From Macrocystis pyrifera (Eukaryota; Sar; Phaeophyceae; Laminariales; Laminariaceae): DNA of 64,000 nt. Position 1 is the stretch's first letter. Every line of letters begins with the position of its first letter. Below are positions 1-64,000 of the stretch, one piece after another. Where the stretch lies: assembly GCA_031763025.1 (NCBI GenBank), contig JASSKH010000038.1, positions 186,001-250,000 on the forward strand, in the 5' to 3' direction. Both the position numbers and the translations under genes were made by a program. The notes below the pieces were generated by a model that was given only the letters and a program-made list of their open reading frames with translations, did no database searches and had not been told where the DNA came from.

Positions 1-208
1 TTTTGCTCGGTGCTCATATCGTGTTTCGAAAAGAACTACTCTTTTCTTTTTCGGTTTGGTTTTCTTCGTTGCTTCTCTTCATTTAAGGTATATTTTGGTG
101 CGCAGGCATGGTATTGCGTAGGCTATTAATGCAGTACGGGTGTGTTATCTCTGTGTCGTAGTCTGTGACCACAGAGCTCGTATCTTTCTAGGGTGGAGAA
201 TCAGCACG

Positions 209-542
209 GACACTTTTTTTTTCTTTTTTTTTTTTTCATCACTTTTACTTTCCAGCCCACTCGTAGGAGGTTTTACCCTCGACGATCTTCTGGACAAGCC
301 GTGGTCACAGGTGTCATCCCTTCTCCCCCCCGGTACGTGCCTTTAGTTTTTATCGCGCACAGGGTTCAGCATTCCCACTGCTCGTCGATTTTCATCGAAT
401 GCACAGCTAACTCACGCTCTCGCGCTTTCCGCTAATCAATTTTATGCAAGAAAAAGTCCCTACGAGCATGCACTCGGTGAGACTCGAACTCACGAAATTG
501 ATCTTGATAGGCTCGCGGACCACCTACCAAGCCACCGGGGAC
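209..542 (-). mobile_element. tRNA-derived SINE, copy 1
   Basis: Read on the minus strand, 542 to 471 looks like a tRNA head. It has an A-box-like stretch (TGGCTTGGTAGGTGG) followed about 45 nt later by a B-box match (GAGTTCGAGTCTC). A unique body follows down to about 240, and the element ends in an A-rich tail, which is the T-run at 209-236 on the plus strand. The body is repeated at 5519-5836 and in part at 43737-43812, so it is a dispersed family. The acceptor-stem ends do not pair, so this is not a working tRNA gene. SINEs are non-coding and depend on a partner LINE. Confidence 0.6.
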
Positions 543-789
543 GCCGGTGGGCTTGCTGGATGTCGACGAGTAGAAGAACGGTTTAATGTGAAGAACACAC
601 ACTCACTACAGCAGTATAGTTCAATTTACTAGCGAAGATACGTACGGCATCAGTAATAAAAGTACGTACCGATACGTTTTTGTTTGCACAGCGGTCAAGA
701 CACATCAGTTGTCCGCGGTGGCGGAATGTGGGCAAATCGTGACGTAGATTTTTAACACTGGATGTTATAACCTGAGAAAAAGGAAAGCA

Positions 790-1148
790 GTGGTTGAGAA
801 AAAAACGTTTACGCGGCTAGCTTCTTCAGTTCGTATAGTACTTCAAGTCTGATAGAATCAAAATCTATCCGTTCTTCAACAGCATTCGAGCGCACGTACT
901 TTTGAAGAAACCGAACGAGCACAGCCGAGGTGCAGCAAAAACAATCGCGTGAAGCTAAAAGTAGAGAATCTGCGGAAAATATATTGTTTTGGCGGTACCT
1001 TCGGCTATGCTCGTTCGATTTCCTCAAGAGTACGTGCGTTCGGCTGCTGTTGCTGAAGAGTAGCTACTAATAGTATTTGAGCCTATCAGACTTGAAATAT
1101 TTTACAAACTGCAGAAGTTAGCCGCGTAAAGGTTTTTATCTCAACAAC
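790..1148. mobile_element. Foldback (long inverted repeat) MITE-like element
   Basis: The sequence from 790 (GTGGTTGAGA...) is matched in reverse complement by the sequence ending at 1148 (...CTCAACAAC). Each arm is about 150 nt and shares blocks such as TTTACGCGGCTA and TTCAAGTCTGATAG. Almost the whole 359 bp is hairpin, with a short spacer. No coding frame of note is inside. This is the usual form of a non-autonomous foldback DNA element. A target-site duplication is not clear. Confidence 0.6.
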
Positions 1149-1184
1149 TTTCATTGTTGTTGTGTAGTTTTTCAATAGTAATAG

Positions 1185-1380
1185 AATTATGAAATACGTC
1201 AGCTGTGAGTTTGACTGATTAAATAGTCGAGATACTCAACTTTGCAAGCTGCGTGATCGTCTCATATACACCCCATTTTTACTAAATCTTACAAGTTATA
1301 TGATAAGCCGTTCGTGGGTATTCTATATGTAAATCCTTGTTGAGAATTTAGGCCAGTGGCTCGCCTGCATGCTCCCAGGG
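1185..1380 (+). repeat. Dispersed repeat, copy 1 (second copy at 17491-17690)
   Basis: The run from AATACGTCAGCTGTGAG through TTTGCAAGCTGCGTGAT to GGCCAGTGGCTCGCCTG aligns along its length with 17491-17690, with many substitutions and small gaps. At the second site the first 65 nt also form a hairpin with an upstream arm, so the family is probably a TIR or foldback element, of which only one arm and the body are visible here. Confidence 0.5.
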
Positions 1381-2394
1381 TCAACAGGACAATTGAAGCA
1401 ATCATTCTGCGCCATGACCCGAATGAGGGAGAATGATATGACGTTGCAACATGTTGAAATATTTTCAATCTACAAATATTGATCGAATAGAGATACTAAA
1501 TCCAGTGACTCGATAGTACTTTTAGGCAGGTCGTGCCATGCGTACGTCACCTCATGTTCTGACGCTTAAAGCCCGCCTGCTGCAGGCCGTTCGTGCTGTG
1601 TATCGTCGCCTGCTGCCAGCTGCTGACCTAAAAGCCAGCCTGCTGCGGCTTTTGCCGGACCGACCGATTGTGGTGCGAACCGGAAAGCTAGCAAGTGACA
1701 CCGAATCGTGAAAAATTACCGTAATTATTAGTAACAATATGTGTAGCATTAGTATTACATTTTATCATGTACAAGAGGGGCTTCGCCGTGGCGAGCTGAC
1801 GCCCGCCGGCCGCTCTACGCATGCTCGTAATGGCTAAACGCCTACCGGTATGTAACTCGAGGCTGTTAGTGCGACAGAGTACTAGCAAGGGGTGAAATAT
1901 ACAACACAACTTTGAATGAAAAAAAAAAAAAAAAACGCTGGAAACACAAGAAACGAACGTTGTCACCCGCCATCCGGCGCAACGACACATAACACGTTCG
2001 TACAGCAGCAAGCAGCACTTTCGTTTGAAAAGTGTCACGTACGAGACGGTCGGTGTCCATGCTGTATACTTCGGGTGCAGAACGCTACTAAACAGTGAGC
2101 TGAGCAGCAATTGATCGAGCTGATCGACAGTGAGAAGCGCCGGCGATTACGTTGGTGCAGAATGTTCAGCAACAGCAAGTAGCAGCATAGAATACAGGTA
2201 AGTATCGTACTACACCTACGCTGGCGCGAGACCTCCGCCGAGACGCCAAACAAATGTCCAGACGGTACTAGAGCTTCCAGAGCAAATAGATCCGTCTTTC
2301 GATCTCAAGATGCGGAGACACATCCCCGAGAGGGGTGACTTGCATAAAATAATAATTCTCACGGGGGTAGACAGCAAAAACATATCCAGACACA
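1381..2394. other. No gene recognised
   Basis: Open frames here are short and overlap on both strands. A 17-18 nt A-run lies near 1919-1936. GC-rich patches at 1565-1665 and 1795-1830 contain CTGCTGC-type words. I see no splice-supported exon or known domain. Confidence 0.4.
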
Positions 2395-2730
2395 GCAAGA
2401 GAGCAGCGGCAGGAGAGCACAGTAGTAGCACGTGCATAGCAGAAGCACCAGAGCAGCGGCAGAACAGCGGCAGGAGCAGCCGCAGTAGCACATCATTCAC
2501 GCCCGAGGCTGCCGCTGGCAAATCAGTCGAGGAAGGGGAGCCCAGTAGCGCACGAGGAGGAAAGACATAATGCTATATCCCAGGCCGACCTACTCCGTGA
2601 GGCGGACTACGTGAGCCGCAGCAGCGGTAGCAACAGCAGAACAACACAGCAGCTAACTGCACGAAGCAGCAGCAGCAGTGCAGCAGCAGTGCAGCAGGAG
2701 TATAACACATCAACCTCGCCCGAGGCCGCT
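2395..2730. repeat. CAG/GCA-rich low-complexity tract
   Basis: Imperfect AGCAGC and CAGCAGCAGTAG words dominate. They keep several frames open on both strands and would give Ser/Gln/Ala-rich peptides. Similar tracts recur at 52636-52995 and 59560-60540. Protein coding is possible but not supported by any domain or splice pattern. Confidence 0.6.
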
Positions 2731-3574
2731 CTCGGGACAGCAGTCGAGGCAAGGAAGCACCGTGGGGCACGACCAGGGAAGGTAAAATGGCGTCCCCGAT
2801 GGAGCTTTGTACTGGGTGAATCTCGTCCCTACTAAAGTCAAGTTCTGGGTTCGAGTCTCATCGAGTGCGTACTCCATTCGTCTCTACAGAGTAGGGAAGA
2901 CGAGGAAAGGCACAATCATAGCCTCGAGGGTCAGCCAGGAAACATGTTGCTCGATGCGCGTAACGCTAACATATATGCATGCATGTACTCGTTCATAACT
3001 TCCTATATTTTCTTGGCATATACATCAGAATATAAAGCACCTTCACGGCACCACCAAAACTCCACGATGCATGTGAAACTGTCAGCCGGCGCTGCTGTGT
3101 GTACAAAATTGTTTTCGTAGACACCGTTTGTACCTCCACCGCCGGACCGCTCCTCCCGCAGCGTAGGCTCATCCGATTTGGTCTACACCAAAGAACCCGT
3201 CCTCTCTGCCTTACGGAATCTGGTCGCCCCGCGTGCACAGCAGCCGAAGCGACCATATGCTATAGCCTTTGAATCTCCGCAAAACTCGTGCTTTCACACG
3301 AAAATAGCCTGAATCGGGATTCGACGTTTCTGGAACGCACAACCCTCAACGCACTAGCAACGGTGGAGCATACGACCGACCACCCCAGCCCATATTCTCA
3401 ACACTCTTTCCGCCATAAGCTGTCAAATGCCGCGGAGGATGCGGCCTTTCCCGTCGTGTCGGCCAAAGTAAAAGAGGTCCGATCTGGGTGCTGACATTCC
3501 AAACATAGTATTTTTGCCGTCACGACCGAGCAAAGATGTCGGTCGAAGGCATACTTGCCCCTTGACGGGCAACC
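2731..3574. other. No gene recognised
   Basis: A B-box-like word (GGGTTCGAGTCTC, near 2850) suggests another tRNA-derived repeat fragment, but no good A box stands upstream. The remaining short frames show no domain. Confidence 0.3.
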
Positions 3575-3960
3575 GTCAAGGACATCCCAATGCTCAAAAC
3601 TATTATATTTCAGAAGAAGGCTTGACGGGCCAAAGGTAGGCCTGACAGGGCAAAGATCAGCGGTCAACCAAAATATATGGCCACGAAACTGTGATAAGTC
3701 AAGTATGGCCCAGTCAACAAGTCCAACTCACAGATGAAGCTGTTTAAAAACATTTCTGCATGAAACGAGCGCAGCATATCCGGCCACAGCTGTCAAGGAC
3801 ATCCCAATGGTGAGAAAATATTTTGCAAGAGGGTTTGACGGGCCAAACGTAGGCCTGACGGGGCAAAGATAGGGTGACAACCAAATTCTTCGGCCACGAG
3901 ACTGTTATAAATCAAGTATCGGCCACCCAACTGGTCCAAGTCACAGCTGACGTACTCACA
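3575..3960. repeat. 217-bp tandem repeat, about 1.8 copies
   Basis: GTCAAGGACATCCCAATG occurs at 3575 and 3792. The following text (TTGACGGGCCAAA, TAGGCCTGAC, GGCCACGA, CAAGTAT) recurs in the same order, giving a period of about 217 bp. Copies differ at many positions, so the duplication is not recent. Confidence 0.6.
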
Positions 3961-4394
3961 CCCGGCCAGCTGGTAGCCATGGCACGGCGCAAAAAACGCC
4001 CGAGGCCGCCCACGAGACAGTCGGGGTCCGGGATTACGATGGAGCAGTTTCGTCCCGTGATGTGTGAACCTTATCTCGCGCTAGCACGAACAACGCAAAA
4101 AAATACGTTTAAGAAATGCTGAGGAGCGCTGGGAGCACAGGGCCAACAATATCGTGTGTATATACCCACAATATAGTACCTGGTATTGGTTTTCACAAGT
4201 AGTGTCAAGCTTAGAATGAATTTTTCTCAGTCCGACCTAAACTGAAGCATGACTTCCTAGGGAATCGCAAACATGTCAAATCGTACGCCAACCTGTTGTC
4301 GTAATATTTGCATTTTGTGTCTAGTCGTAGATACGAGAGTGGTGCTTTGTTGAGTGGGCTAAACCCCCTCACGACGGACGATACCTACCCGCAG

Positions 4395-4478
4395 GTGTTG
4401 CATATCTGTCTGAACGCTCCTTCGTACAATCCGAAGGCAGAAATATTTTGCTGATCTACTCTATCGGGGTTGACGGAA
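4395..4478 (+). pseudogene. Decayed Pmp-repeat cassette exon (donor site lost)
   Basis: After the acceptor CCCGCAG, a stretch of exactly 84 nt read in phase 1 begins GVAYL and ends VQSEGRNILLIYSIGVDGR. This matches the length, the start (G-x-x-Y-L) and the G-G end of the cassettes downstream. The usual GGAG|gtgag junction has become GGAAGAGAC, so no GT donor remains, and the conserved Phe and Asn are replaced (NILLIYS in place of NTTFVTN). I read it as a dead cassette, which implies that the array once reached further upstream. Confidence 0.55.
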
Positions 4479-4520
4479 GAGACAAGCGTGTGTTGAAACA
4501 AGTGAAAGGGTGTTATACCT

Positions 4521-4539
4521 GGGGGGGGGGGGGGGGGGG
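4521..4539 (+). repeat. Poly-G run of 19
   Basis: A 19-nt homopolymer of G follows directly after TATACCT. A similar 17-nt run lies at 38711-38727. Such runs are prone to length errors in sequencing. Confidence 0.8.
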
Positions 4540-5048
4540 TACCAAGTTCAACACCACAACAGTTGTTTTACCCCTACTGTCATATTTTCTGTATATACCC
4601 CACGACTTCGAACATCGATATCAAACAGCCTTCAACGCGATTCTAACGAACTAATGAATGCAAGATAGCGTTTGTATTGTCACCTGAGAAATACCTCGCT
4701 CTAGTGTACGATGGTGCCGGGCCATGGCAGGTTTGCCAGTGGCTGGTGCCATTTAATTTATTCTTACTATAGGTTGGCATCTTCACTTTTCGCTTGGTAC
4801 GATTGATGCTGAGCATAATGTACCGCATTGCTTTCCACCGTCGAAAGGCGTCAATATCATGTGTAGGTGGATATCACCGCTATCTATATTTTATACACAT
4901 GCTAGTTCTTACCGCGTTGTGCTGTTCTTGTGCGTACTCTACCACATGCAGTACAAGCAGGAATCCTAGATGTTGCATGATCTGCAGTCTAAGGGGTGCT
5001 TGTGTGTACGAGAGTACTTCGTGCCAACTTTGAACTCCTTATCCGCAG

Positions 5049-5126
5049 GAGCTAGTAGCGAACCTACCAATGTTCCCATCAGCTTTGACGGTGAATCCCA
5101 CTTTATCAACAACATGGGAAGCAGAA
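5049..5126 (+). CDS. Pmp cassette exon, 78 nt
   Basis: Acceptor ATCCGCAG, donor AGAA|gtaaca. Read in phase 1 it gives GASSEPTN followed by VPISFDGESHFINNMGSRS. F-I-N-N-M-G matches the F-x-x-N-x-A/G core, but the closing GG is RS, so this is the most divergent intact cassette. It is 6 nt shorter than the common 84 nt, still a multiple of 3. Confidence 0.6.
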
Positions 5127-8100
5127 GTAACACCCCCCTCTGAATGACACGTTTCAATGACCGGTTAGTTTTCACCCGGTGCAAGCCTAGAATTCGTCTC
5201 GTTGGTGGTTTGTTGCGCGTATAAGAACGTAGTAAATATCGCCGACGCTGAGGGCACAGACCGTGCCACCGAAGACATCGTACCCGTGCGTTCTAAGCAC
5301 CCGCCGTAAACGAAGGGCCTCGGGGTGTTTTCTCCCCGAACCATTAAAGACGTGTGGGCATGTGATGGCCCAGGCGCTTGATTCCCTCCGCAATTAGGCC
5401 GGTGTTATGTAGCCCAACATTGATCGACCCAAGATGCGGGTTTAAGTGACCTGTACTGTCCGAAAATAAAGCTCGCAATGTCAACGCTTCCCGTTTGAAC
5501 CCCTTTCGACGCTATATGATACATGTTTTTATCATCACATTTACTTCCAGCTTAACTCGTGGTAGGAGGTTTATCCTCAGCGATCTTTTGGACAAGCCGT
5601 GATCACGGGTTTCGTTCCTTGTCCCCTCCGCGTACGTGCCGTCATTTTCATCACGCATAGGATAAGGCATTCCCACTGTTTGTCGGCTTCCATTAAATGT
5701 TGGTAACTCACGCTCTCGCGCTACCGCTAATGTTTTTTTTTCACCAAAATGTCCCTACGAGTATGCCTTCGGTGAGACTTGAGCCCACGAAATTGATCTT
5801 GGTAGCCACACGGGCCACCATCCAAGCCCCCGGAGACTTCTGATTTTGACTGCATTAATCACCAGCAACATGCCAGTAACACGCCAAAATACTAAAGCCA
5901 TGCCGGATGTGGCGAAAATGGTCTGAGCGTAGCACAGGTCATTGTCGCGTTATCTATTGTCTGATGATAACTCGTTCAACCTTCGTTTGTTTCTTTCAGG
6001 TGCCATATACGCTTTTCGTGGTTCTTCCGTTCATATTAATGATGGCAGCGTGTTTCACGGGAATTTCGCTGAGGACGGTGGAGGTGATCAACCAATTTGA
6101 CGTAATAAAGAGAGGCTTGCTCGTATCGCTCGTGGGTTGGCACATACAAAGTACCTGCTGAATATTGTGATTGTAATACCAATAAGGACTTCTCACACTA
6201 GGTATTTTTTTTTTTCAAGTCTAGCCTGTCGTTAGAATCGTCGTCGATGTCCCATTGGAATAATATCATAGCCATATTACGAGCATTGCTAAAACCGTGA
6301 CGTTGTGCGCGCTGTACCGAAGCGCGCCGGAACATGGTGTGCAACACCGAGATCCGACGCTTTTCCGGTAAACTAACCTTAGTTATGCCTGACCTCACAC
6401 TCACCGGTTTTTCTGCACATATCTCTAGGCTACCAGCACGCGTCTGATTTATGAGGACAGCGCCTAGTGTTGTCGTCGTCCGGGGATCGAGTACTCTCTG
6501 CTGTGGAAGAGTATCGCGTGTGGCCTTGTCTCGTCGGCATATATGTGGTTCCGTTTGATGTGGTGTTTAAAAACTAAACGTGCCCACCGCTTTGTTTAAT
6601 TCTCCGTTCAAAGGTAAACATGAACCATGTATATTTGAAACCATCCACCAACAGCAATGTGAGTCGTTCACCAAATCGCTCTCGAATCCGTTGCCAGCCT
6701 CCGCACTGTATCGTTCCTCACGATTCATAGTCCCGATAGCAGAGTCGCGCGCTGGTTTCCGTCGTCGTAGTCCTTCGAGTCGGCTGAAGACCTTCGAAAC
6801 AACTGTGTCCTCAGGTGCAGTATACCTGTACGACAATTCCACCGTGAACATTGAAGGCAACACAACTTTTGTGACCAACTCAGCCGGGGGCAACGGAGGT
6901 GAGATAAGCCCCAACTCGTAGAACAGTACAGGTCACCTGAAAACAGCATTCGTATACTGAAAGTCTTGCCACTCTCGAAGGTATATATGCATTTTATTTC
7001 GACGGTCTGCGCTTTTCTCCGAAAGCATGCTAGCCACACCCGAAAAAAAAAACTGAGTCACTAAGATGTCGACGAATATTTGGCACAGCACTCGCATGGT
7101 GTAGATTGCAAACGTACGTGTGAGATAACGTGTGGAAGTATGTTGTGATCGATGAACAAGAAACATTTGACGCGTATTTCCGAGTGCCTTGTATAGTTTG
7201 AGGCATGCCTGCATTTCATAGGCAAGGGATGTTTGGTGTCAAAGTCGACGACACGAGCTGGCAATAGGCACTATCGACGAAGTTCGAATGAATCACGGAG
7301 AAATCTGAAACTATGGTCTATACATGTTAAAGTCATACCGGCTTTAAACTACGCAGTGTGACACGAAGCCCGGCGCTGAAAATACGTATTCTGTGGGGGG
7401 CTCTTACCTCCAGTGTTCTCGCCAACGTTGTTAACGAAAGTCTTGTCGCCATTGATTATGTTTGAAACATTCATATCTGCACCCAGAGCACCTGGGGGTC
7501 GAAATACGTTGTTTTTGGAGTTTTCAGCCTGCGAAAACAATGATTCCCAAACACGTCCTGCTTCGCCTGCACAGCGTGTGATGTATTTCACATGGATACG
7601 GAACTTTCGGCTATATGGCCGAGTGTCCGCCTATGCAGAGGCTCTATTGCCATTCGATAGCTCCTTCACGGGAATGGCCAGCAGCACCCCCTTGCTCCAC
7701 AATCCAGTCAAGGGGAGCGGGGTTGAGAAGAGTGTCTCGAAAAAGACAATAATCCAGCCGGGAATTTGGCACCGCTGACATGTTTTTGTTGTAATTGTTA
7801 ACAAAGTCGTACCCCTGTCGTATACAGACACCTTGTCACACGCGTACGGCGTATATCGCCATTAATCGGGGAGCATGGTCTACTCTTATCAGTCGTGGTG
7901 TCGTGATGTCGTCCGAAAGGTAGGTATCGCATCGTGTGTGAGAAATGCTAACCGTAAACTATTCCTGTAGGCCCGATTCGAAGGATGCATGTTTGGGGCA
8001 GTCACACACAACACCAGTCACTTCTAACCAACACTCGTGTTATATTCTACGTTATCTCCGTTATCTCCCCGCAGGTGCTATATATCTGTATGATGTCTCC

Positions 8101-11100
8101 TCTATGAAGGCTAGCGGCAGCACCGCTTTTCTCGACAATCATGCCCACAAATATGGGGGTAAGAAGGCGTCCCGTATTGGAGGATAATACAAGCAAATTT
8201 TTCACAGCGTTGAGGCCTTGTAGACGTCAACAAAGTGGTCATAACAATATCGCGATATTATGCTGTGTTGGTTCCTGTTACTACTCCTAATTTTCACGGC
8301 CGTGGCTCCGACTTTTGCCTGAAATTGCAATTGTTCACTCTGGAAGAAACCGTCGAGACTAGATGTCAGTCTTTGCATACATGGGCACTCAACGTGCCCT
8401 GTTGTGCGGGTATGAGCAGGTTGAACAGCGCATAATTCCTCATTTTTCACAGATGTTTTTCGCTGAACATTGATACCGATACTTGTATATGTTTCGTTTG
8501 GATGGTCGAAGCTAGCTACCGTGTTCCGCACTTCTACAGCCGTACAGAGACTATAAATAGTGCCGTGCCAACTCGCCTCTCAAGCACGTGCAAGTACAGC
8601 ATCGACGCTACCCGGACCATACGTGAGGGTGTCCCCAGTAACTTTATTCTAAGTGTGTATCAGGCATCCCCTGATTCTCATCGTATTTGCTCTCTACCCA
8701 CAAAAAAATCAGCCTGCAGGTGTCATCGGCGTCGTCGGTGTCCTGTTGGGCCGAAAAAATATATCACACAATCAAGTCCTACCGCGTACAGTACGAAAAT
8801 TCAGTATATCAGTTTTGCTGCTGTGGCGAAGCATGCCTGGACACGATCAGCGACCCGGCACCAACTGTAGAAATACTGCGAATATACATGGCTCCATCCG
8901 AAAGCCTTCAATTATTCCCACATTCGAAAAAGCAGTTACGCGCAGGTGTTTGGCACTGGTGTTACGTTTACTGCATCTGGCATCCACGCACGTGGTTGAT
9001 TGAGGTCGCCCACAAAACGACGCTCGTTTAACGCCATACGTCACACGAATCCTACCTAATATGTTCCAATTCAGCGTGAATGCATGTTAGGGCGGTGAAA
9101 ATGCACATCTTCATTCGTTTTGTTTTTACCCCGACATATTAATGGCAGCATTGGGGTCAAGGCATTGTCGTATCGCTGGCGCAAAGAAAATAGGCCCAAA
9201 ACAATTTATTCTGAATTGTTTTATCACGCGGTGGAACTGGTGTCACGCTGTCCATTGTCTGCAGAATACGGTCGACGCTTACACACAAATCGGCTGATGC
9301 GACGATAGATGTATGATCTCGACGCAAAATCAACCCACGGCCGACCCGGTGCTTGCCGGACAAGGCAAGCGACTGGAGATTACGACCTCGAAGTACGATG
9401 ACCCTCTAAGGGGCGACAGGTTACCCGGGTTGTCATATCGTCTTCATTCACACTTGCAACAAGGCACACGCTTTGCTGTCGAAGGGAGAATAAGCTGAGA
9501 TGTCGTCTGTTTTGGAAACACGAGCGGCGAACAATATAGGTATCGGGCACGTGACCGGCATCCGCCACAAGTGACCGCCTTTTCGCGTGCACCCTGTTAA
9601 AGTATTGACGCTGATGTCTATACACGCACGTACTCATCAATTCGGTGTGTAGTCACTGCGCACGACTATGAGTATCTGTTTTTAGGTATCGGATAAATGG
9701 AATTTGCGACAAGACTTTATTACAACGCTTCATTCTGCACATCGTACTTCAACATACCAAGTTCGGGATGTTGCTTGTATTGCTGATCAGCTAGCTCGCC
9801 ACCCTACGTAAACGGGGATATTGCTAGTCAGCAGGCAATTGGCCAATACAAGAAGCCCGTAGTTCATCTACCCGTAGTGTATGCTTCCTCTTAACATGGC
9901 CGGGCGATGGTCGCGCCCACCATAATCGCTCTTGGTATTTTCTCTGTTCCCTACGAGTCTTATTATATGCCCGTTGGTTTCCATATTTCTCCCACACTAT
10001 TTCTACCAACCTCACCTTTTCCAAGATTACATGTGTTGTTTGCCGTCGTTTCACCAGCTATGTACGGTATAGTTTATTGTAGAGACAGAGTCTAGGCATG
10101 CATGATTTCAACACACACTGTGAACGTAGGATACATCGGAGTCCCCAATAAGCTAGCCGCGTCCAGAGTGAATGGCCCGGTCGTTGGTTTTATCCAGTGA
10201 AGTCTTCTGTGGACTCATATTTCCTCTCTGATAGTATGATAGGCCGGTGTTTATCAGCAGAGTGTTGCCCTAGGATCTTTAAGTACGCAGGTGAATCCAT
10301 TGTTTAAACGTCGGGATATTTGTCCGCGTGGTCGAGCTCGATATGCTCGAACGAATGCCCGGGACGTTCGTTGAGGCTGTCATATCGTATAATCTGAACC
10401 TTGTTAGAAACGCTGACGCTCGCCGCACCAACGGCAACAAAATGTAGGCCGTGCCCATCAAATCAATGGGATTTAATAAGTCAGAAAGGTCTTCGGATTT
10501 GCTGATGTGTGATGCATGGTGTTGGCAGGCTTAGACTTGGTGCGTATGCCTCATGCGTTTCTGTAGTTAAGGGTTGCAACCGTTTCCAGATTTGTGCTGG
10601 ATGGGTCGTTGCTTTTGGGAGATTGCTAATGGAATGACCCAGACGTACTGTACAGTTGGTAGTATCAACGTTGTATACTTTTGCGATGCATATCATGGCT
10701 AGATGTAGCATACTTAAAGTACCTATATCCTCCCAATCTTCGTCAATGGACTGCTGGTGACATTGTGGTTTACTCCACGGGCACTGCGCCGTGTGTCGGA
10801 AGCGTGGGTTTGGACGTTCGAACAGGATGTGTTCATGATATCTTCGATGTGATCAGAGCACTTGTAAACATCCGTTGCGAAATTTACAGGTGCCGTGGCC
10901 GTTAGTGACGTGTCTAAAGTCGGATTTTCCGGCAGCGTTAGTTTCGTCAACAACGACGCTGACATGGACGGAGGTGAGACTCTTGAAATATTATGTGATA
11001 TTCCTGTTTTGTTCGATTGCCATGCTCACAAAACGTTCAAGAATACACGTACAGTTGTCACAGTGAGGCGCCGATTTATAGATAGTGTATCGTTTAAAAA

Positions 11101-14100
11101 AATGGCAGGTTTCGCCTTGGTGCTCATTCCGCATGCGTTTCAGTGGTTACATGTTGACGGCCGTTTCCAGATTTGTGTCCCCAAGGGTCACTAGTTTCGT
11201 GGGTTCGCTGGTAGAATGACCGAGAACTACTGTACAGCTGTTAGTACTAATTTCGTACTTGGTATGCGTTTCCGATGAAAACCCTGTGTGTATGTATCAT
11301 GCCACACGTATATAAACCCTCCCGGTCTACGCCAACCCACTGTTCACGTCATTGTGGGATGGTTTTAGTGCACTGCACAGAGTGTCCTGAACGTGGGTTT
11401 GGATAATCGCACGAGTTGTTGTCGAGACATGTTCGATGCGATCAGAACACCAAACATATATGCTGCCAACTTCCAGGTGCCGTATACGCTAGTTACGCTT
11501 CCTCAGTCAACCTTGCCGGCAACATCACTTTCGGCAGCAAACTCAGCCGACATGAATGGAGGTGAGGCTCTTCATATATCACGCGTGGTCGTTTTGTTTT
11601 CGGTCCAATGACATACGAATAGTACGTTCAGGTATACACGTACTATGGTGACAACGAGAACGCTCCAAAATATTCGCCCGTATTTCCAGTTAGTTGCATT
11701 CCGACAGGCCCACGGGCCCGTTGGAAGGAGAATCAACGCATAACATGACGGCGTCGTTGCTCTGTCGATGGTTGCCTGAAGGTTGTCAGCAACATACGGT
11801 GCCGTCGAGAACAATATTTTCTCATCACACGAACCCATTCCCTGGTTGATTACCCCTTTTATATCCAGCACTAAATCACTGCAGGGTCCAGACGACGTGT
11901 GGTATTGACGGACTCCAAATACAGGTGGGATCGCTTGCTGTAAATCTCACTAGGGGGTAGACCTGGGGGGGCATGTCTCCCCTCAGTCAGCGAGATTCAT
12001 CATGGATTAATGTATGCCACCACAGAGGTATGTAACTTCGGAAGCCACGGTCCAATCCCGAACCAAAGAATGCTGAAAGGGAACCGCAACACAATACACA
12101 TATCTCGTCAGTCCAAATACTGTGATTGCAAACCCTTTTCTGGACCGTGTGAATTTGGACTATCCACCTCGAGCAAGTCATAGGTCAAACCCTTTTCTGA
12201 ACCGTGTGAATTTGGACTATCCACCTCGAGCAAGTCACAGGTCAGGTTTTCCCGCGTAGTTTCAGTTACCATGTTATGAATGTTGAACTTGCCGTGAATC
12301 ATGACGCCAGGGACCAGATGCGTGTTCGGACTGTTGTCTTGGTGGTATTTTGGAGGGGGCCGACAAGAGTGATCACACCCCATTCTCCTACCCGCAGGTG
12401 CTATCAGTGCGACGGAGGAGGCATCCATCGACATCACCGGCAGCGCTTCGTTTTCCAGTAACATAGCCGATAATGAAGGAGGTAACAACGGCCGCGAATT
12501 ACGTTGTTTCAATGCCGGGGCTGTTGTCTTCCTGGGCGAGCTCGATACTCTCGATTGTATTCGCAGGACGTTTGTCGTTGCTGATATATCGTGTAATCTG
12601 AACCTCGTTAGAAACGTGGACGCCTGCGGTACCGACGGCGATAAAATGTTAATCGTTCCTGTTATCTCATCAAGATTTAACACGTTAGGAGGGTCCTAGG
12701 ATGTTCCACATTCACGATTTAGATTTCATGTATGGTTTATGGGTTTGGCATGCTTAACGTAGGTTGGATATATATGCCGCATGCATTTCGGTGGTTACTT
12801 GTGGACGACCGTTTCCAGTGCCCCGATGGATCACTGTTTTCGGAGTTCCCTAAGGGCGTGGTCCAGAACTACTGTACAGCTCATAGTGTCAATGTTGTAT
12901 CATTTCCGATGTACATCCTGTTTAGATGTAGCGTACCTCGACGTAAATTCTCCCGTCCTACGCCAACCGAACACTGCTGATGCCATTGTCGTATACGTCA
13001 AGTACCCTGCGCCGAGTGTTGTGAACGTGGGTTTGAAGAACCGCACAGGCTGTCGCCGTGATGTATGCAATGCGATCATAACACATAACTTATTCGTTGC
13101 CAACTTCCAGGTGCCATGTTCGTTAGCGAGGATTCCTCAGTCGAGCTTGCCGGCAACAGCATTTTCGACCACAACTTCGCCAGCGCCGACGGAGGTGGGA
13201 TTCTTGAGATATTTCGTGGTCGTCTTGGTTTCGGTCGATCGCCACACACAACTTGAATACAGGTGCACGCGTACAATGGAGGCAACGAAGACGAAAAAAA
13301 TATTAACTCCTGTGTTCACTTAGTTGCAGCCCAACGTTTTGTTCAGGTTCAGGGGCTCGTTGGAAGGTGAGGCAACGCATAATGTAACGGTGTTCTTACT
13401 TTGTAAATGGATGTCTGAATGTTGTCAGCATCGCTGATGCCTTTGTTTCAAATATGCGATCACACGAACCCACTGCCACTTCGAGTACTTTCGTTATGTA
13501 TCCAGCACGCAATTACTGCAGCGTTGAGACGAAGCCTGGCATCGATGGGCTGCAAATACAGGAATAATCACTTGCTTTAAACGGGCTCACTGGTGGGCAG
13601 ACCTGGGTGGGCATGTCTTCCGAGTCAGCGTGATTACATCTTGGAGAACAGTATATTGCAGTAGTATGGAAGCTTAATTGCTCCGGTTCAAACCCCGAAT
13701 TGAAGAATGCTGCAACGGAACCGCAACGCAGCAGTGCACGTGTCGATCGTGCAACAAACGTCTCCTGGCATCTAACCCCGATCAAGCGTTGTATATAGAA
13801 TGGGGTGAGGGCCTGGTCCAGCATGAAACGTCGCGCGCCTGTTGCCCTCGTTCTACTCTGTCGAGTGACCTAAAGACCCTCGTTCACTGACGTTGCCCAC
13901 CCACAGGTGCTGTAAATTTATTTCGAGAATCCTCTATGCACACTGTCGGCCGCACTACCTTTCGCCACAACACTGCCGGGAATGAAGGGGGTAAGAAGCG
14001 TCTAGGGATATTCGGTCATATACCGAGATAGCATCTCGTGTGTAACCCCATACTCGCCAATTCCCCTCAGTTTCGTGTTGGCCAATTTGTAGAAGAGGTT

Positions 14101-17100
14101 GTTGTAGTCAACATCCTCACATCACGCAGAACGCATGTTCTCCGCCGGTGCTTTGCACCCCATCTGTGCTTCATGTTACAGAGGTAGGGCCTCAATAAAC
14201 AACTAACCATTGTGCTAGGAAAAGTGGTATACGAGGCGAGGTTGTCTCATGCTTGTAGTAGCCCGTGTGCATTCGACGGCATATTACGTACGTTCGGAAT
14301 TTCATCGAAAATAGATACCTGGTAGAAGAAATCATCTTAAGGCATTCCGGGAAAACAGAATTCCCGAATCCCCACGCAGCAATATTCAAGGTAGCCAAAT
14401 CACCGCATCCAGCTCGAGACAGCTTGCAATCAGCTTCCCGACGCAGGCTTTAGAGGCATCGGTTTTTGTTGTCCAAAGCCCAGGCGAACTCATTTCGGTG
14501 TGCCGTGCATGCGTACGTGAAAATTCTAAATCGTTGTACAACGCCCGTTGCCTACCCGTAGGTGCCGTCGTACTGCGGTTTACTTCGTCTCTCCATATGG
14601 AAGGCGACAATTTCATGTATGACAGCTATGCTGGGGCTTCCGGAGGTGAGGATCGTCTTGAGCATACATGTAGGTTGTGCCCTGTTTGTTGTAGCGCTGA
14701 GAAAAAGCACCAAATCCCACACTGGGTACAGTCTTGAGTACGACCATACGGTTGAGCATATCGACAATGGCATCCCATTTGCGTACAAGTCTGAAGAGTG
14801 AAATGCGGGTTAAGGCCGGGCGTGGCTTCACGTTGGGCCAATACTAAAGCCTACGTAGAGTCCAAACAAGCACAGCATCAGTGGCGCTACTACAATATCG
14901 CACATTCGAACACCGTCGAAGGCATCGTTGGCCTTGCACCGACCCAAAATTGAAGATTTCGCTATTATCATGAGCTATATCTATATGGCTATCATGATAT
15001 TGACGTAATGCCAGGATGTCGACCGATTCTTCAAAGGGTTTTTCCTAGGAAAATACTGTAGTGAGGAATACGACACCGCCTGCGAGAGCGATGTGGAACA
15101 CCGCAACCAACATATCATGCGGCATGATCTTGAGAATATCGCCGTCGACTATCGTTGTGCTTGTTAGGACGAACGAAGATTCGTACCGAGAAGAGTGGGG
15201 CATGTATTTACGGGGATGGGTAAAGCGTCAGTGTCATCCAGCGGTTCACGAATATTTACGGGAACATAACATTTGTGTAATTTAACGCAAATTAGGTCAG
15301 CAATCAGGGGAGTTTCCCAGTTACCTACCTGGGGATGAAATATGCGCATCCCCGGCATATAAATAGAGGTGTTTTTTGTGCCTGCGCTAGAACTTCGTTT
15401 TGGCCTGTTGAACACTGATGTAACGCTGTGTTGGCGTGTAAAGCTGTGCAAGGATGTCTTATGTAGAGGTACGTACTTACAGTAGGCATACCCGGGCAAA
15501 ACACTTGGGTATGTACCCGTACCCGACGTTTAGGTACGTTAGATACGGCCATCGATACATTTCGTAAGTGTTAGGTTCGTTAGATGCGGACCTCGATACG
15601 TCACCTAAGTATCAGGTACGATATGTACGCCGCTCACATACACCAGGGTATCGGGTATACCCGTCGACGAAATACCCGGGTTTGGGTACGAGCCTGGGGG
15701 ACGACCTCAAGACCTCAAGCCTACGTTTTAGGTGTACGTTAGGTACGGATACCGATACCTTACTCAAGTGTTGGGTACGTCAGCTACGGACCTGGATACT
15801 TTACCTCAGAGTTTAGGTGCGATAGGTACGTCGCTCCAATACTTATCCGGGTAGAGGTAAACCCGTCGAACGAATATCCGGATATAATTTTACCTGGTAC
15901 GTGATACGAAGAACGTTTAGCACGGCATCTGCGAGAAAAAAAACTCGAACTCAAAAAATGCGAATTAGACCTGCGTCCTCTCCGCTACATACCCACGAAC
16001 GCTCCCACCTGGGACACAAACAGAACACCTGTCGCCCAGTCGTGCCTAACCCAGGGGATAGAGTAGCGGGGTGTACAATGAGAGAAAACCACTGGTACCA
16101 CGAGGGCCAAGCTCCGTCGAACGAGGGAGCTAGCACACAGGGCGATCCCCAGCGAGCTATCACAAACATCTATTGCATATTATGCTGTAGCCCTTGGGGT
16201 ACAGGATGGTGTTATTACTGTTTTGTAGTAGGCTCTTACACAGCAAAACCAATACCGGTATGTGGTGATTCATTGAAAGATAAATCGCGTGTTCCTTGAA
16301 TGTACGTGAGATCAATCGTACTATAATAGCAGCCCTCACTGGCCGGCCCACTCAGTATATACAGCAATAGCTGTTTCCAGTAGATTACTCGCCAGTACGC
16401 ACTCTACTAGTGCCCCGCCCCACCAGTTTGTCGTGTGTTTTGTACGGGGTGTGTGTACTCGGTCACTTACCCGGGGACGTACCCGTATCCGCACTTAGGT
16501 ACGGCCTCGAACACGTTTCCTAAATCCTAGGTACGCTTGGTACGGCGATCAATAGGTAAACAGGGGTAGAGAGTATACCCCTACAGGAAATATACCCGGG
16601 TTTTGGTGCAAGCCTGGGGACGACTTCAACACCTAACCCAAGTTTTAGGCACGTCAGGTACGGATCCCGATACCTTTCCTAACGCAAGTGTTAGGTAGGT
16701 CAGGTAATTACCTCGATACCTTACCTATCGTACGTGTTTCGAACGATAAGTGCGTTGCACCAATACTTACCTGGGTATAGGTATACCCGTCGACGAAATA
16801 CGCAGGTTAAGGTACATACCTGGGCACGACCTCAATATGAGTACCTTGCCTGGGTTTAGATAGGTTGGATGCGAATCTCGATACCTTACGTAAGCGTTAG
16901 GTACGTTTTGTATGGCCATCAGTACGTTATCTAAGTTTTAGGTACTCCAGGTATTGTACTACCTCAAAAACCTACCCGGGTACAGTCATACCTTTACCTT
17001 GCCTGACACCCCCCTGCAGCTGTGCGTTCTCATCACGTGTGTATCGTCGAACACACGATGATGCCTCATATTCTAAAGACAATAACAGCCATGCTGTGCT

Positions 17101-20100
17101 GCGGGAATGCTGCAGCCGTTGCTGCAGTGTGCTGGTGCTTCGTGCTGCTATTCGGTGTACACATGTGTTACTGGCTTTCCACCCACCAACTCAGGAGGGA
17201 CTACAATAAATAAATACCGTGATTCTTTTGGGGCCACCCCATGGATACGCGTTAACACGTTTACCATGCTTCACCGATCCCTGTGTATGTATGTGCTCTT
17301 CGGGCCTGTCTGTTGTGTGGAAATGTGTAGGAGGGTGTCGTTTTGAAATATGTTGAAATATTCCACCCATCTGGCAATTTTATTATTATATTACCCAGCT
17401 CGCAAAGTTGAGTATCAACTATAAATAATTAACCAGTCGAACTCACAGCTGACGTATTTCAAAATATATTAAAAAAAAAACAAATTATGGAATACGTCAG
17501 CTGCGAGTGTGACTGATTAAGTAGTTGACACGTGCTCAGCTTTGCAAGCTGCGTAATACGTCTAGTCTAGATTCTAGTTTTACCGAATTTTACAAGTATT
17601 GTGATAAACCGAACGCGCGTATTCTACTGCATATATATGTAACTCCTGGTCAGAGATATAGGCCAATGGCTCCCCTGGATGCCAAAATTCCAATCTTATG
17701 TGCGGTCGAACTTATAAAATGATGCCGATTGATGGTGAACCCAGACTGTAACAATTGTTTTTCATCAGTTTAGCTTATTCTGCAGTATAGGCATCTATTA
17801 CTATTATCGTTATCAATCATCAGTGTAGTCACTGTTTGTACAGTAGCACCGATAGTGATACTACTGTTCAATAGGACGGCACCAGGGCATCATGTGTGCA
17901 CGGTGAAAGGAGCACGACCCTACGACAACAAAACAGCTCTACATCAACAAAGTTCGTGCAATACAGCTGATGGTTTTCGATTTTGTAAATGCACAGCTGT
18001 GAGCGTACGGATTTGGATCTGGCAAATTATTGGTTTAGGGTGGAAAAGCGAAATACTTAGCTGGTAGGTATCCTTTTGCTTCTTGATTAATGAAAAATCG
18101 GATGCAACCCCCGCCGTCAAGTCACAAGAGTTCAACGTGAGCAGTGTTCCCACGTCCTCGCCATAGTACGCACCCGAAACCAAATAATACCTGTTTCTGT
18201 CTCCTATCTGCATCTTTCGACGCCATCGAACGCGAGAAAAGGTGAGTTGGCAGCATTCTCTGAACCTCTACGAGTAGTGTGAATAAAGGACTTCTCAAGG
18301 CAAAATAAGTGAAGGTATGTATCGGCCTGGAGTAGCGGTGATACCCAAGTAATCACAAATTGTTGAGAAAAACTGGCGAGTGAGTGTCTTGCTTTCGCTG
18401 ATCCAGGTATGGAACATGCACGAATACGGGTTCTATGGATAGTGGCAGAAGACACAGCAATACCGTACCGGAAGAATGTAGAATAATAGCGGATGGCGGC
18501 AGAGTAGCGTGCCGGCCGTTATCGAGTTTGTCAGGTAACCTGAGCACATAAACAAGCAATTCTCCCATCTGCAGGTGGTGTGCTCGGCAGTGGGGAATGT
18601 TACCTGGACATCGAAGGCAATAACTTGTTTCGCAACAATTCAGCCGGGAACGCGGGAGGTGAGATACCCATGGTTTCAGGCTAAGTTCTTGGCGAAGTAC
18701 TACGTATGTAGAAAAATACTTATTTTTGGTTCGCTGCTTCGGTATGGTTCCCTCGACTCCATTCAGACACGCATCGGAGTATATGTTGTGTACAAGAGTT
18801 TCAAATGAGTGAGAGGCGATAAGCACGCTTCCATCTGCAGTTCTCCTGCGTGGCACCCATCGCAGTGGTTCTGGGCGTGCTGCGTTCGCCATGCCGTCGA
18901 TGGGAACGTGAGCATAGTCTTGGCAGGTGTCGTATCAATAGATCGTGATTATAATGTCGTGTTACCGCGATTATGCTGCCGTTAATAATATCGAAGGTAC
19001 CTGTAACATCTACTTCAGTACCGAATTCCCTAATGCCGTCATCATGCTTCGTTTACCGTTCGTTACTTTAACCCCGTACTCCTACCGCGTTTCTTATTCA
19101 CGTTCAAGTACCGTTCTTGCTGCCGTTTTCAGGTCCCGACCAAACTGTGGAGCTGTGTCTGGCTATCGACACGCTTACAAGCCCCTAAGCCTAATCGTAA
19201 ACATATCTACGTAATACCAAACCATCTCTTAACTGCACTACGAGCATATTAAAATGCGTACCACCCTATGGCCCGCCGTATGGTCACCGTCATATTTACA
19301 TGAAATGAACGTCTTTGTCTCATATGATGCAGGCATCTAGTCTAACCCAGTGGATACACACAAAATCACAGCATACGTAGCTCAATCCAAACGTCGCAGC
19401 ATTTTGAGTACCAGGTAGTGCTCGTCGTAAGCAACACCAGACACACGGAGAAGTCTAGCACTCAAAGAGACAAGCCATCGCTTGAAGCACAGGCAGGAAA
19501 GGTTGAAGATACTTCCGACATATAGCGGAGCAAGAAGGCAGAACCGGCCCCAGCATTCCAATACTAACCCTACGTAATGTAACATTCCCCCATTGTGATG
19601 CCGTTGGGGGGAGAACGGAGTTAGTTTTCGTGCAGATATTTCATTTTTGGTCCCCATTGGGGTACTTCTCTCTGGCAATATATATGGAAAATCAACGTTC
19701 GTTTACGTTATTCTATTTTAGTGAAAAATTCGCATGTAAAAACAATAGCATTAAAAGGCTGTTTCCTATGCGGTTCGATTTCGAGCTGCAGATTCGTAAT
19801 TTTCGATCTCAAAGATGAATGACCCTGCTTTTGCAGTCCAAATATGCAAAATCCGGCTGGAAACTTTCACAGTTGAAAGTCCGATGACCCAAGTCGTCGG
19901 ATTTTGGCCCAAAAAATCCGACGACCTGGGTCATCGAATTTCCAATTCGAAAAATGGCATGCTCTTAAATTCAAGATGTTATCCACGACAGCAAACAGCA
20001 GCAGAACGATCGATTGGTTGGATGGTGATACAGCTGTATAGCGACCTTGCTTCGCACCCGACGCGCTGACGGCGCGTCCCTCCGTGGCCAGACTAGAGTC

Positions 20101-23100
20101 GGCAGGCGCGGGCTCGGCCCTAGAGACCAAGAGAAGCGCATTCGGCACGCGCCTTTCCGTGGATACGTACTCTTAGACTACACTGCTGTACAGCAGCAGC
20201 AGCAGTCAGTCAGTCACAAAATGAAACACAAAATACAAAGACAGGTTGACTCTAGCGCACTCGCCACGTCTTTTCGCCGCCAGACCAGAGGCAGTCAGTG
20301 CGGGCTCGGACGCTTGGGTCCTACGCGCAGGGCAGCGCACCCAGCGCGTCTCTTCGCGGCGCCAAACCACAATAACAGCAGTTGGTCTCGGCGTTTGCTC
20401 GAATCTCTACACGCACAATACATATGATTTTTTCGCATAGGAAGACTCTTTCATTTGCCAGCTTCATATCTGAAAGAGTGCTATCGGGTCAAAATCGGAA
20501 TCTCAAAAATCGAACCGCATAGGAATCGGCCGGATAGAAATATTTTTATCAAGACCGAAATAACGAGGGTTGAGTCAAACCGGCACCATTGTCCCACCAT
20601 TGTCTGTAACAATGTATGTAGATGAAGGCATTCCCGTGGATATTGACGCGTTCACTGCAGTAGGCTAGCATTTCTTTCCGGTGTGCAGTTGGATATTGAC
20701 GGGGGACATTTAGCGTCACAACAATAGAGCACATCACGCTTCAGTCCGGGCACATACATCCTGCCCGTCTCTCTAGAACTTGATGCCGAACGCCTTAAAT
20801 TCCTCCCCAAGATCCTTTATCCAGTCCCACCACTGTCCCCCGGCGAAGCCCTTTTCCCCCACCATCTCCCCTACACTCTCCTCGACAGGTGCTCCTCTTC
20901 GACGAGTGCCACGAAGCCCGCAAATAATATACTTTATCTGCCCACCGTCGTCTCAACGCTCTCGGAGTCTGTCCTGAGGAGCGCGCTGGCATAGGTTTGG
21001 CGATGGCCTTCGCGCTTGCGTTTCCGTCAGCCGAGGCGTCAGAGTAGCATCAGGTAGTAGACCTTCCCTAGTCTGCCTTAATCAACCTTACTCGGGGTCC
21101 ACTTGATGCACCCGCAGAGTAGCGTCTCGATTTCCTCGGCTTTCAGCATCCGCACCTTCCGGCGTAAGCGTACACCCGGACGGTCATATACCATATTATC
21201 CCGCCTGAACCACGTCCATGCTCTCAGGAGTTGACGCGTTTGCTCACTACTTCTGATGTCTCAATCTGCGCTGCTAGCCCCGCCCAAGTTCACAAAATCG
21301 ACCGATTGTTTTCACACCTGGCCGGCTGCGGTAACGGTGAACGGCACGGGCCACCAGTTTTCGTTTACAGGCACAGATTATTCCGGTTTAGCGCTGTTGA
21401 CATTTTTTTTTTCGTTGTTTTCCTATCCTAAGTTTCTCTGTAGGTGCTGCTTCATATGTTCTACATTGTTCACGTCAGTGAAGGCTTCTGAATGGCACGC
21501 TTCTCAGTGTATTATGGTCAACATCTACACTGTATGAATGCATTCCTTCTCCCGCGCGTTAATCAAGCAACAGACTGCAGTAGTCCCTCGGTCGAGCCCA
21601 TTATCATCGACAGCAGCTATGGATCGATAGCTTGTGCAACATATTGCGATCGACATGGCTGTCGATAGATATCCCACACAATCTATGGTGGCCAGCCATG
21701 GCCATGAAGAAACGAAGTGCACAATATATTGTGGTGGACAACACCATGAATTGACAGCATCGCCAGTCTCTTGCCAAAACATACAATAAACTCTTCTACA
21801 GAAAACCCGGGCATTAATTTTTGCTGTGACAATCCTGGAATATGTCCTCCGCGGTGCTATTAACTTCAAGCTTGAATTTATGGGAGCGCTTAGTTGCAAC
21901 CCATGGGTTGTAAAAGAGACACGCAAACATCCAAACTGAGAAACCCCCGGGGTTCCACCACTAACCGTGCCCGTCTATGTGCACCCAGAACAAAAAAAAA
22001 GCACAAACTGCAAGAAAAAAGCGAAAGAGGAAGGGACAAAACTATGTATGTCTTGTGAAATATGAATGCATCAGCATCTAGCTGCAAAAGCAAGCAAGCA
22101 AAGCACCCAGCCGATCATACACAAACAACACTACTGCTGCCGTACTACTGTACATAGGTTCCTGCTGCTCCTTGCCCGCGCACATTGTATCGCTTGTCGT
22201 ATAACTGTAATAGCATTCCCACACAGCAGCATGCACGCAAGAGTCCTGTTGTTATTTCTCTCGTTTTTTGTTGGCACAACACTCCGGCCCAACAACACGT
22301 ACAGCAGAATACCAGCAGCATCCCCATATAGTGTACGTACACACCCTAATAGATTTCTCCACGCCATACACCACGCTTGTTCTATAACTGGTGGTGGTGG
22401 TGGTGGTAAAGCGATTGTGTGCTGCTGCGGATGGGAAGAGTTTGCCCCTACCTCTGCTGCTGCTATGCTGCTGCAAGCATCATCATCAGATAGATTCTTC
22501 TGTTGTCGCTTTGACAATCTGTCTCTCGACGCAACAAAGAGCAACAAACGTAGTACGCTTGCAAGCCTCGAGTGAAAGTGAAAGCAGACGACGACGGCAG
22601 ACAGCAAAGCACAGCAGTAGGGAGGAGTGAATATGTGTGCTTGTATCATATCCCATACGTATTCATCGCCTCACGTTGTGTCATATACAGCAATACCTGC
22701 ATCATATATGGATAGGTGCAGCAGTACTTCGAGTTGTTTCTCTCTTTTTCTCTTGCTTTCTCTTGCTGTTCGTGTATTTTTGTGTTCTGGGTGGGTGGGG
22801 ACAGCTAGAGGTGAAATCCTGGGATTTTCACTGATTGGATGTTTGGGTGTTGGTTCTCTTTTACAACCCGTCGGTTGTAATTAGGCACTCCCTAAAATTA
22901 TGCCCTGGGGCCTTTAACTTTTGGCCGGGGCATACTGTGAAGAACACAATGGACTTTCTCGACCCCCGAGGCATTACAAAGAACGAAACAAACTTACACC
23001 TCCCTTATACATATCAACGCCACAACGAGAGCTGTTGGTCATCACTCAATCGCCTTGCACCGACAGGGCGCCTAGCTTGGATGAATACACATTGGCAACC

Positions 23101-26100
23101 CCTACACCGCTTGGCGGGATTTGCATCGTCCTGATGTAATGGCGCCCACGAGGTGGGGCGCGTCGGCGCCCCTGTATAGCATACTAAGCGTTTTCCTCGT
23201 CAACGTTATATTGGCTGTGTCATTTCTGGTCATTAACAAACGGGCTGATCTTCATCACGCGCACATCAGCGCGAGCAGATATACACGCCATACCGCATTG
23301 CATGATGCCACGGCTCTCGCTCCAGCGGCTGCGTGACAGTTCGTAATGTAAATAAAGAACCCGAACAAAAGTGATGGCTCCTCTTTCCTCGTCTCGGTTT
23401 GTCTATCTGGCTGTGGCGGAAACATGTACGTACCCACACACCAACGTTTCTCGTGTAAACCATCCCCTTTCTTGCTTGGAAAACAGCTTCAACCCTCACA
23501 CTCAAATATATGACTTGCCAGGTCGGTGCCCGGGTATTTACCACAAACCATTGGAGGGGGGGTGTTTACCGTATAGCCGGGGCGGTCCACGGGGTTGATT
23601 TCAACAAGGGGTTTTTTTAACGCGGGTGTTGCTCATTTCCAATGAAAATAACGCCCCGGAGCGTTTGCCGTGTAGGTGACGGTCGAGTAGCTCATTGCGG
23701 TGTTCTGTTCTGCGGCCGCAATGTGATCTATTTATTTCGCCCATCAGTAATTTATGCACTAATCTAAGCGCCGGATATGAGGTTGGTGCCCTCGCGACAT
23801 CTGGGCAGCCCCCGCAGCACCCCTTGAAGACGTCTAATACTTGCCAACATGTCAGGAGTGCGTGGCCGTTGGCACGCATCTGCTGTGTAAAAAACGATCG
23901 ATGATGAAGTGCTTCGCCTATACGAGTATGCAATGCATTGTTTCTCTATTCGGTTGCATGGCCACGTAGCGTAGGGGGCAAACATTTTGGACCCAAGTAT
24001 TCCAGACAGATGGGGATCTTCCACTTACGAACTACCTAATCGCCTTCAAAGGTCATGATGCGCGTACATGTTGAGCTGTTACGTTCGTCTTATATATAAT
24101 ATGCCCAACCATGAGTTTAGCGTACTGTTTGTATCGCGATGTAGCTTTTGGGGTAAGATACGGAGGTGTTTCGAACCTGATATCCCATCATTTTATATCA
24201 AGTACCTCTTATTCGGCGACGATCCCTTTTTTAATAAGTTATTCGCCTGATGTCCCCTCAGTAGAATTTATGCATGCATCGCTCTGTAGATGACATACAA
24301 CGATTTGCTTCCCAATAACTGTCGTGATGCGCCACTAACGGATATCCGCTTTTCCGTCCAACAGGTGTTTTCCGCTTAACCCAAACGGAGGTTCATATCG
24401 ACGGCAACACTTCCTTTACTTTCAACTCAGCCAACTTCCAAGGAGGTGAGAAACCTACAATAGGTATATACGTACGGCAAAATAGTTGACGATGTTGCCG
24501 TTTTACTGCTCTCCTCGAGAGTCGTCTCTAACAACCTACAACTTTTGGCGAGCCCGACACTTTGGCTAACGTCATCAAGAGCGTGCTTGTAGTACGCAGG
24601 CGATGATTGCTTTCCGCGGAGCAGGCCCAATTTGCAAGTTGGAGGTTGTGGGTTGTACCGTTTGGTGTACCCCAATTTTTGAGCAATTTCGACAAACGTG
24701 CAGCACTTCAATATCAAGTGTAGGTCGTTGTTAGAAGGGTGGCGGCCGTAATAGAGAGAGGCACAACCTGCTGTGGATAAAACACTAAGCCGGTACACCC
24801 GCTCTCTGCTGAGCCACAAATCAGCCCAAGGCTCATACTCAGCGTATTGAAAGAAGGATTGAATTTTCTTCGCAGATGAAACGCCTGGGGACCCCAGCAA
24901 CCGTTCAGGGGCGGTGGACAAGATCTCCTCGTGGCCTACAAAATGTTGAATTTTTCCATACACTTTTTAGGCCTTTTGTTTATGCGATGTATTTAGTTTG
25001 ACGAAGAGTGTGGACGGAAATTCATTTTATAGCGCCGCCAATGTGGTCAGATAGTGCCACAACGTATTTGCGGCACCTGTTTCATACAGCAACCTTGAGC
25101 AGACAATGGCTCCAGCTACGGGTACTAAACTCAGGTTGAAATCAGACCGGCGATGCGTGTGTTTTATATGTAACATACGCCACAGCACGCACAAGCAACA
25201 GGATCCGACTTGTCTGCTGCACGCAACCTGTATCAGTCGTCTACTTGCCCACGCATGTCCAGTCCTAAGCCCGAGGCTCTGACAATGATGCCGGGGAGTT
25301 AGTATGCGGTGGATGAGCCTCGAGGGGAGGTCGACGACGATCATATCTGGCGCCTCCTACTACTCGTACTACTGTTGCTGTCACTTTGTGATTGAATCCC
25401 ATCCCACTCCCACTCCCACTCCGACTTGGACCGTTTCCGAGTTCTACAGGGCGGAGATGATGAGTTCGGCTCGCCGAACACGCTCGACAGACTATCGTAT
25501 TTCCCGTCTGGGCGCCGTCGGCTCTCACTATGAGTCAGCGATAGACACTACAACGTTCGCGAGTTGCGCGCGCAGACGCACACATCCTGGGCGATAGTAG
25601 TCGTCGCTTTATTGTACAACGTTCGCTCTTGTAATATGCGAGTACTGATGTTTAGTAGCCAAACCAGTTAAAACGACATTGTTGGCGTACAAATATACCT
25701 GGAACAACTGAAACCGAGTAAGAAAGTTGAAAGCTGAGAGCAGAATTGTTCAGAACCATTTTTTAGCCTCTGCAAATCTTGCACCGGAAACGGCCTTGCT
25801 ATGACTTGGTCTTGCTCGTGATACAAGATGGCGAAAAACAGAAATGGCGGAAATCGTGACCTCAGCGTGCTCGTTGAACCCTGCCGGTGGATAACCATAC
25901 ATCCAGATTCAGTTTGCACGGCTCAAGTTCGGGTGAGATCAGGTCGTCGTAGGATACGGATTGCCAAGTCGGAGCAAGGTGTTTAGAAGCACACTTCTTG
26001 TAGCAAACGTGTGTCTTGATTTTACGAGTCTGTGCCTGGGTTTGGCTCCAAACGGAACCAATATAACGTATTTGTTTGTGTTGTTGCCCTTGTTTACATG

Positions 26101-29100
26101 CAGAGACTTGCATACATACATATTACCGCTTTTGTGCCTATCTAAACGATGGAGACCGAGCTCCAAGAACCAGTGTCTCACCGAGACTCTACAGCAAACA
26201 CATATGTACAACAGGTCCACCAATGCACAGCCAGCCGCGCAAAAAGCAGAACAATGAAGGTACATGGCAATTGGAAAACGCAATCGAGCAGGTAGTCTAA
26301 GAGTTTTCCATGGGCAGCATGTCGTCGAGCACTATCTACCAACCGCAGTGTTTTTCAAACAATGGGGTCGAAATCTGCCCGCCTGAAAACATCATTGTTC
26401 GTACAACCAGTTGCATGGTCATGCGCAATGGATTGGGCTGTACTTCCCGTTTCAAGCATGTGTTAAAGCCCTAATACATCGTATGTATCTCCGTCCGTTC
26501 ATTCCTACATGCATCACTGCGGCGTCCGGGTTTTGGTTTTTGCGATCGAGCTTGTTGGCAATATGTACTGGAGGAACTCGTCGTAGTGTTATACCCAAAC
26601 AAGGGATATCTCTGTGTCGGCTTCACTGCGGCTTACTTTGTCTTCCCTTGAGCAAGCCAAGAGGGCAAAAAAACACTTTGACCCTTACATTAACCCTATG
26701 ATTGGGGCACGAGTTGCACCATTTAAACATATGTATGCAGTCAAGTGGGGCTTCTCAGCCTGGGAACTGCCGAGGATGGTTAATAGGTAACGTTTCGACA
26801 CAAGTCGAAAAGGGATATGATGAGTAGTGGGTTCCGGTTTAGTACGTACGTAGTGTTGCCATATGAGCTCTGCGTATGTTTTGATTCAAAGCCGTTTCGA
26901 AAACGTTTGATTTGGCAGGGGCGCCTCTCACAGGGGTATCGAGCCTCTCGTTTTTGTTCGTTAGGGATTATACCAACATCTTCAATATCCCGTGAACGCT
27001 ACTTTTTAGTAAGATGCCTTGCGTTTGTTTTTTTTTACCCTGCAGGTGGTGTTTGTTTCGCCACGCAATCAGAAATTAACTTTGGCGGCTTCACCCACAT
27101 CAGCCACAGCTCAGCCTACGATGGAGGTGAGAACGAGCCAGTCATATGTGGGCTACGAGCTGATTCAAGCCGTAGCACGTCCAAGTTCCTACGCACTCGA
27201 GGTCATTTTTCCAAGCTACATGCTGAATTTCAGACTGCGTACACTTGTTTTGCTATATATTGTACGAAATACCAAACTTGGTCAATTTTATGTTGTTTTT
27301 GTCTGAAGAAATAGCCGAACGGTTGGTCAGTTGGGGTCATTCGCGCTTCCGAGCCTCCTGTAGTCGGGCAACACTAAAAAAACAATCGCAACATTGTCGG
27401 TGTCGGCTTGGGCATGGGCGCATACAACACGTGCGCCAATTTCAGGGTCTATCTCAAACGAACAGCGTGGCGTTTTTGCTGCTGCGTGAAGATGTGTACA
27501 ATTTACGACAGCATTGCTTCATTTTTAGTTAGTTATAGAGAAGGCTAGGCGGTAGGCTTTGTGTAGTCTCTTGTACGTGCTATTAATCCCTCTGTGTGAG
27601 TTCTTTGAATGGTTCCGCGAATCTTCAATCAGGCGTATGTGCTGGATTATCTGACACCAGCTGAGTAAAACAATTGCTTTGAAAGTATTTATTTTACATT
27701 TATTTCAAAGTGCCGATTGTTTGGGCCTCTGTAGCTAGGAAACTGTGAAACCGATCTCGAGGGATCTCTTAGAAGCTAAAAAACAAATCAAGTTGTATCC
27801 AACATCACTAACCACCATGTTTCCAATGTTGAAGCGATTTTGATCAGTTTGAGAAGATAAACTGGGAAATCGTTCACGAACGTCTCGGCACTGTAAACCT
27901 ATTTGGTTCTGGACATATGCCATACGTTCATTATCACCAGTGAAAGTCCACGGTGCAATATTTCTGACATATCGTTGATTATTTGTATGCGCAACACCTT
28001 CGCCCAATCTACTAACTCCGGAGGGCTAACCCCGTCTTGAAGCAGCAAATATTAAGTTTCACTTAACCCTTACACACGGGCTGAAATCAAACGGGCTGTG
28101 TTCAGCCGATGCTTCGAAAACAAAGCATATGTATGGCTTGTTAGACGCGTTCCACTTTGCTCCAGTCAAGTCAATGCATATGCACATATATTCGAAGACT
28201 TTTCGCCCCCCCCCAAAGATCTACACGACGTGCGACACAATTTATGGGACGCAACCCATTATGGATGTTTACCGGTCCAGTATCACCAATTTGGGTATCC
28301 ACCTGGGTGTGTACCCAGCACATGCAGCTGGTACGATCCGATATCTTACCGAAACGTAGCAAATATTGATGCGGTCTCACAACCCGGCCTACGTTTCAGG
28401 TGCGTCAGATCCGGCACTCAGACCCTACCCGCGTATGAGCGCGAACTGGGAAACATCACCCGAAACGTATAGCCGTGAGTATGTCCGATTCGTACCCGTG
28501 TTTTTCGTGAACGTCATTCTCCAATTTCTACCTATCACGTCATATATCCGGCCGAAATTTGTCGCGTTAAGCACAGAGAAGTGCCCTCCCCTGCCACACA
28601 GACAACGTACCCAACCCACGGGTTAAGTAGTGTCATGGACAATGTGCTAAAGTAAGTATCAGCACAGCCAGACCCTAACACCCCCAAGCGGTGAGAAGTC
28701 GGGGATGACCGAAATCGCGCCGGGAAAACTCTTGACCGTGATCACGCCAAAGTTTGTTAACAAGATCAAGCGATATACTCGGCAGATATATGATCTCCCG
28801 AAGGAAAATGGTATAATCTGTCGATGTTTTCGTTGCGCCGCGTGGGTATCGGGGAGTTAAGGCATTCGTGAGGCGTCCATATACTCTCTAGGTTTCTACT
28901 GCGGGCTGGCTGGACAGAACGACCTCAGCGTTGTCTACGACCACCTAGTCGGCGGCAAGTGGTGTTCTGGACGTGTCGTGATCCCCGAAGCAAGAAAACA
29001 GGGTAACCCGTCGAAACCATGCCCGGGTATGGGTATGAACTCAAACCTCTATACTTACGTAGGCTACACCTAATTTCCGGAATGCCCTCCGATATTTGCC

Positions 29101-32100
29101 TATGTGTGTTTGGAGCTGTTCTTACGCAAGATTCGATGACGATTTGCGAATCGGTAGATGCTGTTAGTCGAAAACCAATCTTCGGTCGGCAACTCGGCTG
29201 GTGGAGCCACCTGACGTTCGGTCGACTTGCCCAATGAACTCAGCCCAGAAAATCGGGCCCAATCAACCCTCCCCGGACCACGAGGCCCAGCCCGAAAACT
29301 ATAACAATCACGCCTTCAACTACTATTCTTTCAAGTATGGAAACCGAATACGTCGACTAGTTGGCACCTGCGGGACAACTAACTGTGAATCCGACAATAA
29401 CTTAGTTGGTGACTCAAGTTGTGCCGACTAACCGCTATATTACCTTACATTAGGAACAACCTCCGATACGTACTTGCTGTAGGATCTACCTGGCTTCACG
29501 TATATAACGTCCGATAATTTCCTGAGTTCTACCCTGTACCTATTAATAGTGTAATGTTAGATGCAACCTCTGTTGCTTACCCAAGGTTTCGGTGCGTTAG
29601 GTACGCCGGTCAAACCTTACCCAGGTATCGGGTAAATCCATGGAAACGATTCGCTGGTATGCGCACCCCACCCATTTTCTAATATGCACGTTTGGTACGC
29701 CGGCCGACCCTTTTCCAAGGCTTAGCTATGCGTCACCAAACCCGACCTAGCAGATATGCCACCGATTCTAACCCGTGGGAGAAACATGTACCTCTGAGTA
29801 TCCCTCGCCACATTGCCCGTGGGATATTTATTCCACTACTTGTGGATTCTCCGCGAGTTGAATGCATCTATGAAAATGTGTGACCTATCTTGCCTTCTCT
29901 TACGACACGAAATCACTATCTGGAATGCTGCGGGCGATGAAGTCTACGCCAGGATATCTTGCGGCTCGAGGTTTAAATATCAGTTGAGAGCCGATTGTGG
30001 CACATCCAAGAATCTTGCTTGGTCCAGCGTATGGTAACCACAGGGCAGCTTCAAATGTATCTAAAGGCTTGCTTTTGCTCCACGCGGTTCGCCGCCACGA
30101 CCATGACCAGACAGAAATAAAGTGTTTCGCGGGCGTAGAAATGGTCCCCCGTTGCAGTGTTTGGGTTACTCTCTTCGATGATCATGATCCTACCTCTTAT
30201 GTCCCTTGAAAGAAGGGCGAGAACCAGCAACGTGTACGTCGTACATCCGGTATGTTTGGATTCCAAAACAGAATAGTCTAGGATCAACCCATATATTACA
30301 GCAGAGTTGCATCACGCCGGATTAGTCTAGGATCAAGCCATATATTACAGAGTTGCATCACGCCGGATTACGCCATTAACGACCGGCAGCATCGGGCGGC
30401 TATGCCTATATGTTGCACTATGGGTTTTCGTCTGGGAAAATGTTCCATATTCCCTCGATAGTTTAATAGTTTCCAACCATGGTGGCTTCCAATCAATGAT
30501 GATTATCGTTGGCTTGTTGCAGGTGCTTTTCTCGTGGATCAATCGTCGATCAACGTCTCAGGCATCGCAACATTTGCTCATAATGAAGCGATCCGCGAGG
30601 GAGGTGAGATAGAGAACAGAACGTGTTGTGAACACGTTTAGCGCATGTCATAGGATATGTATCACAGGGGGGCATAGCAAATAGGACCTACGGTGAACTA
30701 AGAATATATACATTTCCCTATTTTTACATACAAATTTTGATCCTATTTACTATGTCCCCCCGTAAAAGTAGGAATATCGTGTTGTTGGCAGAGGCAAACG
30801 AAATCTACCGATCAGTCAGGCGGTTGAGATTTCAAACATGTCGCAGTATTGTCCTCACCGTACGTTGTCCTTACTGTGTCCAATGCCACTACCTACTGAA
30901 ACAAACAATGCGCACCAGCAACGAGGCAAAACATATCAAGATGTGCTTTGTGAAGAAGGCCTTCCATGCACTGAGGTACAGGTCACAGGTATATGCAACG
31001 GCCCCATCGAAATGCATGCGGTAGACGTGACATCCGCATCGCCAACGAATGGAAGAATAATCGTGGATGTAAAGCAAATGTGGTGGCTATACTGGTCGAC
31101 TAACCAACGTATTGAAATATTCATTTAATCGTCTACCCAGTCTGTCCGATGATTGTCTTCTCAAGCGCACTGAGGCGTACGTATTTTACAATGCCGTGGA
31201 AACTGTTTCCGTCCGGACGAAGACCGAGAGAAGGGAAGAAAAAATTAGCCGAGCGGGTGTTTGATAACGAAATATCATTTGCCTCTGAAGATGTTGGTAT
31301 CATACCCGAAACATAACATTCTTACGTAGATACTTTGGGATGCGTCCAACTTGGAATGCTCGGTTACAGCAGTGCAGATATATGTACTTCCACCAACTGC
31401 CTTGGTGTTCAACGCGGACGTGATCATCACCGGAGAAGGTTTAATTCCGGTTTGAAGGATAGCTTGAATATGAGGCAAGGCCGGGGGAGCGAGGCCATCG
31501 AGGCTTTCTTTTTCCTGTAGGCGAACACGTCTCTTCAACTCTGGCACATGCGCACACCGCTTCTAGACGTGTGGAACGTCTTTTGACATAAGTTTTAATG
31601 GAACTACACATGCGGCCTAAATACATCGAGGACTGAAAAATAAGCCTTCGTAGCATGACATCCATTATCCGTGTGGCCTACGCTGTTCTTAGGAGCATTC
31701 AAGATGATCGACTCCAGCCTTACGATCGCCACCGGACCGCATGCGGGGGAGCTTTCATCAACCAATAACTTAACCCAAGGTAGGGGAAAATCGAAGATAT
31801 TGCGTTTCAAATGATGCACAGCACTCTCCATGTCAGGCCCAAAATCGGAGGAGGTTTGGAGGAGGTCTGAGATATAGCGGTTTGGTTGATTGTATAACAA
31901 ATACCGCCACTGACTGCAACAGGATGTACACTTTAGTCGGAGAATACTCGTTCGGTGCGCCTACCGGGATAAGGCGGGGTAAACCTGGAACGGCTCGTGA
32001 TCTACCACGAAGGAATATTTGCTAGATTTTTAGTTGTTTCAGAATTCATACCGCAGTTTCAATGATACCGAAGTCAGAAAAGTCATAAAAGGATGTTGTG

Positions 32101-35100
32101 ATTTACCTACTCTGGCTACTGGCCACGTCGGGCAGGGCAGCGTCCATGAGTGCTGGCCGAACCCACCGAATGCATGCCAGAGACGTACGTTGTTGGAGTG
32201 TGATCAAGTTCACCGAATGCGATGAGAAAAAGCGCTATCGTGCCACTGTTCCCACACAACGACACTCACCTATCAGAGTTTTCAATTGATATGTCCATGA
32301 CCCCCTGCTATACCGGCACTCGACAACCTCGTCCTGTCTCATTCCCAGCAGGTCTCACCGAGATGATAGCCTTCACCGACAATAAGGCATTGGACAACGG
32401 CGGAGCGTTATCGATCGTGAACCCCATCATGCTAAACATAAGTGATACAATATTTTCCTTTAATGAAGCCGAGCTCGGAGGAGCTGTTCGCGTGACGTCT
32501 ACGTCATCAGTGCCATCCAACTTTCATCGCTGCCTGTTTGAGAGCAACAACGCCACAGTTGGGGGCGCCCTCCGTTTCGACGGCCAGGGTCAGGGAATGC
32601 TTCAAGATTCCTTCTTTCGATTCAACGTTGCTGGTGAGAGTTTGCCCAGCGGAATTTCTAGTGTAGTTCCAAAACCGAGTAAACGATACAAAAGCCTTGA
32701 TTGGTAAACCCGATTGCAGGCATGAACACTTTCCAATGTTTTCTATTGGTGTCCTGTGGTTTCGCTCATACCGCGTGAAAACCAAGGAGCAACTGTCCTT
32801 CCGTGGACGTTGTGTGTCTGTTAAAGGACATTTATGACGTCTACTGGGTCATCGTCCGACGCTCCGCTAGCCTTGTGGCGTACTTTCCTCGAATATTCGC
32901 GAGATAAATATAACCAATTGATAAATGCGGAGGAAGACCCAGCGCAGCGTATGTACACTAAGGTGCGATTTCTGTGTCTAAGGTGACCACGTGCATGAAA
33001 CAATGCCGCATACCCTATTGCCGAATGTCTGCCGGCTTTCCAGACGAGACGGGAGGGGCTCTGTTCAACAACGGCGGCTTGGAAGTAGTAAATACAGTGT
33101 TCAAGGAGAACAAGGCTATGGATGGTGGCTTGGCGATACAGAATCAAGAGTTCGCCGAGCTGGTTTTGCAGAATGTGACCTTTGACGGTAACATACTTGG
33201 CTGCGCCACAAACACGTACAGCTACGCCCAAAACGTGAGCACCAATAACGTGCGTGTGCACCATTCCGCACATCGTGTAGGCGGTGAATGCCAAAGACTG
33301 GACACCTTCTTGATTGGGTCGAGTGTGGCAGTAATAGCAACGTGTTTCTCCATGTGCACACTCCACTATAATGTGACGGAGCCATATCCACTCAACGTGA
33401 AGCGTGTACATGGTATACTGTAAAGACATCGTTGGGTTTATCATTAAACGTTCAGAAAAATACCCTGGTGGACCCTCCCTTACATTTCCCCGTATGTATG
33501 TTCTTTGTTTAGTGGCAGACGGACCTAACCCATCTCCACGCCATTCGTGGGAACCTTTTCCTACAGAAAATGCTGAACCGTGGACACTCGCTCGTGTTTC
33601 TTCTCTGCTTACTCTCGACAGGCTGCTCCTAGTAGATGCCGGTTTGACCTGGCATGTGCGCTTTGTCTGGATGGATGTGAAAGTGACCTGAGCAACGTGA
33701 CGATTGATACAGAAACATTTCCCACTTGTGAGCCGATACCCGAAGGCGTCGTGCCTTCGTCGGACACCATCACTCTCCAAACGCTTGAGATCGAGGCGGG
33801 GTACTTTCGCATTTCTGCCGAGAGCCCAATCGTGCTCGAATGCTACCGATTTGAGGCGTGTATTGGGGGTATCGACCCTAGCGGCTACTGCGTCACCGGG
33901 TACCAAGGCCCATGTAAGTCAATGCAAAATATTTGTGTACGTTTGGCATGGTGCGAGGGGTCGCAACGGTACGACGTTGTCCGTAACCCACGTGGGAATG
34001 AAAGCCAGCGAAATTGGGTGCTGTGTCAAGTCTGGCGACGAGGAAAGTTAGGCAGCCTCAGCCATAGCCCAAAGTTAAGCGCCAACGTATTCCCAACACA
34101 CGAACCCTCGACAATAAATGTCTAACACTCGAGCCCCCCCATATATTTCCTGCGGCGCAGACTGTGCCGTCTGCGCGGAAAACCACGCACCAGGGTTCGG
34201 TAGAGGCTGCCACGAGTGCTCTGGCAATAGCAAGACACTCACAATGGCGCTTTCAGCATTGGTGCTGCTTCTGGGGATTCTTGCGGCCGTGCTAATAATC
34301 TCATACCTTATCCAGAAGGTGGGAAATGGAGCCCACCCGGAGCAGAGCCAAGCAAGACGTTGGTGGCAGGAGAAACAATCGCGTGTCCGCAATTTTCTTG
34401 CAAAGGCTGTCCCATTGTCCGCCGTCAGGATCGTCGTGGTGGTGGCTCAGATTGTCATTCAGGTGTGTGACATCGAGGATAGGATATAATCTACTACTTC
34501 TGAGATGTCGCAAACTATTTCAAAATATTATCTACGAGCAGAGAAAATACATTTGTCTCTTCAAAGCGGCGTGAACGAACAACAACAATGCAATTCGAGG
34601 AGGGGTTGCTCGAGTAACACGGAAAGTTCGCTTTAGGGGTTGGTCCATGCCTAGCTCAGTCTACACTCTTCTGCATGTTGGTCCAAGACCCTAACGATGA
34701 CATTGAAAGGCGAACACTCGACGAAGACTGAACGAGCCTCATCCCGTTGAACGAAAAACTTGCACCAAGCCCGAAACTTGACCCGCACAGCCCATCTCAG
34801 CTATGTATCTTACAGTAACTCGAAATACGAACCCTAAATCAGTCTACGCTGAACTTGAACCCGCCAACACCCAAACTGTGTAGCCAATTTCAAGGACGAC
34901 CCCGCGATCTAGGGTAATAGTTTGTGAAACCTCAGCTAGCTAGGTGATCACCCAGATGCTTAATAAACAAAAACGATCGTAATGGTTTCGTGTTATTGCA
35001 ATGGAATGTGCGGAAGGTTATTTTTATTCGTCCGTCACATACGGCAACGTCGTTGCGTACTGTACCTCGCCGGTCAACGAACAAACCATCAATGTCCCCT

Positions 35101-36164
35101 GACCGAGGTACCCATACGTTGTCTTTGTAATTGTGTTCTTCTGCCAGTTCACTGAGATCGCCGGAGCGGTGTACCCGAACGAGTACGAGAATTTTCTCTC
35201 AGGCATTGCGCTTGTCAACTTTGACATCAGCTACGTTATGTCGAGTTCCTGCGTGGTCGGAACAGACTTCTACCACAGGCTCGTGCTTGTTACTGTGGTC
35301 CCGCTGGTGATAGTCACTGCGTGTGCTGGCACGTTTTTGGTCGCGAACAGAAGAAACCGAAACTTCGCCAGAGCATTAACTATTGTAAAGCACAAGCACC
35401 TGTCGGTCGTTTTGTTTGTCGCCTTTTTAGTGTATTCTTCGGTCTCCTTCACAACGTTCCAGACGTTTGTCTGCGATCATATGGATGACGGTAATTCCTA
35501 CCTCCGTGCTGACTACAGCATTGTCTGTAATACGGAAAGACACAAAGCATACATACTGTACGCTAGCGTCATGGTGGTCCTCTATCCGGTCGGAATTCCC
35601 GCGGCATTTGCGTTTTGGTTGGTGCGTCATCGTCGGGAACTCCAGAAATCTGATAGGGACGCAGTGTCAGGCCTCAAGCCATACCGTGCTATATGGGCCT
35701 CATACAAGCCGTCATGTTACTACTACGAGATTGTGGAGTACGGCCGGCGCATCGTTCTCACAGCAGTGGCCGTGTTTGTTCTGCCGGACACTGCTGAACA
35801 AGTTGCCGCCGTGCTTTTTGCCGCGTTATTCTTCATGTTTCTTTCTGAGACTATTTCCCCGTTCAGATCGGAAGAGGACATGTGGCTATACCGTTGGGGG
35901 AACGGCATCCTTTTGGCTAGCATGTACGTCGCCCTGCTTCTCAGAGTTGACCTTACAAGGGAGGGAAGTCGAGCTTCATCGGCGATGACAGTTCTTCTCA
36001 TTGCGGCGCATATCTTCATGTTTTTTACCGTAGCTGTCCAAACCTTCCTCATGATTAAAGGGATATGTGCTACCAAAGCAAGTAAGGAGATCCACCCCGC
36101 CCGGCATTGCCGCACAGACGAGGATCGCGTTGAGGGCCTTGGGGGACATTTAGAGTTGATGTAG
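5049..36164 (+). CDS. Pmp-repeat multi-pass surface protein (spliced, 5' end unknown)
   Basis: This is a spliced gene with at least 18 exons, listed separately. Predicted protein order: about 13 single-coil Pmp-like beta-helix repeats, each from its own exon; a 93-residue exon with three more F-x-x-N...GGA units; a further 63-residue repeat exon; a Cys-rich stalk; one or two membrane helices; then a seven-helix domain with a short cytoplasmic tail. In known families this means a cell-surface adhesin or receptor, with a beta-helical ectodomain exposed outside and N-glycosylation sites (for example N-S-T and N-T-T in the 6815 exon). Every cassette junction is phase 1-1 and splits the second Gly codon of the GG pair; the last junctions are phase 0 or 1 and keep the frame. 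No initiator exon, signal peptide or promoter was found, so the coordinates mark only the first intact exon and the stop codon. The ligand and function are unknown. Confidence 0.75.
5519..5836 (-). mobile_element. tRNA-derived SINE, copy 2
   Basis: This aligns with the SINE at 209-542 along the whole body: shared CTCGTGGTAGGAGGTTT, GATCTTTTGGACAAGCCGTG, CATTCCCACTG, AACTCACGCTCTCGCGCT, and the tRNA-like head at 5768-5836. The B box is weaker here (TGGGCTCAAGTCTC on the minus strand). It lies in the intron between the first two intact cassettes. Confidence 0.6.
6000..6083 (+). CDS. Pmp cassette exon, 84 nt
   Basis: Acceptor TTTCTTTCAG with a good pyrimidine tract, donor GGAG|gtgatc. Starts GAIYAFRGSS and ends VHINDGSVFHGNFAEDGG, a full consensus coil with F-x-x-N-x-A and a closing GG split by the intron. 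Confidence 0.75.
6084..6814 (+). other. Intron, nothing recognised
   Basis: The intron runs between two phase-1 cassettes. The overlapping open frames at 6567-6921 on both strands are extensions of the 6815 exon or its antisense and carry no independent domain. Confidence 0.5.
6815..6898 (+). CDS. Pmp cassette exon, 84 nt (best consensus)
   Basis: Acceptor GTCCTCAG, donor GGAG|gtgagat. Starts GAVYLYDNST and ends VNIEGNTTFVTNSAGGNGG. It has N-S-T and N-T-T sequons, which fit an exposed, glycosylated coil. It is the closest cassette to the consensus and useful as a query for the others. Confidence 0.8.
7408..7491 (-). CDS. Inverted Pmp cassette exon, 84 nt, opposite strand
   Basis: On the minus strand the acceptor GACCCCCAG is followed by exactly 84 nt, phase 1-1, and the donor GGAG|gtaagag. 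It starts GALGADMNVS and ends NIINGDKTFVNNVGENTGG, a full consensus coil. Splice sites and frame are intact although it sits inside an intron of the plus-strand gene. It cannot join the plus-strand mRNA; it may be the product of a local inversion, or part of an antisense gene whose other exons I did not find. Confidence 0.7.
8075..8158 (+). CDS. Pmp cassette exon, 84 nt
   Basis: Acceptor CTCCCCGCAG, donor GGGG|gtaagaa. Starts GAIYLYDVSS and ends MKASGSTAFLDNHAHKYGG. F-L-D-N-H-A and the closing GG keep the consensus. Confidence 0.78.
8159..10889 (+). other. Long intron (2.7 kb)
   Basis: No exon is supported inside. A possible decayed cassette follows a CCTGCAG at 8711-8717 (GVIGVV...NISHNQ) but has lost its Phe and its donor. 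From about 10280 to 10470 the sequence aligns with 12490-12690, the intron after the 12398 cassette, and 10540-10889 aligns with the introns before the 11477 and 13111 cassettes. These are marks of block duplication. Confidence 0.55.
10890..10973 (+). CDS. Pmp cassette exon, 84 nt (duplication block A)
   Basis: Acceptor AAATTTACAG, donor GGAG|gtgagac. Starts GAVAVSDVSK and ends VGFSGSVSFVNNDADMDGG. The 350 nt upstream align with those before 11477 and 13111, so these three exons are paralogous copies. Confidence 0.78.
11477..11561 (+). pseudogene. Frameshifted Pmp cassette, 85 nt (block B)
   Basis: Acceptor AACTTCCAG and donor GGAG|gtgaggc are intact and the start GAVYASYASS is normal, but the exon is 85 nt. 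AGCAAACTCAGCC near 11534-11546 carries one extra A compared with sister cassettes, so the frame shifts after F-G-S and the N-x-A...GG end is lost. If it is spliced in, everything downstream is out of frame; skipping it keeps the frame because its neighbours share phase 1. A sequencing error is the other explanation. Confidence 0.65.
11562..12397 (+). other. Intron with 57-bp tandem duplication
   Basis: The segment after the 11477 cassette aligns with that after 13111 for some 500-600 nt (shared CGTTGGAAGG, TATCCAGCAC, TGGGCATGTCT, GGAACCGCAACAC). At 12129-12185 and 12186-12242 a 57-bp unit (AAACCCTTTTCTG...CTCGAGCAAGTCA) is tandemly repeated with few differences. Confidence 0.6.
12398..12481 (+). 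CDS. Pmp cassette exon, 84 nt
   Basis: Acceptor CTACCCGCAG, donor GGAG|gtaaca. Starts GAISATEEAS and ends IDITGSASFSSNIADNEGG. It occupies in block B the position that the 13907 cassette has in block C. The intron after it resembles 10280-10470. Confidence 0.78.
12482..13110 (+). other. Intron between duplicated blocks
   Basis: The first 200 nt align with 10280-10470 (shared GAGCTCGATA, ATCGT-TAATCTGAACC, GTTAGAAACG) and the last 340 nt align with the introns before 10890 and 11477 (shared GTTTCCAG, CTACTGTACAGCT, GAACGTGGGTTTG). No independent gene. Confidence 0.6.
13111..13194 (+). CDS. Pmp cassette exon, 84 nt (block C)
   Basis: Acceptor CAACTTCCAG, identical to that of the 11477 cassette; donor GGAG|gtggga. 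Starts GAMFVSEDSS and ends VELAGNSIFDHNFASADGG. It is the in-frame sister of the frameshifted 11477 exon. Confidence 0.78.
13907..13990 (+). CDS. Pmp cassette exon, 84 nt
   Basis: Acceptor CACCCACAG, donor GGGG|gtaagaa. Starts GAVNLFRESS and ends MHTVGRTTFRHNTAGNEGG. F-R-H-N-T-A and the closing GG are conserved. Confidence 0.78.
14562..14645 (+). CDS. Pmp cassette exon, 84 nt
   Basis: Acceptor CTACCCGTAG, donor GGAG|gtgagga. Starts GAVVLRFTSS and ends LHMEGDNFMYDSYAGASGG. The Phe is shifted by one position and the usual Asn is Ser, so the core is slightly degenerate, but length and phases are intact. Confidence 0.7.
15490..15900. repeat. GGTACGTTAGGTACGG minisatellite, array 1
   Basis: Degenerate units of about 50 nt containing TTAGGTACGTTAGATACGG and CCTCGATAC-CT-ACCTAAGTG recur. 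A longer order is also visible: the segment GGGTATACCCGTCGACGAAATACCC at about 15655 returns as a variant near 15850. The same words recur at 16465-16995 and in smaller patches near 29000-29060 and 29570-29680. Confidence 0.65.
16465..16995. repeat. GGTACGTTAGGTACGG minisatellite, array 2
   Basis: Same family as 15490-15900: TTAGGTACG, CTCGATACCTTACCTA and the marker ACCCGTCGACGAAATAC (about 16786) or its variant near 16575 recur at a spacing of about 205-215 nt. The two arrays are split by about 560 nt of unrelated sequence. Confidence 0.65.
17395..17690. repeat. Foldback repeat plus body, copy 2
   Basis: Arms at 17398-17463 and 17491-17556 are imperfect reverse complements around GACTGGTTAATTA and ACTCACAGCTGACGTATTT. 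The right arm and the following 130 nt align with 1185-1380. It looks like an old non-autonomous DNA element. Confidence 0.55.
18575..18658 (+). CDS. Pmp cassette exon, 84 nt
   Basis: Acceptor CCATCTGCAG, donor GGAG|gtgagat. Starts GGVLGSGECY and ends LDIEGNNLFRNNSAGNAGG. It has an N-N-S sequon and a full F-x-x-N-x-A...GG core. One unpaired Cys is present. Confidence 0.78.
19765..20523. mobile_element. TIR element with internal hairpin
   Basis: CCTATGCGGTTCGATTT at 19765 is repeated in reverse complement at the right end (AAATCGAACCGCATAGG, ending 20523), with weaker pairing further in. Inside, 19882-19905 and 19911-19936 form a near-perfect hairpin around CGATGACCCAAGTCGTCGGA. Two GC-rich internal segments (about 20050 and 20265) look like diverged copies of each other. 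No transposase frame is present, so it would be non-autonomous; no target duplication is obvious. Confidence 0.45.
20773..21290 (-). mobile_element. Decayed non-LTR retrotransposon (LINE), C-terminal ORF2 fragment
   Basis: Two minus-strand frames read like the end of a LINE reverse-transcriptase protein. At about 21240-21078 the frame gives RAWTWFRRDNMVY, then RKVRMLKAEEIETLLCGCI and WTPSKVD before a stop; this matches the family pattern VRMLKAE-x-x-E-x-LLYGC-x-x-W. At about 20954-20773 it gives VGEMVGEKGFAGG then QWWDWIKDLGEEFKAFGIKF and a stop, like the DW...L...DL..FGI block found near the C-terminus of these proteins. The distance between the blocks is too short, stops interrupt them, and the block before 21240 (about AQIETSEVV) is in another frame, so it is a dead, internally deleted copy lying antisense in the intron. 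The family match is from memory of the motif and was not searched. Confidence 0.5.
21444..21527 (+). pseudogene. Possible decayed Pmp cassette
   Basis: After a TCTCTGTAG acceptor-like site the phase-1 reading is GAASYVLHCSRQ and then a stop; a one-base shift gives VKASEWHASQ, which recalls MKASGSTAF of the 8075 cassette. No donor site follows. Weak: it rests on the acceptor, the G-A start and one short match. Confidence 0.25.
21894..22880. mobile_element. Non-autonomous TIR transposon (987 bp)
   Basis: The left end TTGCAACCCATGGGTTGTAAAAGAGA is matched in reverse complement by the right end ...CTCTTTTACAACCCGTCGGTTGTAA. Similarity between the arms runs for about 150 nt: CAAACATCCAA, CACCCAGAACA and CAAGAAAAAAGCGAAAGAGG have counterparts. 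TTAG flanks both ends (21890-21893 and 22881-22884) and may be the target-site duplication. The inside is rich in CTGCTG and contains a GGT run but no transposase. The overlapping 160-170-codon frames on both strands have no domain. Confidence 0.6.
24365..24445 (+). CDS. Pmp cassette exon, 81 nt
   Basis: Acceptor CGTCCAACAG, donor GGAG|gtgagaa. Starts GVFRLTQTE and ends VHIDGNTSFTFNSANFQGG. One codon shorter than the 84-nt class, and still phase 1-1. Confidence 0.78.
24446..27045 (+). other. Intron (2.6 kb), no exon seen
   Basis: A minus-strand frame of 178 codons at 24427-24963 overlaps the cassette and shows no domain I know. A CCCACT hexamer run lies at about 25398-25425. Nothing else is supported. 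Confidence 0.45.
27046..27126 (+). CDS. Pmp cassette exon, 81 nt
   Basis: Acceptor TTTTTTTACCCTGCAG with a long pyrimidine tract, donor GGAG|gtgagaa. Starts GGVCFATQSE and ends INFGGFTHISHSSAYDGG. The central Phe and Asn are replaced by Ile and Ser, so the fold signature is weaker, but exon form is intact. Confidence 0.7.
27127..30522 (+). other. Intron (3.4 kb)
   Basis: Patches near 29000-29060 and 29570-29680 carry words of the GGTACG/CCCGGGTAT minisatellite also found at 15.5 and 16.5 kb. A 49-bp tandem duplication (TAGTCTAGGATCAA...CGCCGGAT) lies at 30274-30370. No exon is supported. Confidence 0.5.
30274..30370. repeat. 49-bp tandem duplication
   Basis: TAGTCTAGGATCAA-CCATATATTACAG...AGTTGCATCACGCCGGAT occurs at 30274 and again at 30323, differing by a 3-nt indel and one or two substitutions. 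Confidence 0.75.
30523..30603 (+). CDS. Pmp cassette exon, 81 nt (last single-coil exon)
   Basis: Acceptor GGCTTGTTGCAG, donor GGAG|gtgagat. Starts GAFLVDQSS and ends INVSGIATFAHNEAIREGG. Joins in frame to the long repeat exon at 32352 (G+GT = Gly). Confidence 0.78.
30604..32351 (+). other. Intron (1.7 kb)
   Basis: After an acceptor-like CACAG near 30988 a phase-1 frame gives GICNGPIEMHAVDVTSASPTNGR, which has the closing N-G but lacks the F-x-x-N core and a donor. It may be another dead cassette, but the evidence is thin. Nothing else is recognised. Confidence 0.4.
32352..32633 (+). CDS. Multi-coil Pmp exon, 282 nt
   Basis: Acceptor CCCAGCAG, donor GCTG|gtgaga, phase 1 at both ends. It encodes about 93 residues with at least three successive Pmp units: IAFTDNKALDNGGALSI, IFSFNEAELGGAVRV and LFESNNATVGGALRFDG, then FRFNVA at the end. 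This is the part of the gene where coils are fused in one exon and are not each cut out, and the GGA-[LV] motif is strict here. An N-A-T sequon is present. Confidence 0.82.
33044..33234 (+). CDS. Pmp repeat exon, 191 nt
   Basis: Acceptor GGCTTTCCAG, donor CAAAAC|gtgagc; enters in phase 1 and leaves in phase 0. Joined to the previous exon it reads FRFNVA-DETGGALFNNGG, VVNTVFKENKAMDGGLAI and LVLQNVTFDGNILGCATN. It completes the beta-helix and ends it with a less regular segment. The 361-codon frame on the opposite strand (32821-33906) is a shadow of this and the next exon. Confidence 0.78.
33622..33913 (+). CDS. Cys-rich stalk exon, 292 nt
   Basis: Acceptor CTCTCGACAG, phase 0 entry, donor CCAT|gtaagt, phase 1 exit. 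Residues: CRFDLACALCLDGC near the start, then a spacer, then LEIEAGYFRISAESPIVLEC, EACIGG, GYCVTGYQGP. The order L-x-x-G-Y-[FW]-R-x-S...C...C-x-GG...C-x-x-G-[YH]-x-G-P is the juxtamembrane Cys-rich region of many algal and oomycete multi-pass surface proteins. It would be disulfide-bonded outside the cell. Confidence 0.78.
34161..34462 (+). CDS. Stalk end and first membrane helix exon, 302 nt
   Basis: Acceptor CTGCGGCGCAG, phase 1 entry, phase 0 exit at ATTCAG|gtgtgt. T+AC gives Tyr, so the stalk continues CAVCAENHAPGFGRGCHECS, completing the C-x-x-C motifs. A hydrophobic helix follows (MALSALVLLLGILAAVLIIS), then a basic stretch (RRWWQEKQSRVRNFLAK) and a second apolar segment (LSAVRIVVVVAQIVIQ) that continues into the last exon. 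Confidence 0.8.
34463..35147 (+). other. Last intron
   Basis: 685 nt between phase-0 ends. No repeat or coding signal noted. Confidence 0.6.
35148..36164 (+). CDS. Terminal exon: seven-helix membrane domain and tail
   Basis: Acceptor TTCTTCTGCCAG, phase 0, open for 338 codons to TAG at 36162-36164. Counted within this exon, hydrophobic helices lie at about 44-66, 85-107, 134-158, 200-213, 217-236, 252-267 and 279-304. Conserved-looking points are FQTFVCD (104-110), YSIVCNTERH (123-132), LYPVGIPAAF (145-154), EIVEYGRRIVLT (194-205) and SETISPF (233-239). These resemble the membrane domain that follows Cys-rich and EGF or Pmp ectodomains in stramenopile and green algal proteins, whose function is not established. 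The tail after 304 is about 34 residues, charged and probably cytoplasmic. Alternative reading: a channel-like, not receptor-like, domain. Confidence 0.82.
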   Translation, partial: FTEIAGAVYPNEYENFLSGIALVNFDISYVMSSSCVVGTDFYHRLVLVTVVPLVIVTACAGTFLVANRRNRNFARALTIVKHKHLSVVLFVAFLVYSSVSFTTFQTFVCDHMDDGNSYLRADYSIVCNTERHKAYILYASVMVVLYPVGIPAAFAFWLVRHRRELQKSDRDAVSGLKPYRAIWASYKPSCYYYEIVEYGRRIVLTAVAVFVLPDTAEQVAAVLFAALFFMFLSETISPFRSEEDMWLYRWGNGILLASMYVALLLRVDLTREGSRASSAMTVLLIAAHIFMFFTVAVQTFLMIKGICATKASKEIHPARHCRTDEDRVEGLGGHLELM

Positions 36165-37429
36165 GCAACGCACATGAACTACCCTCATGGTAAAGTACAC
36201 TGCTAGTTGGCAATGCAGCCGATAACAAGGTTGAATTAGTGTAAGATGTGGCGTAGATCGTTGGATGATGCGACTGTGAATTCCTCGAAAATGGTAGCTA
36301 ACTTTGAGGTTTCGTTTCGCGACGTACTGCACTTACCCGTTGTGGTTGAGAGAACGTAATCTCGGCGGTCATACCGGGTTGTGCGGAGTTAGGGGACTTA
36401 CTCGACTGCATAAAGCGGGGGGGGTAGTCGATTTGAAGGGAACGACAGTTATGGTATATTCGCATCTGTGCATGATCATTTACGTGATTGAATGAGAAGG
36501 AGCACATGTGAATTATCCAATGCAATCGATTAGCTATCTCCTACTCCCTTGGAGGCTAGGCGCGTGCAGCCTTTTCGGAATCCGAAAAATCGTGCTTTGA
36601 AACGAGCTTGATTTGGGCCATCACACGGCAAGGGTGATACGTTTGACCCTACCAGATCAAGGGTTTCCTCCCTATCGTGGTTTGGGGTCGGGAACAATTT
36701 TCCGTTTGTTTACGGCTAGGAAGAGGTTAAAAATTTGTGTGAGACACGGCACCACAGTGTGGTTTGGACGAGAAGCTTTAGCTAGCTGAAACTCAATGGG
36801 ATTTCTTGCACGGAGGCCGGCCGCCGTGATAACTCCGCATATCGAACGGACGGGACTCAGCCATCGCGCCTCTCATGCGGAGGGTTTGTTGCGGAAGCCG
36901 GTCACCAGGCGATTATCGTGCGGGAACATAGATGCATGCCACGTATTAGGTCTGTCGAATCCATGTATGAGGTGGTTAGTTTAACGTCGACCACTTCGTT
37001 GATCGATAGGCTATCGATTCCAGCTGTGTGTAATTGTAGTCTGAGGCTTCATGAGTTACACCTTATCGTAATCCGAACAACTACGGAATTTTTAGGAAGG
37101 GGCACAACGACCACGGGTAGCATTGTCTGGGCGTGAACAACCTCTACTGAAGTTCGCCGTATCGCTGTACAGGATCAAGCCACCAGCGTACGTCGACTGT
37201 ACTGTTTACAGTATTCTGGTAGCAAGCCGTTTCCTCGAGACGTCTGGCACAGCAACCGGGGACCATACGAGTACTTCTTTTGCGGTGCTGAAAAAATAAT
37301 CACAGCTGTACATTTCAAGAATTAATGTTGTAAAAACAGTACGTGACAGGACGGGACAGACTTGCGCTGTTCGCCGGAGACTCCTTACATGGCGGGACAT
37401 GATTGAATGGTAAAATTGAGGTCAGATTT
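36165..37429. other. 3' flank of the Pmp gene, no gene recognised
   Basis: Short frames only. A poly(A) signal could not be assigned with confidence. Confidence 0.5.
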
Positions 37430-39150
37430 GTTCATACGGGAAGGGTTGAGACGGGAAAGTGGAACCTATTTACATCACCGAGAGGGATGATCATTTCTAG
37501 TGCTAACCTGCGTGATGACGGGAAGAAACGCGAACATCCATCGAGAAGTATTTTCTTGACGGGAAGGGGAGGTAAGTTCCGTCACAAAAATGTTTTCTCA
37601 ACAGGACGGGATCGTAATTTCAAGCGGGAAATACTTTCTTAGTAGGAAGGGATGGGAATGAAGGATTTTCTAAACGGCAAGGGAGGATAAGTTCCAGGGG
37701 AGTTTTTTTTTTTTCTGGCGGGAAGAGATGGAAATGTTCAGCGTGAAAGGGTTTATGACGGGAAGGGATGGTAACGAATGGTTTCCTTGTCGAGAAGGGA
37801 TGGGTATATACGAAAGACAATACTTTCTTATCGGGGGAGAATGGCAGGAAAGTGTTTGTGGGATGCTGCACAAGTAGTTGAGCAAGCCGCTCGCAAATTC
37901 CCCTTGATTCCGCGTTCCTTGTCGCCCTTGTGAACGTAAATTTAAGGGATGGTAACGAATGGTTTCCTTGTCGAGAAGGGATGGGTATATACGAAAGACA
38001 ATACTTTCTTATCGGGGGAGAATGGCAGGAAAGTGTTTGTGGGATGCTGCACAAGTAGTTGAGCAAGCCGCTCGCAAATTCCCCTTGATTCCGCGTTCCT
38101 TGTCGCCCTTGTGAACGTAAATTGTCGGCCGCGAGCAACGTGGCGCCCGAGAAGTAATTACTCGGTGGGAAGTCTCTCAACACGGAGCTCTTCCCATTGT
38201 CGCCCTCTTCAATACCCCTGAACTCCTTTAAATTGACACAGGGCACGTCTTCTAGGTCCTGACAATATTAGCTCCTCCCTGGATTGCCGTGCCAGCTGGA
38301 AGCTGTGGTATCGGCTGCGTCGAGGCTGGCTCTGTTGTGTTCCTGGTGGCGTTTGCAGATGTGCCGACTGTGGGGATCCTGTGCGCCGCTGGATCACAGC
38401 CGTGGTTTGGCCCTCCTGGATTCTCTATTTTGGGTGTATGCGTGGTTGGCCGGGGCGTTGTGAATTGTGTGGTAGTAGCCAGATGTGGCAGGTGTTTATG
38501 GACGGGGAGTGTATTTCTTGACCTAATGGGGTGGAAGCTGTTTGTGATGGTATATACGTAGGTACTCATGTTCATCAGGAAACATTATCGTGACGGGAAA
38601 TCACGAAACGTGCCGTTCGTGACAAGGTATGAAATTCCGCCGCAGGAAATATTTTAGTGGTGGAAAGCGACGGCAAGCGAAGATCATATTAGCGGCAAAG
38701 GACTTAAATTGGGGGGGGGGGGGGGGGTTCGGAACGGCAAGGGGCGTTTAGGTTATATATTGGTGACTGGAAAAGACGATCGTTCGCAATGGTGAATATT
38801 TGCTTGACGGCAAGGGACGGTAACAAAGTATTTTCTTGGTGGCAAAAGACAGTGCGTTTCGGGGGTGGATTAGTTGGTGACGGGACGGGACGGTCCGTTG
38901 CGGTGTAGAATATGATATTAATGGCAAGGGACGGTAATTTCCATCGGTACGTAGCTGCTTGACGGGAAGGGGGGATATCAGCACAATTCCCAGGCGAGGA
39001 ATGGTTGGATACGAAGATGGAAAAACGCAATGTTGATGAAAAATAATGAAGATATCCGGCCAGAATCACTCTACTGACAGCCATCGACGGTAGTGTACGG
39101 CGCGAAACATCGCTGTTCACGGGACAACATGGGACAACGGGGAAGAAATC
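37430..39150. repeat. GACGGGAAGGGATGG minisatellite region
   Basis: Degenerate units of about 45-60 nt built on TTTTCTTGACGGGAAGGGATGGTAA recur across most of the stretch, interrupted by a less repetitive part at about 38120-38570. A 17-nt G-run lies at 38711-38727. Open frames on the minus strand (such as 37620-38246, with repeated FSRQG and SLPSL words) are products of the repeat. Confidence 0.65.
37763..38123. repeat. 181-bp exact-looking tandem duplication
   Basis: AAGGGATGGTAACGAATGG starts at 37763 and again at 37944; the two copies look identical through GTGAACGTAAATT. It includes part of the minisatellite and 80 nt of non-repetitive sequence (GCACAAGTAGTTGAGC...). The lack of differences suggests a very recent event or an assembly artefact. 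Confidence 0.85.
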
Positions 39151-39257
39151 ACGGTGTACTTACCTTCCCGTCACGGTTTAAACGGACATTGTCATCACGT
39201 CGATTTTTCCGTGTTCAGCCTTTGCTATTTTCTGATTGTCGGAATACCCGGAATGTA

Positions 39258-40551
39258 TTATGGTGACAATATTAGAGCGGTTAACCCATTGTTTTCATTG
39301 AATGGTTGATTTACCCCCAAACACGTCGTGGGTCCAAACACCACCGTCAGGACTTGTCTCTCAGTAGCTTTCATACTGACATGCCTCCAATGTTTCAAGG
39401 TTGGATAAGTATGTCGTTCGGACCACACTGAGAGGGTGATATTGCGGCAGTAGCAAAGTGGAAGTGTCATCATGGTCACTGGCTCCAGAGTCACCGCGCA
39501 GACTGCCTAAAAGGTAAGGATTATATCCACGCCCGACAAAGCTGAACAGAAAGGTATCTGGCTGCGAACTACTACCGGTACGGCCAATAGCAAGTATAGA
39601 ATCAAGCCCCAAGAAATCGTAGAGAAAAAAACCCGGCTTACAAGTCACCGCGGATACAACCGAAAAAGGTAAACAAGGTCACGTCCTACAAAACCAGAGA
39701 GGAAGGTAAGCGACTGGTATGAGGCGCCCATGCGGAACGCCTTAGAGTAAGTCGTGGACAAACGTTAACACCATGGGGCTGCTTCCAGTCAAACGCCAAG
39801 ATTGGGCTGGCTTGTCTGGGCAACCGATTACACGAATGGGAGTGATCAAGTTAAGATTGAGTCCATGACACTCAAAGACTGACGTCGTGGCCCAACTTAC
39901 TCAGGTTAACGCCCTACGAGAGGTGACCTCCTTGGTTAGTGTGCCCTGATACCGGGGAGCATGTGCCTCAATACAACACACAAGCATAGCGGTGGTACCT
40001 GGAGTGACCACACAGGAACGTTCCGCACACCTAAGTGACTCGGAAATAGGGGTCTCGGTCTCACACAGATAAACACGACCTCTGATCAGGTCATCGAGTA
40101 TACCGTGGTCTTGAGCAGGAACTCTGACAAGGTCCGCGAGTATACTGTGGTCTTGGGCAGTTTTGCTCATTCTAGTCGTTTGCCCAAGAGACGGGAGGTG
40201 GGTGCGGCGTTGTAGTCGGTGGACTGCATCGGACCATGTGTCTGGAGAAGGAGTTTAACTCTCATCGCCGGTGGCTCGACGTTGGCCTGGCCGATTGAAA
40301 GTCAGAGTATTTCCTCCAAGCGACACAGGAGATGTCCGCGCTTGACCGAAGACGACATGGATCACCTGTACCCTTTCACCCGCTCTCGAATACCATGTCA
40401 TCGTGGGCGGGTTCTGCGTAACGATGAGAGCACCTGCGGGTCTGTTCCGGTCGATACACCCTGTTATAAACATATTGGGGTCAGGAGGGACAATCATTGC
40501 ATGACATTCTCCTCATGGAACTTGGTGCAGACGAAGTGGGTGCACCGATAA
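39258..40551 (-). other. Possible decayed coding region, minus strand
   Basis: Three separated minus-strand frames have protein-like composition: 40497-40255 (ITGCIDRNRPAGALIVTQ), 40170-39901 (ILDDLIRGRVYLCETET, RSCVVTPGTTAMLVCCIEA) and 39648-39361 (FVGRGYNPYLLGSLRGDSG). The middle one recalls the protease-adjacent part of gypsy-type pol proteins, but this is an impression only. Stops and frame changes break them. It could be retroelement debris or chance. Confidence 0.2.
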
Positions 40552-41420
40552 CATTGAGTGGAATAGGAATCTTTATCAAAACAGATGAATACACGCCATG
40601 TGCCCTCTGTCATGAATGCAGACAGCCCGTGAACTCGCTCAAAGCTAGATAATCAACCGGGTCACTTGTTGCTATATGTCTGGTTAATATTTGGCGTCGT
40701 TTGTAACGATTACTGGAACGACTGAAATTGGGGCATGCTTAGTTTTGGTGAGCTCCGATTGCCGTGGGTCTAGATTACTACCATCGAACCCTGAACAGCT
40801 GCTGAGCCGGTCGCACGGGTAGCGATCCTAGTGCACTTTGTAGTAGCATGAGGCCATAACGTGGCCAACCGCTAACAACCCACGGTCGTAGTACAGTCAG
40901 CGAAGGGAGCTCATATCACAGACGACCGATGACGACTTCGTTTACAATCTAAGGATCGATAGCATGAGAGATCACCTTGAAAGCCGCAGAACTCCGGAGC
41001 TTGAAAACTTCAAACTCCGTGGAACAGGGGACCACGAGCATGTAGGAGGGACAGGTAAGTTCACCCTCTGCCGTATTTACCCAATCAGCTGACACACTGC
41101 AGAATTGACGAGGATTGGCAACAAACATGGAATAGATGGAGTGCTACTACCGAAATAGGATCTAGTTTAGTCAAACGTGTCTCAGGTGAAGAGAGAAATA
41201 TAAAGTGCAATGGTACCTGCAAGACCACGAAGGTGCACGCTGGTACGCCTTTGACAACTAGGACCCAAAATTATAAAAAAATATGTAGATAGCGCCGATG
41301 CCCAATTTACATATTGAAAATAGAGTTGGGCTTTGATGCCCACATTTTCTTTTTGACGCAAAATCACGAAACATTTTGTCGCCGGGCCTCTCCATTTGCT
41401 GCATCGTCTGTCCAGTGCAG
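40552..41420. other. No gene recognised
   Basis: Only short frames. A C-x-x-C-x-x-C peptide (CALCHEC) is encoded near 40600 on the plus strand, too short to call. Confidence 0.4.
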
Positions 41421-42730
41421 TGTACAGATCGGCCCTTCCAAGCACTCCTCTTAGCCGGGACCTGCACGATGAAGCCGACGATACCCATTGATCCCGACAC
41501 ATAGCGGTGCATCAGCGACAACGACGACGACGACGCCGACACACACATATATCTGACCCATAGACGAAGGCAAAGGATACACCAGTCGAACACGAGGAAG
41601 GACCACCCTGCGCCGCCATTGCTTTCCTCCGCCTTGACAAACTTCCCTCCAGCTATTATTGTTCTGGCCTCTGAAACACTTAACTCGGCACAACAGCGTT
41701 TCTATCTGCTTTTCGCACATACGTTTCAACATCCTGGTAGCACATACAGCAGATGACAAAACGCTTACTCGAAGGAATAGCTCCGACAAGAAACTTAGAA
41801 GTCCCACAGATGAGTAGGTTTGTACAGTGCAACGCTTAGATCTGACCTTCCAAGCACTCCTCTTCGCCGGGACCTGCACGACGGAGTCGACGATACACAT
41901 TGATCCCAACACATAGCGGCGTGTTCAGCGACGACGACCACACGCACCTATATATCATCTACAGACAACTTCAACGCATACACCAGTCGAACGATACCAG
42001 GAAGCACCGCCCTGCGTTGTCATTGGTCTCCTCCACCTTGACAAATTTCCCTCCGACGATTATCGTTCTGATCTCTAACACACTCAACTGAGCACAACGG
42101 CGTTTTTATCTCCTCCTCGCACATAATACGTTTCTACCTCCTGGTAGCACATACAGCGGCTCACAAACGCGTACGCCAAAGCATAGTTACGACAATAAAC
42201 TTGAATATCTCACAGGGCACACAGGGGCGTCCGTGAAAAAGTGAAAACGACACACCACACACCCCCAGAGGTCAAATGGGAAAACCGTTGCAACCGTTGT
42301 CATCACATGATAAAGTAAAAAAAATATTGAAATAAAAAACTATGTTTTCATTTTTTCCTTGGTTCTAGTTACCCCCTCCACCTGTCTAGCGAGAAAATAA
42401 TATGTGACGATTCACTTTTGTTTCCCCTCGGGCAAAGAAACGACGACACCAGACATATAGATGACGGCGAAGCATACACCAGTCGGACGATGCGACGAAG
42501 CACCACTCTGCGTCGTCATTGGTCTCCTCCACCTTGCCAAGTCTCCCTCCAGCTACTTTAAACCTGGCAATTATATTTAATATGGCCTCTGAAACATTTA
42601 ACTCAGCACAACGGCGTTTCTATCTCCTTTTCACAAATACGTTTTCTACCTCCTGGTAGCGCATACAGCAGGAGACAAACGCGCACACAAACGCATAGCT
42701 ACGACAAGAAAATTGGATATCTTACACATT
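41421..42730. repeat. About 400-500-bp tandem repeat, three diverged units
   Basis: CCTTCCAAGCACTCCTCTT-GCCGGGACCTGCACGA occurs at 41434 and 41846. CACCAGTCG occurs at 41580, 41981 and 42477. Words such as CTACCTCCTGGTAGCACATACAGC and GCACAACGGCGTTT-TATC follow in the same order each time. Units differ by many substitutions and indels. No conserved frame runs through them. Confidence 0.65.
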
Positions 42731-43736
42731 AGTACAAAGGGATGACGTCTCCACACACGTGGCCGTCCGTACACCCACCGCAGACGACAGCCAAACACCA
42801 ATCTGCGTCAATAACATTTCAGTGATTGTTGTGTTCCTATGAAGTGTATGCCTGCTTCCAGCACACACGTCTCTATCTCCTTCTAGGACATAGCATACAG
42901 TATTGCACACGCGTTCACATACATGCCCACACCTGGTACTTACGAAACAACAGCGATGCTTGCACGCGTACATGACTGCATTCCTACGAAGGAGAGGCAA
43001 GCAAACCTTATACGTCAATAGAGCGATGATGACACCACAGAATTCGCAGTCCGTAAACGCACGGCAGACGACAGGACGAACGCTGGCCTTCCTCGATGAA
43101 TTATCAGTTCTTATTGCTGACCGCCGCAACTCCTGATATCACATACCAGGTATCGGCAGTTCCTACAAGTACGTGCTACGTCCTTCTATCAATCGAACAG
43201 CAGTGTCCAGAAATTCACACGCGTACAAAAAAAAATACACGCACGCTATGAATTAATGTCAAATGGCTTTTGTATCTCTCGAACGATCTACTACTGTACT
43301 CGTGTTCTATCCGCGTTTTCTGTTTCAGATCCAACGAAGTCTAAACTTAGACGCTGCATGAGCGATCTATTCCCCTCAGTTGTATGTCCTACCCTTACTT
43401 TGCTCCGTGTTCAAGCACCCTGTCCGCACTTCATTACGTATCCAAACGCCAGCAACGATGCCGTCGACTATGAGAAATATCAATCGCGAAGGTTGCTATG
43501 TCCTACTACACTTGCCACTCGTTTGTTGTAATTGGTAAGACGTACCGTATCTGCCCTGTCTATTTTCGTACTGTTCATATAGGTACACAACGTCAGATAC
43601 TTCACCCTCTATGTCATACATCCTCTTTCTCTTCGTCCGGCCACTTTCTGCGTGCTCGACTATGAGACCATCTCCCAAAGTATGCGAATACGCCAACCAC
43701 TGTAGGGTTGCGATTCTCGTTTGCCCCTTTGTGCAT
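42731..43736. other. No gene recognised
   Basis: Frames at 42722-43129 (minus) and 43256-43531 (plus) show no domain. The start of the stretch still carries words from the preceding repeat (TATCTCCTTCTAG, CATACAG). Confidence 0.4.
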
Positions 43737-43812
43737 GTTTTATCATCATTATTTTCATCGCTTTTAGTTTCCAGCTCAACTCGTAGGATTTTTACCCTTA
43801 GCAATCTTATTA
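43737..43812 (-). mobile_element. SINE fragment, copy 3 (tail end only)
   Basis: TTTCCAGCTCAACTCGTAGGATTTTTACCCTTAGCAATCTT aligns with the tail-side 70 nt of the SINEs at 209-542 and 5519-5836. The tRNA-like head is missing. Confidence 0.5.
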
Positions 43813-43944
43813 GGGTGTATCTAGACGCGGGGGCAGGTCCCACTATTAGCTGTCACTCCATGGTCTTCCGTGCAAGAACGATCATAATATATACTCATCA
43901 TTCTACTACAGTTTGTGGGCATATTTAAAAAATGATAAAACAAT

Positions 43945-44080
43945 AGCTGTGAAATCGAGGAGTTCGTCGAAAACTCATATTTGCAAGCTGTATGTGGCAT
44001 ACATACTACTGATACTACTGAGACTACTGATACTAGTCACACATACTTCGATCGCGCGTACTACGGGTTTTATATGGCCT
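43945..44080 (+). repeat. Dispersed repeat (TTGCAAGCTGTGTG family), copy 1
   Basis: AAATCGAGGAGTTCGTCGAAAACTCATATTTGCAAGCTGTATGTG...GATCGCGCGTACTACGGGTTTTATATGG is matched at about 45990-46105 and 61318-61400. Here a TACTGATACTACTGAGAC insert splits it. Function unknown. Confidence 0.5.
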
Positions 44081-44131
44081 CTCTCATGAAGGGTGTCGTA
44101 CAGATGTCCGTAAATATATTAACAAATGTTT

Positions 44132-44692
44132 CAGCAGGGTACAGCTCTCAGACCATAAAAAGGACCTGCGCTCGTTAGATATCTGAGGCCGGCTCACCTG
44201 TTGTTTGGGAGTTCGAGGAAGTGCCTTCAAGCAGTAATGATCGGGTCACGCAGAACGTGGATCGATGCAATGCAGTAGATGCAAGCAGTTGGCGTGAACA
44301 CTCAACGAAGCATCACAGACACGATGACGGGCAAGACGGGCAAAGGCAGGGCCCAAGGGGCTGGGGGTCGATAGGACAGGTATCACAGATCACTTGGCTT
44401 TGACTTTCTTTCTTCACTCTTGGTGGTGTTTTGTAAACACCGGGTGGTCCCGGAACCTCGTTACTGGCTCTGTACCCGAGACCGAAGGCGTTCCCACACC
44501 GGGGACCCTCCCTGCCCCTATAAGATCAGCCCAGAGGATGCTAACCAAAGCTTGCCCTCTGCCTATCGAATAGACCCGACGCGTGACCCTGATCAGGACA
44601 GTTGTCTCGCGCCGTATTATCCTCCCCATAGCGCTGGTCACGACAGTCACAGCGCTATGAACCTCCCTCCCTGGCGCCACCCGCTGCAACAC
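44132..44692 (+). repeat. Composite dispersed element, longest copy
   Basis: 44132-44537 is repeated with high similarity at 52017-52411; 44533-44692 is repeated at 56693-56854. Here the two parts are joined, so this looks like the fuller copy of one family from which the others are truncated. No coding frame is conserved. The two 400-nt parts have the same orientation, but no retroviral-type frames lie between them, so I do not call them LTRs. Confidence 0.6.
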
Positions 44693-44759
44693 CCCCCCTG
44701 CCCGACACACAACCATTGTCGGCACAAAGCGGGCGCCCCGGTGCTAGCCCGGCGACAGC

Positions 44760-45515
44760 GTGTGCGCTTTCCTCCTCGGACACCCCCCCAGACCGGCGCA
44801 TATGAGCGACGGTGCTCAGCGGGTATTACGATCATGGACCGCTGCAGCGCCTGCGCCTTCCACCTCCGCACCTCGCCCTCGGCTCGATGTTGCAGCCTCC
44901 GCACCTCGCCGTCAGCTCGATGTTGCAACTCCTCTCCTTCCCTTAGTGCTGCCCTCAGACGGTGGTAAGAAGAGCGGCGGTCCTGACCTTCGTCCAGACG
45001 TTCTTCAGCATTCCTCTTCCATCCATCGCCGTCGGCCCGATGTTGCAGCGCCCTTCCTCTCCGCGGTGTTGCCCTTGGACGGTGGTAGGAAGAGCGGCGG
45101 TCCTGACCTTAGTCCAGATGTTCTTCAGCTTTCCTCTTCCATCCATCGCCGTCGGCCCGATGTCGCAGCGCCCTTCATTTCCGCGGTGTTGCCATTCGAC
45201 GGTGGTAAGAAGAAGGGCGGTCCTGACCTTCGTCCAGATGTTCTTCAGCCTTCCTCCCCCGTCTATAGCCGTCGGACCAATGTTGCAGCTCCTCTAGTTC
45301 CCGCGGTGCTGACCTTGGACGGTGTTGAGAAGAGCGGCGGACCTGACCCTCGTACAGTCTTCACTTGCAACTGCCAGCGCCACATCTGTCTAACACGCTC
45401 GGAGCATGTACTCATCGACGAAAAACCATGTTTTCTTCCTGGCTCACCTGCATCTGAGGTGGGGGTTCCTCTCGAAGGCCTACGTCTGCACTTTGACAAT
45501 AACCTACACGTTTAA
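44760..45515 (+). CDS. Hypothetical protein with 40-residue tandem repeats
   Basis: 251 codons, ATG to TAA. From 44960 the DNA is a tandem repeat with a 120-bp period (unit starts 44960, 45080, 45200, 45320), so each unit is 40 codons: GGKKSGGPDLRPDVLQ, then SSIHRRRPDVAAPF and SAVLPLDGG. Because 120 is a multiple of 3, several frames stay open on both strands, which weakens the coding claim. No membrane segment or known domain. It follows the dispersed element at 44132-44692 directly and could be part of it. Confidence 0.3.
   Translation: MCAFLLGHPPRPAHMSDGAQRVLRSWTAAAPAPSTSAPRPRLDVAASAPRRQLDVATPLLPLVLPSDGGKKSGGPDLRPDVLQHSSSIHRRRPDVAAPFLSAVLPLDGGRKSGGPDLSPDVLQLSSSIHRRRPDVAAPFISAVLPFDGGKKKGGPDLRPDVLQPSSPVYSRRTNVAAPLVPAVLTLDGVEKSGGPDPRTVFTCNCQRHICLTRSEHVLIDEKPCFLPGSPASEVGVPLEGLRLHFDNNLHV
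44960..45345 (+). repeat. 120-bp minisatellite, about 3.2 units
   Basis: GGTGGTAAGAAGAGCGGCGG...TCCATCGCCGTCGGCCCGATGTTGCAGC repeats every 120 bp, with a partial unit before (from about 44886) and after. Substitutions between units are scattered. Confidence 0.8.
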
Positions 45516-46241
45516 GCTTTTGGCCAGACATACATTCCACTGAAAGCTACCATCGTCCTACCCCACCACCTAACCTTCAACTGAGACTTCAGATAATTCT
45601 GCCAGTCCTTTGTCGTATGGCTATACGTGGCCACACTACCGAGACGCTGCGGTGGCTGTCCACTTTGCCCCTCTATATATATCTGCGGGCTTGACTTGTC
45701 AAACCTGTTATAACGGTTCACCGATCAGTATTCCAATATACTCTCGTACTTGTTTGTATCGATGTGGCAAACCTTCACGTACCTTTGTCACGGTTCAGCG
45801 TGCGCAGTGGACTATGTCGATGCTTCCACCATTCACTTACCTTCGCCAGACGTTTCTCACTGTACCTTCCTTCAACAATTGTTTCTACGTAAGTTAGAAT
45901 CCATCTGCTACTCTAATTTTTGTCCAGATATCTCTAGTTTCTTGGTATGGATACCACATTTTGATATATTGACAGAACAAAAGAACCAGCTAGGAGATCG
46001 AGGATTTCTTCCCAGCTCATCTTTGCCAGCTTCCACGCTAGTCCTTTGCAAGCTGTGTGTGATACTTCGGTCGCGCGTATCACGCGTTTTATATATTATA
46101 TAGGCCTTTCTTTTAGTGTTGATCTCAAACTTCTCTGCATTGAGAGTAGGTATTCCTTGCGAATGTGGAGGTCGTTTTATGTATACGTTCATCACGGGCT
46201 GTAGGAAGTTCATGAGTTCTTTCTACTGCGGGCCAAAATTA
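45516..46241. other. No gene recognised; dispersed repeat copy 2 at about 45990-46105
   Basis: GGAGATCGAGGATTTCTTC...TTGCAAGCTGTGTGTGATACTTCGGTCGCGCG matches the family described at 43945-44080, with a different insert. No gene. Confidence 0.45.
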
Positions 46242-46490
46242 TTATTCGAGTGACTTAGGTCGTTTCAAGGTACTGACGTTCACGCCACATCGACTTGCTG
46301 GCACTAGCCAAGGTAAATATTTGATTCCGAGTTAAGAAAGTGTTTGTGAAGCTACTGGCGTTTGCGCCACCTTTATTCGAGTGACCTAGGTCGTTTCAAG
46401 GTACTCCACATCGACTTACTGGCGCTAGCCAAGGTAAATATTTGATTCCGAGTTAAAACGTGTTTGAGGGTACTGACGTTTACGCCACCC
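46242..46490. repeat. 131-bp tandem repeat, two units
   Basis: TTATTCGAGTGAC-TAGGTCGTTTCAAGGTACT starts at 46242 and 46373, followed each time by CACATCGACTT-CTGGC-CTAGCCAAGGTAAATATTTGATTCCGAGTTAA. A short indel separates the units. Confidence 0.75.
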
Positions 46491-48969
46491 CCCCAGCACG
46501 GACACTGTCCACTCGTGAAACTTGTTCGTGCTAAAATCAATCACGCGTCTTAAAACGGCATTCGTGCAGACCTACTTCCAAATCGTACGCCTCGTATGCT
46601 TTTTGTGGAAGTAGTTGCAGCAAGGTGGAGACAAACACCCCCCCAGAACAGAAACTGCCTACCACCTACTGGCATTCCAATCACACCTGTCGATTCGTTC
46701 CTTCAACCCTCGACCACTATGCTTGGAGCGACAAATAGTATCCTGTTAGGTTGCGCAGATCATACCAAAGGTCGTCACGTTCCATCTCGGTTTAGCGTCT
46801 CACAAATGTGTACCTGCGCGTGGTGTGGCGACTTGCACATGCACTCGTTCCTTCCTACATGTGTGTATCCAATTGTTATGATACCTGGTATACGCCTTCT
46901 CATGTACCTCCTGTGCGCGTGACGTCAAGTATCTGTATATAAACTGAATCTGTGTGAACAACCCCAAAGCCTAGGTATTATCACGAAAACGTATAGCAAA
47001 AAACTGATGGTCTGTATCCCCCTGATATTGGGTTAAGGAGCCTGGTCGGTCCTAATAGATGCTTGGCTGTATCCAGCTATACCACTCTCTTAGCTGGGGT
47101 TTTGTGTCGACTTGCCTCTTATTCGACTGTCACTGTTATTGTGCCATCGTGGCGATCAAAGATAGTCACCTGGAGAGCAGCAGTAAAGCAGCGACTGAGT
47201 ATATGCGTCCTGGGGAGGGTTTTTACTATCGGAAAATGCCAGGTTTTCTCTGCCCAGTTTGGTTTGCATAGTGTATCTCGAATCCACCGCTTAGGATGCA
47301 TGTATCAGTTCTGGGAGAGCAGTCGCAATTCCTGCAGGCAAAGCACTCATGATCGGAGCCAACGCTCCGGGGTCCTTTCGGCACGATGTAACAAAGACCA
47401 GTTTTCACATCAAGGTTTGTATTCTTTTCTAAAGTTCTAGCCCGCTCTATGCTGGGTATACATGCCACGCTCACACTCTGCTCTAGTTCATGCACAGACT
47501 ATTATTTCTTTGTCTTTTTGTTTTTAGCTCTTTAATGGGGTGTAAATGTAACAGCATGGACACGTTCATGGTGTCATTCATTTGCGATTGGTACGGGATG
47601 GTATACACCATATCGAATAGCTCGTTAATACCGTTTCTCTCACCTACCGGCACGGCACTATTTCGTACTTGTTTGTTTGCTCCAGTCGCGATGTATTTTA
47701 GTTTTACAGCCTGTTCTGTGACCACCGGTGGGATTTCAGGAGTTTGAGCTACTATTGTTATTGTGTGAGAACATCACACGGAATGCGTACTACAATAGTA
47801 TGTATTTGACCACCCCACACTCTTGGAGTTACAGCGTTTACCTGCTGGTCAGATTCGTTCTCCGACAACCCAATCTTCGGATAATACTTACGCAAGGTCT
47901 GGACCTAACAGCCGGTAAGTAGTGGCAGTGTATTCTTCAAACAAAACCGATCTTGAAGCCCCTCTACGCCCACCGACCATGCAGTGTTTCTTTGTACTCG
48001 TTTGCTGATTTTTCGCACCAGGTACCTTCTATTATTTTTTCGTACGTAGTTATGTATGTACGATACAGATACATCATTGATTTCCATCCCATTTGTTATC
48101 TTCGCCCTTTTTTCGCTATCCCTCCTACGTATAGACACCCGGTGTCACACAGAAAGCTCTTTATTCCTCTCCCCGATGTGGTCTGTGCCTTGGGTTTTTA
48201 TTGCGGAAATACTTCAGTTCTTCTTTGCGCCTACACTCGTTCGGCGGTCTCAGCGGTTGATTCCACACCTTTTTATTGTGTATATTGCGTAAATCCCCGC
48301 CTCATCCACCTTGAGATTCGAGCTCCATGGTTCAACGCTAAAAACAGAAGCGACACACTAGACCACGCGGGCCTTTAGATGAAAGGAATAGGCCAACCGT
48401 ATCAAAACCAACGAAACTCTTTCAGGGCCACGACCCAGATCGGGTAAAAGTATATGGAAGGTCGAACCCTAATAAATATATTCTTTGTGTTTCTGTGCTG
48501 ACATTTTTAACGTAATCTACAGCAGATAATAATGCTTCAATCGAATCTTTGGCCATGGACGGAGAAGTACAATATGAATAGTATCGTACGAAGCTCATGC
48601 ACAACAGTAATTATCTCATTACTCACTTTCTCGCCGTAGTGGACAGAATTATACGGGGTATCTGCCAACAGTAACCTGAGGCTGTGTGATACCGTAAGCT
48701 GAAGATACTGTTGTATATTATAGAATATGAATGAAGACAACATACTCTGCAGTCAGCATGAATAATGTGCGATCGTACGGATGTAAAAACCTTTTTGTAA
48801 TACTACTGGGTGTAGGATGTATGGAGACCCCACGGCTATGAGTCGCAGGGGTTCGTGCTTCCCCTGTGTGTGCCATACCGTTCGAAATACCCAACTACAT
48901 CAGTCCAACCCAGTGTCCGTTCTGATTTGTTATTATTTGCAGACAAAGCAATGAGTAAAGCAAGAAAGC
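46491..48969. other. No gene recognised (2.5 kb)
   Basis: Frames at 46596-46922, 47490-47747 and 47953-48378 are short, hydrophobic or Cys-rich, and lack domain or splice support. AT content is higher than in the neighbouring GC-rich stretches. Confidence 0.4.
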
Positions 48970-49085
48970 AAGGGAAATGCCAGCGTACCGGTGAATACCG
49001 GGTAAAGCAAGTGAATTGCCAACGTACCGGGTACGAGAATACCGTAACGGGTAGAACAAGTGAAATGCCAACGTACCGGGTACGA
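48970..49085. repeat. About 50-bp tandem repeat (GAAATGCCAACGTACCGGGTACGAG)
   Basis: Three units containing AARTGCCARCGTACCGG and a trailing GGGTA-A-CAAGTG recur with indels. Confidence 0.6.
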
Positions 49086-49215
49086 GAAGACCACAACACC
49101 AGCTATGTTGTGAACATATGAGTCGTTGTATAGTTCTCAGTTTCAACGTAGTTTTCATGCGGTGCTTTTACCCGAATAAAAACCTGATTGCTGTACTGGA
49201 CAGCTGACCGGTTTC

Positions 49216-49500
49216 ACTGCAGTACTTCATGCCGGGAGGCAGCAGTGTTTATACTTTGCTGCGGCAGTATGGGACACTATTTTAGGGCCCAGGATCGAGG
49301 GAGATCTTGCCGTACGACCTATAGTATCACCAACAGTTAATTTCTTTATAGTAGTATGAATACCATGTAGAACGGCTTCACAACAGTACTTTATGCCGAG
49401 AGGCAGTGGTGTTGATGCTTTGCTGCGGTAGTAAGGGACAACTATCGTAAGGCCCAAGGATCGAGGGAGATCTTGCCGTACGACCAATAGTATTACCCAT
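49216..49500. repeat. About 164-bp tandem repeat, two units
   Basis: CAGTACTT-ATGCCG-GAGGCAG occurs at about 49220 and 49384, followed both times by CTTTGCTGCGG-AGTA, GATCGAGGGAGATCTTGCCGTACGACC and a T-A-TA-TATTACC end. Confidence 0.7.
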
Positions 49501-49799
49501 ATATTTATATACATCCTCCAGGTTGTTGTCTTGAGTTTTTTAGACCAACGTCTTCTACCCAGCTTCACTCTGTTCATCCAGCTTCAAGTATGTCCCGTGT
49601 GAATATGGTGTATGTGTGTGTTCTTCACATTAAACCGTTCTTCTACTCGTCGACATTCAGCAATAGTGTCCGTGCTAATTCTTCACCCTACATATATACA
49701 TACGGGTGTTGTGTAGTGCATCCAGCAGATACTGCTGTGTATGTGTGGTTTCAACGAGCCAACATAATAACTCGTCAAGATAGGAAGAGAGATAGGCTC

Positions 49800-50005
49800 A
49801 AGGGTCCCTCGGGATCTTGCCATACAATTTTAGTATCATGGATATACGTCCTCTATGTACGTTTGTGCAAAAAGCAGATGTACTGCGAGCCAAAGGGTCC
49901 TTCGGGATCTTGCCGTACAGTTTTTGTATTATGGGTATATTGTATACGTCCTTTATGTACGTATGTGCAAAAAAGCATACTGCGAGCCACCCCCCCTGTT
50001 CGCTT
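49800..50005. repeat. About 92-bp tandem repeat, two units
   Basis: AGGGTCC-TCGGGATCTTGCC-TACA starts at 49801 and 49893; TATACGTCC-TTATGTACG, GTGCAAAAAGCA and TACTGCGAGCC follow in both. Confidence 0.7.
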
Positions 50006-52016
50006 GTGGTTTAGTATTCACCAACTCCGTATATCGATAAATCAACCTTGTTCGGGAAATAAACAAAATCTGCTGGTACAGCGTACAGCAGCAGTATGGT
50101 TCCTGTATTTTATTCCAAATTACATGCACTTAGACTGATATTAATGCCAATAGTGTACGGCAGTGCAGGTCGTCAACAATATTCTTTTAATCTTTTTGAG
50201 CATCGTGCGTAGTGTTTAGACTACTGATAGCATTGTAGAGACGGAGATACGGCTCTTCTGTGTAATTCCGAGTTGAGGCGCCTTTGCTCCGGGCGGCGGT
50301 AGGCAAGGTTTCGTGGCATGGTAGGCTCATCAGTAACAAATTCCAGCTTCACACTTAGAACCATCTATGGGAGGCGCTCATCCCGCAATGATATTCAAAA
50401 GTACTCCCTACTGCTGCTGTTTCGATACCAGCAGCAAGACATTCTTAAACTCCAGCACATGTGATATGTGACAACGAAAATACTGGCGGTTGATCAGGTT
50501 GGGCTGACTAATTGAGTCGTCAATATATTGACAGCCCACAGCAATTATTATAATACTTTCCATGGTAGTCTAAATGAATACAGCACATCAATCAATTTAC
50601 TACTCGGATACCATGCCTTTCCGAACACACCGGGCAGCTCGTCACTGGTGTGCGATATGTCCTGCTTGCTACCGGTATCTCATTGGGTCCATGTCCCTGG
50701 TCTTACATCGGTGGTCTCGCATATTACGGCATGCGCTGCGCGAGTTTTCTAGCTTTGGTGCGTGACTTGAAGTCTAAGTCAATCAGGGCGACACAGCAGC
50801 CTACCCCCCCCCATTTTTTATTTTTATTTTTTTGCGCTCGAGGAAAAACGTACAGCAAGAACAATATAGCATTTTCGACTGTGGATACGACATCAGAAAA
50901 AGAGAAGGATCACCACGGTTGTGTTTCACCCGCTCCATACCTGTTGCCCTGGTACTACTCAGGTTGGGCTGCATCGATACATCTAGCCCGAGCCCTCTGG
51001 ACACAGCAAGCCACACCTTCCTCCGTTGTGTGCAAGCTCATCATCGTCCAGCTGAAACTATGTCACCCCGTGTGACCCGTGCCCCCCGAGGGCTTGCGGT
51101 AGGCGATCTTTATCTGCTCCAGTTTTTTTTGTCCTTTCCTCTTGTACTTGGCTTTCAGTCCTCCAGGTGTTTTACCTGATACTCGAGCGCAACGCTCGGT
51201 TGGTATACAACACAGAAAATGGTACGACCGGAGACAGAGGGCCAAACGTGCATCGGACTTTCCATTTGGTGTGCATAATACGACGATTGATCTATTGCTA
51301 CTGATGTAGTCTACAAGCATCGCGGCAAGAATACTAGTCACCAAAATATACGTGGTTTTCTTGAAAGTTCTGTGTTTGCCAGCCGACAATGCACGGTGTT
51401 TTCCAGGGGTTCATGGTTCTATAGGGTTACGTACGCCCAAACGGCGTAAGGCTCAACGTTGAAAGTTTCCGGTATCACCTAACCAGGCAAACGGTACACG
51501 AGAGCATGCATGCATTTGTACGTACGGCACCCTTGGCTTGTATCGATAGCCGTCGATTGCATTCGGTTTTGAAGACAATATGTGGTCAATAGCATGCAGT
51601 CATTTATTAACGAACATGCATGAGTGTGCGATCATGAACAACGAGCGAACAGACGAGCACGAGCAACAGGCAAACGGAGTACGAGCAACGAGTATGCCTG
51701 CATGCATTGACCAGATAAGTATCTTCAAAGCCTCACGAAACAAACAAGCAGAGCACCATTGGCAGCGTGAATACATAACAGCATATTGCACGTATCACCA
51801 TCATACAAGGCGGGCAACAACGAAAACATGTGGATGTATGCATATACTAAGTAACTAGTATGCAATGAAGTATTATGCAAGATCAAACGTGGGATTATAC
51901 AAAGAATACGACGCCATTATTTCACAAGTTTGCAATCGCGCCGATCTCTTGCACACGTTTTGCGAACACTCCGATCTCCTGCAATGCACTTCGATCTGCC
52001 TGGGGTCATCATGTTA
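50006..52016. other. No gene recognised (2 kb)
   Basis: Frames at 50650-51075 (plus) and 51063-51389 (minus) have no domain. Nothing else is supported. Confidence 0.4.
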
Positions 52017-52411
52017 CAGCAGGGTACTGCTCTCAGACCGTAAAAAGGACCTGCGCTCGTTAGATATCTGAGGCCGGCTCACCTGTTGTTTGGGAGTTCG
52101 AGGAAGTGCCTTCAAGCAGTAATGATCGGGTCACGCAGAACGTGGACCGATGCAATGCAGTAGATGCAAGCAGTCAGCGTGAACACTCAACGAAGCATCA
52201 CAGACACGATGACGGGCATGACGGGCAAGGCAGGCTGGGGGTCGATAGGACAGGTATCACAGATCACTTGGCTTTGACTTTCTTTCTTCACTCTTGGTGG
52301 TGTTTTGTAAACACCGGGTGGTCCCGGAACCTCGTTACTGGCTCTGTACCCGAGACCGAAAGCGTTCCCACACCGGGGACCCTCCCTGCCCCTATAAGAT
52401 CCGCCCAGAGG
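52017..52411 (+). repeat. Dispersed element, copy 2 (first part)
   Basis: Aligned with 44132-44537, it differs by a few substitutions (for example ACCGTAAAAAGG for ACCATAAAAAGG) and lacks about 11 nt of the GGGCAAAGGCAGGGCCCAAGG segment. It ends abruptly at CCCAGAGG where 44533 continues. The high similarity suggests recent spread. Confidence 0.75.
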
Positions 52412-52635
52412 GGCACAGCGTCAAAAGGTAGGGCATTTTTCTTGATTACGACGCATTCCTATTGGTCAATACCTGATAATATAAGGGGTTTACCGAGCGA
52501 GATAGATTACGACTTTTGATTACGACGATTTATATTGGCCAAGAGGCCAAACTCACCCCGAAATCACCCCGAGGCTCGAATTCCGCTCACTGGACTGTCA
52601 AGTTTCGTGTACGAGCGGCACCTTTCTCGCGGCGC

Positions 52636-52995
52636 CAACACATCATCAGCAGCAGAGCAGTAGCGGCACAGCAGCAGCAGCAGCAGCAGCAGCACAGCAG
52701 CAGCAGCAGCAGACCAGGCAGTCAGAGCTCTCCGTGTCAGGCTCCAGACGCCGAAGAGGAGGAGCAGTGCCAGGAAGAGTACCTACCAACGGCCTCCAGC
52801 AGCAGCACCCGCAAAGCAACCGACTTCAACGGGAAGGCCGCTGTAGCCAGAAGCACCAGTGCCAGCACTATCGACAGCAAGCAGCCGCAGAAGCAGCAGC
52901 AGCAACAGAAGCAGCAACAGTAGCAACAGCAACCGACCAGGCAGCAGCAGGAAGCAGCCGACCAGGCAGCTCGAGCTCTCCTACGAGACCAGGCT
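52636..52995. repeat. CAG-rich tract
   Basis: Long stretches of GCAGCAGCAG with interspersed GACCAGGCAG motifs. Open frames would encode poly-Gln/Ser/Ala. Similar to 2395-2730 and 59560-60540. Confidence 0.7.
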
Positions 52996-54501
52996 CAGGA
53001 TTTTTGGAGGCAACGGCTTGAAGCCGCCCATTCTGTTGTACTCACAGGTGAACTGGGGGTTGTATTACTCTGTTTTTATGTTACAGGCTTGATCCAGAGC
53101 ATAGCTAAACAACTACCGGTACCAACTTGGCAGTGTTATCACGTGGTCAAGAGCAGACTTGCCTGTTTCGTCAGAACGAGTGACGCAGTTTGTTTTTTCT
53201 ACAAGACTCGACATCGCCTCGACCGGTCGTCCGTCGTCCGTCTCCATCAATGCACTCCCCCATCGCGGCACGCCCTTCCTCTTCCACTTGCAGAGGGTCC
53301 CTTCTGGGTTCACACAGGAGACGTTCCCTACAGCTCTCGAGGATCGACTAAGGTGAGCGTAGCCAACCACGATTGCCATGACAAATAATATCTGGGTACG
53401 TTTTTTCCTGTGTCCCTTTTTTGTGGCAGGAGTACCTGTACTCTTTTTTTTTGTCTTTGCACCAACTTGCACGGCGACCGCCTTTCTGCTCGATGGACCC
53501 CTTGCGCTGACTAGCATCGCGATCAAAAAGGATGCTGCGCAGGCTTTCAACAACTGTGGCGTAGAAGCGGCGAATACCTTGCACTTGCGCCCGCTCGCTA
53601 AGTTGAAGTTGGTAGCATAGTCGTCTCGATAACACGCCGCCATGACGACATGCCTGCTGGGGAAGCAGTTGCCGAACAGCGCCATTCCGTTTCTCCCGCT
53701 GTACGAGCGCTCGTCTCAACGACACACAACGGGACTAAGGTTATATGATACCTTCAACTCGGTCATTCTGTGCAAAACGATGGTCGACTCGAAGTGCGCC
53801 ATCGCCTCGCCTCTGCGTTCCCTGCACCTGAGGACCTGGCCCCCGGTTTAAAAATTATTTAGGAAATACGGTGGCCGGTCAAAGCTCTATCGAATACCAG
53901 GTATGTCGGTACTGCAATACGTAACCGTAACGCCCAGCGCCCCTCAAGTGCTGCACACAGAAGTACCCTCGTCCTTCCCGCCCTCGTCTACGCCCCTCTC
54001 CACGAAACAGGTCTCGTATATGCCCTATCCGCGAAACAGGTGCGCCTGTATAACACCAGCTACTCTCTGCGCGTGAAGCTCTCTGTCACGGGGAAGCTCG
54101 GACGCAGCTGGTCGGGCTGTGGGGAGCGGTCAAGATCATGAGGGAAACATCACTAGGTGCCTTCGTCCTGTACGCCAGGTCGCCGCCAATACCTGTGTCA
54201 TGAAAGGCCGGGCAAGCGACGAAAAAGCGTTGCACAGAACGACATGCGATATCTACTGCCGCAGGCCGGGACGCAGCGCCCGGAACCGGCGCCCTATCTC
54301 CCACCTGCAGGAAATCGCAGCAGACGGTGACGAGGGATTTCATGCAGCCGTAGAGGCGAGCGTGCTGCCCAGGAAGGAGGAGGGTTTGCTGAGGGAGGGA
54401 GGGAGGGAGGGGGGGCGTGTATGCCAAGACAATACACGGCCAGAGTCTGCTGAACCGTCTTTCGATTATTTAGCGTTGCTGGGCATGTATATCATCCGCA
54501 G
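52996..54501. other. GC-rich stretch with coding-like frames, no gene called
   Basis: Minus frames at 53685-53113 (GNCFPSRHVVMAACYRDDY, KKSTGTPATKKGHRKKR) and 54427-54086, and a plus frame at 54119-54601, are longer than usual for this part of the window. Possible splice sites exist but I could not build a consistent gene or recognise a domain. Confidence 0.25.
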
Positions 54502-54597
54502 GCGGAATCTTACAAGCCACCGCTGGACGATGGTGCGGAGGCAATGGCGACTTCAACAACGAGGACCTTCTTACGGGCAACACCGCAAAGCGAGCAG
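54502..54597 (+). CDS. Possible orphan Pmp cassette exon, 96 nt
   Basis: After ATCATCCGCAG a 96-nt stretch ends at GCAG|gtgagt, phase 1-1. It starts GGILQATAGRWCGG and ends NGDFNNEDLLTGNTAKRAG, close to the Pmp pattern GG-x-[IL]...F...G-N-T-A-x-x-AG-G. It is 12 nt longer than the cassettes of the main array and 18 kb past that gene's stop, so it would belong to a second gene. No partner exons were found. Confidence 0.4.
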
Positions 54598-56692
54598 GTG
54601 AGTCATTTTTGTCGTTTGCCGGAGCTCTAACGTAAGGATGGCGGCATGCGTGTAAATATTCTACTTTTTTTTGCGTATGGTGGAGTCTGACATTTCTGAT
54701 GCAAGCGAACGATATTGTGTAGCCCTCGCGTGTGATTGAGACTTCGGTTTCGCTGTCTTATTCGCTCATCTGGCGTGGACCGCATAATTTTCCATTTGAT
54801 CGCCAGATAACACTGATGATGAAGGTGATGACGCTGCAGGTGGAGCCAGATCAGGCAACGAGTGGATCGGTCTCGCCCTTGGTTAGGACGACAAAGTCGA
54901 GGGTCTAATGGGACCAGGCGACAGGGATATACTGGTGAGCGGCGGGTATAGATGCTTGTAAAACTATCCAAACAACATGTAGAGGCTTGCAAATTTCAGT
55001 GCGTGTGTTGGCAGCCTTCTCTCGGTTACGAGTCGTGCGAAGGCATGGGGAGTACTTTTGTTGGCAGGGAGATGGCTAGCTAGCTTTCTTGAACACATAG
55101 ATAGCGGTATTACTGTCGTAATATAACTTCTATAATGTGGTATGTAAACTGTGTCAAAATGCGCGTACCTTTCGGATGTACAAGAGTGGCTACTCACTTG
55201 AATCTGCGGACACGCTTCGAAGTCGTTTTCGGGCCACAACCAATCACCGCTGTCGTGGCAACACTATTCTTGCCTTCTTGTTGCGTCCCTCATATTCAGG
55301 GCTACCGCCGGTATCTCTGCACTCTCCATTCGCCATTGCCATCAACAGGAAGATAGCCAGCCAACCTCAAAGCTATGCTTCGGTGTCTGAGAAACGCGGA
55401 TAGCTCCCGATCATGAAAGTCGCCGTGGAGTCGTCAGGGGGGTGATGCAGCAAGCACTGACCAAGATTTCAAGCACTGCCGTGGCCACGCCTCAACGTTT
55501 TGCTCCCAACCCCTCAATGCGGGATTCGTTGGCGCCGTCCATGGTCGCCGCCAGGACGGTGGGGGCAGGGGCAAATATCTGAGTCAGCGCATTGCGGATG
55601 GATATCGCCAGGGGGGGGGGTGAGCGGAGGGGATAGCGGTCGTACACCGATGGAGGAATCCGGAAGTTGCCAGGAGTGCACGCCCCGCGAGGGTGGGTGG
55701 TCTCAGATCGACCCTGGACCCATAATTGGACGAGCAACGGCGCATCGTGCCTGCTGACCCTGGCCCAGGGACGGAAAATGTATTCGCCGAAACGCAGAGG
55801 ACAATTGAATTTCCTCCTTGCAAGTTCCCTTTCGTCCGTGGGTCGTACGACGACTCGTAAATATGGCTGGCGTGGTCGCAGAGGCGATTCTCTTTAGTTG
55901 CCACTGACGTTTAACATGGGCTAACGTGAAGGATTTGGTGTAGCACTGGCTGCTGCTGAATACATTTGGCGATTGAAATCGTCTTGTTCTTAACACACGT
56001 TTTGACGTTTTCCGTGTGTTGTACCTGGTATGTTTTTTTTTAGAAGACCGAAGGCGATGACTCTGCGTTCTGTGTGTTGTCTGTGAACTTCGTCATTACA
56101 CCAGACAACTCTCCATGCATCCATATTTAACATAGTAGTATATTATACGAGATACCACTTCTATCGGTCACGTTGCGCAGAGTATCTCATGTGTGATCCT
56201 TCTGTGTCCTCAGAGATAAAATTCTAGAGCAGCAGCTAGCTGCAGTAGTACATAATGTATTTTCTAGTTTTTTGTTGCCTATCTTTGCGACGACACCCCC
56301 GCAGCCATTCACCTGCAACAAATATACCGGTACTGCCAGTCTAACTGGAAAGTACCAGGTAATCCGACGTGAAAAACCGTTTCGCAATCGGATTTTATCT
56401 CGAACAGATATGCACTAATGCATGAAGTCGACTTTTGACGCTGAAAACAGAATCTTGCCTTCTACCAGAACACAGGTAAAGGAGCCCACTACAAGAGTAA
56501 ATGACAGGAAAATGAGATAATTGAATGCGGTTATACTGAACTCAGTATAGAACGTACCTTTGACAAATAAGAAATTCGGACTCGACCAGCATTCCGGTTT
56601 CTTATTTTTTCCCACTATTTTCAAGTAATTGGTATTGTAGCTCGCCCGACGAAAACGCCTTTATATTTTTTTCGCGCTTGGTCCCTGAGCCC
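54598..56692. other. No gene recognised (2.1 kb)
   Basis: GC-rich part at 55430-55780 with a minus frame ending near 55492 (ISIRNALTQIFAPAPTVLAA, then TMDGANESRIEGLGAKR) that has protein-like composition; no domain assigned. The remainder shows short frames only. Confidence 0.3.
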
Positions 56693-56854
56693 CCAGAGGA
56701 TGCTAACCAAAGCTTGCCCTCTGCCTATCGAATAGACCCGACGCGTGACCCTGATCAGGACAGTGGTCTCCCGCCGTATTATCCTCCCCATAGCGCTGGT
56801 CACGACAGTCACAGCGCTATGAACCTCCCTCCCTGGCGCCACCCGCTGCAACAC
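56693..56854 (+). repeat. Dispersed element, copy 3 (second part)
   Basis: Aligns with 44533-44692 from CCAGAGGATGCTAACC to CCGCTGCAACAC with only a few substitutions (AGTGGTCTCCCGCC for AGTTGTCTCGCGCC). The first part of the element is absent. Confidence 0.75.
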
Positions 56855-57287
56855 AAGGCAAGTTCTGCTTGAAAAGCTGCAGAATTCAAGGCGTGGGTGT
56901 TCTATATTTGGGAAGAGAATTCAAAAATATGTTTTCGAGGTTCTCGTAGCTTGCCACGAGTGGGGATTTTTTTACGATGTGTATTTCACACCTGGTCTTA
57001 TATACAAGGTTCCCTTTCGGGATGTGGGTAGCATGAAACATAAAATCCGGGGGTGTCACAAGTTGAAAAGGGAGACGAAGGTAAAACCCTTGCACCTCTG
57101 GTTTGAGTAAAAATGATCTCGGAGTAAAATGAGTCATGGGTTACAGTAGTAGCACTGTAATATTGCTAAAGGCGAAGAGTAGTAGTCTATAGTCCTTGAT
57201 GCTCTCGCATGTCTTGATGAATAGGAGGCATGGGCTACTTTATTGCTCAAAGGAAAGCGTAGCACTCAGAAGGAAACTGACGGGATT

Positions 57288-58890
57288 TGCATCATCCAGG
57301 TATTTGTCGCCTGGGTGGGATCTGTATCATCAATAAGTGTGTGATGATCTGAACACCTCTACCGGGTGGAGTCTGTACGATCTGTATGTACTACACATGT
57401 TAATCTAACATACATGTACCGTGATCAACTGATGAATAGCTTTGCGTGGATGGGTCTGCATGATCTGAAGGACCTGTACGATCTGAGGGATTTGTGTAAT
57501 GTAGATGTATCACCCTTTTATTGGCGGTGATATTAGTTTGATCTTTTTTATTGCACTTGCGTGCCAAGTGGGATGATCTGAATGACATGTGTGCATGATG
57601 TAGAGAACCCATCGGCATGATCTGAAGGATCTACTACACTCCGACTAGTTTGCCTGGGGAGACATGTACGTTCCGTATCATTTGCATTTGTGTGCCAGGT
57701 GGGATCTAGTTGATGTCAGTGACATGCACATGTTTAGCCTGAAGGGGATTTGCGTGGTTACAATATTCATAGACGTGGTTCTGAGTAGAATCTGTGTTAT
57801 CTGTACAAGCAATGCATTTCGACCGGGATGGGACCTGTCCGATCTGCCTGATCTGTATATCTTGAGCGAGATAGGGTATTTACGATCTGCATGATCTGCA
57901 AATGTGTATCGGTGGGTGTCATTGATCTGCAGGATCCGCATAATCTGCAGGATCCGCGTATTCTGCAGGATCCGTATGATCCACCTGCGTGGAATCTGTG
58001 TGATCTGTATGATCTGTTCACCAGGATAGAGTGTGTGCGATCTGCATCATATGTACATTTTTATCGGTGGGTCTGCATGATCTGCAGGATCTGTATGACT
58101 TGTATTATCTGCGGCATTTCTGTATGATCTGGAGGATATCCGGATACTTCACACTTGTTTACATAATGTTTAGCCGAGATGGAGTCTGTATGAGGTATAT
58201 GCTGTAGATATTTCACACGTTTGTACCTGAGTGGGAACTTGATCTGTGTGGCCCGTACCTATGTGTAGTCTGCAAGATCTGTATGATCTGTACACATGTG
58301 TGATCTGTATGGTCTGTATGATTTACCTGAGTGGAATGTGTGTGATCTGTATGATCTGTTCATCTTGACCGGAATGGGGTCTGTATTATCTGCATGATCT
58401 GCACATGTTTATCGGTGGGTTCGCATGACCTGCAGGAATAGTATGATCTGCAGGATCAGATCTGCAGTATTTGGCAAGTGTGTACCTGAGGGGGATGTTG
58501 ATGTGTGTGATCTGTACATATTTTCCGGGTGGCATCTGTATGATGAGGTGGATATTTCACATGTGTGTACCTGAGTGGGAACTTGATTTGTGTGATCTGT
58601 ACATATGTGATATGCAGGATCTGTATGATCTGCCTGTGTGGAATATGTGTGATCAAAATGATATGTTCATCTTGACCGGGATGGAGTCTATACGATCTGC
58701 ATGATCTGCATATATTTTTCGATGGGTTTCCATGATCTGCAGGACCTACATGGTCTGTATGATCTGCAGAGTCTGTAATATTTGGCAGGTGTGTACTTGA
58801 GCGGGATCCTGGTATGTGGGATCCTGGTCTGTGTGATCTGTACATTTTCACCGGATGGGATCTGTATGGTCTGCATGGACTTCACGTGTT
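57288..58890. repeat. GATCTG satellite with higher-order repeat (1.6 kb)
   Basis: The words GATCTGTAT, GATCTGCAG and GATCTGCAT repeat at 9-12-nt steps. A larger order is visible: CCGGGATGG-GTCT, then GATCTGCATGATCTGCA-AT-TTTATCGGTGGG, then GATCTGCAGGA recur near 57830, 58025, 58372 and 58675. Frames on either strand give repetitive Met-Ile-Cys or Ile-Gln-Met peptides and are not taken as genes. Confidence 0.8.
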
Positions 58891-59559
58891 TCGTCCGAGG
58901 AAGATCGAATATTCAATCACACCAAATCTAGCTTGACCATGAGTTGATGGACAACCCTATTCACGCTCAACACAATTAACACCCGGTTGTGAAGCGGGGG
59001 CCCGTGTGGTAGGGTAAGGGTAAGGGACGCAGGTGGTTCTGGCAGCTGGAAAGCAGTGCTTGGCTTATTATGATGTAGATCTTCTTATTGATGGCGACAG
59101 CGGAGCAGATGCTCTGGTATAGAAATTTGAGATAGGGGGGAGGGACTCGACGCCCAGATATGCTCGTCCCACCCCACGCCGCAAGCTCTCCTAAATTCCT
59201 CTTCTATGATGTACTCCTACAGAACTTTCCTGTGGCTGCCGATCGTTTATCTGCTAATATAAAAGCTTCTCACTTCGTGGTCCTATCTGCGTTCAGGAAC
59301 ATTGCTCTCGTCTAACGGGTTATCCGCCCTAGGGAGCATTCTTAAAAGAACATTACTCTCGACTAACGGAATATCCGCCGGGTTACTCCATTCTTTGGAT
59401 TATTCTTGTATTCGTGAGACTACAAGACTGCAACATATTATCTATATATGTAGCCCGTGAGTACTCCACTCATATCACACGGTACAAAATATACTGGTAC
59501 ACGAAATAGCCAGGGTGATAAAAAACATCAGTCGAACGGACACAAAAAACTCAAATAGC
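58891..59559. other. No gene recognised
   Basis: A small direct repeat (ACATT-CTCTCG-CTAACGG-TATCCGCC) occurs at about 59299 and 59351. Nothing else. Confidence 0.45.
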
Positions 59560-60545
59560 AGCAAGTACAGCAACCAGCGCCAGCAACAACAACAGTGGCT
59601 ACATCGTGACGGTGTGCAGCAGCAGCGTCATCAGCAGAAACACCAAGATAAGCCACCGTGTGACACGCGTAAAAATATACTTTGGGTAGCACAGCAAGAA
59701 AAGGCACCAGCAGCAACAGTAGTAGTTGCAGCGATACCGTGATTGCGCGTAGCAGTGTGCTGCAGCAGCGGCAGCAACAACAGGAGCAGCAAGATAAGCA
59801 ACCACGCGGCACGGGCAAAAATATAGTAAGGGTATCAGCAAAAAAAATCAATATGTGCCAGCAACAGTAGCAGCAGATATACCGTGATTGTACATAGCAG
59901 TAGCGGCAGCAACAACAGGATTCGCGGAATTGTGAGCAAACCGTGTGGCACAGGCACGTTGTACAAAGGGCAGTGAACACTCGGCTACTACACGCAACGC
60001 AATATGTGGTTAAACGATCCGATAAATGATGAGAATCGCTACGAGATACTAGAAAACTGCCGCCGGGTATGTGCGTACGCAGTCGATACAGCCTTTTCTC
60101 ACGTGTTTTGGCCAAGCAGTCACGAGCACACGAGCACTGAGCAGCAGCAACACTCGACATCACTCGAGCAACACTCGATTCGAGCAGCACTCGTACGCCT
60201 GTTGTTGCTGTTCTTGTAGTGCTGCGTACTGCTCGAGCAGCACTCGAGCGCACGAGCATCAGTAGGTTTCCAAGCATATTGCACCTCAAAAAAGGACACT
60301 CGGGACCACGATCACTCGATTGCTCAAGCGCAACGAGCACGAGACGAACACGAGCACGATGTGTGGCAAGCAGCCACGGGCACACGAGGCCTCAGCAGCA
60401 GAGCAGCAACACCCAGCGACACTCGAGCAACACCCGACTCGAGCAGCACTCGTACGCCTGTTTTGCTGTTGTTTTACTGCTGCAGATTGAGCAGCACGAG
60501 CTCGAGTAGCACTGATGCGTACTGTTGCTGTTGCAGCAAGAAGCG
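59560..60545. repeat. CAG/CAACAG-rich array with 141-bp period, then GAGCACTCGAG tract
   Basis: The first part repeats with a period of about 141 bp: AAGATAAGCCACC at 59647 and AAGATAAGCAACC at 59789, ATACCGTGATTG at about 59735 and 59878. The second part (60110-60540) is made of CACTCGAGCAGCACTCGTACGCC and CACGAGCAC words, with TTGTTGCTGTT-TTGTAGTGCTGC as a second motif. The 285-codon Cys-rich frame on the minus strand (60385-59528) is a product of this composition. Confidence 0.7.
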
Positions 60546-60565
60546 AAAAGAACAAAATATTTGCA

Positions 60566-61041
60566 TCTCAAGAAACGAAGATCCGGGTAGGTTGCCAAGC
60601 CCCTAGATGGCTTTTCGGAAGTGGGACCCCATCCCCTGAGTTGCTTGCTGGGTCACGTGACTTTGACCACCTAGAGCATATGCTACGGAGCCCGGCCGGA
60701 GTCAACGCTTGCACCGTACTGTGCACGGCGCCCCCCTCCGGGCCCCGCAGCAGGAAGCACGAGAAAAGACCCGCGGCCAGACAAAAAGCGTGAACTATTC
60801 CAGTCTCAAGAAACGAAGATCCGGGTAGGTTGCCAAGCCCCTAGATGGCTTTTCGGAAGTGGGACCCCATCCCCTGAGTTGCTTGCTGGGTCACGTGACT
60901 TTGACCACCTAGAGCATATGCCACGGAGCCCGGCCGGAGTCAACGCTTGCACCGTACTGTGCACGGCACCCCCCTCCGGGCCCCGCAGCAGGAAGCACGA
61001 GAAAAGACCCGCGGCCAGACAAGAAGCGTGAACTATTCCAG
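60566..61041. repeat. 238-bp tandem duplication, two near-identical units
   Basis: TCTCAAGAAACGAAGATCCG starts at 60566 and 60804. Through GCGTGAACTATTCCAG I count about three substitutions (CTACGG/CCACGG, CGGCGCCC/CGGCACCC, ACAAAAAG/ACAAGAAG). GC-rich, no conserved frame. Confidence 0.9.
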
Positions 61042-61824
61042 AAAAAACGAATATTTGGCACAAAGTAATATAGATGTTGTATCAATGTACTTGGATACCA
61101 TAATCATCACTACTTCCGAGCAGCAACAAATAATTAGGATCAAGTATGTGCTTATATTTTAGAGAAAAGAAAATTAAATGGGGTGCGGGAGGAACAAATC
61201 TACTCACGAAGCAGGTAGAGACAGGTTATTACTAATAATTTCGTTCGTGCCTTTGAATTGACCTGCACTGATTTTTCCGGTAAAAAAACGGACACGATAT
61301 TGATACAATATCCTGGTGTGAAGTCGAGGATTTCGTCGAAGCTCATTTTTTCAAGCCGTGTGTGATAGTAAGATCGTGCGTACTGCGGATTTTATATGCG
61401 AGGCAGGTTGGAAAAATGTACCGGTATTGGATTAATTTCGATATTTTTTATTTGTGTGCATCACATGTTTTCGCCAAACAAAAAAGGAGGGACTGGGGGG
61501 GACACGATACTGGTAGAAGAGCTACAGAGAGAGTAAAACGGCAGTGAAACTCTCCTGGATACTGCGGATAGCAGTGTAGACCAGGAACACCGCGCGGCCT
61601 TCTGCGCGTCGAAGTATGCGCATAGCAGTTATAAACAAAGAATTTTTATGGACAGCGGGTTTTTGGTAGATGCTTCTTAGGGAATACTTAAGGAGGGGCG
61701 TGGTCGTTTTGTGGTGGGCGAGATGGAGCGGGAGGGATGTTGGTTGTGGTAGTCTTCATGTGCTTCGCATCGGTTTTGATTATCGTATTATTCGAGAGAG
61801 ACGTCGACTCATCAACCACGGTTT
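61042..61824. other. No gene recognised; dispersed repeat copy 3 at 61318-61400
   Basis: GTGAAGTCGAGGATTTCGTCGAAGCTCATTTTTTCAAGCCGTGTGTGATAG...GATCGTGCGTACTGCGGATTTTATATG belongs to the family at 43945 and 45990, here without an insert. No gene. Confidence 0.5.
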
Positions 61825-62160
61825 TGCGATTTGAATCTGCCTCGCTCGAAAGAGCTTGGTGATTCTCTTCTGCGACGAACCACGGTTTGCGAAATGAATC
61901 TGCCACGCTCGCAAGAGGTTGGTAATTCTCTTCTGCAAGACGGCATCCGTCACTCCTCGTGTTATTCAAGAGAGATGTCGACTCATCAACCACGGTTTGC
62001 GATTAGAATCTGCCTCGCTCGGAAGAGCTTGGTGATTCTCTTCTGCGGCGAACCACTTTTTGCGACTTGAATCTGCCTCGCTCGCAAGAGCTTGGTAATT
62101 CTCTTCTGCGACGGAACCCGCCACTCCTCGTATTACTCGAGAGAGACGTCGATTCACCAA
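61825..62160. repeat. Nested tandem repeat (about 62-bp within about 168-bp)
   Basis: GCGA-TTGAATCTGCCTCGCTCG-AAGAGCTTGGT-ATTCTCTTCTGCG occurs four times (about 61828, 61890, 61996 and 62057). After each second copy comes CGTCACTCCTCGT-TTA-TC-AGAGAGA-GTCGA-TCA-CAACC, so a pair plus this spacer forms the larger unit. A diverged version is at 62510-62790. Confidence 0.75.
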
Positions 62161-62509
62161 CCGCATTTTTTTTTTTTTTTTCATCCTCCGGCGGATTGGT
62201 AAAAATATAGGTTAAGCTCACCACACTTCCACGTTCCAATTTCGTGTCGTGTGTCAATTTAGCCCATAGCCCCCGTTGTAACATCAGAACAGGCTGTTGT
62301 TACCCGTGGAGTTTGGGCACATTGACTCGACCTGACCCCCGAGAGGAGCACGTGCGGTGGAGATAGCCAATCGGGAGAGTCATCTCTCCCGGGTTGTGTG
62401 GGACTTGCGCGAGCTCACCCACTAACAAAAACCGAGGCTGTGAGGCCTTCCCGCCGGACTTGGTCCAGTTACGGTCCGCCCTACCCGTTGGGGCGTTTGT
62501 CCTAAGGTT
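62161..62509. other. No gene recognised
   Basis: A T-run at about 62167-62181 is followed by GC-rich text with no domain or clear repeat. Confidence 0.45.
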
Positions 62510-62789
62510 TGCGGTTTGAATCTGCCTCGTCAGGAAGAGTCGGGTGATTCTCTTTTGCGGTGACCCCCGGTTTGCGATTGGATTATACCCCCGCTAGTAG
62601 GGCCTGGTATGTCCATTTTGTGGTCAACCATTGTTTGCGATTTCAATATACCCCCTCCCAGTAGGGCACGGTACTTCCTTTCTGCGGCCGCCCCTTGTTT
62701 GCGATTTGAATATACGCCCCCTAGTCATTTCCTTTATGCGGCGGAATCCGTCCTTCCTCTGTCTTGTTCGAGAGAGACGTCGATTCACT

Positions 62790-63010
62790 ACCCACTGATT
62801 TTCCACTGGGTGATTTTTGCGTGGATGATTTTCCACTGGGTGATTTTCCACTGTTTTTTTTTTTTCCGTGGATGATTCTCCACTGGGTGGTTTTCCACTG
62901 GGTAATTATTCCGTGGATGATTTTCCACTGGGTGATTTCACACTGGGCGACTTTTCTGGGGATGATTTTCCAGTGGGTGATTTTCCAGTGGGTGATTTTC
63001 TACTTAGTGA
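62790..63010. repeat. 17-18-bp minisatellite (GATTTTCCACTGGGT)
   Basis: About 12 degenerate units of GATTTTCCACTGGGTG, some alternating with CCGTGGAT. Frames translate as repeated PLGDF or FHWVI words, a product of the repeat. Confidence 0.8.
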
Positions 63011-63333
63011 TAAGTCATCCCTTTCACCCACCGGCGTTTTTTCGCGCGATGCAAATTTTGTTTTGAATGGAACCATACTTTTACGCCCCCCCACAAATCA
63101 TGCCTCCAGTTTCTCGCTACCCTGCTACTCCCAGTATATTATTATACGACGCCGTAGCCGCTGCACATCCTTTTACTCCGGACGTTGTTGCCGATACGGA
63201 CGGTTACTGTCATATATTCAATTTTTCGACACAATAAGCTCGTACTGACAACAAGTTCGTCCCTTCCCCACCTCTTGCGGCTACGTGTTTGGTTCCGTTC
63301 TGTTGTGTCTCCCAGGACGCCGAACCACCTGCC

Positions 63334-64000
63334 ATGGCGGAACCGAGCCAGGCGCCGGACTTCAACCTGCACGCAGAGGACGAGTCACTGCCCAGTATCG
63401 CATCGGCACCAGTCCCAGCTGCCGACAACCCTTCCGCGCCATCTCGGACAACGGCGGAGAACACCACGGTTCCGTCAAGGACCACGGCAGGGGGCGTACG
63501 GGATCAGTCTGGTCTGCCCCCCATCTCCACCATCCGTAAGGCCTCCATGCCCATGGGAGCCTGGGCCGAGCTCCCGCCCCACGTGCGGGACAACCTCGTC
63601 ACCGGCGAGGCAGCAACTGGGCGAGCCTGTAAGGCTACCGATGTCGCAGACGCTGCCGCCGAAAAAGCGGCCATGGACAAGGCTTTTCGCGCCAAAGTGG
63701 AAGCCGCCCCCGCTACCGACGACGAATGCAGATCGGCCGTCGAGTCTACTGCGGCCAAGGTCGCTCACCTACGTGTGCAACTAGACGTTGCTCAACGCGC
63801 TCAGGCGACTGCCATCAACGCTCGGGACGAACCCCCCAAGACCAAGGTGGTCACCAACCGCGAGGCGGTGGAGCGACTGCGCTCCAATAAGCCCTCGCCA
63901 CCGCTTCCGCTCCCCTCGCCCGACATCGCGGCCTGCCCCTTCAGCTACACGCCGACTGCCTTCGACTTCGCCTTCGTACACCTGCCGATTCCAACCATCG
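63334..64000 (+). CDS. Partial ORF open to window end, gag-like (tentative)
   Basis: From ATG at 63334 (GCC-ATG-GCG context) the frame is open for 222 codons and runs off the window, so it is 3'-truncated by the window. The start could be earlier, because the frame is also open upstream; a CCCAG at 63311-63315 could be a splice acceptor. The protein begins MAEPSQAPDFNLHAEDE, is rich in Ala, Pro and Thr, and has a charged stretch likely to be helical at about residues 90-150 (ADAAAEKAAMDKAFRAKVEA, then VAHLRVQLDVAQRAQATAIN), then PPLPLPSPDIAACPFSYTPT. GC content and codon use differ sharply from the AT-richer DNA before it. An Ala/Pro-rich N-terminus with a coiled helix fits a retrotransposon gag, but no zinc knuckle or protease is visible yet. 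It may also be an ordinary gene. Confidence 0.5.
   Translation, partial: MAEPSQAPDFNLHAEDESLPSIASAPVPAADNPSAPSRTTAENTTVPSRTTAGGVRDQSGLPPISTIRKASMPMGAWAELPPHVRDNLVTGEAATGRACKATDVADAAAEKAAMDKAFRAKVEAAPATDDECRSAVESTAAKVAHLRVQLDVAQRAQATAINARDEPPKTKVVTNREAVERLRSNKPSPPLPLPSPDIAACPFSYTPTAFDFAFVHLPIPTI

Follow-up and report, generated by a model that had tools for sequence, protein, structure and literature searches.

We report an array of small exons in a 64,000-nucleotide stretch of the Macrocystis pyrifera genome (the window; contig JASSKH010000038.1, positions 186,001 to 250,000), which is probably part of a kelp nuclear gene of about 50 kb for a receptor-like membrane protein, with a helix encoded mostly as one coil per exon by duplicated cassettes. 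The predicted protein would begin with a signal-peptide-like segment and an N-terminal cap, continue as a beta-helix of the Pmp type, and end in a stalk rich in Cys followed by a TRP-like membrane domain of several helices. Because both boundaries of each clean cassette fall in phase 1 within the second glycine of a GG pair, splicing in one of them would add one complete coil, and the loss, skipping or duplication of a single cassette would preserve both frame and fold.

Coil cassettes in the window

Twelve clean coil exons are present on the forward strand of the window, nine of 84 nt (6000-6083, 6815-6898, 8075-8158, 10890-10973, 12398-12481, 13111-13194, 13907-13990, 14562-14645 and 18575-18658) and three of 81 nt (24365-24445, 27046-27126 and 30523-30603). 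All are bounded by AG and GT, have phase 1-1 and share the same GG(A/G)G|GT junction inside the second glycine, and each encodes one coil, so that exon unit and structural unit coincide, in agreement with the initial annotation. That annotation counted thirteen intact exons of 78-84 nt, always cut inside the second glycine, which holds for these twelve; the thirteenth, at 5049-5126 (forward strand, 78 nt, phase 1-1), is the weakest of the set. It is open, with AG and GT present, but ends in A (G in a second copy of the locus, see below), turning the second residue of the pair into serine; it reaches 2.3 bits with a protein profile trained on the cassettes, and was not recovered when the window was searched with a DNA profile of the cassettes.

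Three further cassettes depart from the clean form. The one at 4395-4478 (forward strand), originally taken as the first intact exon, has an open frame and an AG acceptor but has lost its GT donor, as has its counterpart in the second copy. At 11477-11561 (forward strand) lies an 85-nt relic, frameshifted here and open in the second copy, whereas the 84-nt cassette at 7408-7491 is inverted, open and has intact AG and GT on the minus strand. The array occupies the interval 4395-30603 as first described and also continues outside it, with a coil exon 10.4 kb upstream of the window.

An independent profile, for which 42 homologous proteins supplied 476 coils and the window no sequence, gave more than 15 bits for nine of the twelve clean exons. 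Lower scores were obtained for 5049 (12.1 bits), 30523 (12.0) and 14562 (9.9), to be compared with 11.8 bits for the top candidate in 20 dinucleotide-shuffled windows, and 27046 was absent among the candidates above 5 bits. A DNA profile of 11 training exons, which did not include 27046 and 11477, recovered these two at 33.5 and 66.5 bits, respectively.

Organization of the whole gene

The gene reaches beyond the window. A signal-peptide-like exon is located 13.6 kb upstream of it (start and signal peptide judged by eye), and is followed by the single upstream coil exon, the array, the Cys-rich exons and the seven-helix exons. Downstream of the cassettes, all on the forward strand, a 282-nt exon of phase 1-1 (32352-32633) holds about 3.5 coils, with a PF02415 match of E 9.8e-6 on 32288-32632, and the last coils are found in a 272-nt exon of phase 1-0 (32963-33234) with a weak acceptor context, i.e. 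a poor pyrimidine tract. Next come a Cys-rich exon of 292 nt and phase 0-1 (33622-33913), supported by tblastn of P0121, an exon of 302 nt and phase 1-0 carrying a Cys motif and the first membrane helix (34161-34462), and the last exon of 1017 nt and phase 0 (35148-36164), with the seven-helix membrane domain and the stop codon. Joined, 20 exons form a single open frame of 1267 residues. Rfam and tRNA searches returned no hits.

Protein family and fold

The string of coils matches PF02415 (Chlam_PMP) with an E-value of 1.8e-15 and 55.8 bits, against a gathering cut-off of 20.6, supporting the Pmp assignment of the initial annotation. The whole 1267-residue model matches at E 4e-9 (36.2 bits), and PF02415 is its only Pfam hit at E ≤ 0.01, with no ROC-COR or NB-ARC core detected. 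A structure model of another relative displays a parallel beta-helix with three strands per coil, the fold expected of Pmp repeat proteins, which is thereby also predicted here. Foldseek returned nothing from the PDB at E ≤ 0.001; VIA-align of the Foldseek candidates found beta-helices. Among solved structures searched by sequence, the whole-protein profile had no match and the membrane profile one, at E 0.35.

The closest annotated brown algal relative is 37% identical to the window part of the protein over 1020 residues, and the nearest relatives reach 36% over nearly the entire query (best 120 of 941 matches). With the coils alone none exceeded 44%, and the top match covering half of the query or more had 39% (best 120 of 148). 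Predicted Pmp-repeat membrane proteins of Ectocarpus, Scytosiphon, Laminaria and other brown algae share the same GG coil and, where aligned, the same domain order; a Saccharina 'polymorphic outer membrane protein' is named in PMC10573767.

Similarity to chlamydial Pmp autotransporters and bacterial Pmp-repeat proteins extends to the PF02415 coils and the beta-helix fold. The bacterial genes, however, lack such introns, and the kelp protein ends in a Cys-rich region and an alpha-helical membrane domain. Autotransporters carry a beta-barrel at the C-terminus; the last exon here is predicted to be mainly helical, if at low confidence (pLDDT 53.7), as is the C-terminal domain of a relative. Neither the membrane exon nor the whole model matches PF06011 (TRP-like channel), a family matched by five of 26 relatives (best E 1.1e-7). 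All named relatives of the C-terminal exon are brown algal, and IMG/VR yielded no relative of the seven-helix exon.

Origin of the cassettes

The one-coil-per-exon layout is not family-wide in this genome and is no general design of Pmp receptors, as nine sampled paralogous loci have their 10-24 coil matches within a single open frame. These loci, together with the identical junction of the twelve clean exons, would agree with an ancestral multi-coil exon into which introns (introners) were inserted, each GGA-GGT coil junction offering a proto-splice site that resembles AG|GT, akin to the cutting up of a coil array proposed in the initial annotation. Several observations point to duplication instead. 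Three tandem intron-exon-intron units on the forward strand (10300-11052, 11103-12093 and 12504-13730), around exons 10890, 11477 and 13111, are 67-69% alike, i.e. exon and introns are common to the three as one unit. Seven of 16 cassettes have CGTT at exactly -16, and the cassettes agree in synonymous codons more than codon usage explains, as determined with a within-cassette null and with the first and last two residues left out, which was used since base composition partly confounds a comparison to paralog coils. Homologous introns on both flanks are detectable only for the cassettes at 10890, 11477 and 13111, and an intron self-comparison at E 1e-3 identified no further group of introns resembling each other near the cassettes, shared repeat elements aside.

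From the intron self-comparison, the flank motifs and the synonymous-codon test we judge splitting of an ancestral array unlikely. The sequences support a common descent of the cassettes, and the shared units, synonymous codons and CGTT motif favour the view that one cassette multiplied together with its introns. The array has probably grown by repeated duplication of one exon along with its flanking introns, as shown for three cassettes and presumed for the rest.

A second copy of the locus

The second copy of the locus is located on C197, with introns diverged by 6.65% (21 alignment pieces) and with different cassettes lost than in the window copy. Collinear homology spans no less than 89 kb of C128 and 98 kb of C197, which was read from 184001 on, the left end of the homology lying beyond. 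Such long collinearity could also be expected of an alternative haplotype or an assembly artefact, in which case the different losses would be allelic. The published assembly, however, is reported to be that of one haploid gametophyte, with a nucleotide diversity of 0.0035, against which the intron divergence has to be set, and the homology stops on the right, at C128:247791 and C197:283379, making this explanation very unlikely compared to a duplicated locus.

Between the copies, dN/dS is 1.10 for 12 cassette pairs (bootstrap 0.60-2.44) and 0.84 for the three C-terminal exons (0.51-1.48). With values close to one, the comparison of the two copies offers no support for protein-level or positive selection since the duplication. 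This is compatible with a decaying pseudogene, where the coil exons are relics no longer spliced, and so is the damage to 4395 and 11477 in the window copy and to four exons of the second copy. There, the counterpart of 8075 is 11 nt short and has no GT donor, that of 13111 has two additional bases at its end, and 32963 and the last exon (four codons before the stop) also contain indels. Yet the window copy maintains its complete frame over 20 exons, mismatches are fewer in exons than in introns, and only five exon indels are seen where 18.9 are expected from the introns, a single one of which (11477) breaks a frame in this copy. We regard decay of the whole locus as unlikely. The second copy is not clearly dead either, as just one of its indels, a single base in 32963, would necessarily disrupt the gene. 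Single cassettes probably die while the gene survives.

Relation to brown algal repeat-exon genes

Among candidate immune receptors of brown algae, LRR-ROCO genes encode one LRR per 72-bp phase-2 exon, with alternative splicing and positive selection reported, according to Teng et al. 2024 (PMC11378527, which cites Zambounis et al. 2012 on the same genes). The ROCO precedent named in the initial annotation is borne out. The likeness comprises a tandem array of exons that each code for a single structural repeat, have a fixed length and a symmetric phase, and are gained and lost; in the kelp gene, the twelve clean exons have 81-84 nt and are all of phase 1-1. In contrast to 72 bp, phase 2 and a ROC-COR protein, the kelp gene has phase-1 exons of 78-84 nt for a Pmp coil, and, unlike LRR-ROCO genes, a signal-peptide-like start and membrane helices. 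Repeat exons of brown algal NB-ARC-TPR genes are likewise reported to be shuffled and alternatively spliced (Teng et al. 2023, Plant J, as cited in PMC11378527 and PMC12879055); these encode TPR repeats on an NB-ARC protein, whereas neither domain was found in the kelp gene. Among the literature matches listed, none dealt with exon shuffling of Pmp coils, consistent with the initial annotation, which was aware of none for a Pmp receptor.

By analogy, the kelp gene parallels the candidate immune receptors while using another type of repeat. If the cassettes are spliced, the one-repeat-per-exon design reaches a third, unrelated repeat fold and a cell-surface protein in brown algae, and would represent a lineage habit rather than a quirk of LRR and TPR genes. 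The ectodomain may then change rapidly in length and face through exon gain and loss, and perhaps through alternative splicing, while the protein might recognise glycans or surface molecules of microbes or of the alga itself and relay a signal via its membrane domain.

It is possible, although less likely than not, that the cassettes exclude one another or are skipped in varying combinations in a Dscam-like manner, so that the mature protein displays a chosen subset. Any subset of the symmetric clean cassettes would remain in frame, and alternative splicing of the repeat exons is reported for brown algal ROCO genes (PMC11378527). Conversely, each of the 42 relatives counted has 7-24 coils, spaced by 25-30 residues, within a single protein, and the one isoform pair noticed, P0147/P0158 (g16884.t1/.t2), shows the same coils but a different Cys-rich region, judged by eye. 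Still more tentatively, the gene could be the extracellular counterpart of the exon-shuffling immune receptors, joining subsets of coil exons such that one locus yields many ectodomains on a membrane channel or receptor, with a repertoire renewed by cassette birth, inversion and death.

Since sister genes in this genome have many coils within a single exon, and the second copy has lost other cassettes, a natural comparison is available between these and the cassette gene, and raises the question of whether symmetric cassettes lead to faster repeat-domain evolution or to alternative splicing.

We also considered a minus-strand gene using the inverted cassette. The cassette at 7408-7491 is the only inverted one found in the window, and two are present at the C197 locus. 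By eye, one of its 84 sites differs between the two copies.

One coil per phase-1 exon

Twelve clean exons, each 81 or 84 nt long and all on the plus strand of the window, share a 5' edge AG|GTG and a 3' edge GG(A/G)G|GT, i.e. phase 1 at both ends, and each encodes one coil, a single turn of the Pmp-type (PF02415, Chlam_PMP) beta-helix with the pattern Gly-...-F/H..N-like...Gly. This upholds the initial annotation in its claim of one complete coil per small phase-1 exon, and its count of thirteen intact exons is right provided that 5049-5126 is included and 4395-4478 is not. The former (plus strand, 78 nt) is open and flanked by AG and GT, here and in the second copy of the locus on contig C197, and is a plausible thirteenth exon; it is also the weakest of the set, missing from the DNA-profile list and reaching 2.3 bits with the cassette-trained profile. 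In the latter (plus strand) the coil is readable and the GT donor is missing in both copies. A further plus-strand cassette, 11477-11561, is frameshifted here by one extra base, and its second-copy counterpart is open. The clean 84-nt cassette at 7408-7491 is inverted and, lying on the minus strand, is unusable in a plus-strand transcript. Its frame is open and its splice sites are present; it is single here and doubled in the second copy (C197:225042-225135 and 225239-225343, one of them without the AG acceptor), and by eye 1 of 84 sites differs between copies.

A protein profile derived from the coils of 42 homologous proteins (476 in all) and free of window sequence gave nine of the 12 clean exons scores above 15 bits, compared with 11.8 bits for the top candidate in 20 dinucleotide-shuffled windows. 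Lower scores were obtained for exons 5049 (12.1 bits), 30523 (12.0) and 14562 (9.9), and 27046 was missing among the candidates above 5 bits. A DNA profile trained on 11 exons recovered four cassettes outside its training set, with 11477 scoring highest at 66.5 bits, followed by 27046 at 33.5, 7408 (inverted) at 33.0 and 4395 at 22.4. In the 42 relatives, the spacing of GG sites has its mode at 28 residues (188 spacings), followed by 27 (120), corresponding to exons of 84 and 81 nt.

Architecture of the gene and its relatives

The window spans C128:186001-250000. The start-and-cap exon, located via the N-termini of homologues, lies 13.6 kb upstream of the window (C128:172417-172894); read by eye, it begins with a signal peptide, and its 3' end has the same phase-1 cut as the cassettes, GGA G|GT. 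An additional coil exon is found upstream of the window at C128:175570-175653. Downstream of the array follow 32352-32633 (phase 1-1), 32963-33234 (1-0), 33622-33913 (0-1), 34161-34462 (1-0) and the last exon, 35148-36164 (phase 0, ending in the stop), with GT-AG junctions throughout. Joined, the 20 predicted exons (5049 included; 4395 and 11477 omitted) encode 1267 residues with a single terminal stop. The window part without 5049 is collinear with the annotated relative P0121 (EukProt g15619.t1), with 37% identity over 1020 residues, and among the best 120 of 294 relatives of the last exon the named ones are from Laminaria digitata (at most 68% identity) and Sphacelaria rigidula. Chlam_PMP is the sole Pfam match of the whole translated model at E <= 0.01 (4e-9), confirming the Pmp identity first assigned to the coils. 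The same domain occurs in all 26 relatives scanned, TRP (PF06011) and DUF7630 in five each and Notch/LNR in three.

The predicted transcript would splice cap, coils and membrane part together, each cassette adding one coil, and the symmetric phase would make each coil an independent unit for gain, loss or skipping. Judged from the domain order, the helix may recognise a ligand and the TRP-like domain may signal. Brown algal ROCO genes are reported to have one LRR per 72-bp phase-2 exon, alternatively spliced (PMC11378527), and NB-ARC-TPR genes are cited there and elsewhere as similar in design (PMC11378527, PMC12879055). In contrast to both, the repeat here is a Pmp coil and its place is the outer domain of a membrane protein; unlike in ROCO genes, the exons are phase 1. 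No report of one Pmp coil per exon stood among the papers listed in a literature search with subscription papers mostly outside it.

Ten of the 12 paralog records in the same genome, representing nine distinct loci (L004 and L006 omitted), were examined, and each locus has 10-24 coil-profile matches within one open frame. Among the 118 matches listed in the genome coil-profile search (150 of 489 candidates scored), six are of single-coil length, and none of these falls outside the present locus and the C197 copy. Within this scope, the cassette design is therefore particular to this gene.

Paralogous Pmp genes cluster on C126 (2.9-3.5 Mb) and C202 (9.5-9.7 Mb) with uninterrupted coil frames, up to 1204 residues in the C126 cluster. 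In one clustered paralog, L003, the preceding Cys repeats resemble Notch/LNR by eye.

Origin of the cassettes

The units 10300-11052, 11103-12093 and 12504-13730 are 67-69% alike through intron, exon and intron, which points to tandem duplication of a cassette together with its introns. In the remaining cassettes intron similarity is gone, and for some of them introns may instead, though less probably, have been inserted into an old coil array. The initially proposed cutting up of the array within the eukaryote is not supported; synonymous codons and a flank motif also point to duplication. Ten 84-nt cassettes (nine in the window and one upstream; residues 3-26 only) were compared pairwise at positions with the same amino acid. 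The codon was identical as well in 164 of 321 cases, where their own codon usage predicts 39%, and 1 of 300 random draws reached the observed value; without 10890 the count was 136 of 257, reached in none of 300. The motif CGTT, picked post hoc, starts exactly at -16 in seven of 16 cassettes and in none of the five 3' exons.

Comparison of the two copies

The second copy, C197:185746-283379, corresponds to C128:158607-247791, with identities mostly between 88 and 93%; these extents are a minimum, as the left end of the homology lies beyond the compared stretch. The published giant kelp assembly derives from one haploid gametophyte, with a reported nucleotide diversity of 0.0035. Given the haploid source and an intron divergence of 6.65% (21 alignment pieces, 87.6-93.8% identical), the C197 locus is therefore a duplication, not an allele. 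Cassette losses differ by copy (11477 here; 8075, by 11 bases and the donor, on C197). On C197, moreover, 13111 ends with two additional bases, 32963 is longer by one base, and the last exon by two, at a point just four codons before the stop.

Exons contain 5 indels in 3483 columns, where 18.9 are expected from 209 in 38,615 intron columns (P 1.7e-4; 0.0017 with the 8075 change counted as three), and 186 mismatches versus 231 expected (P 8e-4). The dN/dS ratio is 1.10 (0.60-2.44) for the 12 cassettes intact in both copies, 1.07 (0.64-1.96) for all 15 compared, 0.89 (0.41-2.40) for 32352 plus 32963 and 0.84 (0.51-1.48) for the three C-terminal exons. These near-neutral ratios count against our reading and may reflect relaxed or mixed selection; the C197 copy is not clearly dead.

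Other elements

A 12.7-kb stretch, 44124-56853, is missing at the corresponding C197 position; its end repeats (44126-44537 versus 52011-52411, 95%; 44530-44692 versus 56692-56854, 99%) are as in a mobile element insertion. Within a 255-codon open frame, 44906-45357 holds 3.8 copies of a 120-nt tandem repeat. A candidate small DNA transposon of about 1 kb occupies 21875-22899 in a receptor intron and is present in both copies; the inverted arms that bound it measure some 165 bp and are 73% similar. Short MITE-like inverted-repeat elements, common to introns or palindromic, lie at 1185-1372, 17389-17682 and 789-1149. Directly downstream of the gene, 37763-38123 is a perfect tandem duplication of 181 bp, and comparison of the copies suggests that this element is single on C197.
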